DNA of 64,000 bases from a bacterium (GTDB lineage: Bacteria; CAIWAD01). The stretch covers positions 62,001 to 126,000 of the forward strand of contig JAUIFJ010000001.1 in NCBI GenBank assembly GCA_030429345.1. The letters are read 5' to 3'. This document shows, piece after piece, positions 1 to 64,000 of this stretch. Position 1 is the first letter of the stretch, and every line of letters begins with the position of its first letter. The notes below the pieces were generated by a model. The model ran no database searches and was not told the origin of the DNA. It saw nothing but the letters and a program-made list of their open reading frames with translations. A program made the translations under genes and the position numbers.

Positions 1-307
1 GCAGCCTTGCCTGATTTCCAGAAGTGTGAGTCATGCAATTCCTGGTTGTTTCCTGGGATTCCCCGGAGAAGTGTGATTTCACTCGATTGGACGGATAGTA
101 AGGAACCCAATGCGGATTCCTGAGGGATGGATCCCTGCTCATGTACTGATCAACACCGCCAAGAACATCCGCCGTTTGGCGGACAGCTCTCCGCATCCTG
201 CGGAGCCGAAAATTCCGCACCTTCGAAGCGGCGACAAAGAATGTAATACAGTGGAATGAGCAGAAGCTCGAACCGGAGTCCTTCCGGCTGGAGGCGGAAC
301 GAAAGGG
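1..307. other. intergenic leader with two perfect hairpins
   Basis: No convincing gene is seen here. Two perfect stem-loops sit close together: TCCGCC/GGCGGA with a GTTT loop at 168-183, and CTCCGCA/TGCGGAG with a TCC loop at 189-205. They lie downstream of the minus-strand response regulator, about 100 bases past its stop, without a clear T-tract. They could be processing or termination structures, or part of an RNA extending beyond the left edge. Confidence 0.35.
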
Positions 308-715
308 TTAATGCTGCGGCTGCCGGAACCTCATCAGCTGCAGGACGCAGTCGCGCAGCTTGTCGGCGTTGACGGGCTTGGAGAGGAAACGCGCCATCCC
401 CAGGTTGACCAGGTCTTCCACTTCGCGGAAACCGATCACGCCGGAGACGATGATCACGGGCAGGTCCTTGTGGGCTGGGTCTTCCTTGATGCGGCGGATC
501 AGCTCGCGGCCGTCGACCCGGGGCATGCGCATGTCGGTGATCACCAGGTCGATCGGGGTGCCGTTTTCCAGGGTCTCCAGGGCTTTCTCGCCGTCTTCGA
601 CAGGCCAGACCTCGAATCCGGCATTGCGCAGATAGCGCGTCAACAGGTTCCGTGTCGTCGGCTCGTCTTCTGCGAGAAGAATGGTGGTGGCGGCGTAAGC
701 CTCTGGAATTGCCAT
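308..715 (-). CDS. single-domain response regulator (receiver only)
   Basis: A stand-alone CheY-like receiver domain of 135 residues with no output domain. The acidic pair is E16-D17, the predicted phosphoacceptor is D61 in the motif ITDMRMPRVDG, the switch serine is S91 (IIVSG), and the conserved lysine is K113 followed by proline. All key residues are present, so it should be phosphorylatable. Such proteins usually relay phosphate in phosphorelays or bind a motor or another kinase. No kinase is adjacent; the nearest candidates in the window are the chemoreceptor (13.0 kb) and the hybrid kinase (22.2 kb), but pairing is speculation. It is divergent from the TPR-like gene at 941, with a 225-base shared upstream region. 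The start is the ATG at 715. Confidence 0.88.
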   Translation of the reverse strand: MAIPEAYAATTILLAEDEPTTRNLLTRYLRNAGFEVWPVEDGEKALETLENGTPIDLVITDMRMPRVDGRELIRRIKEDPAHKDLPVIIVSGVIGFREVEDLVNLGMARFLSKPVNADKLRDCVLQLMRFRQPQH

Positions 716-940
716 AGGGTGCTATCCTGAAGAAGAGAAGGAGAGAGGAGTCCCACTAGCTCCCATATCGGAACCGACCGGACAGGATTTAGCGCGCCAG
801 CGACATTCTGTCGACTTTTTCAAAGGCAAGACAGAAAAGGCGCAACGGAGCCCTGCCGATAGAACCCGTACCCCGGCGGGAACTCATGCTTTGCTGACAG
901 CATTTCATCATCTTTGCGGACAACCATTTGCGAGCGAGCC

Positions 941-1372
941 ATGTACCGGATCCTGATCCTCTTCCTCTTCGCCCTCTCAGTCCAGGCACAGGACGGCAGT
1001 CCCTCCGAGCGCTACGGGGAAGCCCTTTCGACCTTCCAGGCGCGGCTCTACACGAATGCCGAAGCCGACTTCCGCGCGCTGCTGGCCGATCCTGCCCTGC
1101 CGGCGAGTCTTCGCGACAACTGCTGGTACTGGATCGGGGAATGCCGCTACGCCGAGGGCGCCTGGCTGGACGCGCTGGCCGAATTCAGCCGCGTTGCCGG
1201 CTGGCCGGGAAGCAACAAGCGCGAAGCGGCGCAGCTGAAGATCATCCTCTGCTGGCAGAACATGGATGAGAAAGCCGAAGCCTGCCGCCAGGCGGAAAAG
1301 CTGCAGAAGCTCTGGCCCGGCGGAGAGTACATCGACCAGGCGGATCGCCTGGTGCGTCTGAACTGCAACTAG
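941..1372 (+). CDS. exported TPR-like protein (YbgF/CpoB C-terminal-like)
   Basis: The first ATG-initiated frame that gives a signal peptide starts at 941: a short basic start, a hydrophobic run (ILILFLFALSV) and a probable cleavage after AQA. The mature part of about 125 residues is alpha-helical with TPR-like spacing (paired helices around residues 25-60 and 65-95, each with A/Y/W packing positions). It resembles the tail of YbgF/CpoB proteins, which act in the periplasm with the Tol-Pal system or in peptidoglycan coordination. That assignment is by pattern only. It lies 18 bases upstream of an M23 endopeptidase gene on the same strand, so the two probably form an operon, which fits a cell-wall role. 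Confidence 0.65.
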   Translation: MYRILILFLFALSVQAQDGSPSERYGEALSTFQARLYTNAEADFRALLADPALPASLRDNCWYWIGECRYAEGAWLDALAEFSRVAGWPGSNKREAAQLKIILCWQNMDEKAEACRQAEKLQKLWPGGEYIDQADRLVRLNCN

Positions 1373-1390
1373 CCCGGACCCTGCCTTCCC

Positions 1391-3376
1391 TTGTCTTCCA
1401 CCAAGCTCTTCCTCACGCTCCTGGCAAGCCTCTGCCTTCTTGCGCCCGATTCGCGGGCCGAGGATCTACCGGATCTCCCCCCGCGCATCCAGCCTCCCCC
1501 CGTGCCCAGCGAGCAGCCGGACTGGATCTGTGATCACACCCGCCGGCTGACCAGCACCTTCTGCGAACTGCGGGGACGAAGGTATCACGCCGGCATCGAC
1601 TTGAGCACGCACGGCGGCGTAGGCCTGGAGCTGAAAGCGCCGGCGGATGTGGAAGTCGTGCGCATTTCCGCCGGCTTCTGGGGCTACGGCAAGCAGCTCA
1701 TGCTGCAGGACGAGGAAGGGCGCCAATACCTTTTCGCCCACCTGCTGGATTTCCGCGCCGACCTGGAAGACTACCTGCTCGAACACCAGCTGCGCGCGGA
1801 TCGCTATCGGCAGACCCTCTATCCTCCCGCCGGCCGCTTCCGCATTGCCCGCGGCGAGGTCTTCGCCCGCAGCGGTGACACAGGCTCCGGCCCGCCTCAC
1901 ATTCACATGGAAGTGCGCCGCGGCGGTTCCGTGGCCATCAATCCGCTACTGCAGGGATTCGGCCTGCCGGATTCCCGTCCACCCGAACTGGTCGAACTGG
2001 CGCTCTTCCCCGCGCAACACGGCGTAACCATCGAGGGCGGGCACCTGCCGCTGGTGCTGAAGCCGGAAAAGGATGGCTGGCAAGTGCGCAGCAGCGGACC
2101 GGTCTGGCTGGCCCTGCGCTGCCAGGACCGCATCAACGGCAGCAGCAGCCGGCTGGCTCCCTGGCGCATCGAGATCCTCCAGCAGGACAGTCTGCTCTTT
2201 CGCACGACCTTCGAGGAACTGCCCTTCGCCATGAATCACCAGGTCTGTGAGGAAGTCAATCGCTGGCTGCAGCTGCGCGAGAACAAGGTCTTCCACAACC
2301 TGATCCAGCCCGCCGGCGAGCTGCCCTTCGTGAGCCATCCGGATCCCGCGGAGACGCACGGCCCGGCGAGCCTGAGCCTCGATCCCGCGCAGAGCCCGGA
2401 ACTGATCCTGCGTGTGACAGATACGGTAGGCAACACCTCCGAAGCCCTGCTGCGGCTTCTGCCCGAAGATCCTGTGAAGCCGACACGGCAGGCTTCTGCT
2501 CCCTCCGTGAAGAGCCTCGAGATTCCCTGGAACCTGGACGAGCTCTGGCTGAGAGACGACACGGGAGTGCTGGGCGCTGCCTGGATGCATCACGGCCTGC
2601 AGCTGTCGGTACTGAAGAACGGGATCGAGAAAAGCTCGCCTCTTGCCCTGCGCGAAGGCGAAGGCAGCCTGGCCTTCCAGCTGACGGAATCGGACAGCAG
2701 CCTGGCCTTTCGCGCCCAGGCAGGGGAGTCGCGCAGCGACAGCCCGCTCTGGCACCTGCGCAGGCTGCGCGCCGGCCAGCCGGATCTGTATACGCTGGAG
2801 CTGGAGCAGGGACGCGCGCTGATCGGCAGCGAACGAAACAGCGTCGTAGAGGACCAGTGGATGCTGCTGCGGGAAGACTCCAGCGGCGTAGAGATCGGCC
2901 CCCTGAACCTGCGCCTGGTGCAGGAAGCGACCCTGGCGCTGCCTGTGCCCGATTCGCTGGCCCGGGCGCACACGCTGGGCAAGGCGGCGATCTACCACAA
3001 CGACGACGGCGACTGGGACTGGGCCGGCGGCGAGAGCTTCGGCGAAAGCCTCTCCGCGGAAATCGCCTGGCCTGGGCGGTATACGATCCTCGCCGACACC
3101 ACCGCGCCGCGGATCACGCCGCGCGGCAAGTGGCTGCCGGTCGCTTCCGTGTCGCCGGTCATCTCCTTCCGCTGCCGCGACGAGCGCTCGGGAGTGGCCG
3201 ATGTGCGCATGTGGATCGACGGCAAGCGCGTCATGGCCCGCTACGACCCGGAAGGCGATCGCGTACTCTACCGCCCGCGCCTCAACCTGCGCCCCGGCGA
3301 GCACGAACTGCGCATCGAAGCCGAGGACCGCTGCGGCAACCGCAGCGACATGAGCCTGGGCTTCCGGGTGGAATAG
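1391..3376 (+). CDS. exported M23 (LytM) family metallopeptidase with long beta-rich C-terminus
   Basis: A 661-residue exported protein. The signal peptide covers about residues 1-23. An M23/LytM domain follows (about 45-190) with its zinc and catalytic residues intact: H66 and D70 in HAGID, H117 in FAHLL, and the HxH pair H170/H172 in PPHIHMEV. Active members cut peptide cross-links in peptidoglycan. The remaining 470 residues look like several beta-sandwich domains, ending with an Ig-like segment rich in R/D/G; this is much longer than classical M23 enzymes. It does not end in a T9SS sorting motif. TTG at 1391 is the only start upstream of the signal sequence, since no ATG precedes it in frame after the previous stop; no strong ribosome site is visible, suggesting coupling to the upstream gene. 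Confidence 0.85.
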   Translation: MSSTKLFLTLLASLCLLAPDSRAEDLPDLPPRIQPPPVPSEQPDWICDHTRRLTSTFCELRGRRYHAGIDLSTHGGVGLELKAPADVEVVRISAGFWGYGKQLMLQDEEGRQYLFAHLLDFRADLEDYLLEHQLRADRYRQTLYPPAGRFRIARGEVFARSGDTGSGPPHIHMEVRRGGSVAINPLLQGFGLPDSRPPELVELALFPAQHGVTIEGGHLPLVLKPEKDGWQVRSSGPVWLALRCQDRINGSSSRLAPWRIEILQQDSLLFRTTFEELPFAMNHQVCEEVNRWLQLRENKVFHNLIQPAGELPFVSHPDPAETHGPASLSLDPAQSPELILRVTDTVGNTSEALLRLLPEDPVKPTRQASAPSVKSLEIPWNLDELWLRDDTGVLGAAWMHHGLQLSVLKNGIEKSSPLALREGEGSLAFQLTESDSSLAFRAQAGESRSDSPLWHLRRLRAGQPDLYTLELEQGRALIGSERNSVVEDQWMLLREDSSGVEIGPLNLRLVQEATLALPVPDSLARAHTLGKAAIYHNDDGDWDWAGGESFGESLSAEIAWPGRYTILADTTAPRITPRGKWLPVASVSPVISFRCRDERSGVADVRMWIDGKRVMARYDPEGDRVLYRPRLNLRPGEHELRIEAEDRCGNRSDMSLGFRVE

Positions 3377-3392
3377 GGCAGCGGCCCCTATT
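3372..3392. terminator. short inverted repeat between convergent genes
   Basis: AATAGGGC and GCCCCTATT pair (one bulged C) across the 11-base gap between the convergent M23 and protease genes. It overlaps both stop codons and could terminate in either direction, but no T-tract is obvious. Confidence 0.3.
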
Positions 3393-6300
3393 TCAGCAGG
3401 GTCATCTTCCTTGCCGCGCTGAAATCCCCCGCATGCAGCCTTAGCAGGTAGATGCCGCTGGAAAGCGCGGAGGCGTCGAAGCCCTGCGTGTGCTCTCCGG
3501 CGGGAAGCCGCTCTCCCTGAAGCAGACTGGCCACCTTCTGCCCTTGCAGATTGTAGACCTCCAGCCGTACCGTCCGGCTTTCGGCCAGGGAGAAGGCGAT
3601 GCGTGTCACGGGATTGAAGGGGTTGGGAACCGGCGCCTCCAGGGCGAAGCTTGCCGGTCGCGTATTCTCGTCTACGGAGACGGCGCCCACATGAAGATGC
3701 ACCGCCACACGGACCGGCTCCTGGCCCGTGTTGGCGCTCAGGACGACTTCGCCCTCGTAGTCGCCTTCCGGCAGCAGGCCGTTGATGGAATTGTAGACCT
3801 GCATCGGCAGATCGATCCCGCTTCCACCGGCCAGGATGCCGCTGCGCTGGGGCAGCTGCAGCCAGATCGGCGGCAGGATGTGTACGGCGTAGTCGTTCAC
3901 CGAACGCTCCATATGCTGTACGACAAATCCCAGGTCGTTTTCCGGTCCCTGCAGGCCGACGGTTCCCGAATCGCTGTCATCATCCGTAGCAGCCATGTCG
4001 CCATACTGCAGCGTGATCCGTCCGTTGGCCTCGAGGATGATCTGGAAAGTGAAGGGCCCGCCGTACTGTCCCTGGTTGTAGTGCGGCGCCTCGACCCAGG
4101 AAACGACCAGGCTGTCCCCGGACGCGTGGCGGAAGACATGCCCCTCCAGGTTGTCGTCTCCAAGAAGGTCGTCCCACCAGCCGCAGATCGCGTTCTCCGG
4201 CGCTTGCCCGCTCGGCATGGCGCCGCCGCTGTTGTTCCAGTGGTTCGCGTCATCCGTGAAGGAGATGTAGCCGTTGGGAGCGATGTAGTACGAGTCGTGC
4301 GTTTCCCCGTAGAAGGGGAAAGCGAAGGGAAGATCGAAGGGGCCGACGGGCGCGTCGTTCTGGACGAAGGCGACGGCGCCTCCCTCCTGCGTGATGTCCC
4401 GGAAAGCGACCTCCGGCCCGCCGGGCTCCTCGCTGTCGAGCCAGGTGTAGCCGAAGATGTCCGGTCCGCCGTCTTCGCGCGAACCGGAAGGACGCAGGGG
4501 CGTCAGCCCCTCGGGCAGCCAGTCGCCCAGGCTTTCCGCGCGCGCGCTCCAGCTGAGCAGTCCGTCGCCCGTGTTCGAAAAGGTGATGCTTCCCTCCGCC
4601 GTGTCCTCTTCGTCCGGGCTCAGCGTGAACCACAGGGGCGCGGGATCCACGGACAGGACCGCGTCCCCGGCAATGGAGGCGTCGCGGGTCGTGAAGCGGA
4701 TCGCGCGGACATCCGTGATCGGCTGGGCGGTCGGGTCCCAGGAATTGTAGTTGGTCAGGGTCAGCCCGACCCTTCCCGTGTGATCCTCGATGCCGATCGT
4801 GCAGTAGGGAAAGTCCTGGGCGTTCGTCTGGCTGTTGTTGAAGAGCTGGTATTGCATCACGAACTCGCCGTCACCGGTCGGGGTCGGGTAGACGGCGGGG
4901 TCGAGCAGGATCAGCTGGAAGGTGTTGATCTGGTTGTTCGAGTTTGTTCGCATGCGGTACCACTCGACGACGAAGAGGCCGGATTCGGGGAAAGAGGCCG
5001 TCGCCACCTGGGCATCGCCGATCAGCTTGTGGTCGTCCCACATGACGCCGATCATCGCTTCCGGCCCCATGCCGACGGGCATGTAGTGGTTGCGGAAGTC
5101 GCACTCCAGGTGCGCGTTGGTCCCGAAGGCCACGAAGCCGTTGGAGCACACGCTCATTTCATCATAGCTGCGGCCGTAGTACGTGAAGGGGAAGGGCAGA
5201 TCGACCATACGCGCGTCGTCCTGCTCGTCACCATGGTCGTCGAGCACCAGCTCGATTCCCGAACCGCCGGCGTTCGGCGCGATCTCGTTCCAGCCGTACT
5301 CCAGGGCCAGCGGCCAGTCGTCGTCGTCCTCGTAGGCATAGTAGCCGTAGGCGTCCGGACCGGTAGGCTCGGTGGGCTGTCCCAGTCCGACGCGCACGGG
5401 CAAATGCATCTCGCTCCAGGGGCCCTCGGGCGAGGTCCAGCGCACAAGCAGCGACTCCGTGTACCCGGGGACGGCATCCCCGGAGGCGGTCACATAGAAC
5501 TGCAGGTCCGTCGTCGTCTCGCCCGCGGCAAGCGTGAGACTTTCCGTGCCGCTGGCGACACTGAGCGGAGAACCCTCCGGAAAGCCGGACAGGATCTCAA
5601 GGTCCACCGCGTCCGCCGTTCCCGCATTGAGCACCTCGAAGGCGATCAGCTCCGTGTTCCCCGGCTCCAGGGTCTGCTGCCAGGGGTTGTGATCCAGCAG
5701 GACAAGGTGCGGACTGGCCAAGTCGAGTTCCTCGGAGAACTCCGCCAGCACCGTCTCGTCGCTGCGCAGCGTCAAGCGCAGGTCCAGGAGGTCGTGATCC
5801 ACCAGGGTCGGGAAGAGACTGAAGACGAAAGGACTGTTGATGAAGGCCGCCTCGGCCGGCCCCAGGTCAGGCAGGGGCTGTGTGGCGGTCGTGACGACAC
5901 CCGCCCCGTCTTCCAGCTCCAGCTCCAGGCTGAGGTTGCTCAGCGGCATGCCCATCGCCTGGACGCGCACGTTCAGCTCATAGTCGCCGCCGGGCACCAG
6001 CGGGCCGGTGTGATCCAGAACCTGCAGGGCCGTCACCTCGGGCAGCAGGTCGCCGCCGATCGACAGGTCCTCGAGGGCCGGCAGGAAGTCGGCCTTGCTG
6101 GCCGTGATCTGTAAAGGCTGGAACTCGTCCAGCTCGGGCAGGGCAAAGGTGATCCATCCTTCGGCATCGCTCGTGCCGAGCAACTGGAAGCCTCCCGGCT
6201 GGCTCAGGCAGACCGCCGCTCCCTCGACGGGTGGCCCCAGGGCATCGATCACCTGCAGGCTGAGCGAGGTGGCATTGGAGGCGAGCACATCCGGAGTTTC

Positions 6301-8022
6301 GATGATCGCAAGATAGTCCGGAACACCCAGCCAGACCGGCATGCCGGGGTCGCCCATCAGGTTGGCCCAGTAGCTGAAGCTGTTGACATTGGGGTCCCCG
6401 GAGGGCAGCGTGCGATAGAGTTCGTACTTGCCGCGAAACATGGCCGTGCCCACTTCGCGAATGTCGTAATGCAGCAGCGCCGAATAGAAGCCGCCGCAGA
6501 CCAGGTTGTTGTAGGCCGTGTGCGTGTTCAGAGTGCAGAAGCCCATGGCCGCGGCGCCCCCGCCGGGAGTGGCCGGATTGCCGGCGCGCAGGAAGGCTTC
6601 CGTGAAACAAGGATCCTGGCTGTTGAAGGTTCCGGATCCACAAGTGAAGATCACGGAAATCGGCGTGCGATTGCCCTGGGCCAGCGACAGGACCTGGTTC
6701 GTGTTCAGTCCCTCCATGCCGTAATAGCCGCGATAAGTGTGGAAACTGATGCCGGCGTTGTACCAGCCGTATACATAACTGGGACTGTTGGCGCAGAAAG
6801 CCGTGTCGATCTGCGTGTAGCCGTGGTCGTTGACCATGTCGATGGCCACGCTGCGCGAGAGCTGGCTCATGCTCAGGCCGCAGTGGCCGGCCCCCGTCAG
6901 GAAGGAGGCGCGCTGCAGCCAGTCCGTGTTCAGCATCTCCGGATCGAGCTCGTAGGCCAGGATCTTGTTGAAGATCGTCGTCATCGAGGTCGAGTTGCGC
7001 GCCGGAATCCGACCGACGACCAGGTCCGCCAGCACGTCCCCCGTGATGTTGGCGTAGTAGTGGTCGTACTGGTTGCCGTGTGTCGGCAGATTGTAGCTGC
7101 CGCCGTCCGCGTCTCCCAGCAGGAACACATAGTCCGGCGGCGTGTCACTGTTGTAGGCCTCGACGATCGCGGCGCGAATGCCGGTGGTGGTGAAGGACAG
7201 GTCGGCCTCTGTCAGCTGGTCCACCGGGTGGCCCTTGCGGTTCTTCCAGGCCAGCCAGTTCTGGAAGGCAGGATTCGACTGGGCGACCGCCGAGCCGATC
7301 ACCAGGTAGCGCAGCGGCAGGGACGGCGACTCCCAGCCGATCTCGCTCAGAGCTCCCTCCGCGGAAGGCGGCAGGAGCACCTGGTCCCGCAGGAAACCGC
7401 TGAAGAGCGAAGAGGCGGGCATTTCGCGCTGCAGCTCGTTGATGGAGGGTTCCGTGTTGTACTCCACGACCAGCTCGACGCGGCGCAGGGCCTGCAGTTC
7501 CCGGCTGACCGGATTCCAGCGCAGGGGATGCAGGTCGAGCTTCAGAAGGCGTGTATCACGCAGCAACATCGGTTCTCCGATGCGCGCCGTCGCCTCCGGC
7601 CAGAAGGCGTCCCGCGCATAGAGCTCCTCGTCCTCGATCCAGGGAAGCGGCAGGTCCGCCGGGGTATGCAGCCGTTCCTGTTCCGGCGTGATCCAGGCGC
7701 TGGGCATGGACTCCCACTGCTCCTCGACCACGACCAGTTCCGCGCCGCCTGTCGCCGGCATGGCCAGCAGACGGCTGATCAGCGGCAGGTCCGGCGCGCC
7801 CGGCCGGCCGATGGAAGCGCCTTCCTCGATCCGGTAGACCCACTCGGCATCTTCCTGCACAAGCTCCGGCAGAGGCAGATCCATGCTGAGCCGCAGCCCG
7901 TCCTCCGCCGGATGCCAGTCGATGATTTCGTGTGCCAGGGAAGGGGCGCCGGTCGCAGGTGCGGAAGACGCAAGGGCTCCGCACAATAGCAGGGCGCAGG
8001 GAAACGGACTGGATCGAAACAT
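3388..8022 (-). CDS. gingipain-like C25 cysteine protease with T9SS sorting domain (copy A)
   Basis: A secreted 1,544-residue protease. Layout: signal peptide (1-25), a propeptide-like region (30-230), a peptidase C25 domain (about 235-570), Ig-like segments, two related beta-sandwich modules (around 900-1120 and 1190-1390, each with an NGF/Y...F and WWDDL- or MWDDH-type motif), and a C-terminal T9SS type A sorting domain (about 1465-1544) with NPFNP and a GIYLLRL strand. The likely catalytic pair is H428 (SFHTYRG) and C461 (VIFTCGSG), placed as in gingipains. The cell probably secretes it through the T9SS and anchors or releases it after cleavage of the sorting domain. ATG at 8022 has AAGAGG seven bases upstream. 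It is a clear paralogue of the gene at 8098-12744, in tandem on the same strand. Confidence 0.9.
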   Translation of the reverse strand: MFRSSPFPCALLLCGALASSAPATGAPSLAHEIIDWHPAEDGLRLSMDLPLPELVQEDAEWVYRIEEGASIGRPGAPDLPLISRLLAMPATGGAELVVVEEQWESMPSAWITPEQERLHTPADLPLPWIEDEELYARDAFWPEATARIGEPMLLRDTRLLKLDLHPLRWNPVSRELQALRRVELVVEYNTEPSINELQREMPASSLFSGFLRDQVLLPPSAEGALSEIGWESPSLPLRYLVIGSAVAQSNPAFQNWLAWKNRKGHPVDQLTEADLSFTTTGIRAAIVEAYNSDTPPDYVFLLGDADGGSYNLPTHGNQYDHYYANITGDVLADLVVGRIPARNSTSMTTIFNKILAYELDPEMLNTDWLQRASFLTGAGHCGLSMSQLSRSVAIDMVNDHGYTQIDTAFCANSPSYVYGWYNAGISFHTYRGYYGMEGLNTNQVLSLAQGNRTPISVIFTCGSGTFNSQDPCFTEAFLRAGNPATPGGGAAAMGFCTLNTHTAYNNLVCGGFYSALLHYDIREVGTAMFRGKYELYRTLPSGDPNVNSFSYWANLMGDPGMPVWLGVPDYLAIIETPDVLASNATSLSLQVIDALGPPVEGAAVCLSQPGGFQLLGTSDAEGWITFALPELDEFQPLQITASKADFLPALEDLSIGGDLLPEVTALQVLDHTGPLVPGGDYELNVRVQAMGMPLSNLSLELELEDGAGVVTTATQPLPDLGPAEAAFINSPFVFSLFPTLVDHDLLDLRLTLRSDETVLAEFSEELDLASPHLVLLDHNPWQQTLEPGNTELIAFEVLNAGTADAVDLEILSGFPEGSPLSVASGTESLTLAAGETTTDLQFYVTASGDAVPGYTESLLVRWTSPEGPWSEMHLPVRVGLGQPTEPTGPDAYGYYAYEDDDDWPLALEYGWNEIAPNAGGSGIELVLDDHGDEQDDARMVDLPFPFTYYGRSYDEMSVCSNGFVAFGTNAHLECDFRNHYMPVGMGPEAMIGVMWDDHKLIGDAQVATASFPESGLFVVEWYRMRTNSNNQINTFQLILLDPAVYPTPTGDGEFVMQYQLFNNSQTNAQDFPYCTIGIEDHTGRVGLTLTNYNSWDPTAQPITDVRAIRFTTRDASIAGDAVLSVDPAPLWFTLSPDEEDTAEGSITFSNTGDGLLSWSARAESLGDWLPEGLTPLRPSGSREDGGPDIFGYTWLDSEEPGGPEVAFRDITQEGGAVAFVQNDAPVGPFDLPFAFPFYGETHDSYYIAPNGYISFTDDANHWNNSGGAMPSGQAPENAICGWWDDLLGDDNLEGHVFRHASGDSLVVSWVEAPHYNQGQYGGPFTFQIILEANGRITLQYGDMAATDDDSDSGTVGLQGPENDLGFVVQHMERSVNDYAVHILPPIWLQLPQRSGILAGGSGIDLPMQVYNSINGLLPEGDYEGEVVLSANTGQEPVRVAVHLHVGAVSVDENTRPASFALEAPVPNPFNPVTRIAFSLAESRTVRLEVYNLQGQKVASLLQGERLPAGEHTQGFDASALSSGIYLLRLHAGDFSAARKMTLLK

Positions 8023-8062
8023 GGTACCTCTTGTTTCCGGCGGACTCGAAGGCCCGAAAGCA

Positions 8063-8090
8063 GAACGCGGACCCTGCCGGGTCCGCGTTC
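8063..8090 (-). terminator. hairpin terminator between the two C25 protease genes
   Basis: A perfect 12-bp stem, GAACGCGGACCC with GGGTCCGCGTTC, and a four-base loop, just after the stop of copy B and before the start of copy A. On the minus strand it is followed by a weak T-rich stretch (CTGCTTTC). Termination here would let the two paralogues be expressed independently. Confidence 0.65.
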
Positions 8091-8097
8091 TCGTGTT

Positions 8098-11000
8098 CTA
8101 TTTCAGCAGCAGGACCCGTTGTGTCCGGCTCTCACCCTGGACCTGCAGGCGCAGGAAGTAGACGCCGCTGGCCAGTGAACTGCCGTCGAAGCGTGCCAGG
8201 TGCCTGCCCGCCGGCAGTTCCTGGCTCTCGACCAGGCTCAGCACCTTGCGTCCCTGGATGTTGTATACATCCAAACTCGCCCGCCGGGCGGCCGGCAGCA
8301 CGAAGGGAACCGTGGTCACGGGGTTGAAGGGGTTCGGCCAGGCCTTGCCCAGCACGATGCCCTCCGGCAGGGAGGGCGTCTCCCCGGCGGAGGTCGTTCC
8401 AAGACTCAGGCCGATGGGAAGAAACAGCTCTCCTCCGCTGGCGGAACCAATGCGCAATTCGGCCATGTAGTCGCCGGTGGGCAGCAGTTCCTGCACAGGC
8501 GCGTTGTGAGCATGCAACACGATGAAGCCGTCTTCCATGGGCGGCACGATCCCGCCGGAATCCTCCAGCTGCAGCCAGAAGGGCGGCAGCACGCGCACGG
8601 TATAATTGTCCGCCACCTGGCGCAGGTGGTGGATCACGAAACCGCTCTCGTCATTCGGGCCCTGCAGGCCCATGGTCCCGGAATCGCTGAGCGGGTTCCC
8701 GCTGTTCATGTCGGCCCACTGAATGGTGATCCGGCCATTGCGCTCAAGGATGATCTGGAAGGTGAAGGGCCCGCCGAAATCCTCGGGATCGAAATGCGCC
8801 GCCTCGACCCAGCTCACGACCAGGCTGTCTACTCCCGCGCGGTAGCTGACCTGGTCGTTCATCGCCTCGTTGTTCAGCAGGTCGTCCCACCAGCCGGCGA
8901 TCGAGTTCATCGGCGCGTCCTCGTGGGGCATGCCGACGGCATTGTACCACAGGTTGCGCGTGTCGCTGAAACTGATCCAGCCGTTGGGGTTGATGTAGAA
9001 CTCATCAAAGAGCTGCCCGTAGAAGGGGAAGTCGAAATCCAGCGCGAAGGGACCCGCCGTGGCATCGTTGTGCTCGAACTCGACCGCCGTATCCGTCTCC
9101 GCGACCGGAATCCAGGAGAAGAGCGGTCCGCCCTCTTCTTCCGAGTCGATCCAGGTATAGCCGGCGCTGTCCGGGCCGCCCTGGTCGCGCCCCGTGTTCC
9201 GCGCCATGCCCAGCTGCGGCCAGTCCTGCGGCACGGCGACGGAGGCGCTCCAGTTCAGGAAGCCCTCGCCGGCATTGTGGAACCAGACCGTGTCGCGGGC
9301 GCTTTCGGTCTCCGTGTCACTCAGCGTGAAGTGCAGGCCGGCCGTCAACTCCTCGAGCAGACCGTCGGCGCCGCCCTCCACCGGTCGCACCGTGAAGAGG
9401 ATTGCCCGGCCGCCGTTCTCGTCGATCTCCGTGGCCGTGTCGTTCCACAGGTTGTAGTTGACCAGGGTCATGCCTCGTGTCGCCGTGTGATCCTTCAGGC
9501 CGATCGTGCAGTAGGGATAGTCCTGGTCGTTGTCCTGTGTGTCATCGAAGTCCGCGTACTGGTAGATGAACTCGCCCTCGCCGCTTTCGTTGGGCCAGTG
9601 CGCCGGGTCGAGCAGGATCAGCTGGAAGGTGTTGATGCCGTTGCTCGAGTTGGCCCGCATGCGGTACCACTCGACGACATAGCGATGGTTGGTCTCGTCG
9701 TACCAGGTGCAGACTTCCGTATTCCCTCCCAGGTAGTGGTCGTCCCACATGACGGCCAGCATGGGTTCGGGCCCCATGCCGATCGGCAGGTAGTGGTTGC
9801 GGAAATCGGTTTCCAGGTGCGCCCAGGGGCCGAAGCTGACGAAACCGTTGCTGCAGACGCCCATCTGAGTGTATTCCTCTCCGTAGAGGCGGAAGGGAAA
9901 GGGCAGGTCGACCAGGGCGGCGTCATCCTGCTCGTCGGCGAAATCCGTGAGCTCGAGCGCCGTGCCCGGCCCGCCCTCTTCCGGGGCGATCTCGACCCAG
10001 TCGTATACGGGCGCCAGGGGGTGGTTGTCCGTATCCTCGATGGCAAAATAGCCGTAGGCATCGGCGCCTGTCGCCTCGCTTTCCGTGCCGACTCCCGTGC
10101 GCAGGGCGACCTGGAAGTGGCCGCGAATGCCGTTGGAATCGGTCCAGTTCACCTTCAGGAACCCCTGCTGACCGTTCCAGGCTTCCTCGTGCGCCGTCAC
10201 CTCGAAGACCAGCTGCTCGCTGGCTTCTCCCTCGTTGAGCTCCAGTTCGACCGGGGTCTCGTCCACGGAGAACCAGGCGCTTCCGCCGAAGCTCGGCGTG
10301 AGTGTGAGACTCGCCGGGCGGTTGCCCGTGTTGCGTACGGCAATGCGCAGATCGTCGCTGTCGCCGGGCTCCAGGGTCAGGCCGTCTACATCCGGATCCT
10401 CCACCGTGAGCCAGGGTCGGCTGAGCGTCGTCTCGAAGCCCAGTTCCGTCGTGTCTCCAGCAGCAGCGTGCCAGGCGCGGAAGAAGAGGGCCTCGCGGTC
10501 CGAGATCGAATCGGCGAGTGTCACCTGCAGAATGCCGCTGACCAGGGAGCCCCCGGCGGGAATCGCGTCAATGGCGAGCACCTCCGGGGAAACAACCGCG
10601 CTGCCCGGCTCGCACTCGAGGAACAGCGTGCCGGCCGGCGTGTCGATGTCCGCGTTGTTGTCCAGGTCCAGCACCAGGTCGTGCGTCGAGCCCGGCAGCA
10701 GCTCCTCGGCCGTTCCTCCGTCCCACAAAGCGTTGAGAAGGGCCAGGCCTCCGCCCACCTCCTGCACGCTGCGGTCCTCCAGGGCCGGCACGTAGTTGTC
10801 GCGCGTGGCCGTGATCTGCAGGACCTGGCCGGTGTCCACGGCATCCAGCGGGAAGGCCGAGCGGCCGCTGGCGTCACTCAGCTGCACCAGCTGCAGGCCG
10901 CCGGCCTGGTAGAGGCAGATCGCCGCGCCTTCCACGGGCTGACCCTCGGCATCTGTCACACGCAGGTCGAGGAAGCCGGCGTCGGTGGCGACGACTTCCG

Positions 11001-12744
11001 GCAGGTTGTCGAATTGCAGCACGCCCGGAACGCCGACCCAGAGGTTCATGCCCGGGTCGCCCATCAGGTTGGCCCAGTTGCTGAAGGTCTCGATGTTCTC
11101 GTCGCCGGCGGGCAGGTTCATGTAGAGTTCGTACTTGCCGCGATACATGGCCGTGCCGACCTGGCGAATGCCGTAGTCGAGCAGGCCGGACCAGAAGCCG
11201 CCGCAGACCTGGTTGTTGTAGGCCGTGTGCGTATACTGCGTGCACAGGCCCATGGCCGCCGCGCCTCCGCCGGGATTGGTCGGCAGGCCGGCGCGCAGGA
11301 AGGCCTCCGAGTAGGCCGGTTCGTAGTTGGGGTCGGCGAAACTGCCCGAGTTGCAGGTGAAGATCACGCTGATCGGCGTCCGGTTGCCCTGGTTCATCGC
11401 CATGACCTGTGTGCGGTTCAGGCCTTCCATGCCGACCCAGCCGCGGTAGTTGTGATAACTGATGCCGCTGTTGTACCAGCTGAAGACATAGTTCGGACTG
11501 TCGGCGCACCAGGCCGTGTCGAGCTGCGTGTAGCCCTGCCCGGAGACCAGCTGGTAGCCGATGCTGCGGCTAAGCTGCTTCATGCTCATGCCGCAATGCC
11601 CTGTTCCCGTCAGGAAGGAGGCGCGCTGCAGCCAGGAAGGATCCTCCAGGTCCGGGTTCAGTTCGTACTCGAGGATCTTGTTGCAGATGGTGCTCAACTG
11701 GGTCGAGCTGCGCGCCGACAGGCGTCCGACGACCACGTCGGCCAGGATGTCGTTCCCGGCGATGGCGCTGTAGAAATGATCGTACTCGCTTCCATAGGTG
11801 TCGAAGGAAAAGTGTGTCGGCAGCTCGTAGCTGCCACCGTCGGCGTCGCCCACAAGTGTCACATAATCCGGTGGAGTGTCGGAATCGTAGGCATCCGCAA
11901 TGGCGCTGCGGATGGCGTTGCGCGACCACTGCGGTATATCCTGTTCCGTGAGGATCTCGATGCGGTGTCCCTTGCGCCGCTTCCAGTCCAGCCAGTCGTT
12001 GAAGCGGTCATTGTCGAAGGCGTCCGTGTCCGCAATGACCAGGTAGTTCATCGGCAGGGTGGCGCTCTGCCACTGGATGTCCCTCAGCGCGCCTTCGCTT
12101 TCCATGCGCAGCAGGTGCTCGTTGCGCGCGTGCCAGGCATCGAAGAGCGGGGACTCCGGCGCGTGATCCAGCGCGTTCAGCAGGTTCTCGCCCTCGAAGT
12201 GTATACGCAGACTTAATTCCCGCAGGGCGAGCACTTCGCCGCTGACCGGATTCCAGCGCAGGGGGGCGATGCCCAGCTTGACAAGGCGCAGGTCGCGCTG
12301 GATCGCCGGGTCGGAGACGCTCAGCCATTGCTCCGGCCAGTGCGCGTCCACGGAGAAGATGGATGGATCCTCGAGCCAGGGCTGCGGCCCTTCATCGGCG
12401 CGATGGGTGCGGTCCTGGTGCGGCCGCACCTGCCGGCTTCCGAGGCTCTCCCAGTGCTCGTCCAGGATTTCCAGGCGGATTCCCGCGCGAGCCGGAATCT
12501 CCACCAGGCGATTGACCAGCGGCAGGTCCGGAGCGCCGGGTTGTCCCAGCAGGCCTTCTCCGGCAAAGCGGTGAATCGTCCCGCCGTCCAGCAACTGGAC
12601 TTCGCAGTCCGGAAAGCTGAACTCAAGGGTCATTCCCTGCGAGCCGCTTTCCAGCTGCCGGCAGCCAAGGCTCGCCTGTGCAGACACTGTACACATCAGT
12701 AAGGCAAGGCTCAGCCAACCTGCCCGGAACCAGGTGAAGAACAT
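8098..12744 (-). CDS. gingipain-like C25 cysteine protease with T9SS sorting domain (copy B)
   Basis: A 1,548-residue paralogue of copy A. The open frame extends 51 codons further upstream, but the ATG at 12744 begins a typical signal peptide (basic/aromatic start, LSLALLMC core, cleavage near AQA) and gives nearly the same length as copy A. The C25 domain is conserved: the VGDADGGSYELP segment, the predicted catalytic histidine about residue 431 (SYHNYRG) and cysteine about 464 (VIFTCNSG). The two beta-sandwich modules are also conserved, and the C-terminus carries the sorting domain with NPFNP and a GVYFLRL strand. The two copies match over their whole length but differ at many positions, so this is an old duplication. 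Likely role: extracellular protein degradation or processing of other T9SS cargo. Confidence 0.9.
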   Translation of the reverse strand: MFFTWFRAGWLSLALLMCTVSAQASLGCRQLESGSQGMTLEFSFPDCEVQLLDGGTIHRFAGEGLLGQPGAPDLPLVNRLVEIPARAGIRLEILDEHWESLGSRQVRPHQDRTHRADEGPQPWLEDPSIFSVDAHWPEQWLSVSDPAIQRDLRLVKLGIAPLRWNPVSGEVLALRELSLRIHFEGENLLNALDHAPESPLFDAWHARNEHLLRMESEGALRDIQWQSATLPMNYLVIADTDAFDNDRFNDWLDWKRRKGHRIEILTEQDIPQWSRNAIRSAIADAYDSDTPPDYVTLVGDADGGSYELPTHFSFDTYGSEYDHFYSAIAGNDILADVVVGRLSARSSTQLSTICNKILEYELNPDLEDPSWLQRASFLTGTGHCGMSMKQLSRSIGYQLVSGQGYTQLDTAWCADSPNYVFSWYNSGISYHNYRGWVGMEGLNRTQVMAMNQGNRTPISVIFTCNSGSFADPNYEPAYSEAFLRAGLPTNPGGGAAAMGLCTQYTHTAYNNQVCGGFWSGLLDYGIRQVGTAMYRGKYELYMNLPAGDENIETFSNWANLMGDPGMNLWVGVPGVLQFDNLPEVVATDAGFLDLRVTDAEGQPVEGAAICLYQAGGLQLVQLSDASGRSAFPLDAVDTGQVLQITATRDNYVPALEDRSVQEVGGGLALLNALWDGGTAEELLPGSTHDLVLDLDNNADIDTPAGTLFLECEPGSAVVSPEVLAIDAIPAGGSLVSGILQVTLADSISDREALFFRAWHAAAGDTTELGFETTLSRPWLTVEDPDVDGLTLEPGDSDDLRIAVRNTGNRPASLTLTPSFGGSAWFSVDETPVELELNEGEASEQLVFEVTAHEEAWNGQQGFLKVNWTDSNGIRGHFQVALRTGVGTESEATGADAYGYFAIEDTDNHPLAPVYDWVEIAPEEGGPGTALELTDFADEQDDAALVDLPFPFRLYGEEYTQMGVCSNGFVSFGPWAHLETDFRNHYLPIGMGPEPMLAVMWDDHYLGGNTEVCTWYDETNHRYVVEWYRMRANSSNGINTFQLILLDPAHWPNESGEGEFIYQYADFDDTQDNDQDYPYCTIGLKDHTATRGMTLVNYNLWNDTATEIDENGGRAILFTVRPVEGGADGLLEELTAGLHFTLSDTETESARDTVWFHNAGEGFLNWSASVAVPQDWPQLGMARNTGRDQGGPDSAGYTWIDSEEEGGPLFSWIPVAETDTAVEFEHNDATAGPFALDFDFPFYGQLFDEFYINPNGWISFSDTRNLWYNAVGMPHEDAPMNSIAGWWDDLLNNEAMNDQVSYRAGVDSLVVSWVEAAHFDPEDFGGPFTFQIILERNGRITIQWADMNSGNPLSDSGTMGLQGPNDESGFVIHHLRQVADNYTVRVLPPFWLQLEDSGGIVPPMEDGFIVLHAHNAPVQELLPTGDYMAELRIGSASGGELFLPIGLSLGTTSAGETPSLPEGIVLGKAWPNPFNPVTTVPFVLPAARRASLDVYNIQGRKVLSLVESQELPAGRHLARFDGSSLASGVYFLRLQVQGESRTQRVLLLK

Positions 12745-12916
12745 CGATCGTCCCAAAGATGAAAACTGGTGAAGCAACGGTCGCTTGAACGCAAACCCTG
12801 TGCCTGAAGAACAGCGTTCTACCTTGACCGTCTCGGTTTGTTCGATTTCCGAAGAAACTCCCCTCCACAGAGGGCAGAATCCAGGGAATTCGTCCAAAAT
12901 GCGAAAGGAAAGGAAA

Positions 12917-12959
12917 GCGGACGCGTGGGTTCTTTCAGGAAAGAGCCGCCCGCGTCCGC
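12917..12959 (-). terminator. nested hairpin terminator for the chemoreceptor gene
   Basis: Outer arms GCGGACGCG (12917-12925) and CGCGTCCGC (12951-12959) enclose an inner TCTTTC/GAAAGA stem. On the minus strand the structure is followed by a TTTCCTTTCCTTTC tract. It lies 90 bases after the stop of the chemoreceptor gene, in the 304-base gap before protease copy B. The rest of the gap shows no gene. Confidence 0.65.
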
Positions 12960-13048
12960 CGGATTCCGATCAGGCTGTTTCAGATTCCAGCCATTGAGTA
13001 GCGATTTGCTTCCAGTTTTCCGGAAATCATGCCTCCCGGAAAAGCCCG

Positions 13049-16000
13049 CTAGAAATCGAAGAAGTCGTCGTCCTCGTCCGACCCGAACTCGAAGTTTCCG
13101 ACCACTTCGCCCAGTTCGCTTGGCACCTGCACCGTCTCGTTTCGTGGAGCCGAAACCGTTGATTCCTGTACCTGGAGCTCGGGAACGCTTTCCTGTCCTG
13201 CCGGAGCGGCGGGAGCAGACGGCGCGAAGCTCTCCTCCTCCTGTCCGGTCTTGAAACCCTTCAGGCCTTCCCGCAGATCCTGGATCCGCTCCTGCAACTC
13301 CTTCGTCGCCGCGGCGGACTCCTCGGCGCCGGCGGCGTTCTGCTGGGTGATGCGGTCCATGTCGGCGACCGCCGCGTTGATCTGGTGCAGGCCGTCCGCC
13401 TGCTCGCTGCTGGACACGGAGATCTCGTTGACCAGGTTGTTCACCTTGTCGGAGCTGGCCAGCATCTTGGCCAGGGTCTTGCCGACTTCCGTCGTGATAC
13501 GCACGCCCTGGTCCGTGTTGGCCACCGCCTCCTCGATCATCTCGCTTGTCTCACGGGCCGCTTCCGCGCTGCGCTGGGCCAGGTCGCGGACTTCTTCCGC
13601 CACCACGGCGAAGCCCTTGCCCGACTCGCCGGCGCGCGCCGCCTCGACGGCCGCGTTGAGCGCCAACAGGTTGGTCTGGAAGGCGATCTCGTCGATGGTC
13701 CGGATAATGCGGGAAGTGCGGTCGGTGGAGGTCTTGATGTGTTCCATGGCTTCCGACATGCGGGTCATGGCCTGTGTGCCGTCCTGGGCATCCTTGTGCG
13801 ACTGCTCGCTCAGGCCGCTGGCCATGCGGGCGTGATCCGCGTTCTGGCCGACCATGCTCGTCAGCTCCTCCATCGAGCTGGAGATCTGCTCGATGGCGCT
13901 CGCCTGGCGGCTGGCGCCTTCGGCGATCCGCGTGGCCTCCTCGTTGAGCTGTGTCCCCGTCCGGTCGGCGGAGATGGCCGTTTGTCTCACGCTGCCCAGG
14001 GTCTGGCCCAGGCTCTCGATGACCTTGTTGATGTCGTTCTTCAGCACCTCATGATCGCCGCCGTAGCTTTCCTCGATGCGCTCGGTCAGGTCGCCCTGGG
14101 CCACTTGTCTGAGCACGCGGCGAGCCTCCTGCGCCGGCCGGTTGAACTCGTCGAGCATGGTGTTGACACCCTCGAGCAGGTCCCGCCAGGCGCCTTCGCG
14201 GCCATCCAGCGTCGCGCGTTCGCCCAGGCGGCCGTCGGCGGCGGCGCGGCTCAGCTCCTGCAGGGCGTTGATCGATTCCTGCAGTGTGCGGCGCGTGCGC
14301 GCCAGGCTGGACGCGAGCACGCCCTCGCTCCCGGCAGCCCCGGAATCCGTGATACGCCCCGAGGCCAGGTCTCCCAGCTCCCCGGCAATGCCCTGCAGGC
14401 GGCCGGTCATGCGGGCGAAGGCCTCGCCCAGTTCGCCCTGCTGCTTCTGCGAGAGGGCATCGTGATCCAGCCGGTCATCGGCGATCAGGCGCGCCTGGTG
14501 CGTCAGGATCTTCAACTGGGCCAGCATGCCCGTGAAGGCCTCGGCCAATTCGCCTTCCTTGTGATGCATGTCGTCGCGCGCGCTCTCCAGGGCGGCCTTC
14601 GGCAGGTCGGCGGCGCCCTGCAGCCTCCGGTCCATGTCGGCCATGTTGAAGCGGCCGGCGGCAATGGCGCGGGCCCTCTGGAGCATGGCATTCAGGTTGT
14701 CGCGCATCTCGGCGAAAGCCTCGCCCAGCTCGCCTTCCTGCTTGACTTGCAGGGTCGGGTCGGAGAGCCGGTCGGCGGCGATGCGTCTCGCCTGGACGGT
14801 CTGGATCTTCAGCTGGGCCAGCATGCGGGTGAAGGCCCCGGCCAGCTCGCCTTCCATGTGATTCATTCCCACACGAGCGCTTTCCATGGCGGCCTCGCGG
14901 AAGTCCTGCCCCTTTTCGATGCGCTCCTCGACCATGTGCGCGCGGAACTCGCCGCTGGCGATCATCTGCGCCCGCTCGAGCAGCACCTTGAGGTGCGAAC
15001 ACATGTCCTGGAAGGCCTCGCCCAGTTCGCCGTCGATGTGCTCGTCGAGGCTGGGGTCGGACAACTGGTCCGCGGCAATCTTGCGCGCCTGCACGGTGAG
15101 CACGCGCAGCTTGATCGTCATCTGAGCGAAGGCTTCCGCCAGGTCGCCGTTGAGCTCGTCGAATTCGCTCGTGGTCAGGTGCGTCGCCGATTCGCGCAGA
15201 CTGCGGCCATCGGCCATGCCTTCCTCGACCCGGTCGGCCTGGAGCTGCCCGGCCGTGATCTCCCGGGCCTTTTCGGCGAGGCTCTGCATGGAAGCCAGCA
15301 GGCGATTGCCGGCCTGGCTCAGCACACCTACCTCGTCGGCCGTGCTGCTGGCAACAGGTTCCGTATCCAGCTGCCCGTCGGCAACGCGCTCGATCATCTC
15401 GACGACCTTGCGGATCGGCCGTGAGACGAAATTGCGAATCATGAACAGAACGCCGATGCAGGTCAGCGTACACAGAAGCAAGGAGAGGGTCTGGATACGC
15501 AACAGGAAGTCGCTGCGGGCGTTGCTCACCTGTTCAAACATGCCGACGGCGGCATTCATCTTCTTCAAGGCCGTCAGGCTGCTGCTCTGGGTCATGTCGA
15601 TGGCGCGGATCTGCTCTTCGCTGCCGGGCTTGGAAGAGCCCAGGGCACTGGTCGCGGCGATCAGGAGGTTCCAGAACTGGCGGGCTTCGAGCAGTGTAGC
15701 ACGAATGCCCTCTTCCCCGGTTCCCGGAATCACGACTTCCTGCGTCATGCCCAGGTCGCTGAAAGTCGTTCCGCCATCCAGCAGACAGGTCAAGGTCGTT
15801 TCGAAGAGTTCCTTGGTCTTCATGGAAGGCCGCTCGGCGCGCCCATAGAAGGTGCTGACGAACGATGCCCCGAGCTCGGGATTGTCGGTCAAGGGGACCT
15901 CGACCACCAGCATGCCCAACAGGTCGCCGCCTTGGATGCCGCTGGCTTGACGGGCAGAAGAACTAAGGCGATAGATGAAGTTGTTCTCGGAGGCGCGCAC

Positions 16001-16534
16001 CGGATGGGCGACATAGATTGAAGCGCCCCCTTGCTCCCTCTCGAGAACGGCGGCATAGGTGTCCTGATCACTGTAAGCCAACACGGCCCAGGCGCCGACT
16101 TCGAAATCGCTGACCAGGGCGTCTTCCGGAAAGAGGGGGTGCTGACTGGCAAGACGCCAGGAGTAGCCGGCTTCCTCGCCCAGGTCGGCGGCCGCCTGAC
16201 GGGCGAATTCCAGCGGGCGGGGCATGACCTCCTGCACGTCCCGGCGAATGCGATTGTATTCGATCAGATCATTCTCGATCTGTCGACTAAGAACATCCGC
16301 CTGGCGATGCGCCATTGCCAACTGGTTGCTTACGAATTGTTCCTGAAGGATTTCCTTGGTGAATTTCTGGGTCAGCATGCGCTGGCGACCCGCCAGATTG
16401 ATGATCCTGGCATCATCCGACTGCGACTGCAGAATGGAAATGCTCAGCACGACCGTCGCCACCATGGGAGCAAGAACGATCGCTGAAGCAAACATCATTT
16501 TATACAGGATGGGCAGATCAAGCAGCTTCTTCAT
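13049..16534 (-). CDS. methyl-accepting chemotaxis protein with tandem HAMP array
   Basis: A 1,161-residue membrane chemoreceptor. ATG at 16534 is preferred over the upstream extension because GGAGAG precedes it and a membrane anchor follows. Order: TM1 (about 16-34); a periplasmic part beginning with a PilJ/NIT-like helix ([13 protein letters not shown], about 45-57) and then a Tll0287/DUF3365-like sensor region (about 80-215); TM2 (about 347-366); a canonical HAMP (367-420); a run of HAMP-like units (about 420-720) marked by repeated GELGEAF or GELAEAF motifs alternating with ARxIAAxRL motifs; two more HAMP-like segments (about 750-845); and an MCP signalling hairpin with the conserved tip near 945-985 ([18 protein letters not shown]). 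The tail ends in a very acidic DEDDDFFDF. It should control a CheA kinase, but no che genes are present here. Confidence 0.9.
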
Positions 16535-16918
16535 GCGACTCTCCAGTTCGGAATGATCCCCCCTGGGGGGTTCTCGCGCATCATATCGGAGGCTGGTCGC
16601 TTCGGATGTAGCCGGGGAGGGCATTTCCTTCTTCGGTCGAACTCGATCTTTCGTTTTTTTGATAAGTCCTGCTTAGTCCTGCTTAGTCTGTAAAAACGGC
16701 CCAGAAGTCGCCCGGCCGTGGATGCGGCAGGCTGCCTCTTCCCCGTTGGCATTGTCGAGGCTTCCCCCTACCTTGGGCGCTTCCCTTGCGGGAAAACGAT
16801 CCCCCGGCGCCGAAAGGGGCCGGATCATCCATATCACCTTCACATTTGTCTTCTGGGCCGGCGGGGAACCGCCCGGGATCAGGCCCGCAACATGAAGACG
16901 AGACCAGTAGGAGAGGTC
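16535..16918. other. divergent intergenic region between chemoreceptor and valS
   Basis: 384 bases between divergent starts. Seen: a C6-T-G6 palindrome at 16558-16570 close to the chemoreceptor ribosome site; a T7 run at about 16654-16660; and two tandem copies of the 10-mer AGTCCTGCTT at 16665-16684 followed by a partial third. The open frame of valS extends upstream into this region, but the ribosome site places the start at 16919. No T-box-like motif was recognised and no gene is supported. Confidence 0.4.
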
Positions 16919-19588
16919 ATGTCAAGGCACACCCCCAGCAAGGCCTGGGAACCGTCCCAGGTCGAAAGCCGGCTCTACGAGCAGTGGGAACAGGAAGGCA
17001 CCTTCCGCATTCGTCCCGAGTCCGGCGACACCCCCTTCGTCATCAACATGCCGCCGCCCAATGTCACCGGGCGCCTGCACATGGGCCACGGCCTGCAGGA
17101 CAGCGTGCAGGACACCTTCATTCGCTACAAGCGCATGCTGGGCTTCGACGCGCACTGGCAGCCGGGCAAGGACCACGCGGGCATTGCCACCCAGGCCGTC
17201 GTCGAGAAACAGCTGGCCGCCGAAGGCACCAACCGCCACGAGCTGGGCCGCGAGGCCTTCATCGAGCGCGTCTGGCAGTGGAAGGAGGAGTACGGCGGCT
17301 TCATTACGGCGCAGAAGCGCAAGCTGGGCGACAGCGCCGACTGGTCGACGGAAGTCTTCACCATGGATCCCGGCCCCTCGAAGGCGGTGCGCGAGGTCTT
17401 CGTGCGCCTCTACGAGGAGGGCCTGATCTACCAGGGCCACTACATCGTCAACTGGTGCCCCCGTTGTCACACGGCCATTTCCGACGAGGAAGTGGAACAC
17501 GAGGACAAGGCCAGCCACCTGTGGCACATGGCCTACCCGGTGGAAGACTCCGACGAGAAGATGGTCGTGGCCACGACCCGTCCGGAAACCATGCTGGGCG
17601 ACGTGGCCGTAGCCGTGCACCCGGAGGATGAGCGCTACAAGCACCTGCTGGGCAAGTTCCTGATCCTGCCCGTGATCGGTCGCCGCATTCCGGTGATCGC
17701 CGACGACTTCGTCAATCCGGAATTCGGCACAGGCTGCGTCAAGGTCACGCCCGCACACGACCCCAACGATTTCGAGATGGGTCAGCGCCACGGGCTGGAG
17801 CCGGTGATCGTGCTCGACATTGACGGAAAGATGAACGAGCACGCCGGCCCATACCAGGGCCAGGACCGCTACGAGTGCCGCAAGAAGCTGCTGGCGGACT
17901 TCGAGCAGCAGGGCGTACTCGTCGACACCGAAGACCACAGCCACAGCGTGGGACACTGCAGCCGCTGTCACACGGTGATCGAACCCTATCTCTCGAGGCA
18001 GTGGTTCGTGCGCATGAAGCCGCTCGCCGAGCGCGCGCTGCAGGCCGCCGAGGAAGGCCTGGTCGAGTTTCATCCGCCGCGCTGGCGCAATGTCTTCAGC
18101 CGCTGGATGGAAGAGATCCGTGACTGGTGCATCAGCCGGCAGCTCTGGTGGGGACACCGCATTCCGGTCTTCACCTGCGAGGACTGCGGCGAAGTGCATG
18201 TCACACGGGAGGATCCGGCCGCCTGCGCGAAATGCGGCAGCAGCAAGCTGCTGCAGGATGAGGACGTGCTCGACACCTGGTTCTCCAGCTGGCTCTGGCC
18301 CTTCTCAACCCTGGGCTGGCCGGAAGAGACTCCGCTCTACAAGCGCTACTACCCGACCGACCTGATGGTGACGGGCTACGACATCATCTTCTTCTGGGTC
18401 AGCCGCATGATCATGGCCGGCCTCGAGTTCACCGGTCGCTCTCCCTTCCGGCACGTGTACTTCACGGGCATGGTCAAGGACGAGAAGGGCCGCAAGATGT
18501 CGAAGAGCCTCAATAACGGCATCGACCCGCTGGAGATGGTCGACAAGTACGGAGCCGACGCCGTGCGCTACTGCATGGTGGCGCTGAACACGGAAGGCCA
18601 GGACATCAAGCTCAGCGAACAGAAGTTCGAGATGGGCCGCAACTTCGCCAACAAGGTCTGGCAGGCCTTCCGCTTCCTGCACATGCAGGACTGGAGCGCG
18701 CTCAAGCCCGGCGACGACCTCTCGCGGCCCCGCTGCGGCGAACTGGCAGACGAATGGATCCTTTCGCGCCTGCACACGACCGCCGATCGTGTGTCACAGG
18801 CTTTCGACCAGTACCGGCCCAACGACGCGCTGTCCGCCGTGCACGAGTTCTTCTGGAACGAGTACTGCGACTGGTACGTCGAGCTGGCCAAGCCGCGCAT
18901 GTACGACAAGGAGAACGCGGAGGGCCGACGCCAGACCCTGCATCACGCACTCCATGTGCTGCTGCGCTCGATGCAGCTGCTGCATCCCTTCATGCCCTTC
19001 GTCACGGAGGAGATCGGCCGGCTGGTCAACGAGGAGCTCGACGAGGTCGGCCTGCAGGCGCCCTGGGAAGGCATGATGATCCGCCAGCCCTATCCGGTGT
19101 GCGACAGCGAACAGGTCCGGCCGGACACGGAAGCCGAATTCCGCCTGGTGCAGGGCATTGTCGGCGCGGTGCGCAACATCCGCGCCGAGCAGAAGCTCAA
19201 GCCGCGGCAGGAACTGGAGCTGGTGCTCCTGAGCGCCGGCGACAAGCAGGAAACGCTGCAGCCCGTGCTGGACTACCTGCGCGAACTGGCCCTGGTCGGC
19301 AATATCCGTTTCGGCGGGGAACGCCCCCGCCCGGCCGCGGCAGCGGTGGTCGAGGGCCTGGAAGTGCTGATTCCGCTGGAAGGCCTGATCGACGTGGGCA
19401 AGGAACGCGAGCGTCTCACGAAGGAACAGAAGCGCCTGGAGGGGTTCCTCAAGGGCGTCCGGGCCAAGCTCTCCAACGAGCGCTTCCTGGCCAACGCGCC
19501 GGAAAAGGTCGTGGCACACGAAAAGCAGAAACTGCAGGACGCCGAAGACGCCCTGGCCAAGATCGAGGGCAGCCTGGCCCAGCTCTAG
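16919..19588 (+). CDS. valS: valyl-tRNA synthetase
   Basis: Charges tRNA-Val with valine. The 889-residue product has the class I signatures HMGH (54-57, in PPPNVTGRLHMGH) and KMSKS (526-530), a CP1 editing domain between them, zinc-ribbon-like cysteine pairs (CPRC; CEDC...CAKC), an anticodon-binding helical domain and the ValRS-specific C-terminal coiled coil (about 825-889). The start at 16919 is chosen because GGAGAGG sits directly upstream; alternative in-frame starts (16892, 16718) lack this. A strong terminator follows. The length matches typical bacterial ValRS. Confidence 0.97.
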   Translation: MSRHTPSKAWEPSQVESRLYEQWEQEGTFRIRPESGDTPFVINMPPPNVTGRLHMGHGLQDSVQDTFIRYKRMLGFDAHWQPGKDHAGIATQAVVEKQLAAEGTNRHELGREAFIERVWQWKEEYGGFITAQKRKLGDSADWSTEVFTMDPGPSKAVREVFVRLYEEGLIYQGHYIVNWCPRCHTAISDEEVEHEDKASHLWHMAYPVEDSDEKMVVATTRPETMLGDVAVAVHPEDERYKHLLGKFLILPVIGRRIPVIADDFVNPEFGTGCVKVTPAHDPNDFEMGQRHGLEPVIVLDIDGKMNEHAGPYQGQDRYECRKKLLADFEQQGVLVDTEDHSHSVGHCSRCHTVIEPYLSRQWFVRMKPLAERALQAAEEGLVEFHPPRWRNVFSRWMEEIRDWCISRQLWWGHRIPVFTCEDCGEVHVTREDPAACAKCGSSKLLQDEDVLDTWFSSWLWPFSTLGWPEETPLYKRYYPTDLMVTGYDIIFFWVSRMIMAGLEFTGRSPFRHVYFTGMVKDEKGRKMSKSLNNGIDPLEMVDKYGADAVRYCMVALNTEGQDIKLSEQKFEMGRNFANKVWQAFRFLHMQDWSALKPGDDLSRPRCGELADEWILSRLHTTADRVSQAFDQYRPNDALSAVHEFFWNEYCDWYVELAKPRMYDKENAEGRRQTLHHALHVLLRSMQLLHPFMPFVTEEIGRLVNEELDEVGLQAPWEGMMIRQPYPVCDSEQVRPDTEAEFRLVQGIVGAVRNIRAEQKLKPRQELELVLLSAGDKQETLQPVLDYLRELALVGNIRFGGERPRPAAAAVVEGLEVLIPLEGLIDVGKERERLTKEQKRLEGFLKGVRAKLSNERFLANAPEKVVAHEKQKLQDAEDALAKIEGSLAQL

Positions 19589-19607
19589 AAAGGCAGAACC
19601 GAACACA

Positions 19608-19640
19608 AGGGCCTCCCGACCGGGAGGCCCTTTCTCTTTC
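19608..19640 (+). terminator. intrinsic terminator of valS
   Basis: AGGGCCTCCC (19608-19617) pairs with GGGAGGCCCT (19622-19631) over a GACC loop, followed by TTCTCTTTCT. A classical rho-independent terminator 20 bases after the valS stop. Confidence 0.9.
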
Positions 19641-19717
19641 TACCGCTTGCGTCGCGTTTGTTCTGCCGAATGCCGAAGCGTATATTCGGTCTTTCTGTCG
19701 CGAATGGACTCTTCCGA

Positions 19718-20272
19718 ATGAAAACCCTGCGGATTCTCCTGCCCTTTCTGCTGATCGCCTGCTCCAATGCCGGTCAGGAAGGGACTCCCGGCGACGCCCG
19801 GAAGCTGAGCTTCCAGGTCGAGGAAAGCCTGCTCGGCGCGGACCTTCGCCTCGAAGAGCAGCAGCTGTTGCTTTTTGCCCCTCTGGACTGGTCTCCGGTC
19901 GGCGAGGACCTGCTGACGCGCCTGCGCGCCGCCCAGGACGAAGGCGCGAAGATGAACCTGCTGCAGGCCTGCTTCCACCCGGCCAGCTCCTCCATGCTCA
20001 GCATTTCGGTGATGCATCACGGCGACGTACCGGCGGTCGAACGCCTGCGCTCGGACCTGGAAGGACGCGAAGGGCTCAAGGTCAGCGAGGACTCCTACCG
20101 CCTCAACGGCATGCCCTGCACCCAGTTCCTGGCCGAGGACAGCCTGCTGGTCCAGTTCCGCCTGCTGCTGCGCGACTCCCTGCTGGTCGACTACCTGGTC
20201 CCAAGAAACGCGTATACAGCCCAGTTGAAGGCGCTCGAGTCTTCGATCGGGTCGATTGTTCCACTTCAATAA
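19718..20272 (+). CDS. predicted lipoprotein of unknown function
   Basis: A 184-residue protein starting at the ATG at 19718, which begins a lipoprotein signal (MKTLRILLPFLLIAC) with the lipidated cysteine at residue 15. The mature part is mixed alpha/beta with no motif I recognise; it contains a LDWSPVG segment around residue 60 and only one further cysteine. Earlier in-frame starts would hide the signal peptide. The next gene is another small lipoprotein 13 bases downstream, so the two are probably co-transcribed. It presumably sits in the outer or inner membrane facing the periplasm. Function is not assigned. Confidence 0.7.
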   Translation: MKTLRILLPFLLIACSNAGQEGTPGDARKLSFQVEESLLGADLRLEEQQLLLFAPLDWSPVGEDLLTRLRAAQDEGAKMNLLQACFHPASSSMLSISVMHHGDVPAVERLRSDLEGREGLKVSEDSYRLNGMPCTQFLAEDSLLVQFRLLLRDSLLVDYLVPRNAYTAQLKALESSIGSIVPLQ

Positions 20273-20285
20273 TCGGAGAGCACAC

Positions 20286-20582
20286 ATGAAGCGCAACATC
20301 CGCACAGCATTGCTGGCCCTGATCTCGGCAGCACTCCTGACGGCCTGTGCCGTACACACGCACCAGGTCGGCGACGGCGCCCAGAGCGGCGTGGAGATGA
20401 AGCAGAAGCAGTGGTACATCCTCTGGGGACTTGTGCCGCTGAACGAGGTCGACTCGGCCGTTCTGGCCGAGGGTGCCGACGACTACACCATCCGCACGGC
20501 CAAGGAAGTGGACGACGTGTTGATCAACATCTTCACGGGCTATGTCACGATCCATAGCCGCACGGTGACCGTCACCAAGTAG
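20286..20582 (+). CDS. Bor/Iss-like small lipoprotein
   Basis: A 98-residue lipoprotein. ATG at 20286 has GGAGAG eight bases upstream; the signal ends in LLTAC. The mature sequence follows the pattern of Bor-like proteins: a THQVGDGAQSG start, an aromatic-G-P block (WYILWGLVPLNEVDS), then an EDYT-type segment (DDYTIRTAKEVDD) and a C-terminal ..TVTVTK. Relatives in the Bacteroidetes are common and mostly uncharacterised; the lambda Bor protein is linked to serum resistance, which cannot be transferred here. A strong terminator follows, closing the two-lipoprotein unit. Confidence 0.65.
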   Translation: MKRNIRTALLALISAALLTACAVHTHQVGDGAQSGVEMKQKQWYILWGLVPLNEVDSAVLAEGADDYTIRTAKEVDDVLINIFTGYVTIHSRTVTVTK

Positions 20583-20605
20583 GGCGCTCGCCTTCGGGAT
20601 TACCG

Positions 20606-20637
20606 GCCCCTTTGTTCCCGCAAAGGGGCTTTTTCTT
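20606..20637 (+). terminator. intrinsic terminator after the lipoprotein pair
   Basis: GCCCCTTTG (20606-20614) pairs with CAAAGGGGC (20621-20629) over TTCCCG, followed directly by TTTTTCTTT. Confidence 0.92.
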
Positions 20638-20717
20638 TGGGAACCGTCGTCCGCGCACTCCAGTTTGATGGGTGAACGCCGCCGATTCCGTATCCGCCGG
20701 CAAAAAGGAGAACCCCT

Positions 20718-22058
20718 ATGATCGCCCCCCGCCTGGCAGCCCTGCTGCCTGCCTTGTTGCTGGCCGGAAACGCGCCGGCCGATGAAGCCAACATCACCAT
20801 CTACAGCGACGGTTTCGGCCTGGTCAGCGAGGACCGCAGCGTCCAGCTGGAAAAGGGCCTGCAGGAAATCCACTTCGAAGGCGTCAGCGCGCTGATCGAG
20901 CCCAGCTCGGTGCTCTTCCAGGCGGACGGCGTCGCCCTGCTCGAGCAGAACTACGAGTACGACCTGGTGGACGGCAACGCGCTCTTGCGGCGCTACCTGG
21001 ATCAGCCGATCACCGTGACACTCAAGGAGGGCGGCGAGCTGGTCAGCGGCACGCTGCTGTCCTACAGCAATGACCTGGTGCTGGGAACGGACGACGGCAT
21101 CGTCAGCCTGGCCCGCGGAAGCTGGCAGGGCATCCGCTACCCGGAGCTTCCCGACGGCCTGCGCACACGACCGGCGCTCAAGTGGCTGCTGAACACGCGC
21201 CGCGCCGGGGAGAAGGATCTTCGTGTTACGTATACGACGCGCGGCCTGGGCTGGCAGGCGGAGTACGTCTGCCTGCTGAACGAGGACGATTCCGGCATGG
21301 AGATGGCCGGCTGGGTCAATCTGAGCAACAACACCGGCATGGCCTGGGAAGAGGCCGGCCTGCAGCTGGTCGCCGGCGAGCTCAACCGCGCCCCTGCCAT
21401 GGGCCCCCAGCCCGAGAACCTGCGCATGATGACGGCGGATGCCGAATACTCCAAGGGCGGCTTCCAGGAGGAAAGCTTCTTCGAGTACCACCTGTATACG
21501 CTTCCGCGCAAGGTGGACCTGGCCAACAACCAGGACAAGGAGATCGCGCTCTTCGAACCGGCCGAGACACGCGTCGAGAAGCGCTACGTATACGACTCGC
21601 GGCGGGATCACCAGGGCGTGCAGACCCGTCTGCTCTTCGAGAACCGCGAAGGCCAGGCGCCGGGCGTGGCCCTGCCGGAAGGCAAGGTGCGGCTCTACAA
21701 GGCCGATTCCGCCGGACGCCGGCAACTGGTAGGCGAGGACCGCATTGCCCACACCCCGCGCGACGAGAAGGTCGAATTGACCGCCGGCCGCGCCTTCGAC
21801 CTGGTCGTCGAGCGCGTGCAGAAGGATCATCGCCAGTTCGGTCGCGGATGGGAAAGCGACCTCGAATTCAAGGTTCGCAATCGCAAGGAAGAGGGGCGGG
21901 TCACCCTCTACCTGGATGAGCACGCCTGGGGCGACTGGGACATCGTCCGCTGCAGCCATCCGGTAGAGAAGGAAGACGCGCGCACCGCACGAGTCCAGGT
22001 AGAGGTCGCCGCCGGACTAGAGGAAGTCGTCACCCTGACATTGCGCGGAAACCGCTGA
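20718..22058 (+). CDS. exported DUF4139 domain protein
   Basis: A 446-residue protein with a signal peptide (cleavage near APA, residue 20) and an AAGGAGAA ribosome site before the ATG. The layout matches DUF4139 proteins: an N-terminal beta region that begins with a Y-D-G-F-G-L-V type strand, a central block with the TRGLGWQAEYVCLL segment (about 175-190) followed by G.V.LSNN.G..WE.A.L.LVAG, and a long C-terminal beta-sandwich. Members are widespread and exported; some were described as mucoidy inhibitor A-like, but no biochemical role is established. It has its own upstream region after a terminator and is followed by a histidine kinase gene on the same strand. Confidence 0.78.
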   Translation: MIAPRLAALLPALLLAGNAPADEANITIYSDGFGLVSEDRSVQLEKGLQEIHFEGVSALIEPSSVLFQADGVALLEQNYEYDLVDGNALLRRYLDQPITVTLKEGGELVSGTLLSYSNDLVLGTDDGIVSLARGSWQGIRYPELPDGLRTRPALKWLLNTRRAGEKDLRVTYTTRGLGWQAEYVCLLNEDDSGMEMAGWVNLSNNTGMAWEEAGLQLVAGELNRAPAMGPQPENLRMMTADAEYSKGGFQEESFFEYHLYTLPRKVDLANNQDKEIALFEPAETRVEKRYVYDSRRDHQGVQTRLLFENREGQAPGVALPEGKVRLYKADSAGRRQLVGEDRIAHTPRDEKVELTAGRAFDLVVERVQKDHRQFGRGWESDLEFKVRNRKEEGRVTLYLDEHAWGDWDIVRCSHPVEKEDARTARVQVEVAAGLEEVVTLTLRGNR

Positions 22059-22232
22059 TTCAACTGAATATCCATTCAGAAACAGGCCGGCTTGACCGGC
22101 TTGTTTCGCTCCCGGGGACCAGGTGGATTCCACGCCGGTATCCCCACCGCGTCCTCGACTGCAGGGTCAATGCCAGGAACAGCGTTGCCGATAGAGGGGC
22201 AGGCAGTGGTCTTGGGGATTCGACTTCCACGA

Positions 22233-24845
22233 ATGAACGCGCGACGCTGGACATACGGGCTACCTATTGCGGTCCTGATCAGCGGCATCCTGCTCAGCCT
22301 GCTTGGCTGGAGGGTGACGAACGGTTTGGTCCGCGACCGCATGCAAAGCGAGTTCTTCCAGCGCTCCCATAGCCTGCACAGCGCGATCCAGAGCGGAATT
22401 CGCGAATCGATGCAAAGCCTGAAGAGCAATGCCCGCACGCTGGCCCAGTTCGACAGCCTGGGCAAAGAGGACTTCAGCGCCCTGGCTGCGAAGATCCTGG
22501 CCGAAAGTCCGGAGTTGCAGGCCATCGAGTGGGTGCCCCGCGTACCTCACCGCCTGAGGGAGGCCTACGAACAGGCGGCCCGCGCGCAGGGCTTCCGGGA
22601 TTTCTCCTTCAAGGACAAGGACGACAGCGGCCGCTTCTTTCCGGTCGGGAAGCAGGAAATCTACTACCCGATCTATTTCGTGGAGCCGCTGGAAGGGAAC
22701 GAGGAAGCCCTGGGCTACTGCACCGGCCCGCCCGTCCGGAAGGAAATCATTGATCAGGCCCTTGCAACAGGCGAGGCCGTCGCCTCCGACCTGGTGCCTC
22801 TTGTCCAGTCGGACGGAAAACCGCATGGCCTGCTCGTCTTCTGCCCGGTCTGGAACTCGGCCAGCCGCCCGGACAGGGATCCGCAAAGCGCCCGGGGCTT
22901 GCTGGAAGCCGTCTACAAGGTGGATGACCTGCTGGCGACGATCCTGGAAGGCCAGGACCGGGAAGGCATCGATTTGAGCTTCACGAGTTCGGACGGCAAA
23001 AGGACCGCCGGGATTCCGGTGCCACACGACGAACTCGAACTGGCCGAGTACAGTCCGCGCGAGCGCGCCCTGCGATTGGAAGCCGGTCACACACGCGCCA
23101 TCGTCTGGGGCCAGCGGCACTTCAAGCTGACCTTCAAGCCGACGGCCGGTTTCAGCCGCCAATACCCGCTCTACGTCGGCACGCTGATGTTGGCGCTGGG
23201 CCTGGCTTTCACCGTGGTCTGCAGCTTGTTCCTCTTCTTCTACCTGGGGCAGAACACGCGGATCCGTCGCCAGGTGGAGAAGCAGACGCGGGAACTGGTC
23301 CAGGGAACGCGCGAACTGAAACAGGCCCTGGAGCACAAGGACGCGGCCCGCGCCGAGCTGCGCCTGATGGCACACACCCTCGAACAGATCACCGAAGCAG
23401 TCCTGGTCAGCGACCCGAAGGGAAACCTGTACTACATGAATCCCGCCGCGGAGAAGCTCTTCGGGCGCACCCTGCGGGAAAGCCCGGACCTGAAGGAAGA
23501 GGAGCTGCTGGATCCGAAGGCCATGAAGTCCCTCGACAAGCAAACGGAGCCGGAAAAGGCGTCGGAAGTCCTGCGGGCGGGCGAGACTCTCTTGAAACCG
23601 GCGGGAGGCCGGGAGTTCCTGGCGCAGATCGTCGTGTCACGCATGCAGAACAGCGAGACGGGCGACCCGCTGACCGTCAGCCTGGTGCGAGACGTGAGCG
23701 AGCAGCGTAGCACGGAGAAGAAGCTCTACCATGCCCAGAAGGTCGAGGCGGTCGGCATGCTCGCCGGCGGCATTGCCCATGACTTCAACAATGTGCTGAC
23801 GGCGATCAACGGCTCCTGCCAGATCCTCCAGCTCAAGCTGAAGGACGAGGGAAATCGCCGCCTTGTCGATGATGTGCTGCGCACGGCCGAGCGCGCGGCG
23901 ACCATGGTCAAGCAACTGTTGGCCTTTGGACGATCGCAACAAGGCAAGCGGGAATCGCTGGACCTGAACGAGGTCGCGCGCTCGATGAACAGCATGCTGG
24001 ATCGCCTGGTGCCGAAGCACATTCGGCTCAGTTTCGAATCCCACCCGGATCTTCCCCCCGTGCTGGCCGAGAGGTCGAAACTCGAGCAGCTGCTGCTGAA
24101 CCTGATCCTGAACGCAAGGGACGCCATCGAGGGCGAGGGTTGGATTCGTGTGATTACAGAGGAGCCCCATCAGGGAGTCAGACTGCCCGATGCAGCTTCG
24201 GCCGCTGTGCGGCTTCGCGTCATGGACAATGGCTGCGGCATTCCAGCCGACATGCTGGAAAAGATCTTCGAGCCCTTCTTCACCACGAAGAAGGACAAGG
24301 GAACCGGCATGGGCCTGGCGACGGTCAGCAACATTGTCCGAACCAGCCTGCGTGGAAGCATCCAGGTGGACAGCCGCGTCGGTCTAGGAACGGAATTCAT
24401 CATTGATCTGCCGGCCCTGCCTCGACCCGGGAGAACCGCCCAACGAGATCCATCCGGCACTCCGAAACAAATGCCCCGCATACTGGTCGTCGAGGACGAA
24501 AAGGACGTGCGCGAACTGATCCACCAGGTGCTGGCCGGGGCGGGCTTCGACACGAACCAGGCGGAAAGCGCCGAACAGGCTCTGCGCATCCTGGAACGGG
24601 CGCAGTTCGATCTGCTGCTGACCGACATCGTCATGCCTGGAAAAAACGGCGTCGAACTGGGGCGGGAAGTCTCTCCCCTCTACCCGGAAATGAAGATTCT
24701 CTACATGTCGGCCTTTGCCAATGAGAGCCTCGACTCGGGGAATGCCTTCCGCACGGAACAGTTTATCCAGAAACCCTTTTTGCCCAGTGTACTGACCGGC
24801 ATGGTGCGTCAGCTGCTCGAGCTGGACGAAACGAACCCGGCCTAG
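22233..24845 (+). CDS. CHASE-PAS hybrid sensor histidine kinase with C-terminal receiver
   Basis: A membrane sensor kinase of about 870 residues. Order: TM1 (about 8-25), an extracytoplasmic CHASE domain (about 40-200; [10 protein letters not shown]...EALG core), TM2 (about 312-338), a coiled segment, a PAS domain (about 375-480), a HisKA dimerisation domain with phosphorylated H516 in GIAHDFNN, a HATPase_c domain with N box ([10 protein letters not shown]), G1 (DNGCGIP), F box (EPFFTTK) and G2 (GTGMGLA), and a receiver domain with D798 ([10 protein letters not shown]). CHASE domains sense small extracellular ligands. The frame is open upstream to 22092, but ATG at 22233 begins a normal membrane anchor; its ribosome site is weak, so the start is uncertain. 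The target is not evident. Confidence 0.9.
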
Positions 24846-24921
24846 GGCCTTCTTCCCTATCTTCCCCTCTCGACGGGCCGACGGGTCCGCGTTCCCCTTA
24901 CAGACGACGAGCGACCCAAGC

Positions 24922-27024
24922 ATGAGTGACAGCCACGACTCCTTCCTGGCGGACCGCCTGGTCTGGATTCCCGGGGTCGGCCCCCGCAAGGCGGAGGTCC
25001 TGGCCGGGGCAGGCCTGTGCTCCGTGCGCGACATGCTGGAGCACTTTCCGCGCCGCTACCTGGACCGTACGAGTGTCACACGCATTCGGGAGATCGAGGA
25101 GGGGTGCGGGGAGATCACGGTCGTCGGGCGTATTACACGCTGCGGATTGAAGGGATACAGCCGCCGCCAGCGCTTCGAGGCCGAGCTCAGCGACGGAACG
25201 GGCACCCTGAACCTGGTCTGGTTCCGGCGCACGAGCTGGGTCCGCAAGGCCCTCGAGACCGGGGACGTGATCGCAGCCAGCGGCGCGCCCCGCGTATACC
25301 GCGGCTGGCAGATGCAGCACCCGGCCTTCGAGAAGCTGCTCGTCGACGAGGACGACACGGGAAGCTTCGAGTACAACGGCCAGGTGGTTCCGATCTACCC
25401 CGGCACGGAGGAGCTGCGCAAGGCCTGGCTCGACAGCCGCGCGCTGCAGCGGATCGTGTCCCACATCCTGAAGGATGCCCGCCTGTGCTTCCCGGAGATC
25501 CTCCCGCCGGACCTGGTCGCTCGCCTGGCCCTGGTCTCGCACGACCGCGCCATGCGGGAAGTCCACATTGCGGAAAGCCTGGAGGCGGTCGGCCTGGCGC
25601 GCCGGCGGCTGATCTTCCAGGAACTCTTCCTGCTGCAGCTGATGCTGGCCCTGCGTCACACGGAGCGCGACGAGCGATCCGGCAGGCCCTTCGGCAGCGA
25701 AGGCGACCTGCTGCCCCGCCTGCTGCAGGATCTTCCCTGGCCGCTGACGGGGGCCCAGCAGCGCGTGATCGACGAGATCCTCGGCGACATGCGCTCCCCC
25801 CGGCCGATGAACCGCCTGCTGCAGGGGGATGTCGGCAGCGGCAAGACCGTCGTCGCCCTGGCCGCCCTGCTGACCGCCGTCTCGGATGGCCGCCAGGGCG
25901 CGATCATGGCGCCGACGGAAATCCTGGCCGAACAGCACTTCCGGAACATCGACGCGCTCTGCGCCCCCCTGGGCGTCCGAGTGACCCTGTTGACCGGATC
26001 ACGAAAGGGCGCGAAACGGCAGAAGGCCCTGCAAGAGATCGCCGGCGGCTGGACGCAGATCGCCGTCGGCACGCACGCCCTGATCCAGGAGAGCGTCGAC
26101 TTCCAGGACCTGGGGCTGGTTGTGATCGACGAGCAGCACCGCTTCGGCGTGATGCAGCGCGCCAGCCTGCGCCGCAAAGGCGAGGACCTGGACACGCTGG
26201 TCATGACGGCCACACCCATTCCGCGCACCCTGGCGATCACGGCCTATGGCGACATGGACCTGAGCCTGCTCGACGAACTGCCGCCGGGCCGCAAGCCGGT
26301 GCGCACGGAATGGAGGCCGGAAAGCAAGCGCGGGGCCATCCTGGAGTGGCTGAGGGAGCAGGTGCTCGAGGGCGCGCAGGCCTACCTGGTCTATCCGCTG
26401 GTCGAGGAATCGGAAAAGCTCGATCTTCGCGCCGCGGAAGAGGCCTACGAGGAGCTGCGCGGCGGCCTGCTGGCGGAGTTCGACATCGGCCTGCTTCACG
26501 GCCGGATGAAGGCCCCCGAGAAGGATGCCGTGATGCAATCCTTCCTGAAGGGCGAGATCCAGGTGCTGGTCTCGACCACGGTGATCGAGGTCGGCGTGGA
26601 CAACCCCCGCGCCACGGTGATGATCGTGGATCACGCCGAACGCTTCGGACTGAGCCAGCTCCACCAGCTGCGAGGCCGCGTCGGCAGGGGCAGCGATCGC
26701 TCCTGGTGTATTCTCATTGCCGGGCGCGAGCTGAGCGCCGAGGGCCGCGAGCGCCTGGAGACCATGGCCCGGACGACGGACGGCTTCGAGATCGCCGAGA
26801 CGGACCTGCGGATGCGCGGGAGCGGCGACTTCTTCGGCGTGAGACAGAGCGGCGTGCCGCTCTTCAAGCTGGCCGACATCGTCCGCGACCGCGAAACCCT
26901 GTTGCTCGCCCGCGACGAGGCCTTTCGCCTCGTGGAAGAGGATCCCCGCCTGCAGAAGCATCCGCTGCTGCGCTCCTGGATCGACCGCTACCTGGACGAG
27001 GCCCTGCAGAGGGTCGCCGACTGA
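24922..27024 (+). CDS. recG: ATP-dependent DNA helicase RecG
   Basis: Remodels stalled replication forks and branch-migrates recombination intermediates. The 700-residue product has the wedge/OB domain at the N-terminus (about 60-160), Walker A GDVGSGKT (302-309), DEQH box (403-406), SAT-like motif TATPIPRT, and the second RecA-like lobe with the QLRGRVGRG motif (about 582-590). Length and motif order fit the family. It overlaps priA by one base (TGATG), so the two replication-restart helicases are translationally coupled, a sensible pairing. Confidence 0.95.
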   Translation: MSDSHDSFLADRLVWIPGVGPRKAEVLAGAGLCSVRDMLEHFPRRYLDRTSVTRIREIEEGCGEITVVGRITRCGLKGYSRRQRFEAELSDGTGTLNLVWFRRTSWVRKALETGDVIAASGAPRVYRGWQMQHPAFEKLLVDEDDTGSFEYNGQVVPIYPGTEELRKAWLDSRALQRIVSHILKDARLCFPEILPPDLVARLALVSHDRAMREVHIAESLEAVGLARRRLIFQELFLLQLMLALRHTERDERSGRPFGSEGDLLPRLLQDLPWPLTGAQQRVIDEILGDMRSPRPMNRLLQGDVGSGKTVVALAALLTAVSDGRQGAIMAPTEILAEQHFRNIDALCAPLGVRVTLLTGSRKGAKRQKALQEIAGGWTQIAVGTHALIQESVDFQDLGLVVIDEQHRFGVMQRASLRRKGEDLDTLVMTATPIPRTLAITAYGDMDLSLLDELPPGRKPVRTEWRPESKRGAILEWLREQVLEGAQAYLVYPLVEESEKLDLRAAEEAYEELRGGLLAEFDIGLLHGRMKAPEKDAVMQSFLKGEIQVLVSTTVIEVGVDNPRATVMIVDHAERFGLSQLHQLRGRVGRGSDRSWCILIAGRELSAEGRERLETMARTTDGFEIAETDLRMRGSGDFFGVRQSGVPLFKLADIVRDRETLLLARDEAFRLVEEDPRLQKHPLLRSWIDRYLDEALQRVAD

Positions 27025-29525
27025 TGGCCCCCCTGCATCACGAAGACCTGGCCCAGGTCGTCCTGCCCCTTCCGCTGGAATCCGTCTACAGCTATTCCAT
27101 TCCCGCGGCCTTCCAGGGCAATGTGCGCGAGGGAATGCGTGTCATCGTCCCCTTCGGGCGTCGTACGCTGACCGGCTATGTCGTCGGCATGACACGCGAG
27201 CTGCCGCCGGGAAAGGTTCGCGCCATTCACGACGTGGTCGACGCCCAGAGCCTGCTCAGCCCGGAAGTGCTGGCTTTCTGCCGCCGGCTGGGCGAGTACT
27301 ACCTCTGCAGCTGGGGCGAGGTCCTGAAGGCCGCGCTGCCCCCGGCGATCAACGGCACCAGCCGGCGCTATTTCGAGCGCCACCCGGATCCGCAGGCCGC
27401 CCGGCCGATCCGCATGACGCCGGCGCGGGAAAAGCTCCTGCGGCTCATCGAGGGGCGTGGCGCGCTCAGCAAGGCCGAACTCAGCCGCCTGATGGGCTCG
27501 CAGGCCTTTGTATACGACCTGGGACTGCTGCTGCGCGAAGGCTGGCTGGTCTCGCGTTCCGTCGTCGAGAAGGCGCGTGGCCAGGGGCGCCAGGTCAGCG
27601 TATACAGCCTGGGCACGGTCGAGCCCGAGGAGGGCTGGACAGGCCTGATCGCCTCCCGCGAGAACCGGGCGCCGCGCCAGGCGGCCCTTCTGCGCTGGCT
27701 CCTGGACAAGCCGCGGGGCGCGGAGCGATCGGCGATCATGGAAGCCGGTTTCGGTTCGGGAGTCCTGCAGGCCCTGCACAAGAGTGGTCACCTGCAGGTC
27801 GAGCAGCGAGATGCGGCCATCGAGGAGCAGTGGGACACGGACCACAGCGTGCGGAGCCTCGTCCTGAGCGGGGACCAGCAGAAGGTCGTCGAGCGGATCT
27901 CCCCCCTGCTTCGCCGCCCCGGGAGCGCACCGGGGCAGCACAAGGCCTTCCTGCTGTTCGGTGTTACAGGAAGCGGCAAGACCCAGGTATACCTCGAGCT
28001 GGCTCGCCGTGCCCTGAAGAAGGAGCGCAGCGTGCTGATCCTCGTCCCGGAGATCGCGCTGACGCCGCAGATCGTTGCCCGTTTCCGCTCCTTCCTGGGG
28101 CAGGATGTGGCCGTAATCCACAGCAAGCTCAGTTCGGCGCAACGCTTCGCCATCTGGCGACGGATCCGCAAGGGGGAGATCCGCACCGTGATCGGGGCCC
28201 GCAGCGCCCTTTTCGCTCCCCTGCCGGATCTGGGACTGGTCGTCGTGGACGAGGAGCACGAAACCAGCTTCAAGCAGTTCGAGCCTCAGCCCAGGTATCA
28301 CGCGCGCGACGCGGCTCTCCTCCGCGCCCATCACCTGGGCATCCCCGTCGTGCTGGGAAGCGCCACGCCCTCCATGGAGAGCTGGCGCAACGCCCGCGAG
28401 GGGAAGTTCGAGCTGCTGCGCCTTTCCAGCCGCATCCGGAATCGTCCCCTTCCGGAAGTCGAACTGGTCGACATGAAGGAGAACCTGGAACAGCTGGCGG
28501 GCAAGGGCCGCACGGTGCGCGCCTTCGGCGACCGGCTGATCAAGCGCCTGATCCAGGTCGTCGAGCGCGGCGAGAAGGCGATCATCCTGCAGAACCGGCG
28601 CGGCTTCTCGCCCTGGGTCGCCTGTGAGACATGCCGAGAACCCCTGCGCTGCCTGCGCTGCGACCTGACCCTGACCTGGCATCGGACGGATCACAAGTGC
28701 CATTGCCACATGTGCGGCCTGGCGATCGACACGCCGCAGAAATGCCCCGCCTGCGGCAACGGCCCGCTGCTCCTGCTGGGGGCCGGCACGCAGAAGATCG
28801 AGGAGGAGCTGGAAGAGATGTTCCCCGAGGCCCGGCTGCTGAGAATGGATCGTGATACAACAGGAGACCGGGACGCCTACGTGCGCATGGTGCGCGAGTT
28901 CAACAAGGGGGACTACGACGTGCTGCTGGGAACCCGCAGCGTCGCCAAAGGGCTGGATTTCGCGGATGTGACACTCGTCGGCGTGATCAACGCGGACACG
29001 GAACTCAACCTGCAGGACTTCCGCGCCCAGGAGTGGGGCTATCAGCTGATCAGCCAGGTGGCCGGCCGCGCCGGTCGGGGCGACAAACCGGGCGTAGTCA
29101 TCGCGCAGAGTTTCGACCCGGAGGCCGAGGTCCTGCAGTTCGCCGCCAGGCACGACTTCGAGGGCTTTGCCGAAAAGGAGCTGGCCGCGCGGAAAGCGCT
29201 GGCCTATCCCCCCTTTGGCCGTCTCTGCCGCCTGCTGCTCAAGTCGCTGGACGAGGAGCGCGCCCGTTCGGCCTGCGAGGGACTCAAGGCGCGTCTACGA
29301 CCGATCGCCGAACCGATCCAGCTCCTCGGCCCCGGACCGGCGCCCGTGCTGCAAGTGAGGCGTGAATACCGCTACCAGATCCTGCTGAAAAGCCCACGAA
29401 GCAAGGACCCCTCCGGGCGCCTGCTACGCGACCTGGCCCGCAAGGCCCGGGAGCTCTTCGAAAAACACCACCGCACCCGCGACCTGAGCCTTGTCGTAGA
29501 CATCGACCCCCAATCCCTGATGTAA
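27024..29525 (+). CDS. priA: primosomal protein N' (replication restart helicase PriA)
   Basis: Loads the replicative helicase at repaired forks. ATG at 27024 shares its A with the recG stop. The 833-residue protein has a DNA-binding N-terminal domain (about 10-110), Walker A GVTGSGKT (313-320), DEEH box (409-412), and the zinc-binding insertion of PriA with paired cysteines starting at C534 (CETC, CLRC, CHMC, CPAC), followed by the second helicase lobe. The open frame continues far upstream only because it shadows recG. It converges with the ATPase gene at 29671. Confidence 0.96.
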   Translation: MAPLHHEDLAQVVLPLPLESVYSYSIPAAFQGNVREGMRVIVPFGRRTLTGYVVGMTRELPPGKVRAIHDVVDAQSLLSPEVLAFCRRLGEYYLCSWGEVLKAALPPAINGTSRRYFERHPDPQAARPIRMTPAREKLLRLIEGRGALSKAELSRLMGSQAFVYDLGLLLREGWLVSRSVVEKARGQGRQVSVYSLGTVEPEEGWTGLIASRENRAPRQAALLRWLLDKPRGAERSAIMEAGFGSGVLQALHKSGHLQVEQRDAAIEEQWDTDHSVRSLVLSGDQQKVVERISPLLRRPGSAPGQHKAFLLFGVTGSGKTQVYLELARRALKKERSVLILVPEIALTPQIVARFRSFLGQDVAVIHSKLSSAQRFAIWRRIRKGEIRTVIGARSALFAPLPDLGLVVVDEEHETSFKQFEPQPRYHARDAALLRAHHLGIPVVLGSATPSMESWRNAREGKFELLRLSSRIRNRPLPEVELVDMKENLEQLAGKGRTVRAFGDRLIKRLIQVVERGEKAIILQNRRGFSPWVACETCREPLRCLRCDLTLTWHRTDHKCHCHMCGLAIDTPQKCPACGNGPLLLLGAGTQKIEEELEEMFPEARLLRMDRDTTGDRDAYVRMVREFNKGDYDVLLGTRSVAKGLDFADVTLVGVINADTELNLQDFRAQEWGYQLISQVAGRAGRGDKPGVVIAQSFDPEAEVLQFAARHDFEGFAEKELAARKALAYPPFGRLCRLLLKSLDEERARSACEGLKARLRPIAEPIQLLGPGPAPVLQVRREYRYQILLKSPRSKDPSGRLLRDLARKARELFEKHHRTRDLSLVVDIDPQSLM

Positions 29526-29566
29526 CACACCCCAAAAGTCGCGAAGCGTCGACAGAATAGTAGCAG

Positions 29567-29653
29567 CGGGTGCCAACCCGCAGAGCCTCCCAACGTGCCA
29601 ACCCGCAGTCCCCGACACCAACCCGCAGGCCTGTGCGCCATGCAATCCCGCAG
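29567..29653. repeat. four degenerate direct repeats with CCAACCCGCAG core
   Basis: Between the convergent priA and ATPase genes the core CCAACCCGCAG occurs at 29573-29583, 29598-29608 and 29618-29628, with a diverged fourth copy (GCAATCCCGCAG) at 29642-29653. Spacing is 25, 20 and about 24 bases. The first copy also forms a small hairpin with the preceding GCGGGT (29567-29582). It is too short and irregular for a CRISPR array. Confidence 0.6.
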
Positions 29654-29670
29654 ACCCTGCCCAAGCCCCC

Positions 29671-30855
29671 TCACCGCCCCGGCCGTTCCCAGTCCGGCAT
29701 TTCCCGGATCATGAACTCGTCGAAGAGGGGAACGGTGAACGCCGTTTCCCCGTGCAGGGGGCTCCAGATCATGCCTTTGCGGATCAGTCCACTGCGCAGG
29801 GGTCCCAGGTGTTCCACCTTGCGCCCGTAGACGGCGGCGATCTTGCCCGAGCGCTGGGGATCCGATCCGGCTTCGGCCATGGCACGCAGGTAGTCCTTTT
29901 CCCTGGGCGTCAGACGGTCGAAGCGTACACGGAAAAAGCTCTGGTCCAGGGCCGCGCGGGCCGTGTCCGTTGCGCGTAATACATCGTCCAGGGTGATCGG
30001 GGATTCCGCTGCCGCCAGCCAGCAGTGCTTGCCCCACTCCTGCAGGAAGTAGGGGTATCCATGTGTGACATGATAGACCCGCGCCAGCGCTGGCTCCTCG
30101 ATCGCGCCTCCCTCGGCCTCGATCGGCTTTCGCAGGGCTTCCTGCGCGCTTTCTTCATCCAGGGGGCCGACGGTCGGGTACTCGAAAAGCCGCTCCGCGT
30201 AGGATCGGGCTTCCCCGGCCAATCCGGCGACCTGGGGCAATCCGGCCCCGAAGAGCAGCATGGGCAGACCCTTCTGGGCGATGGCATGAAAGGCCACGAT
30301 CAGGGCGCGCAGGTCTTCTTCCACCAGGTACTGCACTTCATCGATCAGCAGGATCAGGCTGCGTCCGGCGGCTTTGGCGGTTTTCCCCACTTCGAGAAGC
30401 AACTCGGGAAGATCGATTTCCAGATTGCCGCTGTCGGCAGCCGGCGGACCTTCCAGCTGTACTTCAACATCCCCCAGGGAGACCTTGAAGGCGCCGGCAA
30501 ATCCGCGAAGAGCGGCCATGCCGCGTCCTGCGAGATCCTTGGCCTGCTCGACGCGGCTCAGGCGCAGCAGCACGCGCTTCAGGGCCGGAGCCAGATAGCT
30601 GGCCAGGCGCTGGCCTTCCGGCGCTTCCAGCAGGATCGACTCGTAGTCCTGCTTCTCGGCAAGGGCGCCGATGCGATTGAGAAGCACGGTTTTTCCGACG
30701 CCTCGCAGTCCCAGCAGGAACTGGCTCTTTTCGAACCGGCCCGCCCGAATACGATGGATGGCGATTTCCGCAGCCTGCAGCAGGCCTTCGCGGCCGACCA
30801 GAGCCGGCGGGGGCGTTCCCGCCCCGGGTGAGAATGGGTTGCGCAAGGGATCCAT
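29671..30855 (-). CDS. AAA ATPase with winged-helix-like C-terminus (ORC/Cdc6-like AAA_16 type)
   Basis: A 394-residue P-loop ATPase. Start at the ATG at 30855, because the protein then opens with a typical NPFSPG...P.LVGRE entry. Walker A is GLRGVGKT (49-56), Walker B LILLIDEVQYL with D172-E173, and a sensor-like segment follows (LLFGAGLP). The last 90 residues (LTPREKDYLRAMAE...) look like a winged helix, giving an ORC/Cdc6-like plan. Such solitary ATPases are common in accessory regions and are often of unknown function; a DNA-binding role is inference. It sits in a more AT-rich patch and has its own promoter and inverted-repeat operator candidate. It converges with priA. Confidence 0.78.
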   Translation of the reverse strand: MDPLRNPFSPGAGTPPPALVGREGLLQAAEIAIHRIRAGRFEKSQFLLGLRGVGKTVLLNRIGALAEKQDYESILLEAPEGQRLASYLAPALKRVLLRLSRVEQAKDLAGRGMAALRGFAGAFKVSLGDVEVQLEGPPAADSGNLEIDLPELLLEVGKTAKAAGRSLILLIDEVQYLVEEDLRALIVAFHAIAQKGLPMLLFGAGLPQVAGLAGEARSYAERLFEYPTVGPLDEESAQEALRKPIEAEGGAIEEPALARVYHVTHGYPYFLQEWGKHCWLAAAESPITLDDVLRATDTARAALDQSFFRVRFDRLTPREKDYLRAMAEAGSDPQRSGKIAAVYGRKVEHLGPLRSGLIRKGMIWSPLHGETAFTVPLFDEFMIREMPDWERPGR

Positions 30856-30872
30856 GAAGTGTCCAAATAGAA

Positions 30873-30913
30873 AGATCTGTTCCGATCTTATCATTCTATC
30901 GGTGTCTATTCAA
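30873..30913 (-). promoter_or_regulatory. sigma-70-like promoter and inverted repeat upstream of the ATPase gene
   Basis: On the minus strand TTGAAT (30913-30908) and TAAGAT (30890-30885) are separated by exactly 17 bases. An inverted repeat AGATC-TGTTCC-GATCT (30873-30888) overlaps the -10 element and would suit an operator. The ATPase ATG follows about 30 bases downstream. Confidence 0.55.
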
Positions 30914-31068
30914 GACTCATATTGAACGATCTATTTTAACCTTATTCTTCTATATGTAGTTATTCATACTGAAGACGGAACTGCAATCCGTCGAAGAGGG
31001 AGCCCGTTCGCACACTGTACTTGACGAGACCGTTGCTTCCGCCGGACACGCTGGATTCCAGCCGACTT

Positions 31069-31761
31069 CTAGTGATCCGCCGAAGGGCTTCGCATAAGAT
31101 CAAGCAAGAGCAGTACCTCCACGGCCTGATGCCGCACCTCAAGGCTGCCTTCGCCATAACTGTGGGTGATCGAGGGGCTGTATCGAGCCTCGACGGACAA
31201 CTCGTGTCCCCAGGGCTTCAGCCAATCAACTCCAAGACCGACCGATAGCCCGGCATCAAACTGTTTCAGTTTCTCGTAGGGAGTAGGCCAAGGGACGTTC
31301 TGGACTCGCAGCAGATAGTCGACCCAGGGCCCGGCGATGAGATACAACGGCAGGTCTGCTATCGGCAATTCCACGCGAAGGAGAATCGGCAGATTCAGGT
31401 ACTCCGCTCGCGGGCTTGCTACCGCCTTTCGATCACCCGAAACATCCCATGGCGATGTCAGCGGAAAAGTCCACTTCACGCCTTTCTGGATGAATCGCAA
31501 TTCAACACGAAGATCGATTCCCTGCCGCAAAGCCCAGGTCGAATGGATGCCTAGGTCCATTCCGGTCCGATAGGATTTATCCGGCCCCCTGTTTCCTCCA
31601 TAGCCTTCCCATTCCAGCGTAGAGAAGACAGTTCCGCAGCTCAGGCCGAATCCGGCCGTCGCCGCATGTAGTACGGCGGGGTACAGAAGGACAATCGCCA
31701 GGACCAGGAACAGATGGGGCCGCCGCTTCGGGAATCGACACAGCAACGAGACTCGATCCAC
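31069..31761 (-). CDS. outer membrane beta-barrel protein (PorT-like family)
   Basis: A 230-residue protein with a signal peptide (hydrophobic core LFLVLAIVLLYPAVL, cleavage near HAA) and alternating strands typical of small eight-stranded barrels: G.G.S.GTVFSTLEW, RTGMDLGIHSTWAL, LRVELRFIQKGV, EYLNLPILLRVEL, LYLIAGPWVDYLL, AGLSVGLGVDW and ELSVEARYSPSI. The EYL.IPILL pattern is characteristic of PorT-like domains (outer membrane beta-barrel, PF13568 type). Role unknown; in Bacteroidetes PorT itself is a T9SS component, but this family is broad. The last strand ends VEVLLLLDL and then a stop; barrel-like sequence in the next frame just downstream raises the possibility of a late frameshift. 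Confidence 0.65.
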   Translation of the reverse strand: MDRVSLLCRFPKRRPHLFLVLAIVLLYPAVLHAATAGFGLSCGTVFSTLEWEGYGGNRGPDKSYRTGMDLGIHSTWALRQGIDLRVELRFIQKGVKWTFPLTSPWDVSGDRKAVASPRAEYLNLPILLRVELPIADLPLYLIAGPWVDYLLRVQNVPWPTPYEKLKQFDAGLSVGLGVDWLKPWGHELSVEARYSPSITHSYGEGSLEVRHQAVEVLLLLDLMRSPSADH

Positions 31762-31960
31762 AACTCCTCCGAGTAGAAGTTTTGTATACTCCGAATTCGT
31801 TGCATAGCCGCAAGACGGCCTTCAGCGAGGTTGCAACGAAGAATCCGCCAGGAGATGTGCGCCATTTCGCATCCGGGTGCCTCGGTCCTGTCTCATGGTG
31901 ATACATTTTTTCTTCCTATGACGGATGTGGAATCGGGCGCCTAAACACGCGCGCCGCCGC

Positions 31961-32632
31961 CTACCACTCCTTCAATCCGACACTGAAGCCGATCCCTAAA
32001 TGCCAGGCCAATTCCGACGCACTCTCGCCGCCCCGGCTCAACTCGAAGCGCTCGGCGCGGATCTCCGGATACATCGAACTCTTCTCCGTCAGACGAATGC
32101 GAAGGCCGCACCCCAGACCGTAGTCCGAGTGGGGCTGGAACCCTTCCAGGTTCTCGTCGAAATCGCTCTCCAGCTTGCGCAAACCGGTCCATTCGAAGTC
32201 CAGACCCTGGTGCCGCTGGAAGAAGGCATAGGGTTCGACAGCGGGAAAGCGATGGCTGATGGAAAGGATGTACTTGCGATAACTGTCACCGTGCTGGTTG
32301 CCGCGAACATAGGTTTCCGCCAGATCGAACCAGGTGAACTCCGGCGGAGTGATGTCGAGCTTGAGATGAGTTTCAACGCCCCAGTAGGACTGGAAGAGTA
32401 CGCCCGCTTCCAGCTGCAGGGGCATTCCGATGGCTCCGCCGTATTGCAGGATGTATTGGCCGGGCACGTGGAGCTGCGACTCTTCTCCCCGCGAGGCGAT
32501 GTTGTGAATGCCGCCCCGGCCCTGCAACTGGCCGAAGTCCAGGGTATCGGCCGTCGAGTACACGCCGGTTGTGACACAGCCGGAAAGGAGCAGCAGGGGG
32601 GCAAACCCAAAGCAAATCAAGCAGACCTGCAT
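31961..32632 (-). CDS. predicted outer membrane lipoprotein
   Basis: A 223-residue protein starting at the ATG at 32632, giving a lipoprotein signal (LLLLSGC, lipidated cysteine about residue 19). The mature part is rich in beta strands with alternating hydrophobics and aromatic ends (for example PLQLEAGVLFQSYWGVETHLKLD and the final LAWHLGIGFSVGLKEW), so it may form a barrel or insert in the outer membrane. No family is recognised. It lies next to another predicted barrel protein on the same strand in a region of lower GC. The longer frame back to 32707 would bury the lipobox and is not preferred. Confidence 0.6.
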   Translation of the reverse strand: MQVCLICFGFAPLLLLSGCVTTGVYSTADTLDFGQLQGRGGIHNIASRGEESQLHVPGQYILQYGGAIGMPLQLEAGVLFQSYWGVETHLKLDITPPEFTWFDLAETYVRGNQHGDSYRKYILSISHRFPAVEPYAFFQRHQGLDFEWTGLRKLESDFDENLEGFQPHSDYGLGCGLRIRLTEKSSMYPEIRAERFELSRGGESASELAWHLGIGFSVGLKEW

Positions 32633-32733
32633 ACTACCCGGATTCTTCCGGTTTCCAATCTGGTGTATGGCATGACAGCCTAACGTATGACGTGCACTGA
32701 ATTCCACAGTCCTGAAAAAGCGTGAGAGGAATG

Positions 32734-33291
32734 CTACCCTTCCAGAAAACGCTTTCTCTGGGCCCGGTTGTGTACAATGAACCCAAAGAGCGAACTGGAA
32801 AACGCAAGCAGGAACAACCCTTCCAATACATCTCCACGCGCCAGCATTGCGACCGACACGACCAATGTCACGGTGCCAAAGAAGCTGCTAAAGAAGAAAT
32901 GTGCCGGGCCAAAGCTTTTCACGGCGCGCTTCTGCATCTCCTGCATTGCATCCGGCGAGGAGACACGTTTCAGGTTGGCCAGCGCACCTCTGAACAGGAG
33001 CCACTGTATGACAGTAGGAATCAGGATGATGAACAAAATGAAGGCAAGCATGCCACCAACATACCCGAACCGGTTAGAAATGAACAAGAAGCAAGGAAAG
33101 CCGAGCAAATATGACAGTACATACGTCCAGTTGTATACAGTCTGATTCTTTAATAGACGTTCTTCCGTGGCTGCATCGGGAAGCAGGTAGGGTTGCTGGC
33201 GAAACCCCTTGGCAAAGAAGAGTCGTTCTCCATCTTCACCGTGATAGAAGAGCTCGCGCGCCGAAGCCTTGGGCTTGAAGAGGGATGCCAT
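32734..33291 (-). CDS. small integral membrane protein, unknown
   Basis: A 185-residue protein with four predicted membrane helices in two pairs (about residues 55-72 and 75-97, then about 130-150 and 155-172), a charged N-terminal part of about 50 residues and a basic tail. ATG at 33291 has GGAG eight bases upstream. The frame is open back to 33450 and that extension holds one more hydrophobic stretch (LALVCLALVGLLGFVL), so an earlier start giving a fifth helix is possible. No family is recognised. Confidence 0.55.
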   Translation of the reverse strand: MASLFKPKASARELFYHGEDGERLFFAKGFRQQPYLLPDAATEERLLKNQTVYNWTYVLSYLLGFPCFLFISNRFGYVGGMLAFILFIILIPTVIQWLLFRGALANLKRVSSPDAMQEMQKRAVKSFGPAHFFFSSFFGTVTLVVSVAMLARGDVLEGLFLLAFSSSLFGFIVHNRAQRKRFLEG

Positions 33292-33741
33292 AGTTGATCT
33301 CCGCCATGTCGTTGCAAGGGCAACAATGGATTTTTTGCTCGCCATTCTGAATCTACATCTATCCAATACGAATCCAAGAAGACCAACAAGCGCTAAACAG
33401 ACAAGGGCGAGTTGACGCAACTTCTCACTCGGCAAACTTGTCCTGTCCACCCCGCCGGACAGTTGGGGCGTTTGGGGAGAGTGTCACCCCCTTACACGCT
33501 CCTACTCACAGTGCACAGCTTCATCCCACCAAAAATTTCTCCCCTCCTCCTCCATTCTGCCGTTTCGTCCACTATTCTGGACATGCACTCTCCTCTTCCC
33601 TGAACCCGTCGTGCGCCGCTTTTCCCTTTGATCCCCGCATTGGCTTTCCCTTCTTGCCTGACCTTTTCCGACCGGCAGTGCCGGACGAAGGCTCGTCAGG
33701 ACCCGACGGTGGATGGAGATACACCCAAGGAGAACCGAGCC
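33292..33741. other. 450-base divergent intergenic region
   Basis: Lies between the small membrane protein gene (minus) and the metallopeptidase gene (plus). A small hairpin TGTCC-ACCCCGCC-GGACA occurs at about 33440-33457. Part of it could encode an N-terminal extension of the membrane protein (to 33450). Otherwise I see no supported gene. Confidence 0.35.
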
Positions 33742-34716
33742 ATGCCTTTCCATAGACTGTCCGCCCGCCGATCCGGCCTTGCCGGCCTTTTGCGGACGAT
33801 CCTCCTGCTGATTTTCTTGCTGACACTGCCCCTAGCCGTCCAGGCCCAGGAACGCAGCAATCCCGTCGAGGACTTCGTCCGCCAGCGGGTCGGCGATTTC
33901 GTCCTGGAGTACCACCCGGCCGACGAGGCCTACGCCAACCAGGTGGGCGCCACCCTCCTCATGGGCTCCGCCCGCCTGCGCAAGGACTTCAGCATACCCA
34001 GTTTCCGCGGCAGCCGCCTGGTGATCGCCTGGGATTCCTACCACTTCGAAGAATTGTCCGGCGGCCATTTTCCGCATTGGGGCGCTGCCCTGGCCCGCCC
34101 GGAGGACCGCCTGATCGTGATGAAAAGCCCGCGCTGGGCCAATGTCATGCGCAATCCGACCGGTACGGTCATGCATGAAATGGTGCACCTGGCGACCGGC
34201 ATGCTGACCAACAATCACCGCATTCCCATCTGGCTTAGCGAGGGCATTGCCGTCGAGGAATCCGGCGAAGTGCGCGGCGACTCGCCGATCTCGATGGCCA
34301 CGGCCATGACCAGCGGCGCGCTGATGGACCTGTGGGAGCTGGACGGCCTGCACGGCTTCAGCTCCGAGCACGCCGGATTGGCCTATCTGCAGGCGGAAAG
34401 CGCCGTCATCTTCTTCAAGGAGCGCTATGGGCGTTTCACCCTGATCCAGCTGCTGCTGGAAGTGGGCCGCGGCACGCCTTTCGAACAGGCCTTCGACCAT
34501 GTCACCGCCGGAGGGTGGTATGGCTTCAACCAGGAATACAAGGAGTGGGCCCGCAAGCGCTTCGGCGGCTATTTCATTCAGGACCTGAACACCTGGATCT
34601 GGGTCGGGATTGTCCTGCTGGCTGGTGTGGCCGTGCTGCTGCGCAAACTGCGGGCGAGGAGAATCGTCGCGCGCTGGGAAGAGGAGGAGCGACTCTACGG
34701 AGATCCCGAGGCCTGA
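33742..34716 (+). CDS. membrane-anchored gluzincin metallopeptidase (peptidase MA-like)
   Basis: A 324-residue protein. ATG at 33742 is preceded by AAGGAGAA. Signal peptide or N-terminal anchor at about 15-35. The zinc motif HEMVH (H145, E146, H149) is followed by a glutamate in WLSEGIAVEE (E167), the gluzincin third ligand, which matches the peptidase MA family. A C-terminal membrane helix (about 288-306, WIWVGIVLLAGVAVLL) with a basic cytoplasmic tail suggests a periplasmic protease tethered to the inner membrane. The substrate is unknown. It stands alone after a 450-base gap. Confidence 0.8.
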   Translation: MPFHRLSARRSGLAGLLRTILLLIFLLTLPLAVQAQERSNPVEDFVRQRVGDFVLEYHPADEAYANQVGATLLMGSARLRKDFSIPSFRGSRLVIAWDSYHFEELSGGHFPHWGAALARPEDRLIVMKSPRWANVMRNPTGTVMHEMVHLATGMLTNNHRIPIWLSEGIAVEESGEVRGDSPISMATAMTSGALMDLWELDGLHGFSSEHAGLAYLQAESAVIFFKERYGRFTLIQLLLEVGRGTPFEQAFDHVTAGGWYGFNQEYKEWARKRFGGYFIQDLNTWIWVGIVLLAGVAVLLRKLRARRIVARWEEEERLYGDPEA

Positions 34717-34845
34717 GTTTTTGCAATTTTTTTCAGAAAGAGCGTTTGAAGCTTGCTTTCGCGAAGCTGGGGCAATAGATTCGCAATCGAATTGGCATTC
34801 AATCCCTCCTCTTCCTGACAGGCATCTCTGACTTCCCCCTTGTAG

Positions 34846-35011
34846 GATGGACTCTGTCCATCGGAGGGGCAACGGGATCCTCCGCCTTCGCGCGGCTCCC
34901 GCAGTGGATCCGGTACGATGATCGCCCTTCGGGGCGTCGACTTGCTCTCTTTCCCTTTTTTCCACGAGCATAGGGCCCGGATCCTTCAGCGAGGATCCGG
35001 GCCCGCTTTTT
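34846..35011 (+). ncRNA. candidate structured small RNA ending in an intrinsic terminator
   Basis: A 375-base gap (34717-35091) holds successive stem-loops: GATGGA/TCCATC (34846-34862), CGGAGG/CCTCCG (34862-34884), a UUCG-tetraloop hairpin CGCCC-TTCG-GGGCG (34923-34936), then a 12-bp terminator stem with T-tract. The metallopeptidase gene ends 130 bases earlier. No SRP, 6S, tmRNA or RNase P signature was recognised. The 5' end is not defined. It may instead be a structured 3' UTR. Confidence 0.35.
34973..35011 (+). terminator. strong intrinsic terminator
   Basis: GGGCCCGGATCC (34973-34984) pairs perfectly with GGATCCGGGCCC (34993-35004) over an eight-base loop, followed by GCTTTTT. It lies 256 bases after the metallopeptidase stop. 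Confidence 0.92.
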
Positions 35012-35043
35012 CTGCAACACGGCGCCTGGCCGTGCTTGAGCAC

Positions 35044-35068
35044 AAAAAAAGCCGGCCAATGGCCGGCT
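35044..35068 (-). terminator. intrinsic terminator of the radical SAM gene
   Basis: On the minus strand AGCCGGCC pairs with GGCCGGCT over a three-base loop (35050-35068) and is followed by a run of seven T. It lies 24 bases after the radical SAM stop. Confidence 0.9.
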
Positions 35069-35091
35069 TCGTGTTCCATGATCATTGGCGG

Positions 35092-36048
35092 CTATACCCG
35101 TCGCACGAAGAATTCGTCGCCTTCGTATTCCTTCCGCGACAGGTAACCCTGTGAGACAAGCTCTTCCACCTGTGCCCAGGTGCTTCCGGTCTTGCGCACC
35201 AGGTCCTCGACAGCATCGCGGTTCATGGGATGAACCGCCGTGATACTCAGCAGGTCGTCGCGCAGGTCCCCGGTGCTGCTGAAGGCATTGCCTTCGGAGC
35301 CCTGCAGGTACTCGACACGGTTGACGCGGGAGCGCAGGATATGCCAGCTGTCGTGAATAAAGGAGTCCTCCGGGGGGTGAACCGTGCTCTCGGCGGGTGG
35401 CCTGGTGGGCAGGTTGATATAGGCCGTGCTCGGTTCCAGGGAGCCAAGGAACTCGGCAAGCTCGACGAAGTCCTCCATGCGGTCGTTCAGGTCGCGTATC
35501 ACCATGGTCTCGCTGACCAGGGTTCCTTTGAACATGCTGGCGAAACGCAGGATGCCGCCCAGGATCACGTCCAGGTCCAGGCTGCGCCTTGGGCGGTTGA
35601 TGGCATGCCACACGGGGCTTCGCGTCGAGTCGACCTTGACCGAGACCCAGTCCGCCACGCAGAGTTCCTCCACCACGTCATCCATCCACAGAAGCGAGGA
35701 ATTCGTGATCACCGCCACCGGTATGTCGTAGGCTTTCAGGCCCTTCAACAGGCGCCCCAGGTGAATGTCGATGGTCGGCTCGCCCTCGGGAACCACCGAG
35801 AGGTAGTCGACGGTCTCGCCTTGCTTCTGCAGGCTTGTCAGACGCTTCTCCACTTCCTCCAGGATCACTTCCGTATCCACGAAGCTCGTGCGTTCCACAT
35901 CCAGTTTGCCTGTCCGCCCGGCCTGGCAGTAGACACAGCTGAAACTGCAGGTCTTCGCCGCCAGATTGCGACAGGTCTGGTTGTTGAGGTTGTTGATGCC
36001 CAGGCTTCGCTTGAGACGCCTTGAGGGGATCGGCCCGAAGGTATACAT
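35092..36048 (-). CDS. radical SAM protein (COG0731-like)
   Basis: A 318-residue protein. ATG at 36048 is chosen because relatives begin with the same FGPIPSRRL segment. The [4Fe-4S] cluster motif CxxxCxxC is C34, C38, C41 (CSFSCVYC), and a PEGEP-type motif (about 109-114) and an ITNSSLL strand follow, as in the COG0731 group related to wybutosine-synthesis TYW1 proteins. The last 60 residues form a small helical region resembling a winged helix (VRKTGSTWAQVEELVSQGYL). The reaction is not known for bacterial members. A strong terminator follows. Confidence 0.82.
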   Translation of the reverse strand: MYTFGPIPSRRLKRSLGINNLNNQTCRNLAAKTCSFSCVYCQAGRTGKLDVERTSFVDTEVILEEVEKRLTSLQKQGETVDYLSVVPEGEPTIDIHLGRLLKGLKAYDIPVAVITNSSLLWMDDVVEELCVADWVSVKVDSTRSPVWHAINRPRRSLDLDVILGGILRFASMFKGTLVSETMVIRDLNDRMEDFVELAEFLGSLEPSTAYINLPTRPPAESTVHPPEDSFIHDSWHILRSRVNRVEYLQGSEGNAFSSTGDLRDDLLSITAVHPMNRDAVEDLVRKTGSTWAQVEELVSQGYLSRKEYEGDEFFVRRV

Positions 36049-36296
36049 AAGCTGGTCCAGTTCGTATGGAGGCCGTGTTGGCTGTACTGCCGACTCACAC
36101 AGGCAGAATGACTCGCCAAGGTTGCAGAAAAGTCCGCTTCTACCCTTGCTCCAGATCAATTCAATCCCCGGTTGCAGACGTGCTAGTTCGGAATGGGACT
36201 CTTTGGCAGATCATTCCGAACAACACACGCCGCTGTTCCAGTCAAGGTCCCCTGGGCCAACGCCGATAGAGAAAATTCTTAACACAGGAAACGCCC

Positions 36297-37433
36297 TTGA
36301 AGTCCTTCAATGAACCGCTGCCGCAGGCGGACACGCTGTCCATTCACCCGGACCTCCAGGAGGCCGAACTGGACACGTTGATCGACCAGGCCGGCCACCT
36401 GCTGGCCATGGCCAGCCTGCGCTCCGACCAGCCCTCCATGGCCGAGAGCCTGCACTCCCTGGGGCGCATCTTCCGCATGCGGGGGCAGCAGCAGATTGCC
36501 GAATCCATGTGCGAACAGGCCCTTGAGCTGGACCCCAAGGCCCTGCCGGAAGAGGTTCATCGTCAAATCCTCGAATTGCATGCCGACCTGCTGGCGGATC
36601 GCAAGGAGTATGGCCAGGCCCTGTTCATCTTAAGGGAAGCCCTGGCGGCGTTGAAGACCTGGGGGCCGGATGTCGGCCGGCTGCAAAGCAACATCGGGCG
36701 CTTCTTCGCGCGCCAAGAGGGAGTCCTGTTGCGAGACCTTCCCGAAAAGCAGGCCGGGGAAGTGGAGATTCAAGAAATCGAGGCCCTGCATTCGGCGGTG
36801 CACTACTTCCTGGCCGAAGGCCTGTACCTCAACGAGGGCTGGTGCCTGCTGCAGTTGGGCGAGGAATACCTGGCCGAAGAAGATCTGGACCAGGCCTTTC
36901 ACTACGGGCAAAAGGCGATGGACCTGATCGATCAGCAGGAGGATACACCGGGCAGCCTGCGCTGCCGTCTGCTGCTTTCGGAAATCCTGCGCCTGGCGGA
37001 TAAATCCGCCAAGGCCCTGACCTTGGCCGAGGAAGCCCTGGACCTGGCCGAACAGCTGGATTCGAATGAAATGCGCAGCCTGGCCCATGGGGAACTGGCC
37101 CACTGCAAGGAATCACTCGGCCTCTATAAGGAAGCCTGCAAGCATTTCCGTCGAGCCCGTCCGACCTGCGAAAACCGACAAGTCCGCCAACAGGGGCATT
37201 CCCTGCAGTCCCTGGTGCCGATCTGCGCCGGCTGTCGCGCCATTCGCGACGAACAGCAGGAGTGGATGCGGCTGGAGGAGTACTTCCACAAGCAGCTGGG
37301 AACGGAATTCAGCCATTGCCTCTGCCCGAAATGCGTCGAGCGGCTGTATCCGGAAATGACGGATGCCCAGGAAGCATGGGACGGCGAAGAGCGTCGGGGC
37401 GAGCAGAACCACGACGAGGGTGCGGAAGACTGA
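36297..37433 (+). CDS. TPR protein with C-terminal two-CxxC zinc-ribbon-like motif
   Basis: A 378-residue cytoplasmic protein with TPR-like helical pairs over about residues 20-285. The C-terminal 65 residues carry a motif familiar from the ends of many histidine kinases and receiver proteins: ICAGCRAIRDE, an aromatic E-Y segment, TEFSHCLCPKC and E.LYP. The two cysteine pairs may bind a metal. The start is a TTG at 36297 with AGGAAA upstream; the next in-frame ATG would remove the first 38 residues. It is isolated from its neighbours. A role as a signalling adaptor is inference from the tail. Confidence 0.72.
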   Translation: MKSFNEPLPQADTLSIHPDLQEAELDTLIDQAGHLLAMASLRSDQPSMAESLHSLGRIFRMRGQQQIAESMCEQALELDPKALPEEVHRQILELHADLLADRKEYGQALFILREALAALKTWGPDVGRLQSNIGRFFARQEGVLLRDLPEKQAGEVEIQEIEALHSAVHYFLAEGLYLNEGWCLLQLGEEYLAEEDLDQAFHYGQKAMDLIDQQEDTPGSLRCRLLLSEILRLADKSAKALTLAEEALDLAEQLDSNEMRSLAHGELAHCKESLGLYKEACKHFRRARPTCENRQVRQQGHSLQSLVPICAGCRAIRDEQQEWMRLEEYFHKQLGTEFSHCLCPKCVERLYPEMTDAQEAWDGEERRGEQNHDEGAED

Positions 37434-37518
37434 TTCCCGCCCTGGCACTTGCCCTTCCGGGATCGGAGAGCTGAAATTCAGCCATCCTACCGGGCCGTTG
37501 CCAGGGAGCCCGTTTCCG

Positions 37519-37562
37519 AAAAACAAAAAACCCGATCGCGCCAACCCCTGCGCGCGATCGGG
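37519..37562 (-). terminator. intrinsic terminator for the T9SS cargo gene at 37707
   Basis: On the minus strand the 10-bp stem CCCGATCGCG/CGCGATCGGG (37531-37562) is followed by TTTTTTGTTTTT. Confidence 0.85.
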
Positions 37563-37706
37563 TTACCCGATGACGTGGATTCCTCCCAGTCCCCACGTCG
37601 CCGAAGCACTCGACTTCGACGGGGGACAGAGTACGCTCGCCAAGCCCGGAATTCTTCACCGAAGAATCACAGAAGACTCACAAGCGCCTCTCTGGCGGGA
37701 AAAGCC

Positions 37707-38519
37707 TTATTTCACCAGGACCATCTTGCGGGTTTCGCTGTAAGCGCCCTGGCTCAGGGTGTACAGGTAGACTCCGCTGGCCAGGTTGCTGCCGTCGAAC
37801 GTCAGCTGATGCTCGCCGCTGGACAGCAGCCCGTCGGCCAGCACAGCGACTTCGCGCCCCTGCAGATCATGCACGCGCAGGCTGGCTTCGCCGGTTTCCG
37901 GCAGGCGGAAGGAGATCGTGGTGCTTGGATTGAAGGGGTTCGGTGCGTTGGCCGCCAGCTCGAAACCGGAAGGCAGGTCGTCCGTGTCCGCGGTTGCCGG
38001 GCAAAGAGTAAAGCAGACTTCCCACGGAATGTCCTGCGTCATCAGCTGGCAGGAGGCGTCCCTTCCATTCATGACTCCGAAGCTCACCGTGTAGACTCCT
38101 GCGGGCAGACACTCGGGGGGATTGTTCTGGGGAGGCATGAAGCTGTCCCCATGGTCCTTGTTGACCACATCCGGCTGCGACCAGCCGCCGGTGCAGGTGT
38201 TGGGGCAGATGCCGGGATCGTCATCCCCCTCGAAGGAAATGTTGGGTCCCTGCACTCCCGAAAAGACCGTGTTCACGTTGCCGGAACCGCAGCTGTTCAG
38301 TTCCCAATCGCAGCATTCCTCGTCCAGAGTGAAGGTCAGATCGAACCAGGTGAAGGGAACGCTGACCGTACCGCTCAGGCAATGGTCGCGGGAAGCGTCC
38401 AGGTGGATGGTTTCGGTGGCCGGCTGCAGTTCTCCATTCACCAGCAGATTGACGCCGGTGAAATCGGAAGCGCTCGCGCAGAGCGGGGCCAGGGCCAGAC
38501 ACAGAAGGGTCTTCTTCAT
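37707..38519 (-). CDS. small secreted protein with T9SS sorting domain
   Basis: A 270-residue protein. ATG at 38519 (GAGG upstream) begins a signal peptide ending near ASA. The central 160 residues hold about ten cysteines, including CCDW, CGSG, CPNTC and FTLCP, suggesting disulphide bonds in an exported domain; no family is recognised. The C-terminal 80 residues are a T9SS type A sorting domain: NPFNPSTTISF, LRVHDLQGREV and a GVYLYTL strand. It is likely secreted and anchored on the surface. The frame extends upstream to 38729 without coding support. Confidence 0.82.
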   Translation of the reverse strand: MKKTLLCLALAPLCASASDFTGVNLLVNGELQPATETIHLDASRDHCLSGTVSVPFTWFDLTFTLDEECCDWELNSCGSGNVNTVFSGVQGPNISFEGDDDPGICPNTCTGGWSQPDVVNKDHGDSFMPPQNNPPECLPAGVYTVSFGVMNGRDASCQLMTQDIPWEVCFTLCPATADTDDLPSGFELAANAPNPFNPSTTISFRLPETGEASLRVHDLQGREVAVLADGLLSSGEHQLTFDGSNLASGVYLYTLSQGAYSETRKMVLVK

Positions 38520-38706
38520 GGGTACCTCAAATAGATGGTTGTCTTTGCGGGGAAGGCGGGAATGATCGCTGCACCTGTCTTCGGCAAGGATTATGCCAAC
38601 AATGGCATAGCCATGGAAGGGCCTGCAGCCCGCAGCAACTACCAGGAATTGTTCAAAGACGTCGGAAACTGAACGCCTGCTCACCTGGCTGAATGGACAC
38701 CCGGCC

Positions 38707-39165
38707 CTAGTCCTTGTAGGGCGTTTCATCCTCGGATTTCACCTTGGGCTTCCAGTCCAGCTGCTCCACCAGGGCCTGCAGGCGGGGCTCCAGCGCGTCG
38801 ATCTCCGGGGATTCCACATTGATGATGCGGTGCCGGATGCTGTGCCCCTGTTCCGTGAAGTACTCGAGATAACTGGCGCGGGTCATCCGCTCGATGTGGG
38901 CGTAGTTGCTTTCCTTGTCGAAAAGCCCGGCCTGATCGAGCAGCTGGTCCCAGGCCTGGATCGAATCCATGGGCAGGCTGGCCTCGAAACGGCCCTTTCG
39001 GACTTGGCCCCGGTCTCCGTGAAGCTGTACGGCGCCATCGCGCTGCACAAGAATGCTGTAGATCGTGCAGTCCTCGCCTTCACAGTGCTGGTAGTTGTAC
39101 AACAACAGGGGTGCCTGCGCAAAGGCGGGAAGGCTGAACAGCAGCAAGGGCAACAAGCGGATCAT
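38707..39165 (-). CDS. exported protein of unknown function
   Basis: A 152-residue protein. ATG at 39165 has GGGAGAG upstream and begins a signal peptide (MIRLLPLLLFSLPAFAQA). The mature part contains CEGEDCTIYS and then alternating strands and helices (VQLHGDRGQVRKGRF; ASYLEYFTEQGHSIRH), as in small periplasmic domains that appear in DUF6438-like proteins; this comparison is tentative. The open frame runs far upstream, antisense to the acyl-CoA dehydrogenase, but the signal peptide and ribosome site fix the start. It is divergent from the dehydrogenase gene at 39376. Confidence 0.65.
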   Translation of the reverse strand: MIRLLPLLLFSLPAFAQAPLLLYNYQHCEGEDCTIYSILVQRDGAVQLHGDRGQVRKGRFEASLPMDSIQAWDQLLDQAGLFDKESNYAHIERMTRASYLEYFTEQGHSIRHRIINVESPEIDALEPRLQALVEQLDWKPKVKSEDETPYKD

Positions 39166-39375
39166 GGGCTCTCCCGGTTCGGTTTCCAGCTGCAAAAATG
39201 GCAAGAAGAAAGCGGAGGCGCACCCGCGAAGAGCCGTTTCCGGACTTCGGGCACTTTCCGGGCCAAGCCCGGGAACACTCGAAGGCAGCTTGGCCTTTGC
39301 CTCTTCATCGGTACATTGGGCGCTTTTTATATGGAAGGGCCAAAGGGGCCCACAAGCCAGGACAAGGAGAGAAGC

Positions 39376-40542
39376 ATGGCCTACCAGGCACTCGACTTCT
39401 ATGATTTCGATTCGTTGTTGCAGGAAGAAGAACTTGCCGTGCGGGACGAAGTGCGCCGCTGGGTCAGCGAGCGCTTCATGCCGAAGATCGAGGAGTGCTT
39501 CCTGGAGCAGCGCTTCCCCCTGGAGCTCTCCCGCGAACTGGGAGAGATGAATCTCTTCGGGGCCACGCTCAGCGGCTACGGCTGCGCCGGGCTGAACAAC
39601 ACCGTATACGGACTGATCAATCGCGAGCTGGAACGCGGCGACAGCGGCCTGCGCAGTTTCCTTTCCGTCCAGTCGGGCCTGGTCATGTACCCCATTCACA
39701 GCTACGGCAGCGAAGAGCAGCGCGAGAAGTGGCTGCCGAAACTGGCCACCGGCGAGGCCATCGGCTGTTTCGGCCTGACCGAACCGGATCACGGCAGCGA
39801 CCCCGGCGGCATGGTGACACACGCCGTCGACAAGGGCGACCACTACCTGCTCAACGGCGCCAAGATGTGGATCACGAACGGCAGCATCGCCGACGTGGCC
39901 GTCGTCTGGGCCAAGCTGGACGGCGTGATCCGCGGCTTCCTGGTGGAGAAGGGCATGCAGGGCTTCAGCGCTCCGCTGCACCGGAAGAAATTCAGCCTGG
40001 CCGCCAGCGTGACCAGCGAACTGGTCTTCGACAATGTCAAGCTGCCGAAGGAGAACATCCTGCCCGGAGTCGAAGGGCTGAAGGGGCCGCTGTCCTGTCT
40101 GAACCAGGCGCGCTACGGCATTGCCTGGGGCGTGATCGGCGCGGCGCAGGCCTGCTACGACGAGGCGCTGCAGTACCAGCTCGAGCGCAAGCAGTTCAAC
40201 CGGCCGCTGGCCAGTTTCCAGCTGCAGCAGGCCAAGCTGGCCGAGATGATGACCGCCATCACGGCGGCCCAGGGAATCTGCATGCAGCTGGCAAGGCTGA
40301 AGGACGAGAAGCGTATCACGCCCCCGCAGATCAGCCTGGCCAAGCGCAACAACGTGGCCATGGCCCTGGACGTGGCGCGCAGCGCGCGGACCATGCTCGG
40401 CGCCAACGGCATCAGCCTCGAGTACCAGTGCGGCCGCCACATGCTCAACCTGGAAAGCGTGTATACCTACGAGGGCACGCACGACATCCACACCCTCGTG
40501 CTGGGACACGCCGCTTCCGGCCTGCCCGCCTACTCCAACTAG
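39376..40542 (+). CDS. glutaryl-CoA dehydrogenase-like acyl-CoA dehydrogenase
   Basis: An FAD enzyme of 388 residues. ATG at 39376 follows AAGGAGAG. The acyl-CoA dehydrogenase fold is complete: a GCAGLNNTVYG start of the substrate region, ARELER-like RELERGDSG, the FAD-binding CFGLTEPDHGSDPGG (about 134-148), WITNG and the catalytic base E366 in YTYEGTHDIH. These segments match glutaryl-CoA dehydrogenase more closely than other members (SVQSGLVMYPIHSYGSEEQR). It would decarboxylate glutaryl-CoA to crotonyl-CoA in lysine/tryptophan breakdown, but the surrounding genes give no pathway support, so the substrate is inferred from sequence only. Confidence 0.85.
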   Translation: MAYQALDFYDFDSLLQEEELAVRDEVRRWVSERFMPKIEECFLEQRFPLELSRELGEMNLFGATLSGYGCAGLNNTVYGLINRELERGDSGLRSFLSVQSGLVMYPIHSYGSEEQREKWLPKLATGEAIGCFGLTEPDHGSDPGGMVTHAVDKGDHYLLNGAKMWITNGSIADVAVVWAKLDGVIRGFLVEKGMQGFSAPLHRKKFSLAASVTSELVFDNVKLPKENILPGVEGLKGPLSCLNQARYGIAWGVIGAAQACYDEALQYQLERKQFNRPLASFQLQQAKLAEMMTAITAAQGICMQLARLKDEKRITPPQISLAKRNNVAMALDVARSARTMLGANGISLEYQCGRHMLNLESVYTYEGTHDIHTLVLGHAASGLPAYSN

Positions 40543-40553
40543 AAAGAACCGGC

Positions 40554-42356
40554 ATGAGCATCCGCAACGTCGCCATCATCGCCCACGTGGATCACGGCAA
40601 GACCACCCTGGTCGACCAGATCCTGCGCCAATGCAAGGTCTTCCGGGACAACCAGCAAGTGCAGGAGCGCGTGCTCGACTCCGGCGACCTGGAGCGGGAG
40701 CGCGGCATTACCATCACCAGCAAGAACATCAGCGTGCAGTGGCAGGACACGCGGATCAACATCATCGACACTCCCGGCCACGCCGATTTCGGCGGCGAGG
40801 TCGAGCGCGTGCTGAAGATGGCCGACGGCGTGCTGCTGCTGGTGGACGCCTTCGAGGGCGCCATGCCGCAGACGCGCTTCGTGCTGCAGAAAGCGCTGCA
40901 GCTGCACCTGAAGCCGCTGGTCGTGATCAACAAGGTCGACCGCGAGAACGGCCGCCCCGCGGAAGTTCTGGACGAGGTCTTCGAGCTCTTCGTCGACCTG
41001 GATGCCGACGACGAGCAGCTGGATTTTCCCGTGATCTACGCCGCCGGGCGCGAGGGCTGGGCCGTCAAGGACCTGGACCAGCCGCGCGAGAACCTGGCGC
41101 CGCTGCTCGACGCCATCCTGGAGAACATTCCCGAGCCGCAGTTCGAGGACGGCCCGCTGCAGATGCTGGTGACGAGCCTCGACTACAGCGACTATGTCGG
41201 ACGCATCGGCATCGGGCGCGTCTTCCGCGGCGTGATCCATGAAAAGGACGACGTGGCGCTGGTCAAGCGCGACGGGAGCATCCAGAAGGGCCTTGTGAGA
41301 CAGCTTTTCTACTTCCGCGACCTGGGACGCGAGCAGACCAACGAAGTCACGACCGGCGACATCTGCGCCATTGTGGGGCTGGAAGGCGTGGACATCGGCG
41401 ACACGATTACCGCCGTCGATTGTCCGGAGCCCCTGCCCATCGTCGCCATGGACGAGCCGACGATCACGATGAGCTTCATGGTCAACGACAGTCCCTTCTA
41501 CGGACAGGAAGGCAAGTTCGTCACCAGTCGCCAGGTTCGCGACCGCCTGCTGAAGGAGTGCGAGAAGGACATGGCCCTGCGCGTGGAGGACACGCCGAGC
41601 GCCGACACCTGGAAGGTCAGCGGACGCGGCATCCTGCACCTGAGCATCCTGATGGAGAACATGCGCCGCGAAGGCTACGAGTTCATGGTCGGCCAGCCCC
41701 GAGTGATCTACCGCGAGATCGACGGCAAGAAGGCCGAGCCGGTCGAGGTGCTCCAGGTGGAAGTGCCCAACGAGCACTCGGGCCGCGTGATCGAGTACGT
41801 CGGCACACGCAAGGGCGAAATGACCGACATGGCGCAGGGCGAGACGCACACCAACCTGGAATTCCACATGCCCAGCCGCGGGCTGATCGGCTTCCGCAAC
41901 CGCATGCTCAAGGCCACCAGCGGAGAGGTTGTGATCAACCACCGTTTCCTGCAGTACGAGTTCTTCAAGGGCTCGATTCCGGAGCGGCAGACGGGAAGCA
42001 TCGTCAGCATGGGGACCGGCGAATCGGTGGCCTACGCCATTGACGCGCTGCAGGACCGCGGCAAGTTCTTCATCGCCCCCGGCGAGAATGTATACATGGG
42101 CCAGGTCCTCGGCGAGAACGCCAAGGAGGGCGATCTGGTGGTCAACGTGCAGAAGTCGAAGAAGCTGACCAACATGCGCGCCTCCGGATCCGACCGCAAC
42201 ATGAAGATCGCCCCGCCCCTGCGCTTCTCCCTGGAGGAGAGCCTGGAGTACCTGAACAACGACGAGTGCCTGGAGATCACCCCGGAAAGCGTCCGTATAC
42301 GCAAGCTCTATCTGGACGAGAACGAGCGGCGCCGCAAGCGCAAGGAATCGGAGTAG
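40554..42356 (+). CDS. typA: translational GTPase TypA/BipA
   Basis: A ribosome-binding GTPase of the elongation factor family, used in stress adaptation and 50S assembly. The 600-residue product has G1 AHVDHGKT (10-17), a switch I segment with ERERGITI, G3 DTPGH (72-76) and G4 NKVD (about 125-128), followed by domain II, the EF-G-like domains and the BipA-specific C-terminus. The length is close to the usual 605-610. It starts 11 bases after the dehydrogenase stop. Confidence 0.96.
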   Translation: MSIRNVAIIAHVDHGKTTLVDQILRQCKVFRDNQQVQERVLDSGDLERERGITITSKNISVQWQDTRINIIDTPGHADFGGEVERVLKMADGVLLLVDAFEGAMPQTRFVLQKALQLHLKPLVVINKVDRENGRPAEVLDEVFELFVDLDADDEQLDFPVIYAAGREGWAVKDLDQPRENLAPLLDAILENIPEPQFEDGPLQMLVTSLDYSDYVGRIGIGRVFRGVIHEKDDVALVKRDGSIQKGLVRQLFYFRDLGREQTNEVTTGDICAIVGLEGVDIGDTITAVDCPEPLPIVAMDEPTITMSFMVNDSPFYGQEGKFVTSRQVRDRLLKECEKDMALRVEDTPSADTWKVSGRGILHLSILMENMRREGYEFMVGQPRVIYREIDGKKAEPVEVLQVEVPNEHSGRVIEYVGTRKGEMTDMAQGETHTNLEFHMPSRGLIGFRNRMLKATSGEVVINHRFLQYEFFKGSIPERQTGSIVSMGTGESVAYAIDALQDRGKFFIAPGENVYMGQVLGENAKEGDLVVNVQKSKKLTNMRASGSDRNMKIAPPLRFSLEESLEYLNNDECLEITPESVRIRKLYLDENERRRKRKESE

Positions 42357-42360
42357 TTCC

Positions 42361-43047
42361 GTGACACGGGATTCCCGCAACGGGCACAAGGGCGGCCGGA
42401 TCGACCGGGCGGCCCTGCTCGACGGCGTGACACACCTGGTCTGGGACTGGAACGGCACCCTGATCGACGATGTCGAACTCTGCCGGGCGGCCCTGAACCA
42501 CATGCTGGAGCGCCGCGGCCTGCCTCCCGTCGACGCGACGACCCATGCCGCCCACTTCGGCTTTCCCATCCGGCCCTACTATGAGCACGTGGGCTTCGAT
42601 TTCGCGAAGGAATCCTTTGACGAGGTCAGCCGTCAGTTCGTCGACTTCTACGAGGCGCGCCGCGAGAACCTTCCCGTGCGCAAGGGAGCGCGGCAGGCCC
42701 TGAAAGCGGCGACGGGCATCGGGTTGGGGCAGTCGCTGCTGAGCGCCTACCACGAGGACCTGCTGACCCGCCTGGTCCGTGAACGCGGGCTGGACAGTCA
42801 TTTCCAGAGCCTGAACGGAACGGACAACCTGAACGCCGAAGGCAAGATCGCGCGGGGGCAACGCTGGCTGCAGGAGGCCGGCCTGCGGCCACAGGAGCTG
42901 CTGCTCATTGGCGACACCCTCCATGACGCCGAGTTGGCCGAGGCCCTGGGCGCGCGCTGCGTGCTGATCGAAAGCGGTCACCAGAGCCGAGACCGGCTGC
43001 TGGCCACGGGCTGTCCTGTCCTGAGCGAGTTCAGCGAACTGCTCTAG
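42361..43047 (+). CDS. HAD-superfamily hydrolase (phosphoglycolate phosphatase-like)
   Basis: A 228-residue HAD hydrolase. Motif I is WDWNGTLIDD, so the nucleophile is D29 but the second catalytic aspartate of DxD is an asparagine (N31), a variant seen in some subgroups. Motif IV is GDTLHDAE and a lysine is present in AEGKIARG. The cap is helical and of type C1. The product could be a phosphatase with an altered mechanism or a weak enzyme. GTG start four bases after typA. Confidence 0.78.
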   Translation: MTRDSRNGHKGGRIDRAALLDGVTHLVWDWNGTLIDDVELCRAALNHMLERRGLPPVDATTHAAHFGFPIRPYYEHVGFDFAKESFDEVSRQFVDFYEARRENLPVRKGARQALKAATGIGLGQSLLSAYHEDLLTRLVRERGLDSHFQSLNGTDNLNAEGKIARGQRWLQEAGLRPQELLLIGDTLHDAELAEALGARCVLIESGHQSRDRLLATGCPVLSEFSELL

Positions 43048-43207
43048 CAGCCCATCTGCGTGCTCCTTCAGCCTTCAGCCGGTCGTCGCCTGCTGGATGC
43101 CCCGCACAGGTTTACTGCTGCGCCGGAATCCGGAAACATTTTACCGCCTTCCGGGTAGGGTAGTACGACCTCGAGCACTCACAGTCTCCAGCCATAGGTT
43201 CCGAAGC

Positions 43208-44050
43208 ATGCACTTGCCCATTCAGGTCAGTCTCATCGTACTGGCACTCCTGCCGCCACTGTTGGCGGAGGATGGCTTTCATACCCGCGCCAGTCTCGTC
43301 GCCGAGCAGGCCTGGGTGCAGCCGGGCGCCGTGCAGACAGTGGCCCTGCGACTGGAAATGGACGAGGGCTGGCACACCTACTGGCGCAACCCGGGAGACA
43401 GCGGCCTGCCGACGGAAATCTCCTGGTCCCTGCCGGAGGGCCTGCAGGCCGGGGAGCTGCAGTGGCCGCTTCCCGAGATTTTCGAAAGCGAGGCCGGCAC
43501 CAGCTACGGCTATGCCAAAGAGGTCTGGCTGCTCTGCGATCTCCAGGCTTCGCCTACACTGACTGTGGGTGTGGACATCGAACTGCGTGCCCGGGTGGAT
43601 TGGCTGGAGTGCAAGGAAGCCTGCATTCCCGGCAGTGCCGAGCTCTCCCTGCTGCTGCCTGTCCGGAATGAGGAGCCGCGGACGCTTCGCGCCCATCGGG
43701 ATGCCTTCCGTGATACGCGGAAAGCCATGCCTGGGAGGACAGTGGATGCCTCCCTCTCCGCCTGGCGTAGCGGAAATGTCTTCCACGCCAGCCTGAGGGA
43801 CCTGCCGCGCAACCTGCTGCCGCTGAAGCTGCTGGCCCGCGAAGGGGGAGTCCTGGATCACGGCGCGACACCGATCATCCACCACGAGGCCGACGAGGCC
43901 ACCCTGCTGCTGCCGGCCAGCCCCTGGCTCACGGAGGCCCCGGAGACCCTGAAGGGCCTGCTGATCTGCCGCAGGAAGGGATTCTTTGGATCACGCCGCG
44001 TCGGCTTCCAGGTGGATATTCCACTTGCGGTGGCCACGGAGAAGAAATGA
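43208..44050 (+). CDS. exported DsbD N-terminal domain protein
   Basis: A 280-residue protein. ATG at 43208 gives a signal peptide (cleavage near LLA, residue 20). It is the immunoglobulin-like N-terminal domain of thiol:disulphide interchange protein DsbD, with its characteristic GWHTYWRNPGDSG segment (about 54-66) and the redox cysteine pair C135/C139 in ECKEACIPG. The membrane and thioredoxin domains of DsbD are absent. It would accept electrons in the periplasm and pass them to a partner. The next gene, 37 bases downstream, is an exported redoxin, which is a plausible partner. Confidence 0.8.
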   Translation: MHLPIQVSLIVLALLPPLLAEDGFHTRASLVAEQAWVQPGAVQTVALRLEMDEGWHTYWRNPGDSGLPTEISWSLPEGLQAGELQWPLPEIFESEAGTSYGYAKEVWLLCDLQASPTLTVGVDIELRARVDWLECKEACIPGSAELSLLLPVRNEEPRTLRAHRDAFRDTRKAMPGRTVDASLSAWRSGNVFHASLRDLPRNLLPLKLLAREGGVLDHGATPIIHHEADEATLLLPASPWLTEAPETLKGLLICRRKGFFGSRRVGFQVDIPLAVATEKK

Positions 44051-44087
44051 ACGAGCATACACGATCAACAGCAATCAAGGAGTCGAC

Positions 44088-44711
44088 ATGAAGCGTCTAT
44101 TGAACTGGTTCCTGCCCGCCCTGCTGCTCTTCGCGGCCAGCGGCGCGCCGGCCCTAGCGGCGGAGGCCCTGAAGCCGGGTACGAAAGCTCCGGCCTTTAC
44201 TCTGACAGATTCGGAAGGCCAGGAGCACAGCCTGTCCGATTTCACTGGCAAGCACGTGGTCCTCGAGTGGTACAACCCGGATTGTCCCTTCGTCAAGAAG
44301 CACTATGACACGGACAACATGCAGGGCCTGCAGAAAGAATTCACCGGCAAGGAGGTCGTCTGGCTGCTGGTCAACAGTTCGGCCAAGGGCAAGCAGGGAC
44401 ACTGCACGCCGGAAATTGCCGAGGACCTGCGCAAGGCCAAGGGCATGCACGCCACCGCCATCCTGCTGGATCACGACGGCGCAGTCGGTCGCTTGTACGG
44501 CGCGCGCACCACGCCGCACATGTACGTGATCGACGGCGAGGGCACGCTGGTATACAACGGCGCCATCGACAATCGCTCGTCGGCGAAGAAGGCGGATGTC
44601 AAGGGGGCCAAGAACCACGTGCGCGCCGCGCTGAACCAGTCGATGGCCGGAGAGGCCGTCGCCACCGCCGCCACCCAGCCCTACGGCTGCAGCGTCAAGT
44701 ACGCCAAGTAA
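44088..44711 (+). CDS. exported thioredoxin-fold (redoxin/AhpC-TSA-like) protein
   Basis: A 207-residue protein with a signal peptide (residues 1-25) and AAGGAG before the ATG. The core is a redoxin: GTKAPAFTLTDSEG, HVVLEWYNPDCPFV with a single active-site C66 (no CxxC), VWLLVNSS and TTPHMYVIDGEG. The C-terminus has an unusual PYGCSVKY block. The reactive-cysteine arrangement resembles peroxiredoxin-like proteins found in Planctomycetes and others. It is probably reduced by the neighbouring DsbD-N-like protein. A clear terminator follows. Confidence 0.8.
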   Translation: MKRLLNWFLPALLLFAASGAPALAAEALKPGTKAPAFTLTDSEGQEHSLSDFTGKHVVLEWYNPDCPFVKKHYDTDNMQGLQKEFTGKEVVWLLVNSSAKGKQGHCTPEIAEDLRKAKGMHATAILLDHDGAVGRLYGARTTPHMYVIDGEGTLVYNGAIDNRSSAKKADVKGAKNHVRAALNQSMAGEAVATAATQPYGCSVKYAK

Positions 44712-44731
44712 TACAATCCTCTAGACGATGA

Positions 44732-44769
44732 AAGCCCGCTGTGCTCTTGCATGGCGGGCTTCTCTTTTT
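44732..44769 (+). terminator. intrinsic terminator after the redoxin gene
   Basis: AAGCCCGC (44732-44739) pairs with GCGGGCTT (44754-44761), followed by CTCTTTTT. Confidence 0.85.
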
Positions 44770-44772
44770 GTT

Positions 44773-44888
44773 CTCACGCAGAGGCGCAGAGACGCTGGGG
44801 ACGCAATGAAATGGATGCACGGCTTTGAACAGGAGAAAGGCGGGAATTGACGACTCATCCTCTGCGTGTCTCTGCGTCTCCGCGTGAG
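44773..44888. repeat. inverted-repeat element (21-bp arms) invading the 3' end of the dehydrogenase gene
   Basis: The 21-base arms 44773-44793 and 44868-44888 are reverse complements with two mismatches (core CACGCAGAG...CAGAGAC). They bracket about 75 bases. The right arm encodes the last residues of the dehydrogenase (GDAETRRG), and the stop codon lies inside the element. The CTCTGCG-type palindrome is familiar as a dispersed non-coding repeat in several phyla; I infer a MITE- or REP-like insertion. Confidence 0.6.
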
Positions 44889-45727
44889 TTCTTCAAAGCC
44901 TTCAGCACATCGTCTACATCCGGAAAGCCGTCGTGGTCCTTGAAGTGAGCCATGCGGCGGTAGAGCTCGGCTGCGCCCTTGTGGAAGTCGCCCGGCAGGC
45001 CTGCCGAGAGGAAGGTTTCCGCGATCTCCTCCATTTCGCCGGCGAAGCGCCAGGCCTTGGCTGTCACACGGCTGGCTCGCAGCTCCGCCTTTTCGCGCAG
45101 GCCGCCTCCTTCGCGGTCCCATTGGCGGGAAAGCTCCTCGCGCACACCCAATGACTCGGCGGCGGCAAGGACCGTGCAGAGCAGGGCCGTCGAACCCTTC
45201 GTCCAGGAGGCGTAGCACATTTTCAGGGCGCTGGCGCGGCCGACTGCATCGCCGACGACTTCCGTTTCCAGCGGCCCTTCGCTGAAGAGGGGAAGCACTT
45301 CGCTTGCGTTTGGCCCCGAGAGGTAGAGCCAGGTCTGGCCACGCTCGGTGGGTGGTCCGCCCACGATTCCCCCGTCCACGCAGGGGATCCCTGCCTCGCC
45401 AAGGCTTCGGGCAATGCGCCGACTGCGGTCAGGCTGGATCGCATTGGCCTCCAGATACAGCCCCTGGAATCCGGTCTCCTTTACGGCTTCAGCCTGGGCC
45501 TCGGCACCATGGGGCGGGCAAACGCTGAAGATCACCTGGCAATTTTCGCATGCCGCATGCAGATCCGGCCATTCATGAAGGCCCAGTTCAGCGGCTCGCT
45601 TCCGGGTCGCCTCGCTGCGGCCGGCACTGCACCAGGAAACGCGCGCACCGGCGTTGAGCAGGCTCCGGCCGACCGCAAAGCCCATCTTGCCGGGATGCAA
45701 CAGCAGGACGTCAATTGAAGCGCTCAT
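44855..45727 (-). CDS. NAD(P)-dependent oxidoreductase (6-phosphogluconate/3-hydroxyisobutyrate dehydrogenase family)
   Basis: A 290-residue enzyme. The Rossmann domain starts with a variant glycine motif (LHPGKMGFAVG), followed by a helical C-terminal domain with KMCYASWTKG, typical of beta-hydroxyacid dehydrogenases with the DUF1932 C-terminal region. The catalytic lysine is probably in that segment. GGAG precedes the ATG at 45727. The last residues (NSRGDAETRRG) are repeat-derived; the native C-terminus has probably been replaced. Substrate unknown. Confidence 0.78.
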   Translation of the reverse strand: MSASIDVLLLHPGKMGFAVGRSLLNAGARVSWCSAGRSEATRKRAAELGLHEWPDLHAACENCQVIFSVCPPHGAEAQAEAVKETGFQGLYLEANAIQPDRSRRIARSLGEAGIPCVDGGIVGGPPTERGQTWLYLSGPNASEVLPLFSEGPLETEVVGDAVGRASALKMCYASWTKGSTALLCTVLAAAESLGVREELSRQWDREGGGLREKAELRASRVTAKAWRFAGEMEEIAETFLSAGLPGDFHKGAAELYRRMAHFKDHDGFPDVDDVLKALKNSRGDAETRRG

Positions 45728-45785
45728 TGAATTCTCCTTTGTGGGAGCCGCCGTCTTGTATGTGAAACTCTGAAAGTTGCAGTGA

Positions 45786-45980
45786 CTAGACCGCCCCGTC
45801 GAAGAGTTCTTCGATCCTCAAACCGAAATGACCTGCCAGGCGGAAGGCCAACTGCAGACTCGGATCGTGCTTCCCACACTCAATGGCATTGATGGTCTGG
45901 CGGGAGACATCCATGACCCGGGCCAGGTCTTCCTGGGTTTGCTCCCTTGCCTGGCGCAGTTCGCGAACCCGGTTCTTCAC
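45786..45980 (-). CDS. small XRE-family helix-turn-helix regulator
   Basis: A 64-residue DNA-binding protein made almost entirely of a Cro/CI-type HTH (QEDLARVMDVSRQTINAIE). The start is GTG at 45980, overlapping the stop of the upstream membrane protein gene (GTGA), so it is translationally coupled. Small HTH proteins of this type with a membrane partner are common and are thought to autoregulate; the target is unknown. The longer open frame through the upstream gene is an artefact. Confidence 0.8.
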   Translation of the reverse strand: MKNRVRELRQAREQTQEDLARVMDVSRQTINAIECGKHDPSLQLAFRLAGHFGLRIEELFDGAV

Positions 45981-46396
45981 TGGTAGCGCCTCGCGATTCC
46001 CCACCGTCCTCCCGCATACAGAATGGCCAAGAGCACGACGAGGCCATCCGCCCCCAGAGTCGGTGCGCCGACGCGCTCCAGCAGGGGGTACCCGCCGATC
46101 AGCAGGAAGGAACAGCCGAAGGCGAATGCCAGGGCCTGGAGCTGGATCGCCCGTTGCAGCTCGTCCGCCTCCCGCAGGTATCGCAGAAAGGCCTGCAGCG
46201 CCAGGGTCGCCGGGATGTAGGGCAACAGGGCCAGCAGCCAGCACAGTGCAGGGGCTTCGACCAGGCCGTGACGCAGGGCCGCGGTGCCGGCAAGAAAGAG
46301 AACGGCCCATAGGGCCAGCCATCGTGTCACTTTCCGACTATTCACCCGATCCTGGAAGCGTTCGCTTCCGCAATCCATCGCGTTTTCGGCGCTCAT
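45977..46396 (-). CDS. four-helix membrane protein paired with XRE regulator
   Basis: A 139-residue protein with four predicted membrane helices (about 25-42, 48-66, 84-101 and 112-130). GGAG precedes the ATG at 46396. It overlaps the XRE gene by a GTGA junction, forming a two-gene unit of a type found widely in bacteria. It may bind or sequester the regulator, but this is inference. No enzyme motif is visible. Confidence 0.7.
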   Translation of the reverse strand: MSAENAMDCGSERFQDRVNSRKVTRWLALWAVLFLAGTAALRHGLVEAPALCWLLALLPYIPATLALQAFLRYLREADELQRAIQLQALAFAFGCSFLLIGGYPLLERVGAPTLGADGLVVLLAILYAGGRWGIARRYQ

Positions 46397-46463
46397 GGCG
46401 TCTCCATATCAAGTTTGTTTGACACGGAATATGGGGCTGCCATTCGGTGGTGTCAAGTTCTTT

Positions 46464-47459
46464 TTACATTTGCTCGCGGAAGGCTTCGCCGTCCAGGCTC
46501 TCTCGCAGCTCGCGGATCTTGCGCGCCATCCGTTGCCGCAGTTCGGGCGGATGAAGGATTTCACAGCTGTCGCAGAAGGGCAGGAGCATTTTCAGCACCC
46601 AGTTGCCGTTGGTTTCTTCCATGGTGAGAACGCTCTTGCCCTCCACCTCTTCCATTCCCTGCCAGCCCTCTTCGTGAGCCAGACGCTCCAGGGTGCCGCC
46701 CAGACGGATGCGGACCGTCATCGACGAAGCGCTGCCCTGGAAGGTGAAGTGGCCCTTGTCGATGTAGCGGCTTTCATCGAAATCGGCGGGACGCTCGACC
46801 TTCCGTTGGCCCAACTCGACAGAGGACATGCGGTCGACGCGGAAGATGCGCTCGTCCTCCACGCCGTGATCATAGCCGATCAGGTACCAGATGCCGTTGC
46901 GGCAGACGCAGTGCCAGGGGTCGATGTCGCGCTCGCGGAAGCTGTCGCTGTTGACGCTGTAGTACTGCATGCGCAGGCCGCGCCCCTCTTCCGTGGCGCG
47001 CAGCACCTGCGTGATCCGTTCGTCCTCGTCCCGCGCCGTCGGCTGGTAGCGGATCCGCTGCTGGATGCCTTCCAGCTCCACATTGCCGCCGCCGGCGAGC
47101 TCGGCGCGTATACGGTTCAGCGCGCCCTCCATGCCGGGCAGGTAGTCCCGCAGGCCGGTGGCCTTCAGGTACTCCCAGCCGGTCAGCAGGGCCGCCAACT
47201 CGGGCTGGGTAAAACGCATCACCTTCTCGAAGAGGCCGCCCGTGTAGACCTGGATCCGGTCGTGATCCAGGTAGATGTCGACCAGGTCGCCTTCGCCCCA
47301 CCAGCCGTAGGACATGGAGCTGATCAGGCGAATGTCCGACAGCAGCTGGTTGACGCTGATGCCCAGCTCGCGGCAGACCACGTCGACACGCTCGCCGCTG
47401 CGGCGGTTCAGGTAGGGAATCAGGTTGAAGATCCGGTTGAGGCCGCGCACGCCGCTCAT
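46464..47459 (-). CDS. WYL-domain transcriptional regulator (PafC-like)
   Basis: A 331-residue regulator with an N-terminal winged-helix part (RLNRIFNLIPYLN...LGISVNQLLSDIRLI), a WYL domain (about 135-245; IDPWHCVCRNGIWYLIGYDH with the eponymous WYL) and a C-terminal WCX extension. It overlaps the next gene upstream (47456-48460) by four bases. In Actinobacteria PafB/PafC form a heterodimer that switches on DNA-damage genes independently of LexA. Here the pair is intact, but the function in this group is inferred. Confidence 0.82.
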   Translation of the reverse strand: MSGVRGLNRIFNLIPYLNRRSGERVDVVCRELGISVNQLLSDIRLISSMSYGWWGEGDLVDIYLDHDRIQVYTGGLFEKVMRFTQPELAALLTGWEYLKATGLRDYLPGMEGALNRIRAELAGGGNVELEGIQQRIRYQPTARDEDERITQVLRATEEGRGLRMQYYSVNSDSFRERDIDPWHCVCRNGIWYLIGYDHGVEDERIFRVDRMSSVELGQRKVERPADFDESRYIDKGHFTFQGSASSMTVRIRLGGTLERLAHEEGWQGMEEVEGKSVLTMEETNGNWVLKMLLPFCDSCEILHPPELRQRMARKIRELRESLDGEAFREQM

Positions 47460-48460
47460 TCTGTCGCCTCCGTATACAGGGCCTCTGCGCGCAGCAGCTT
47501 TGCGCGCAATTCCTCCTTCATGCCTTCAGGCTCTTCCAGGCGCGCGCGGGCGCCCCAGCCCAGCAGCCATTCCAGGAAGGCCTGCGGCCGACCGACGCGG
47601 ACGCGGGCGCGCAGGTCGCGGCCCAGCTCCTCGAACTCGGCCTTGCGTCCCAGGCGGCGACGAGCCAGCTGGGCCACGCCGGCATCGAAGTGCACGCTGA
47701 CCGTCGGCCCTTCGCCCAGGCCCAGATCCCAGCTGTCGTCGGCGAACCAGCCCTCCAGGTCGACCTGCGGCCGGTCCTGGTAGGTCTGGCCGGTCAGCTC
47801 CAGCTTCTGGATGCGTGATACACGAAACTCTCGCGGCGCCTCGCGCAGCTCGCACCAGGCCAGGCAGTACCAGTGGCCGTAAAGGAACTTCAGCCCGTAG
47901 GGGTGGATCACGCGCTCCTGGTTCTGGCCGTCCGGCCGCCTGTAGAGGATGCGACAACTCTCCTTGCCGATGACGCAAGCACCGAGTTGCTGCAGAATCT
48001 CTTCTTCGCGCTCGCTGCGCCCCTGTGGCAGAATGTGTACGACCTCGCTCAGGCTGCCGCCGGCAGCGGCGCTCTTCAGCTTGTCCAGGGTATCGGCGAG
48101 GATCTCGCGAAAGGGAAAACTGCCCAGCGACTGCAGCTGCTCGCCGAGCCAGGTCAGCGCGCGCAGTTCCTCATCGTTGAACTCGAGCCGGCGGGCGAAG
48201 ATCTCCCCGGGCTTGATCCGGTATACATAGTGCAGGTTGCCGCTGGGGTCCTCGCCCTCCATCACTTCCATGTGGATCGGCACGCCCAGCTCGTCGAGCA
48301 GTCGCCGGTCGCGCTGGAACTTCTTTCGCGCCGCCTCGCCCGTGCCATAGGCGGGAATGTCCTGCTGGATCTGCTCCAGCGTCCGCCCGTAGCGGTAGTT
48401 GAGCAGACAGGCCACCAGCGAAAGCTGCCGCTCCTGGGCCTTGACGGAACTTCGACTCAT
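47456..48460 (-). CDS. WYL-domain transcriptional regulator (PafB-like)
   Basis: A 334-residue regulator. ATG at 48460 has AGAGG upstream. N-terminal HTH (about 10-60, LLNYRYGRTLEQIQQDI), then a WYL domain (about 165-255; YGLKFLYGHWYCLAWCE) and a WCX C-terminus. It precedes and overlaps the PafC-like gene, as in the pafBC operon. The paired gene order is good support for a heterodimer. WYL domains are thought to bind nucleic-acid ligands such as single-stranded DNA. A small gene lies divergently close by at 48647-48805. Confidence 0.82.
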   Translation of the reverse strand: MSRSSVKAQERQLSLVACLLNYRYGRTLEQIQQDIPAYGTGEAARKKFQRDRRLLDELGVPIHMEVMEGEDPSGNLHYVYRIKPGEIFARRLEFNDEELRALTWLGEQLQSLGSFPFREILADTLDKLKSAAAGGSLSEVVHILPQGRSEREEEILQQLGACVIGKESCRILYRRPDGQNQERVIHPYGLKFLYGHWYCLAWCELREAPREFRVSRIQKLELTGQTYQDRPQVDLEGWFADDSWDLGLGEGPTVSVHFDAGVAQLARRRLGRKAEFEELGRDLRARVRVGRPQAFLEWLLGWGARARLEEPEGMKEELRAKLLRAEALYTEATE

Positions 48461-48597
48461 GGACACCTCTGGTTTCAGGATGCGAACCGGGGAAGAGGCT
48501 CGCTCACCGTGCAAAATTGCGGAGCCTTCGCACTTCGGCAAGAGCGGCGGAGCGCCATCGAAAAGGATTCTTCGCGACGCACGCAGAACAGAATCGG

Positions 48598-48621
48598 GGC
48601 GGGCCCGCGCCCGGACCCGCC
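48598..48621 (-). terminator. hairpin downstream of the 52-codon gene
   Basis: A 10-bp stem (48598-48607 with 48612-48621). In minus-strand RNA all ten positions pair because one becomes a U-G wobble; in plus-strand RNA that position is a C-A mismatch. This favours a minus-strand role 25 bases after the small gene. There is no strong T-tract. Confidence 0.4.
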
Positions 48622-48646
48622 CACTCACGAAAGGAGAACACGGATG

Positions 48647-48805
48647 CTAGTTGAACAACCCGCGCGTGCGGCGCAGGTAATAGAAAATGGCCAGCAGCTG
48701 ACTACGGCTCATGCGCCGGAAGCGCTCTTCCTCCCCACGATAAACGCTGGCAATGCTGCGGACGAGATCACGCTTGGTCGTCGGAACCCAGGGATTGGCT
48801 TTCAT
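48647..48805 (-). CDS. 52-residue small protein, unknown
   Basis: The frame from the ATG at 48805 to the TAG at 48647 has a near-perfect ribosome site (AAGGAGG, six bases upstream). The product begins MKANPWVPTTKRDLV and contains RGEEERFRRMSRSQLLAIFYYLRRTR, so it is strongly basic and helical with a central acidic patch. There is no signal peptide or clear membrane segment. It stands alone upstream of the WYL operon. A nucleic-acid- or ribosome-binding role is a guess from charge. The plus strand also has an SD-like ATG nearby (48644), but that frame looks non-coding. Confidence 0.55.
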   Translation of the reverse strand: MKANPWVPTTKRDLVRSIASVYRGEEERFRRMSRSQLLAIFYYLRRTRGLFN

Positions 48806-49027
48806 GAGAACCTCCTTGTGGACTTTCTTTCTTCGTCCGCAAGGATCGCGAGGGGGTGGGACAATTTTCCGGCGCGGCCTGGCAGAGCCGCGCCTTCGAC
48901 TCTTGTCGAGACGGATGCAAGGAAGTGCGGTTGCTCGAAGTCATGAGCCAAATGACCAGAAATCGATAGGGTTGAAGGAACCATACGTTCCTTCGGTCGA
49001 GCTTGAGAGTTTTGTAGATAGAAATCC

Positions 49028-51532
49028 GTGAATCAGACACCCTTCATCCAGAAGATGTCAAGCCCATTGCTTGCCATCCTTCTTGCTGCAAAACCCTTGT
49101 GGGGTCTTGTTCTACATGTACCCTCCGAGTATTCGACCATCCAATCTGCACTGGATTTGTCCTTACCAGCCGATACGATTCTTGTTGCGCCCGGCAGCTA
49201 CCAGGAAACCTTGGTTACACCAGGTCACACTCTCTCAATCGCATCGCATTTTCTAGGAACAAACGACCCGGAGTTTATCGAGGAAACAATACTTGATGGA
49301 GCATTTCAAGGTTCGTGCATTACATCAAGTATTGGAACACTTGATACACTGTTTGTAACTGGATTAAAGTTAGTCAGAGGTCATGGAAGTTTTAGTCCAA
49401 ACAGATCTGGTGGAGCAATACACCTAAATGAAGAGGCAAATATTCACATAGACAACTGCATTCTGGAGAACAATAGAAGCGAACACGACGGAGCGATACT
49501 TTTTGGAGACTTTGGAGTGCAGTTGGGTTCGGTTGAAATCTCAAACACCAGAGTTCGGGTGTATTCTGATGGAAGTATAAACCTTTTCGATGGGTACCAA
49601 CTCGCAAGCAACAGTTCAAGGAGCTTCCGGCTAAGCAACGTCTATGTGACTGGAATGGACTCACCGACCCTGATTGCCCTCTTGCTCTCTGATGAGTTAG
49701 TCATAGATGGCTTGGCTGTCGATTCTGTTGATACTCCAGATAGCGAGTTTATCAAGCCAATGCTGACTCTTGCCAGTTTTGGAAACGTCGAAGCAGACAG
49801 CATTTCTATCAGCAGCTGCAATTCACAATCAGGGGGGTTTATTGAAATCGCCTCGCTGGATGGACATGTATACCTCAATGATCTGACTATGAATGCATGC
49901 TCTTCTTTCGCCAACTGCGAGATTGGCGCGGCTTCCTTGCGCGTTTCAGCCGACTCCCTGTTTGCGGACAATATCAAGCTCCACGATCTATACTCTGTCA
50001 GCGGATACTCTGCAGGAACCATTTCTGCGGACTTGTTCGGCCAAATCACGAATCTCGAAGTACAGGGTTGTCACAGTGGCGCCTTGCCTCCTCAAGTAGT
50101 TGGTGGCTGCGTAAATGGCAAAACATTGCGTACTACAAACTGTAATATTCAGTACTCAAGGTTTTTGAATAACACATCAAGCATCTTTGCTCTTCATCAA
50201 ATAGGAAACATGCAATGGCTTGAGGAATCCGGGCTTTGCCTGGAATACATCATTACACACCCTGATGCGAACTGGTTGATCAACAATTGTCAATTTCAGG
50301 GAAACTCGGCCCACGATTCAGACAACTACTCCAGCGCATATGTGTTAAGAGCCGCAAATGTGGGCAGAGCGCTATACGTATCACTCCCCCCACAACCCGA
50401 CCGTGTGAGCTTCCAGCTGGATAGCTGCCTGTTCCAGGACAACTTCATAAACAACCCTGCACCAGAAGGGCCTACAGCCAGCAACCTGGAAACCAGGAGT
50501 GTTGGTTCAACCGTTGAGATCAATTGCGCTACGCAGAGTGGCCACTTCGCCCCACGGATTACAGTTTCAAACAGCCTCTTCGAAAACAATGACGATGGCG
50601 CACTTGCCGTTCTTGGGTATAGACGCCTAGTTCTTGAGAATGTGTCAATATCTGCCTGCGACCGTATGGGCATTCTCTGTTTTGGCGATTCCACTGATAT
50701 TCGGAACGCATTTATCTCGGGAGTGGATGCATGGAGAGAAGATTATAGCTATCCATATACAACCAGCTCATATCAGGGAGCTCTTCTGGCACATTCCAGC
50801 ATTTCAACAATTGTTAGTAACTCCACGGTGCATGACAACCATGTGAGTAATCTATTTACCTTTAGTCAAACCGCGGATCACGCAATTCAGAATACTCTCC
50901 TCATGTCCAATGAATACAATAGCCTATTCTTCCCTGGCGAGGACTCGCTTGAGATCAACTACCCAACGATCAATTACTCACTAATGAATTTCCTGTTCAC
51001 TGGCCAGGGAAACATTGTATCCTTCGAGTATCCATTCAGCAGTGTGTATGGACCTCCATTCCTGAATGAGAACTCTCAGGCAATTGATGCAGGCGATCCA
51101 CTTGAAGCATTCAACGATCAGGAGGATCCGGAGAATCCTGGCTTCGCCCTCTGGCCCAGCCAGGGTGGGCTGCGCAATGACATCGGCTTCACGGGCGGTC
51201 CCTGGGCCCAAGGGCTGGATCATCTGGTGGCAGTGGAAGAACCCGCAGCGGAAACCCCTTTGCGTCCGTCGAGCCTGCGCCTGGAACCTGCCGCGCCCAA
51301 TCCCTTTAATCCGGTGACACGACTGAAGCTTCACTTGGACCAGGACGGTCCAGCACTGGCGCGGCTGTATAATATTCGTGGCCAGTTGGTCCGAACTCTT
51401 CTCGATGAGGACCTGATTGCCGGAACTCACGTACTACGCGTAGACGGAAGCCGCCTGGCCAGCGGAGTATACATCGTCGCCGCGCAGAGTGGCGGGAAGC
51501 ACCAGCAGCAGAAGATTCTGCTATTGAAGTAG
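49028..51532 (+). CDS. T9SS-sorted right-handed beta-helix protein (copy 1, AT-rich body)
   Basis: An 834-residue secreted protein. GTG at 49028 or ATG at 49055 gives a signal peptide. After it comes a beta-helix entry motif (VPSEYSTIQSALDLS...DTILVAPGSYQET) and then repetitive short strands with N/S turns over most of the length. The C-terminal 80 residues are a T9SS sorting domain (NPFNPVTRLKL, LYNIRGQLVR, GVYIVAAQ). Body codon use is AT-rich (many ATA, TTA, AGA codons), unlike the last 400 bases, which are GC-rich like the genome. The function is probably surface or polysaccharide-related; no catalytic motif is seen. Confidence 0.82.
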   Translation: MNQTPFIQKMSSPLLAILLAAKPLWGLVLHVPSEYSTIQSALDLSLPADTILVAPGSYQETLVTPGHTLSIASHFLGTNDPEFIEETILDGAFQGSCITSSIGTLDTLFVTGLKLVRGHGSFSPNRSGGAIHLNEEANIHIDNCILENNRSEHDGAILFGDFGVQLGSVEISNTRVRVYSDGSINLFDGYQLASNSSRSFRLSNVYVTGMDSPTLIALLLSDELVIDGLAVDSVDTPDSEFIKPMLTLASFGNVEADSISISSCNSQSGGFIEIASLDGHVYLNDLTMNACSSFANCEIGAASLRVSADSLFADNIKLHDLYSVSGYSAGTISADLFGQITNLEVQGCHSGALPPQVVGGCVNGKTLRTTNCNIQYSRFLNNTSSIFALHQIGNMQWLEESGLCLEYIITHPDANWLINNCQFQGNSAHDSDNYSSAYVLRAANVGRALYVSLPPQPDRVSFQLDSCLFQDNFINNPAPEGPTASNLETRSVGSTVEINCATQSGHFAPRITVSNSLFENNDDGALAVLGYRRLVLENVSISACDRMGILCFGDSTDIRNAFISGVDAWREDYSYPYTTSSYQGALLAHSSISTIVSNSTVHDNHVSNLFTFSQTADHAIQNTLLMSNEYNSLFFPGEDSLEINYPTINYSLMNFLFTGQGNIVSFEYPFSSVYGPPFLNENSQAIDAGDPLEAFNDQEDPENPGFALWPSQGGLRNDIGFTGGPWAQGLDHLVAVEEPAAETPLRPSSLRLEPAAPNPFNPVTRLKLHLDQDGPALARLYNIRGQLVRTLLDEDLIAGTHVLRVDGSRLASGVYIVAAQSGGKHQQQKILLLK
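51121..51316 (+). repeat. 196-bp direct repeat, copy 1 (linker and sorting domain start)
   Basis: Matches 53572-53767 with roughly eight mismatches over 196 bases, a far higher identity than the rest of the two genes. It encodes the linker EDPENPG..LWPSQGGLR through the NPFNP of the sorting domain. It marks the border between the AT-rich body and the GC-rich 3' end of copy 1. Confidence 0.88.
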
Positions 51533-51538
51533 GCGATC

Positions 51539-53983
51539 ATGCCAAAACTTGTGAACAGAATGTGGGTTCGAATCCTGATTCTTTTGGGATTCGGACCTCT
51601 CTCTTTCGCGGCGACCGTGCTAGTTCCCCAGGAGTTCCCGACGATTCAGTTGGCCTTCGACGCCAGTTCTTCAGGGGACACCGTACTTGTGGCTCCCGGC
51701 GTATACCAAGAGCACTTGATCGCCCCCAACCACGGCATCCTGTTGACCTCGTATTACCCAATGACTCGGGATTCCAGCGACTGGTTGAGCACTGTCCTAG
51801 ATGGCGGCAGCACTGGAACTGCCCTTGAAATTGAGACAACGCAAGGAGAGTGGTTTCGATTGAAGGGCTTCGTTGTGAGAAATGGCAGCGGATCTGAACA
51901 GGCGGGGGGCGTTCACTGCGCTTGCCAGGAAGACGAGATTGGCTGTAGGATCCAACTTGAGTCTGTCATGTTCTCAGAGAACGTATCTCACGGTTGGACT
52001 ACTGGAGCGCTTCATGTTTCTGGAAACACAAGAAGCCTGGTGTTGAATAACTTGGTGTTCGTTAATCCCGAGTTCGGCAATCTGTCTTTGGTATCCACCT
52101 TGTCCGAGTTGGCACTGATCGATTCGGTTTCATTTTATGGCAACGGATTGACGGGTGACCCTGGCGGATTCAGTGCGGACTCTGTTTCTTGCTCAAGTAT
52201 ACACGTTGAGGACTTCCTCTTGGAACAATACGGGAAGTTCAGGGTTGGCGGATTCCACTTCGCTCAAGTCGATAGACTCGTAGTTCAGAATAATGTGTCC
52301 CGTTCTGGGCGTATTGCCTCACTTGGCAGTTCGGAGGGAACGTTACGAATCCGGAACCTGAAGTTTACAGACAACAGGTTGGAAAGAAACATAAGTGACG
52401 ATCGCGACGAGATCTCTCTGCAACTGAGCGCTGCCCATATCGACATCGACACATTGATCGTAGAGCGCAATAAAACGGCTATCGAAGGCATTTTGTCCAT
52501 CCAGCAATCCCAGGACGGCGCACTTCAGAATCCGCCCGGCATCGTCAACAATTTGATCTTCCGAGACAACCAGGCGGGGGATTCCGTGAATTACGACATG
52601 GGCTGGAACGGCCGGCTGGCCGAGATCTGGCGCTGCGACATCCGTAACAGCTTCTTCCAGAACAACCTCTCCGTCCTGCCGATCACGCAGCCCGGATCAG
52701 GATGGTACGCCCGAGGGGGCGCCCTATTTTTCTGGCAACAGGAAAACGACACCGTCACCATCGAGAACACCGAATTCAGCAACAATCTCATGCTGGATTT
52801 CGATGACTACTCCACGCTCCCGCTTGAGCAAATCGGGGGAAATTTCGGTCGGGCACTTTACATCCATTTCTCTGAGAGTGCCCCACTGACTCTTCGCAAC
52901 TGCGTCTTCCATGATAACCGCCAGAACCAGCATTGCCCGGAAACGGACTACTTCTACAGCCTGGGCGCCACCGTATACGCACACATGATGGTCGGCACAG
53001 CCACGCTGATCGTCGAGGACTGCTCCTTCACGGACAACGACGACGGCGGCCTGCAAACCTACCAGCTCGGCACGACTCTCGTGCGCAACAGCATCTTCCG
53101 GGACAATGCCCGCTACGGCCTGTACCTGGCCGGCAACCGCTCGCAGATCCACAATGTGAGCGTCAGCGGCACCGTGGCGCAGGACATCACCAATACATTC
53201 CTGCCCAGCAAGCAGGCGCCGATCCTGCAATTCACCCAGCCGCACCCGCCGGTCATCCGCAATGTGACCGTGACCGGGAACGAGACGGAATCCCTCGTCC
53301 ACGCCAACTACCAGCCCAGTCCGCAGACCCTCATTGAAAACAGCCTCTTCCGGGGCAACACCTACCAGCAGATCCAGGCCGCCGTCGGGGATCCGGAAGA
53401 AGACCTGCCGGCCCTGTTCCGCTATTGCCTGCTGCCCGAGGAGGTCCCCGTCGGGGAGGACAATCTCGTTGGCGAGGATCCGCTCTTCCATCAGGAGCTG
53501 GGCGCGCCCTGGCTGGCTTCGGTCTCTCCCTGCGTCGATGCGGGGGATCCGGACTCCGAGCGCAACGACCGGGAGGATCCGGAGAATCCTGGCATCGCCC
53601 TCTGGCCCAGCCAGGGTGGGCTGCGCAATGATATCGGCTTCACGGGCGGTCCCTGGGCCCAAGGGCTGGATCATCTGGTGGCGGTGGAAGAACCCGCAGC
53701 GGAAACCCCATTGCGTCCGTCGAGCCTGCGCCTGGAACCTGCCGCGCCCAATCCCTTCAACCCGGCGACTTGGCTGCGCTTCCATCTTCCCCAATCGACA
53801 GATGTGCAGCTGGATGTCTACAATCTGCGGGGGCAACGGGTTCGCCAACTGCTTCATGCCGAGCTGCAGGCCGGAGAGCATTCCCTGCTCTTCGACGCCG
53901 GAGAGCTGGGCAGCGGCCTGTATCTGCTGCGCTTGGAATCCGGCGGATCGGTTGCCACCGGCAAGGTGATGCTGATTCGCTGA
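51539..53983 (+). CDS. T9SS-sorted right-handed beta-helix protein (copy 2, mosaic composition)
   Basis: An 814-residue paralogue that starts six bases after copy 1. It has a signal peptide (cleavage near FAA, residue 25), the same beta-helix entry (VPQEFPTIQLAFDASSSGDTVLVAPGVYQEH), a long repeat body and a sorting domain (NPFNPATWLRF, VYNLRGQRVR, GLYLLRLE). The first kilobase is AT-richer and the second half is GC-rich, with the switch around 52.5 kb. The bodies of the two copies differ widely while the linker and sorting domain start are nearly identical. This suggests module swapping onto a conserved export tag. Confidence 0.83.
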   Translation: MPKLVNRMWVRILILLGFGPLSFAATVLVPQEFPTIQLAFDASSSGDTVLVAPGVYQEHLIAPNHGILLTSYYPMTRDSSDWLSTVLDGGSTGTALEIETTQGEWFRLKGFVVRNGSGSEQAGGVHCACQEDEIGCRIQLESVMFSENVSHGWTTGALHVSGNTRSLVLNNLVFVNPEFGNLSLVSTLSELALIDSVSFYGNGLTGDPGGFSADSVSCSSIHVEDFLLEQYGKFRVGGFHFAQVDRLVVQNNVSRSGRIASLGSSEGTLRIRNLKFTDNRLERNISDDRDEISLQLSAAHIDIDTLIVERNKTAIEGILSIQQSQDGALQNPPGIVNNLIFRDNQAGDSVNYDMGWNGRLAEIWRCDIRNSFFQNNLSVLPITQPGSGWYARGGALFFWQQENDTVTIENTEFSNNLMLDFDDYSTLPLEQIGGNFGRALYIHFSESAPLTLRNCVFHDNRQNQHCPETDYFYSLGATVYAHMMVGTATLIVEDCSFTDNDDGGLQTYQLGTTLVRNSIFRDNARYGLYLAGNRSQIHNVSVSGTVAQDITNTFLPSKQAPILQFTQPHPPVIRNVTVTGNETESLVHANYQPSPQTLIENSLFRGNTYQQIQAAVGDPEEDLPALFRYCLLPEEVPVGEDNLVGEDPLFHQELGAPWLASVSPCVDAGDPDSERNDREDPENPGIALWPSQGGLRNDIGFTGGPWAQGLDHLVAVEEPAAETPLRPSSLRLEPAAPNPFNPATWLRFHLPQSTDVQLDVYNLRGQRVRQLLHAELQAGEHSLLFDAGELGSGLYLLRLESGGSVATGKVMLIR
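53572..53767 (+). repeat. 196-bp direct repeat, copy 2
   Basis: Partner of 51121-51316, with mostly silent differences. The high identity restricted to this segment points to recent duplication or gene conversion between the adjacent genes. Confidence 0.88.
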
Positions 53984-54011
53984 GGCCGGAGGGAAACCCG
54001 GCCGAAAGAAC

Positions 54012-54329
54012 CTACCCCGCCAGCTGGCGGACCTTGGCCAGGAGCTGTTCCTTGCTCTGCAGGCCCATGCTCTGCTCGATGGGGCGGCCGTCCTTGAAGT
54101 AGATCAGGGTGGGAATGCTGCGCACGTTGAAGCGCATGGCCAGGTCGCGGTTGTTGTCCACGTCCACCTTGCCGATGCGCAGGGGAAGGGAGGAGTCCTG
54201 GCTGATTTCTTCCAGCACCGGGGTCAGCGCCTTGCAGGGACCGCACCACTCGGCCCAGAAGTCTACAAGAACCAGACCCTTGGATGTCTCTTCGTCGAAA
54301 TTGCTGATGGTGAGATCTTTCAGGCCCAT
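54012..54329 (-). CDS. trxA: thioredoxin
   Basis: A 105-residue thioredoxin with the WCGPC active site (C29, C32), the cis-proline segment SIPTLIYFKDG and the full fold. ATG at 54329 is preceded by GGGGG. It is cytoplasmic (no signal peptide) and reduces protein disulphides using thioredoxin reductase, which is not in this window. It converges with the beta-helix gene; a small GGCCGG/CCGGCC hairpin (53984-54003) lies between them. Confidence 0.95.
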   Translation of the reverse strand: MGLKDLTISNFDEETSKGLVLVDFWAEWCGPCKALTPVLEEISQDSSLPLRIGKVDVDNNRDLAMRFNVRSIPTLIYFKDGRPIEQSMGLQSKEQLLAKVRQLAG

Positions 54330-54532
54330 TCGTCCCCCGTTCCTGGATTGGCAGCAAGGCCCGAAATGTAGGACAAGGCTCGACAGAGAGGCAAGCGAAA
54401 AAGGAAATGTGTCACACTCGTCCTGCATGACCGATCGTGAACAGGGAGGCCTCTTCGACGGACCTGTTTCGACGGACCTGCCGCAAGGGAACCCAAGGCA
54501 GCCGATGTGAGACAAAGCCTGCCCTGCCGCCG

Positions 54533-55639
54533 CTAGGGGACCAGGCGGCCCAGCTCCGCGCCGAGCAGCTCCAGGGCTTCGGCGAAGTCCGCCTCCGGCG
54601 CGCCCAGGCCGATGCGCAGGCTTCCCGGCGCCTCGAAGAAAGCGCCGTCGACGACCAGCAGGCTGTGCTCCTCTTCCAACCGGCGACAGGTGTCGGCAAG
54701 ATCCGGCCGACCCCGGACTTCGAACTGGCAGCAAAGGCCGGCGCTGCGCAGGGAGAGGCGGCCCAGCCCCGTGTGATCCGCCCAACTGGAAAGGCGCTGC
54801 CAGTTCGCCTCCATGCGCGGCCGCACCGGGTCCAGGATGGCGTCCAGGCGCTCGGGCTCTTCGATCACCTGGCGCATGGCATTTTCGGTCACGAAGGGGG
54901 CGACCACGTTGACCAGGTCGTTGATGCGATCCGCCCGGGAAACGAAATCCGCGTCCTGGCTGAGCAGAATGCCGGCTCGCAAAGTGTTCAGTCCCCAGGC
55001 CTTCGTCAGGCTGAGCGTGGTGGCAATTCCCGGATGCTTGAGGAAGCTCAGTTCACGCTGGCCGGCGGGGCAGAAGGGCATGTAGACTTCATCCATCAGC
55101 ACCTGCAGGCCCGTCTCTTCGATGATCTCGACCAGGCCCGAAAGCTCGGCCTCGCTCAGCCGGTTGCCCCCGGGGTTGTAGAGATTGCTCAGCACCGCCG
55201 CCTTCGCTCCCTTGCGCGCTTCGTCGCGCAGCCGATCGAGCGGCAGGCTTTCGGTGGAAAACGCGTCGCGCGGAATCCGCTGCACCAGGCAGCCCAGCAG
55301 CTCGGGCAGCTTGCGCAGCGGTTCGTAGACGGGGGTTTCGACCAGCACGCGGTCGCCCGCCTCGACCATGGCGCGCAGGGCCAGCAGGTTGATGCCGCTG
55401 GTGCCCAGGCCCGTCAGCACGCCTTCGGGCCTTGCGCCGGTCCAGGCGGCAATCGCGGCCTGCAGGCGCGGGTAGCGGTCCACATTGTGCTCGGCGGGGC
55501 TGCCAAGGAAGTTCGGCTGCTCGTCGATCAGCCCTTCGGCCAGCACATCCAAAGCCGGCATGCCCGACTGGGCCAGGTTGTAGCGCACCTGGGGAAAGCG
55601 CTTGGCCCAACGCATGTAAGCCACGGTCCAGTCCTTCAT
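54533..55639 (-). CDS. PLP-dependent class I/II aminotransferase
   Basis: A 368-residue fold-type I enzyme. Predicted PLP lysine is K213 (SLTKAWGL), with N155 in NPGGN, D183 and Y186 in MDEVYMPF and the arginine R221. The sequence is short compared with aspartate aminotransferases and lacks the N-terminal arm, similar to some beta-lyase or transaminase subgroups. The substrate cannot be assigned. The ATG overlaps the cutA stop (ATGA), so the two genes form an operon. Confidence 0.83.
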   Translation of the reverse strand: MKDWTVAYMRWAKRFPQVRYNLAQSGMPALDVLAEGLIDEQPNFLGSPAEHNVDRYPRLQAAIAAWTGARPEGVLTGLGTSGINLLALRAMVEAGDRVLVETPVYEPLRKLPELLGCLVQRIPRDAFSTESLPLDRLRDEARKGAKAAVLSNLYNPGGNRLSEAELSGLVEIIEETGLQVLMDEVYMPFCPAGQRELSFLKHPGIATTLSLTKAWGLNTLRAGILLSQDADFVSRADRINDLVNVVAPFVTENAMRQVIEEPERLDAILDPVRPRMEANWQRLSSWADHTGLGRLSLRSAGLCCQFEVRGRPDLADTCRRLEEEHSLLVVDGAFFEAPGSLRIGLGAPEADFAEALELLGAELGRLVP

Positions 55640-55965
55640 GGCTGTGTCTCCGTCTGTTCGAAGACCCACTGCTCGTAGGCCTTGCCGGCTTCCCGCACGG
55701 GAAGGACAATGAACTCGGGCAGATCGTAGTCGTGCAGCTCGTGCAGGCGGGATTCCAGCTTCTCCAGGCGATCCGGAGTGGACTTCATCAGCAGCTGGCA
55801 TTCCTGCTCTTCCTGCAGCTTGCCGTCCCATACATATAGGGAGGTCATGCCCGGCAAAAGGTTGACGCAGGCCGCCAACCGTTCCCGGACGAGCTTCTCC
55901 GCCAGCTGCCGCGCCGCCTTCGCGTCCGCCGCTGTCGTCAGCACCAGCACCAGTTCGGATGTCAT
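55636..55965 (-). CDS. cutA: CutA1 divalent ion tolerance protein
   Basis: A 109-residue trimeric CutA family protein with AACVNLLPGMTSLYVWDGKLQ and the C-terminal KAYEQWV motif. ATG at 55965 follows AGGAGG. Usually linked to divalent metal tolerance, but its exact role is still open. Coupled to the downstream aminotransferase gene. Confidence 0.93.
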   Translation of the reverse strand: MTSELVLVLTTAADAKAARQLAEKLVRERLAACVNLLPGMTSLYVWDGKLQEEQECQLLMKSTPDRLEKLESRLHELHDYDLPEFIVLPVREAGKAYEQWVFEQTETQP

Positions 55966-56065
55966 CGGCCCCTCCTGATTTACCTGGCGGACAAGGTAGT
56001 CAATGGACCGGGCAGGAATCGGCCCACAGCGGGCCGAATACAAGGATCCAATCCTGATCCAAGAT

Positions 56066-56183
56066 GGGCCCCCGCCTTCGCGGGGGCGACGGAACTGGTG
56101 GGCGCGGGGGGCGGAAAAATGGGGTGCGGGGGTTACGGAAAGGGGGGTGCGGGAAGAGGCGGATTGGAGGGTGCGTGGGGTGG
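56066..56183. repeat. REP-like hairpin followed by G-rich tract upstream of carA
   Basis: A perfect 8-bp hairpin GCCCCCGC-CTTC-GCGGGGGC (56068-56087) resembles a dispersed CCCGCCTTCGCGGG palindrome found in many GC-rich genomes. It is followed by about 85 bases with seven or more G-runs of three to six (56098-56183), a layout that could fold into a G-quadruplex on the plus strand. The rest of the 291-base gap holds the carA promoter. Confidence 0.5.
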
Positions 56184-56197
56184 ATGTGCATTCCTCC

Positions 56198-56250
56198 TTG
56201 TATCTCACGCTGCCCGGATGTATACTTTACCCTTCCGGTACAAAACCGGA
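56198..56250 (+). promoter_or_regulatory. carA promoter and leader hairpin over the ribosome site
   Basis: TTGTAT (56198-56203) and TATACT (56221-56226) are spaced by 17 bases, a good sigma-70-like promoter. The predicted transcript starts about 56233, exactly where a perfect hairpin TCCGGT-ACAAA-ACCGGA (56234-56250) begins. Its 3' arm contains the first bases of the GGAGAG ribosome site, with the ATG at 56257. This may limit initiation of carA. No pyrimidine- or arginine-specific motif was recognised. Confidence 0.5.
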
Positions 56251-56256
56251 GAGCAC

Positions 56257-57386
56257 ATGCACCATCGATCCTACCTGGCCCTGGAAGACGGCAGTCTGTT
56301 CCGGGGCTTTTCTCTGGGAGCCGCCGGCATACGCTGCGGGGAGGCCGTGTTCAACACGGCGATGAGCGGCTACCAGGAGATCCTCAGCGACCCGTCCTAC
56401 AGCGGGCAAGTCCTGTGTTTCACCTTTCCGCACATCGGCAATACGGGCATCAATCCGGAAGACCACGAAAGCGACCGGCCGCTGATCGCCGGGGCCGTGA
56501 TGCGTCACGCCAGCCCGCGGGTCAGCAGCTGGCGCAGTCGGCAATCGCTGCCCGACTGGCTCAAGCAGCATGACCTGCCCTGCCTGACGGGAGTCGACAC
56601 CCGCGCCCTGACCCGGCGCCTGCGCGAGCAGGGCAGCCTGAAGGCCTGTCTCGTCTGCGGGGAAGACCTGCCACCGGAAGAAGCCTTCGAAAGGGCGCGT
56701 GCCTGGAGCGGCCTGGCCGGTCAGGGCCTGGCGCGTAATGCCGGTCGCCCCCTGGCCCTGCAGTGGCGCGAACCGACGCCCTGGCCGCCGCAGGCGAAGG
56801 GCGAAGGCGGAGGACCACACATCGTCGTGCTGGACTTCGGCGCCAAGGCCAATATCTGCCGCCTGCTGGTGGATGCCGGCTGCCGTGTGACAACGGTTCC
56901 GGGCGGCACGGATGCCGCCACCCTGCTGGCTCTGAAGGCCGACGGCTTCCTGCTGTCCAACGGCCCCGGCGACCCGGCGGCCCTGCCGGAGATCGTCGAC
57001 ACGATCCGCGAACTGTTTGCCGCCCGCCGGCCGCTCTTCGGCATCTGCCTGGGGCACCAGCTGCTGGCGCTGGCCTGCGGAGCCGGCACCTGGAAGATGC
57101 CCTTCGGCCACCACGGCGCCAATCATCCGGTGCAGGAGCTTGCCGGCGGACGCGTCTGGATCACCAGCCAGAACCATGGCTTCGCCGTGCGCGAGGACCT
57201 GCCTGACGAGCTGGTCGTCACACATCGCAGCCTCTTCGACAACAGCATCCAGGGAATCCGCCACCGCGATCTGCCCGTCTTCGGTTTCCAGGGACACCCG
57301 GAAGCCGGCCCCGGGCCGCACGACGCGAAGGGGCTCTTCGCCGGCTTCATCCGCATGTGTGAGACAAACCGCAAGGAGAACCGCTG

Positions 57387-57387
<1 letters not shown>
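56257..57387 (+). CDS. carA: carbamoyl phosphate synthase small subunit
   Basis: The glutaminase subunit that feeds ammonia to CarB for arginine and pyrimidine synthesis. The 377-residue protein has the N-terminal CarA domain ([11 protein letters not shown]...[13 protein letters not shown]) and a class I amidotransferase with C264 (FGICLGHQ) and H347/E349 (FQGHPEAG). The start at 56257 follows GGAGAG; the longer frame upstream covers the G-rich tract and is not coding. Confidence 0.95.
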
Positions 57388-60599
<3,212 letters not shown>

Positions 60600-60719
60600 G
60601 CGGGCGCGGAGCTTTCGACTTGTCCACGGAAAGCGGATACCCTATTTTCTGCCCCGATGCGCCTTTGTGCGCCCTGCCACCGCCGGAACCCGCCCGGAGC
60701 GGAAGAGCTGGATGGACCT

Positions 60720-61187
60720 ATGAGATTTCTCGACCTGCTGGATGAACGGCATGTGCTGACGGGACAGACCGTCGACAGCAAGCAGGAGGCGATTCGCCTT
60801 CTGGTGAAGCACCTGGGCGAGCAGGACCTCGTCTCCGACACGGACCTGGCCCTGAGCCTGGTCATGGAGCGCGAGAACGAATACCCCACGGGGATCGGCG
60901 GAGGGGTGGCCATTCCCCACGCCAACACCTGGCAGACGGACCGCCCGGTGCTGGCCCTGGGCCTTTTCGACCAGGGGCTGGATTTCGGCAGCCCCGAGGG
61001 CGACCGCGCCACGGTGATCATTCTCCTGCTGACTTCCGCGGAAATGACCTCCACGCATCTCAAGCTGCTGGCGCGCATCAGCCGCCTGGCGAAGCACGAC
61101 CTGGCGGCGCGCCTCAAGGACCAGAAGGATCCCGCGAAAGTCCTGGAGGTCGTCGAGGCCTGCGAAAGGGACTTCCTCGACATCTAG
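60720..61187 (+). CDS. PTS EIIA-like protein (PtsN/fructose type)
   Basis: A 155-residue EIIA domain of the fructose/mannitol class with the phosphorylated histidine H67 in GGGVAIPHANT. There is no EIIB or EIIC nearby, so a regulatory role like PtsN (EIIANtr) is likely. ATG at 60720 is chosen because the family begins near this point; the ribosome site is weak. A PII-like gene follows 42 bases downstream, suggesting a joint regulatory unit. Confidence 0.82.
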   Translation: MRFLDLLDERHVLTGQTVDSKQEAIRLLVKHLGEQDLVSDTDLALSLVMERENEYPTGIGGGVAIPHANTWQTDRPVLALGLFDQGLDFGSPEGDRATVIILLLTSAEMTSTHLKLLARISRLAKHDLAARLKDQKDPAKVLEVVEACERDFLDI

Positions 61188-61229
61188 CGCCGCCCCCCGC
61201 CCCTGTCACACGGAAATCGAAAGAGCCCC

Positions 61230-61571
61230 ATGAAACTGCTGCTGATCGTCCTCAACAAGGAGGAACTGCTGGATGACCTGATCCAGGCCTTCCTCGAGGT
61301 CGACGTGCGCGGAGCGACCATCGTGGACAGCGTGGGCATGGGGCGCATCCTGAGTCACGACATCCCCATTTTCGCCGGGCTGAAGGGCCTGCTGTCCGGC
61401 AACCGGCCGCACAACAAGACCATCCTGACCGTCGTGCAGGACGAGCAGGTGGAACCCATCGTCCATGTCTTCGAGGAAGTGGTCGGACCGGTCTCCGAAC
61501 CGGGCAACGGGCTGCTCGTCGCCCTGCCGATCGCCTCCGTATACGGCATGGGTCATCACGGCCCCATTTGA
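61230..61571 (+). CDS. PII-like signalling protein
   Basis: A 113-residue small protein resembling PII-like domains: KLLLIVLNKEELLDDLIQAFLEVDVRGATIVDSVGMG, with a later core strand (VEPIVHVFEEVV). It lacks the classical GlnB T-loop sequence, so it should be called PII-like only. It may bind a nucleotide or be partnered by the adjacent EIIA. AAAGAG lies before the ATG. Confidence 0.65.
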   Translation: MKLLLIVLNKEELLDDLIQAFLEVDVRGATIVDSVGMGRILSHDIPIFAGLKGLLSGNRPHNKTILTVVQDEQVEPIVHVFEEVVGPVSEPGNGLLVALPIASVYGMGHHGPI

Positions 61572-61604
61572 ACCACGGGCGGCCGAAGCAATGAAACACG
61601 CACC

Positions 61605-62381
61605 ATGGATCGCCTGAGCCGGGCCGACTACCGCGGCCTGCTGGACCTCTCATCCCAGGGGAAGCGGCGCGAGCGGGGACTGCTGCTCGTGCCGGGCATC
61701 AAGTGTGTCCGCGAGGTCCTGCTGAGCGACTGGTCCGTGAGACAACTGCTTTTCACGGAAGCCGGCGCGGATTCGATCGCGCAGGCCCTGCCGGAGCGTT
61801 GCACAACGGATGCGCCGATGCTTGTCCGCGACAGCGAAGCGGCCAAACTGGCGGGGCAGAGCACTGCGGAGGGCGTGATCGCGCTGGTCGAGAGGCCGCC
61901 GTCGGTCTTCGAGGGCGCCTGGGAAGATCCATCCGCGCCCCAGCTGCTGCTGGACGGATTGAGCGACCCGGGCAACCTGGGCGCGATCCTGCGCAGCGCC
62001 GCCTGGTTCGGCGTAACGCGCATTGCACGACGAGGCGGTTGCGCTCCGGACTCGCCGCGGGCCGTGCGCTCCTCCATGGGCACGCTGTTCCGCATGCGCA
62101 GGCTGGCCGGCATCGAGGACCCGGACCTGGAAAGGTTGAGTGCGAAGCGGCGCCTGGTCCTGCTGGACGGCGAGGGCGACGAAAGCCTGGAGTCCTTCCG
62201 TTTCCATGAAGGAGACATGCTGGCCCTGGGCAGCGAAAGCCACGGCAGCAGCCTGCCGGGAAACTGGGCCCTGGTGCGCCTGGCGATCCCGGGAGGGGCG
62301 GGCGTCGAGAGCCTCAACGTGGGACACGCCTTCGCGATGGCCGCCTGGGAACGCGTGAGACAACTCGGTCCCTGGGCGTGA
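61605..62381 (+). CDS. SpoU/TrmH-family RNA 2'-O-methyltransferase
   Basis: A 258-residue RNA methyltransferase with the knotted SPOUT fold: SpoU motif 1 DPGNLGAILRSAAWFG, motif 2 LALGSESHGSS and motif 3 IPGGAGVESLNVGHAFAMAAWE. An N-terminal substrate-binding domain (about 1-95) is present. The target (tRNA or rRNA) is not fixed. It overlaps the CPBP gene by four bases (GTGA). Confidence 0.9.
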   Translation: MDRLSRADYRGLLDLSSQGKRRERGLLLVPGIKCVREVLLSDWSVRQLLFTEAGADSIAQALPERCTTDAPMLVRDSEAAKLAGQSTAEGVIALVERPPSVFEGAWEDPSAPQLLLDGLSDPGNLGAILRSAAWFGVTRIARRGGCAPDSPRAVRSSMGTLFRMRRLAGIEDPDLERLSAKRRLVLLDGEGDESLESFRFHEGDMLALGSESHGSSLPGNWALVRLAIPGGAGVESLNVGHAFAMAAWERVRQLGPWA

Positions 62382-63115
62382 GTCGCGAGCTGCTCCGCCT
62401 TTCGCTCTGGATTCCGGTAGCCGCGATCCTCTTCGTCCCCGTGGGCGAGCATGGAGGCATTGCCGCGCGCCTGGCGGCCATCGGGGTGGCGCTCCTGATC
62501 GGCCTGCCCGGCTGGCTGCTCAGTTCCGGTGCGGAACGCCGCGAACTCTATCCCCTGCAGGCACCGCCGCTGGCCTCCCTGCTTCCCCTGCTTTCACTTG
62601 CCGTCGGATTGCAGGGAGTCTTCGGCTGGCTCGATCGGCTGTGGCCGCTGCCGCTGGAACGGGCCCTGCGCATGGCCGACTCCTTCCGTGTCGAGTCGGC
62701 GCTCGAGCAGGCCCTGCTGGTCTGCGGCGTTCTTCTGGCAGCGCCCCTGATGGAAGAGCTCTTCTTCCGCGGCTTCCTGTATACGCAGCTGGAGCGGCTG
62801 CGCGGGCCCCTCTTCGCGGTCTTCGGCAGCGCGCTCTTCTTCGCCCTGCTTCATCTGAACCCCTGGCACTTCCCGGCCCTGCTGCTATTGGGGCTGCTGC
62901 TGGCCGTGCTTCGAATCGTCTCACGCAGTCTCTGGCCGGCGATCGTGGTACACGCGGCCAACAACGGCATTGCGCTGCTGGTCCTGCAGCGTCCGGAACA
63001 CCCGCTGCTGGACTGGATCCACGCAATGGGCGCGGGAGGCCCGGGGACTCCGCTGCTCCTCGGTCTTCCGGGAGCCATCTGGCTGCTGATCCGGCTGCGC
63101 GAGTTCCGCGGCTGA
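62378..63115 (+). CDS. CPBP-family intramembrane metalloprotease
   Basis: A 245-residue membrane protein with about seven helices. The catalytic motifs EELFFRG and later H in LLHL and VVHAANNG match the CAAX protease and bacteriocin-processing (CPBP) family. GTG start at 62378 overlaps the methyltransferase stop. Substrate unknown. Confidence 0.85.
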   Translation: MSRELLRLSLWIPVAAILFVPVGEHGGIAARLAAIGVALLIGLPGWLLSSGAERRELYPLQAPPLASLLPLLSLAVGLQGVFGWLDRLWPLPLERALRMADSFRVESALEQALLVCGVLLAAPLMEELFFRGFLYTQLERLRGPLFAVFGSALFFALLHLNPWHFPALLLLGLLLAVLRIVSRSLWPAIVVHAANNGIALLVLQRPEHPLLDWIHAMGAGGPGTPLLLGLPGAIWLLIRLREFRG

Positions 63116-63141
63116 ATCGGAAATGGCCGGGCGATCAGGGC

Positions 63142-64000
63142 CTATCGTTTCGGGTAATACTCCTGCAGGCAGCTTGCCAGGGCCTCGTGGCGGAAGCGGC
63201 CGCCTTCGCGGAGCCAGCGGGCGGGCTCCACGAAGGAGCCGCCCAGCAGCAGGTCCGCCTCCAGACCCAGCAGGGGCGCCATCAGGCGCAGGGCGAAGGG
63301 GGGGGCGGGAGGAATCCAGGGCCGGCCGAAGTGGCGGCGCAGTTCGCGCATGAACTCGCGGTTGGCCAGGGGCTGAGGGGAGCTGGCGTTGTATACGCCT
63401 TCCGCCTCTCCCTCGAGAAGGCGGCAGGCCATGTCGCACAGGTCGTCCACGGAGATCCAGGACATGCCCTGCCGGCCGCTGCCCAGCGTGCCGCCCAGGA
63501 AAGCCCGTGTAATGGCGGAAAGCCTCGGCAGGGCGCCATCTTCCTTTCCGAGCACGACCGCAATCCGCAGCGTAATGCCGCGAATGCCTTCCGGACGGGC
63601 GCGGCGGAAGGTCTCTTCCCAGTCCTGGCACAGGCGGGCGTAGAAGTTTCCGCCCGGCTCGCTGTCTTCCGTGACACGGGTCGCTCCGGGGTCCCCGTAA
63701 TAGCCGATCGCGCTGGCCTGGAGCCAGCTGCGCGGAGGAGAGGAACAGTCGGCCAGCGCTTTTCCCAGCAGCGCCGTGGGCTGGAGGCGCGAGGAGCGCA
63801 GGAGCAGCCGGTTGGCTTCCGTGAGACGCACATCGATCCGGCTGCCGCAGAGGTTGACCAGGGCCGCGGCGCCCTCCAGGCAGGCTTCCCAGTCTCCGCG
63901 CTTGCGGCCGTCCCATTCCTGCCAGTCCCGTTCGCCCGTGGGGCGGGAGCGGCTGAGGATCAGCGGCTGCCAGCCATTTGCGGCAAGCGCGTCCGCCAGG
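63142..64000 (-). CDS. TIGR01777 family NAD-dependent epimerase/dehydratase (5' end beyond window)
   Basis: The frame is open to the right edge, so about 17 N-terminal residues, including the glycine-rich cofactor motif, lie outside. Reading from the edge gives LADALAANGWQPLILSRS, then a W-x-x-W segment, LVNLCGSRID and SAIGYYGDPG, which match TIGR01777 proteins (YfcH-like). The C-terminus resembles the DUF1731 segment (RRHFGRPWIPPAPPFALRL). These proteins are epimerase-like; the substrate is unknown. It converges with the CPBP gene. Confidence 0.85.
   Translation of the reverse strand, partial: LADALAANGWQPLILSRSRPTGERDWQEWDGRKRGDWEACLEGAAALVNLCGSRIDVRLTEANRLLLRSSRLQPTALLGKALADCSSPPRSWLQASAIGYYGDPGATRVTEDSEPGGNFYARLCQDWEETFRRARPEGIRGITLRIAVVLGKEDGALPRLSAITRAFLGGTLGSGRQGMSWISVDDLCDMACRLLEGEAEGVYNASSPQPLANREFMRELRRHFGRPWIPPAPPFALRLMAPLLGLEADLLLGGSFVEPARWLREGGRFRHEALASCLQEYYPKR

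What the first reader, a model, noticed from the sequence alone, without database searches (positions are those of the whole stretch)
2788..63396. Palindromic hexamer GTATAC strongly over-represented, in all codon phases and between genes
Seen by eye: about 37 copies across the window. At an estimated 62-63% GC, base composition predicts roughly 7-8. Verified examples: 2788-2793, 3079-3084, 12201-12206, 20212-20217, 21494-21499, 21588-21593, 27510-27515, 27600-27605, 36041-36046, 39604-39609, 42090-42095, 42295-42300, 47108-47113, 52197-52202, 58373-58378, 60509-60514, 61539-61544 and 62779-62784. The word is read as GTA-TAC (Val-Tyr), as xxG-TAT-ACx (Tyr-Thr with the rare TAT) and as xGT-ATA-Cxx (with the rare ATA), so codon or amino-acid bias alone does not explain it. 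The pressure appears to act on the DNA word. Few or none fall in the chemoreceptor and valS genes. Palindromic restriction sites are usually depleted, so the enrichment suggests a different reader: an orphan methyltransferase, a nucleoid or segregation protein, or a DNA uptake signal. This is inference.
Basis: partly seen in the sequence, partly recalled or inferred. Interest (0 to 1): 0.7.

Follow-up and report, generated by a model that had tools for sequence, protein, structure and literature searches.

The report
Genome-wide enriched spaced palindrome YGT-N3-ACR
In one group of uncultured bacteria, thousands of copies of a short mirror-image DNA word (YGT, a 2-3 base gap, then ACR; GTATAC is one form) have accumulated evenly through genes and the gaps between them, as if an unknown protein or process reads the chromosome at these points.

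Summary
The window holds 37 GTATAC; base composition predicts 7.3, and it ranks first among hexamers against 2nd- and 3rd-order Markov models. The genome has 1,793, against 128 for the reversed palindrome CATATG. Codon-aware shuffles exclude codon, codon-context and amino-acid bias.

GTATAC is not the real unit. It is the 2-bp-spacer form of a spaced palindrome, YGT-VWB-ACR (words such as CGTGTGACA, CGTGAGACA, CGTGATACG) plus YGT-AT-ACR. Together these run at about 1.55 sites per kb, roughly 6,500 in the genome. Coding DNA has 4.4 times expectation, short intergenic gaps 3.6 times. The enrichment is even across genes and positions, and sites are Poisson-spaced.

Relatives carry narrower or weaker versions: G004 (another family) has YGTGATACR, G003 has GTGTCAC and GTGATAC, G001 is weak and G002 has none. 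In 386 surveyed genomes only this class stands out.

The geometry matches GntR/FadR operators, but the genome encodes only one GntR protein, a small YtrA-like one. None of the four methyltransferase families searched tracks the motif. This is HIP-like, but a different kind of word.

The parts
2788..2793 (.). GTATAC, flanks TGTATACG
3079..3084 (.). GTATAC, flanks GGTATACG
6769..6774 (.). GTATAC, flanks CGTATACA
8263..8268 (.). GTATAC, flanks TGTATACA
10003..10008 (.). GTATAC, flanks CGTATACG
11231..11236 (.). GTATAC, flanks CGTATACT
12201..12206 (.). GTATAC, flanks TGTATACG
20212..20217 (.). GTATAC, flanks CGTATACA
21230..21235 (.). GTATAC, flanks CGTATACG
21494..21499 (.). GTATAC, flanks TGTATACG
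21588..21593 (.). GTATAC, flanks CGTATACG
25294..25299 (.). GTATAC, flanks CGTATACC
27510..27515 (.). GTATAC, flanks TGTATACG
27600..27605 (.). GTATAC, flanks CGTATACA
27987..27992 (.). GTATAC, flanks GGTATACC
31784..31789 (.). GTATAC, flanks TGTATACT
33133..33138 (.). GTATAC, flanks TGTATACA
36041..36046 (.). GTATAC, flanks GGTATACA
39604..39609 (.). GTATAC, flanks CGTATACG
40461..40466 (.). GTATAC, flanks TGTATACC
42090..42095 (.). GTATAC, flanks TGTATACA
42295..42300 (.). GTATAC, flanks CGTATACG
44550..44555 (.). GTATAC, flanks GGTATACA
47108..47113 (.). GTATAC, flanks CGTATACG
47472..47477 (.). GTATAC, flanks CGTATACA
48221..48226 (.). GTATAC, flanks GGTATACA
49868..49873 (.). GTATAC, flanks TGTATACC
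51467..51472 (.). GTATAC, flanks AGTATACA
51701..51706 (.). GTATAC, flanks CGTATACC
52197..52202 (.). GTATAC, flanks AGTATACA
52973..52978 (.). GTATAC, flanks CGTATACG
56220..56225 (.). GTATAC, flanks TGTATACT
58373..58378 (.). GTATAC, flanks GGTATACG
60509..60514 (.). GTATAC, flanks CGTATACC
61539..61544 (.). GTATAC, flanks CGTATACG
62779..62784 (.). GTATAC, flanks TGTATACG
63391..63396 (.). GTATAC, flanks TGTATACG
242..63828 (.). the 3-bp-spacer form YGTVNBACR: 89 nine-base sites spread over the whole window
   Evidence: first bases: 242, 2411, 3602, 3917, 4284, 5034, 5175, 7552, 8943, 9741, 10719, 10954, 11723, 13493, 13547, 13983, 14348, 15420, 15695, 17465, 17520, 17947, 17966, 18199, 18790, 18900, 19098, 19412, 19510, 21058, 21222, 23428, 23633, 23706, 25074, 25129, 25457, 25654, 26838, 27159, 28623, 28851, 29521, 29908, 29975, 30062, 31667, 32087, 32570, 32684, 33005, 35099, 35150, 35836, 40312, 41195, 41294, 42360, 42426, 43709, 45062, 45211, 47306, 47333, 47814, 50129, 51430, 54367, 54408, 54506, 56393, 56884, 57216, 57358, 57926, 58295, 58703, 59450, 59605, 60473, 61204, 61736, 62318, 62354, 62917, 62944, 63432, 63670, 63820
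13049..16624 (-). chemoreceptor gene (MCP signalling domain): no GTATAC, but 6 YGTVNBACR sites
16718..19588 (+). valS: no GTATAC, but 10 YGTVNBACR sites

Best explanation
GTATAC is one form of a chromosome-wide recognition word for a symmetric, probably dimeric, DNA-binding factor. Its two half-sites, YGT and ACR, are held 3 bp apart (spacer V-W-B preferred) or 2 bp apart when the spacer is AT. In this lineage about 6,500 such sites have accumulated by point substitution, evenly over genes and intergenic DNA, because having a site carries a small, position-independent benefit or is favoured by a biased repair or transfer step. Shown: the word family, its symmetry, spacer rules, uniformity, origin by substitution, and lineage pattern. 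Inferred: that a dimeric protein reads it, and that the role is chromosome-wide (organisation, repair or self-marking) rather than gene regulation. The protein is not identified.
For: GT and AC are required: one-letter variants have O/E 0.56-1.11, against 4.6 for YGTVNBACR (459 vs 100). Half-sites alone are not enriched (YGTN6 O/E 0.98). Spacings of 1, 4, 5, 6 and 7 give O/E 0.8-1.3, and 2-bp spacers other than AT are flat (477 vs 491). Spacer letters matter: VWB 427 vs 54, AT 162 vs 20, spacer TCG 15 vs 29. Y/R flanks matter on both sides. GT-N3-AC is the typical site of FadR-subfamily GntR dimers, and GT-N2-AC occurs in other groups of that same subfamily such as UxuR (PMC4494728). Both strands are equal (GTGAGAC 42, GTCTCAC 42). 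O/E is 4.4 in coding DNA and 3.6 in short intergenic gaps. Between-gene dispersion is only 1.22, with no bias along genes. Site spacing is about Poisson (CV 1.23). Sites align without gaps to orthologs (34 of 35 and 92 of 97) and often involve amino-acid replacement. Val-Tyr pairs are 263 against 167 expected from composition, and 156 against 166 in G001 (my arithmetic on the counts). Related species carry narrower versions of the same motif.
Against: No reader was found. The genome has a single GntR protein, a small one beside an ABC transporter gene like its orthologs in G001-G003, whose subfamily has GT and AC far apart. No RHH_1 protein was found in G000. No known nucleoid protein is known to me to have driven such enrichment inside coding DNA. 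Uniformity fits a mutational or transfer-driven process equally well.
Confidence: 0.42

Rival explanations
1. HIP-like word tied to DNA methylation: an orphan methyltransferase modifies part of the site, and methylation-directed repair or another methylation-dependent step ratchets the word up, as proposed for HIP1 and alternate HIPs in cyanobacteria.
For: The density and whole-genome spread resemble HIPs (PMC4390886). G000 encodes several DNA methyltransferases, including an orphan-looking PF01555 enzyme (L007) and a PglX-like enzyme (L090).
Against: L007 and L090 have orthologs in G002, which lacks the motif. The five distinct m5C enzymes are one RM-type unit (L080), one Vsr-MTase-Eco29kI unit in two near-copies (L087, L088) and three copies of a phage-type orphan. 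GTWWAC partners such as GTTAAC and GTAAAC are not enriched. Two spacer lengths with restricted spacer letters is not a type II pattern. Not all methyltransferase families were searched.
Confidence: 0.18
2. DNA-uptake or self-recognition signal: competent cells preferentially take up or recombine DNA carrying the word, and molecular drive spreads it.
For: Dense, gene- and strand-independent, with different word sets in related species, and lower in prophage-like contigs (14 vs 7.6 by shuffle; about 33 expected at host ratio). ComEC is present in G000.
Against: Known uptake words are longer and non-palindromic (own knowledge). ComEC is also present in G002, which lacks the motif, and was not found in G003, which has it.
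Confidence: 0.15
3. Context-dependent mutation or repair bias (for example a mismatch-repair or short-patch enzyme preferring one strand at near-matches) creates the word with no function.
For: Enrichment is uniform over genes and intergenic DNA. One-letter variants tend to be mildly depleted. Amino-acid replacements are involved.
Against: A mutation bias recognising a 9-bp spaced palindrome with a Y/R rule on each flank would itself need a symmetric site-specific protein. No single neighbour word is emptied to supply the excess, except the rare GTTTAC (4 vs 27).
Confidence: 0.17
4. Artefact of composition, codon usage, repeats or assembly.
For: None found.
Against: Codon-aware shuffles that keep amino acids, neighbouring letters and codon totals give 39 against 178 observed. 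Flanks of the copies are unrelated. The enrichment holds over 0.7 Mb and genome-wide counts.
Confidence: 0.01

Closest known systems
HIP1 (GCGATCGC) and alternate HIPs of cyanobacteria (PMC4390886)
   Same: Short palindromic word, enriched throughout the genome at about 1 per kb, inside and outside genes; gained and lost between close relatives; function unknown.
   Different: HIPs are contiguous, mostly GC-rich words (GCSGC apart, without variable spacer letters) tied to matching methyltransferases. Here the word is spaced, has two spacer lengths and degenerate spacer rules, and no matching methyltransferase was found.
Operators of GntR-family FadR-subfamily regulators (PMC4494728)
   Same: GT-N3-AC typical and GT-N2-AC in some groups; palindromic; short flanking preference.
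   Different: Those are a few promoter sites per regulator. Here there are thousands, mostly in coding DNA, and the genome has no FadR-type GntR hit.
DNA uptake sequences of Neisseriaceae and Pasteurellaceae
   Same: Hundreds to thousands of copies, word variants that differ between relatives, spread by drive or selection.
   Different: Those words are longer and not palindromic (own knowledge); no uptake evidence here.
GTWWAC adenine methylation in Ralstonia (PMC11460718)
   Same: GTATAC is one of its four words.
   Different: GTTAAC and GTAAAC are not enriched here.

Membership tests
Highly iterated palindrome (HIP) | palindromic word strongly over-represented genome-wide | tested here: met
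Highly iterated palindrome (HIP) | contiguous fixed word | tested here: not met
   variable spacer and two spacer lengths
Highly iterated palindrome (HIP) | genome encodes a methyltransferase matching the word | tested here: inconclusive
   no tracking candidate in PF01555, PF02086, PF00145, PF07669; specificities unknown
GntR/FadR operator | GT-N2/3-AC palindrome | tested here: met
   consensus
GntR/FadR operator | cognate FadR-type GntR protein in the genome | tested here: not met
   one GntR only, YtrA-like
GntR/FadR operator | location in promoters | tested here: not met
   coding and intergenic O/E alike
DNA uptake sequence | genome-wide enrichment with preference for host over mobile DNA | tested here: inconclusive
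   C26, C24 and C57 weaker but C43, C62 and C86 enriched
DNA uptake sequence | competence machinery tracks the motif | tested here: not met
   ComEC present in G002 (no motif) and not found in G003 (motif); drafts incomplete
Orphan methyltransferase site | methylated in vivo | not testable with these tools
   no kinetic data

The most novel reading that the evidence does not exclude
A whole bacterial chromosome has been reshaped around the operator of one abundant dimeric DNA-binding protein. About 6,500 GntR/FadR-geometry sites have been fixed in coding and non-coding DNA, partly by amino-acid replacement, and the accepted spacers differ between related lineages.
Probability: 0.3. Interest if true: 0.88.

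Novelty: new variant of a known kind. Interest (0 to 1): 0.72.

Why it matters
Why some genomes accumulate thousands of copies of a short palindrome has been open since HIP1. This clade offers a natural experiment. One class contains members with a strong, broad word set (G000), a strong narrow one (G004, GTGATAC), an intermediate one (G003), a weak one (G001) and none (G002), so the responsible gene can be sought by presence and absence and by co-variation. The site has operator-like geometry rather than a contiguous methyltransferase word, which points to a different class of reader from the one proposed for HIP1.

Tried and rejected
GTWWAC methylation: the other members are not enriched. 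Vsr over-repair: the Vsr genes sit with an Eco29kI-type RM system, and near-matches are not emptied. Independent recurrence of GTATAC in G043, G147, G258 and G282 (high GTATAC/CATATG ratios): rejected, because GTATAC is near expectation there and the ratio comes from rare CATATG; the spaced motif is also flat in G147, G282 and G258. FadR-type GntR and RHH_1 readers: no candidates in G000. Regular spacing or cooperative pairing of sites: none. Insertion of ready-made copies: rejected by ortholog alignments. Congeners in GTDB contigs via valS: only distant matches, best 52% identity to a Calditrichaeota MAG. Phages of the host via the prophage m5C enzyme: widespread phage family; by a simple density count none of the 80 loci reaches G000. 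Caldithrix palindromes (PMC5317091) and spaced-motif survey hits (PMC5217627) are different motifs.
Full report
Observation. The window holds 37 GTATAC at the stated places. It is the most over-represented hexamer against second- and third-order Markov models (37 vs 3.4 and 11.7). The whole genome, G000 (4.24 Mb, 92 contigs, an uncultured lineage), holds 1,793, against 128 for the same letters read backwards, CATATG. Three sister-genus genomes hold 23, 16 and 21 in 3.0-3.6 Mb. In 386 genomes sampled across the domain, G000 has the highest GTATAC/CATATG ratio (14.0). The four closest runners-up examined owe their ratio to rare CATATG, not to GTATAC.

Not codon or amino-acid bias. In 428 kb of G000, GTATAC lies in all three phases (99, 67, 12) and outside called genes (31). 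Rare synonymous codons are chosen exactly where they complete the word: TAT 84% in G_AC, ATA 43% in GT_C, GTA 45% before TAC. Shuffling synonymous codons while keeping protein, codon totals and neighbouring letters gives 39 expected and 178 observed.

The true unit. The same shuffles exposed other words enriched only in G000 and not in G001: GTGATAC 88 vs 10.9, GTGAGAC 84 vs 16.1, GTGTGAC 92 vs 21.9, GTGTCAC 95 vs 23.3, GTAATAC 27 vs 4.5, and with flanks CGTGTGACA 34 vs 1.2. They share one design: YGT, three letters, ACR. Only spacing 3, plus spacing 2 with AT, is enriched. The spacer prefers V-W-B. Pyrimidine before GT and purine after AC matter on both sides, and GT and AC are required. YGTVNBACR is 459 vs 100 and YGTATACR 107 vs 14 in coding DNA. 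Both strands are equal.

Distribution. The density is 1.55 sites per kb, hence roughly 6,500 in the genome (extrapolation). Gaps are near Poisson with no preferred distance. Short intergenic gaps: 29 vs 8. Over 269 genes: 644 vs 147, dispersion 1.22, no bias along the gene. The valS and chemoreceptor genes, which lack GTATAC, hold 10 and 6 spaced sites. Three prophage-like contigs (C26, C24, C57) are weaker: 14 vs 7.6, where about 33 would be expected at the host ratio; three other mobile-looking contigs are near the host level.

Origin. In 54 ortholog pairs with relatives, 34 of 35 GTATAC and 92 of 97 spaced sites align without gaps. Amino-acid identity at their codons (0.57, 0.50) is close to the average (0.57), and many sites need a replacement, such as Ile-Tyr or Val-Phe to Val-Tyr. 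Val-Tyr pairs number 263, where 167 are expected from composition; G001 has 156 where 166 are expected (my arithmetic). So sites arise by substitution and the pressure reaches protein sequence.

Lineage pattern. G004, another family of the same class with 54% GC, has YGTGATACR at 12 vs 1.4 in a 65-kb sample and no GTATAC excess. G003 has YGTGTCACR 19 vs 3.0 and YGTGATACR 10 vs 1.2. G001 is weak (VWB 32 vs 21) and G002 has none (10 vs 9.4). Genome-wide, YGTGATACR (both strands, with reversed control) is 552 vs 15 in G004, 549 vs 24 in G000, 104 vs 7 in G003, 41 vs 10 in G001 and 22 vs 21 in G002. G004 and G000 have by far the highest densities in the 386-genome table, 290 and 130 per Mb, with the next I found at 37. 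YGTSWSACR is 1,958 vs 316 in G000, the highest ratio of that survey.

What reads it. The geometry, two short half-sites at 3-bp or 2-bp spacing, is that of FadR-subfamily GntR sites (PMC4494728). Yet G000 has one GntR protein, small and YtrA/MocR-like in its DNA-binding domain, beside an ABC transporter gene, as in its relatives. No RHH_1 protein was found in G000. Methyltransferases of four Pfam families do not track the motif: L007 and L090 have orthologs in motif-free G002, and the m5C genes are RM units or a phage-type enzyme. ComEC does not track it either. The best-supported view is a dimeric DNA-binding factor with a chromosome-wide role; methylation-linked HIP, uptake drive and repair bias remain open.

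Limits. The genomes are draft MAGs without names. Gene calls are simple codon-score calls. Not every methyltransferase or HTH family was searched. No methylation or binding data exist here. Papers of subscription journals on HIP1 selection could not be read.

Noticed in passing
G000 coding sample: GACGTC (30 vs 103) and ACGTCG (88 vs 212) are strongly avoided in G000; GACGTC is avoided more than in G001 (79 vs 118). This could be restriction avoidance.
   Followed up: no
G000 coding sample: GTTTAC/GTAAAC, a one-letter variant of GTATAC, is nearly absent (4 vs 27) in G000 but normal in G001 (18 vs 15).
   Followed up: partly
G000 coding sample: CGTGATCC/GGATCACG is 145 vs 51 although it breaks the AC half-site; it may be a separate codon-pair effect or a relaxed site.
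   Followed up: no
L087 and L088 (G000 C26 and C24): Two near-identical copies of a Vsr, m5C methyltransferase and Eco29kI-type endonuclease cluster.
   Followed up: partly
L090 (G000 C13) and L091-L093: A PglX-like/Eco57I-type adenine methyltransferase with homologs in all four genomes of the family; role unknown.
   Followed up: partly
L072 and L076 (G000 C62, C86): D12-class adenine methyltransferase domain at the front of a long protein (over 790 aa), in two paralogs, also in G001 and G002.
   Followed up: no
window 3388-12897: Two adjacent gingipain-like (peptidase C25) proteins with propeptides and Por secretion tails.
   Followed up: no
G184 and G331: Unrelated genomes with high YGTGATACR to control ratios (79 vs 6; 22 vs 0) at low density; not examined.
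   Followed up: no
G004 sample: ACCGGTA/TACCGGT (38 vs 14.5) is over-represented in G004.
   Followed up: no

Follow-up and report, generated by a model that had tools for sequence, protein, structure and literature searches.

Gene conversion and concerted evolution of tandem paralogues leave short, sharp-edged tracts with high synonymous identity between adjacent, co-directional copies. Modular secreted proteins are reportedly also renewed by recombination at conserved sequence, as in T6SS effector displacement in Vibrio cholerae. The closest described counterparts of the genes reported here are the gingipains and HagA, surface proteins of Porphyromonas gingivalis: they are T9SS cargo with a conserved C-terminal domain, their adhesin modules and alleles vary between strains, and domain rearrangement and allelic exchange of their modules are described, with gene conversion via homologous recombination being invoked (PMC5266723).

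Here, we analysed a window of 64,000 nucleotides (positions 62,001 to 126,000 of contig JAUIFJ010000001.1, GenBank assembly GCA_030429345.1), in which two neighbouring genes show a related, though differently distributed, pattern. Unlike the P. gingivalis case, a tail made of helix end, linker and tag is common to neighbours within one genome, and the bodies stay apart. Compared with concerted evolution of tandem paralogues, the process is limited to the export tail and, in another pair of the same genome (C46), joins bodies without detectable homology; compared with the V. cholerae effectors, homogenisation affects the constant part. With respect to the T9SS type A sorting domain family TIGR04183, the tags of both genes are ordinary members, matching above cut-off in a genome with SprA, PorV and PorU, and the tag itself is unremarkable. 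Beyond PMC5266723, no description of conversion limited to T9SS cargo tails was found in the literature searched, most subscription journals lying outside that search.

Two tandem cargo genes and their setting

The pair and its parts are arranged as follows (window coordinates):

49028–51532, plus strand: gene 1, 834 aa, right-handed beta-helix protein ending in a T9SS type A sorting domain; the start codon is GTG, with an alternative ATG start possible at 49055
49028–51090, plus strand: AT-rich beta-helix body of gene 1, GC 0.46–0.48, GC3 0.44–0.51
51121–51316, plus strand: copy 1 of the block read as converted, comprising the beta-helix end, linker and first sorting-domain residues (ENPG...NPFNP)
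51293–51520, plus strand: T9SS type A sorting domain of gene 1, overlapped by the block over no more than its first ~25 nt
51539–53983, plus strand: gene 2, an 814-aa paralogue of gene 1 on the same strand, starting 6 bp downstream
51539–52450, plus strand: lower-GC first part of the gene 2 body, GC3 0.53–0.66; remaining body GC3 0.7–0.9
53572–53767, plus strand: copy 2 of the block read as converted, 97% identical to copy 1
53744–53971, plus strand: T9SS type A sorting domain of gene 2, a predicted beta-sandwich (aa 743–812)

Both gene products match the profiles PF13229 (gene 1, 30.3 bits; gene 2, 48.8 bits; cut-off 25.9) and TIGR04183 (27.6 and 32.3 bits; cut-off 23), with PF18962 scores of 26.9 and 26.5 falling just below the cut-off of 27. 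SprA (663.9 bits; cut-off 200), PorV (249.7; 90) and PorU (562.2; 420) are present in the same genome and also exceed their cut-offs in four relatives, indicating that the tags belong to a real T9SS. Judged by their sorting domains and the machinery of the genome, both genes encode T9SS type A cargo proteins, with export and cleavage being predicted. An AlphaFold model of the gene 2 product places the helix at residues ~26–628 and the sandwich at 743–812, the block (~aa 678–742) falling within the least certain stretch of the model, 635–742. Comparison of this model (mean pLDDT 61.8) with the PDB gave no match at E ≤ 0.001; the best beta-helix match of this low-confidence model was the PL6 lyase 7o77 (E 1.6e-3, TM 0.2), and its C-terminal sandwich resembled the Tannerella mirolase CTD 8qb1 with a probability of 1.00, but an E value of only 0.07–0.22.

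In five of the six slices scanned next to the pair, domains were regulatory or metabolic, with Pfam matches to an NAD-binding dehydrogenase-like protein, two WYL regulators, an aminotransferase and carbamoyl-phosphate synthase; the ORF of the sixth (54012–54785) was recognized by eye as a thioredoxin (WCGPCK). The two WYL-domain regulators adjoin each other on the minus strand at 46464–48628, pointing in the opposite direction to gene 1, and possibly regulate the pair. The nearest homologues in relatives are weak, reaching 37% at best for the regulator at 46464–47459 and 29% at best for the aminotransferase, and no cargo pair in conserved gene order was recognized in the regions fetched from relatives, which were inspected as an unannotated ORF listing.

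A sharply bounded block in divergent genes

A previous, sequence-only reading of this DNA had described two strongly differing bodies carrying a near-identical block of 196 bp, and both observations were borne out. The bodies of gene 1 and gene 2 are 37% identical at the nucleotide level and 26–32% identical at the amino acid level in different alignments (the two whole proteins aligning from end to end at 32% aa identity), while the two block copies are 97% identical over 194 nt (E 2.4e-89). The six differences within 192 aligned nt comprise five synonymous changes and one F/I change, and the maximal-segment score of the block was 171, as compared to at most 16 in 500 permutations. Its edges are sharp on both sides: nucleotide identity is 47–67% in the 120 nt upstream of the block, 93–100% from −180 to 0 relative to the tag match and 80% in the 0–30 bin, which is cut by the right edge of the block at about +25; in the same binned comparison, identity is 50–67% through the remaining tag and 40–55% beyond the stop.

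The block had also been taken for a nearly identical export tag, which is not the case. It ends ~25 nt inside the sorting domains, at NPFNP, so what the genes share is the end of the helix together with the linker rather than the tag; past the block, the two sorting domains are only 46% identical at the nucleotide level. Compared by sequence, these tag remainders appear no more alike than tags elsewhere (sorting-domain tag identity of different-contig pairs: mean 0.56, median 0.61, from an alignment other than that behind the 46% figure). The expectation that other cargo genes would have less similar sorting domains than this pair fails for the domains themselves, more similar ones being present elsewhere, and holds for the linker block. 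Elsewhere in the genome, the best match to the block reaches only 74%.

At amino acids common to both genes, the same codon is used at 65 of 182 positions in the body, 56 of 61 in the block and 10 of 29 in the tag (block versus body, p 1.8e-15). As synonymous codons are kept only in the block, protein-level selection alone is insufficient as an explanation, pointing to a two-sided gene-conversion tract.

Recurrence among neighbouring cargo genes

All 150 sorting-domain candidates scored, out of 183 first-look candidates, matched, giving a genome total of at least 150. Three further sorting domains lie on the minus strand of the window (3403–3627, 8110–8340 and 37719–37943), and one at C75:219261–219488 of the same genome (G000) sits within an open frame of 5166 codons. 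Among 147 usable tagged genes, tag identity exceeded 75% in 11 of the 34 same-strand pairs less than 5 kb apart, in none of the seven opposite-strand pairs, in 1 of 137 pairs at 5–50 kb and in 0 of 128 farther same-contig pairs (1/265 for the latter two together), and in ~0.1% of 10,425 different-contig pairs. Because part of the excess among neighbours is ordinary tandem duplication, we tested codon identity in the tail against that in the body. Tails were much younger than bodies in 8 of the 36 testable same-strand pairs less than 8 kb apart (46 pairs in all), namely C88, C8, C40, C4, C64, C75 (that is, gene 1 and gene 2), C56 and C46. Far same-contig pairs passed in 2 of 248 cases and sampled different-contig pairs in 23 of 3,000, the latter representing a background of ~0.8% that arises because tails have higher GC3 than bodies. 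No opposite-strand pair passed at p 0.001 (0/12, with all pairs counted, testable or otherwise), and the C64 pair is marginal, being barely above background (p 4.5e-4).

Tract edges vary by pair, with left edges at −180, −58 or 0 and right edges at +25, +150, +240 or beyond +320. A fixed junction common to the exchanges, as in a dedicated diversification system, was therefore not found; adaptive diversification of surface proteins is possible. The C4 pair contains a second two-sided tract, from 0 to about +150, and in the C46, C8 and C56 pairs identity extends past the stop codon. In C46 (G000 C46:89705–95519), two adjacent tagged genes have tails that are 97.6% identical over 377 nt including post-stop sequence, and their bodies gave no blastp match to each other at E 1e-5; unrelated bodies are thus apparently joined to near-identical tails.

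Since identity in C46, C8 and C56 runs into downstream DNA, unequal crossing-over or local duplication, by which neighbours would have exchanged or duplicated their ends, fits these three pairs as well as non-reciprocal conversion does. Overall, however, we regard this explanation as unlikely: the gene 1/gene 2 and C4 tracts each begin and end within the gene, an outcome not expected from a single crossover, and the tags of gene 1 and gene 2 beyond the tract differ.

Tails may also move over longer distances. The body of C13b (G000 C13:41200–45000) is 82% DNA-identical to that of C47a and its tail is of the C40 type, so that C13b is, on this comparison, a tail exchange between distant genes on different contigs; one of the AU tests on this exchange did not discriminate (block with the four-gene set, p 0.22). 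A separate gene, C1 (G000 C1:34400–38300), has a body that is 81% DNA-identical to C47b and its own tag downstream in another frame, and looks like a broken copy.

Beyond this genome, we compared 80 named loci (of 573 confirmed) and nine loci of relatives, comprising 108 same-strand pairs. In the sister genus G001, the genes C81 and C78, located on different contigs, have a comparable linker block, with a codon identity of 0.91, as compared to 0.39 in both body and tag. Among the 80 named loci, only L190 in Cloacimonadota (JAIPGP010000118.1) was a clear case (tag 0.95 versus body 0.45) and L221, a Balneolales locus, a moderate one (0.75 versus 0.35), the remaining loci being weaker or unremarkable. 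In the L190 array, four beta-helix/T9SS genes follow one another in tandem, and their tails are mosaic.

Base composition as a family trait

The composition changes that the sequence-only reading had placed near 51.1 kb in copy 1 and 52.5 kb in copy 2 are present, with GC rising from 0.43 to 0.60 in the former and GC3 from 0.55 to 0.7–0.9 near 52.4–52.5 kb in the latter. In gene 2, the change lies ~1.1 kb upstream of the block, so the step meets the block edge in copy 1 only. The paralogue family has 19 members in the genome, among them C1, whose tail is out of frame; five further members from the relatives G001 and G002 were analysed. Of 18 family members, 17 combine an AT-rich body with a GC-richer tail (tag GC3 above body GC3), with a family mean GC3 (n = 18) of 0.571 in the body and 0.726 in the tag. 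Other tagged genes (n = 114) average 0.783 and 0.833, respectively, the tag exceeding the body in 79 of 114; this comparison covers the 132 of 150 tagged genes with a sufficiently long body. Being a family trait, the step is no mark of recent import of gene 1 or gene 2, and composition as a sign of their recent acquisition was ruled out. AT-rich bodies are, as far as composition tells, an old trait of the family.

These data also bear on one of the two ideas offered by the sequence-only reading, namely that the bodies are AT-rich modules of foreign origin that became fused to a tag already resident in the host. Bodies are indeed AT-rich relative to the genome and tails less so, and apparently unrelated bodies with near-identical tails occur elsewhere (C46). 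Acquisition is nevertheless very improbable for this pair, as the homology of the two bodies, with each other and with the family, extends over their full length, 17 of 18 members have the same step, the tag itself is not common to gene 1 and gene 2, and the immediate neighbours gave metabolic or regulatory Pfam matches.

Conflicting histories of body and tail

Trees of 23 family members gave conflicting topologies for bodies and block. In the body tree, gene 2 is sister to C80_1 (SH-aLRT 99), its nearest relative by body (43–44% aa identity), and gene 1 groups with G1C34a, C80_2 and C47b (SH-aLRT 98); in the block tree, gene 1 and gene 2 fall together (SH-aLRT 94). In AU tests, body data rejected a clade of gene 1 and gene 2 (p 2.6e-5), and a grouping of gene 2 with C80_1/C40_1/C40_2 was rejected by block data (p 5e-75) and tag data (p 2.8e-4); gene 2 with C80_1 alone gave p 0.012 on block data. 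On tag data, two tests did not discriminate (gene 1 with gene 2, p 0.34; G1C81 with G1C78, p 0.33). As block and tag data both reject the body relatives, gene 2 has lost their tail type. Its block matches gene 1 and its tag matches neither gene 1 nor its body relatives, implying at least two events. In both genes, the block agrees poorly with the body clade, and a third gene may have been the source.

A scenario in which the genes arose by tandem duplication and the bodies then diverged rapidly, while purifying selection preserved the tail, would agree with the adjacency and common direction of the two paralogues and with tail motifs conserved at the protein level. Short of a hidden DNA- or RNA-level constraint on the block, it is scarcely credible given that synonymous codons are conserved in the block only and randomized on both sides, including in the functional tag, and that the closest body to that of gene 2 is found in C80_1 and not in gene 1. 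We consider a DNA- or RNA-level constraint on the block, such as a regulatory element or structured RNA, to be just as improbable. Across the 18 family genes, the second half of the block shows a codon identity slightly higher than expected (ratio 1.34), but high identity is confined to pairs, and the 74% best match outside gene 2 argues against a shared sequence constraint. Apart from that half of the block, no family-wide rise of codon identity was found in the tail (ratios 0.99–1.10 versus 1.11 in the body; 18 genes). Finally, the metagenome-derived genome is in 92 contigs, but an assembly or binning artefact can practically be dismissed, because the copies, separated by 2.45 kb within a contig of 346 kb, differ at six sites, and because similar patterns recur at several loci, each time with other edges.

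Together, these findings point to a real gene-conversion tract between old paralogues, one instance of a pattern that recurs where T9SS cargo genes lie next to each other. The alternative of recurrent conversion that had been offered from the sequence alone is thereby upheld with respect to the two-sided synonymous-level tract, the conflicting trees and the similar neighbour pairs, and fails with respect to its object, since the sorting domain is not converted.

Mechanism and implications

The underlying process is likely to be gene conversion by homologous recombination, in which adjacent cargo genes, here old tandem paralogues, pass on interchangeable tails. Gene 1 and gene 2 would be old, full-length paralogues in tandem, each with a beta-helix and a T9SS sorting domain, between which a tract of ~190–210 bp, spanning helix end, linker and first sorting-domain residues, would have been copied recently by homologous recombination. 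Copying may have run from gene 1 to gene 2, in reverse, or into both from a third gene. The edge motifs EDPENPG...ALWPSQGGLRND and NPFNP, presumably kept alike by protein selection, probably seeded the exchange as short stretches of homology; the bodies are too divergent for recombination. What the T9SS machinery recognizes is presumably the fold of the tail and not its exact sequence, which would make tails interchangeable and their exchange tolerated. The same process probably acts on further adjacent T9SS cargo genes, where the tracts span the linker only, the tag only, or both.

More broadly, we tentatively propose that in this FCB-group lineage and its relatives, T9SS tails form a shared, continuously homogenised pool that remains interchangeable while bodies diversify, with an occasional re-tailing of apparently unrelated bodies (C46) or a distant swap (C13b). 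If true, the export tail would be a semi-independent evolving unit and a recombination-driven route to new surface proteins. T9SS organisms can carry more than 100 cargo proteins with one kind of tag, and this genome has at least 150. If tails are homogenised independently of bodies, tag-based trees would not trace the history of the cargo, and new secreted proteins could arise by re-tailing. The pattern is also natural evidence on which segments of the tail are interchangeable.
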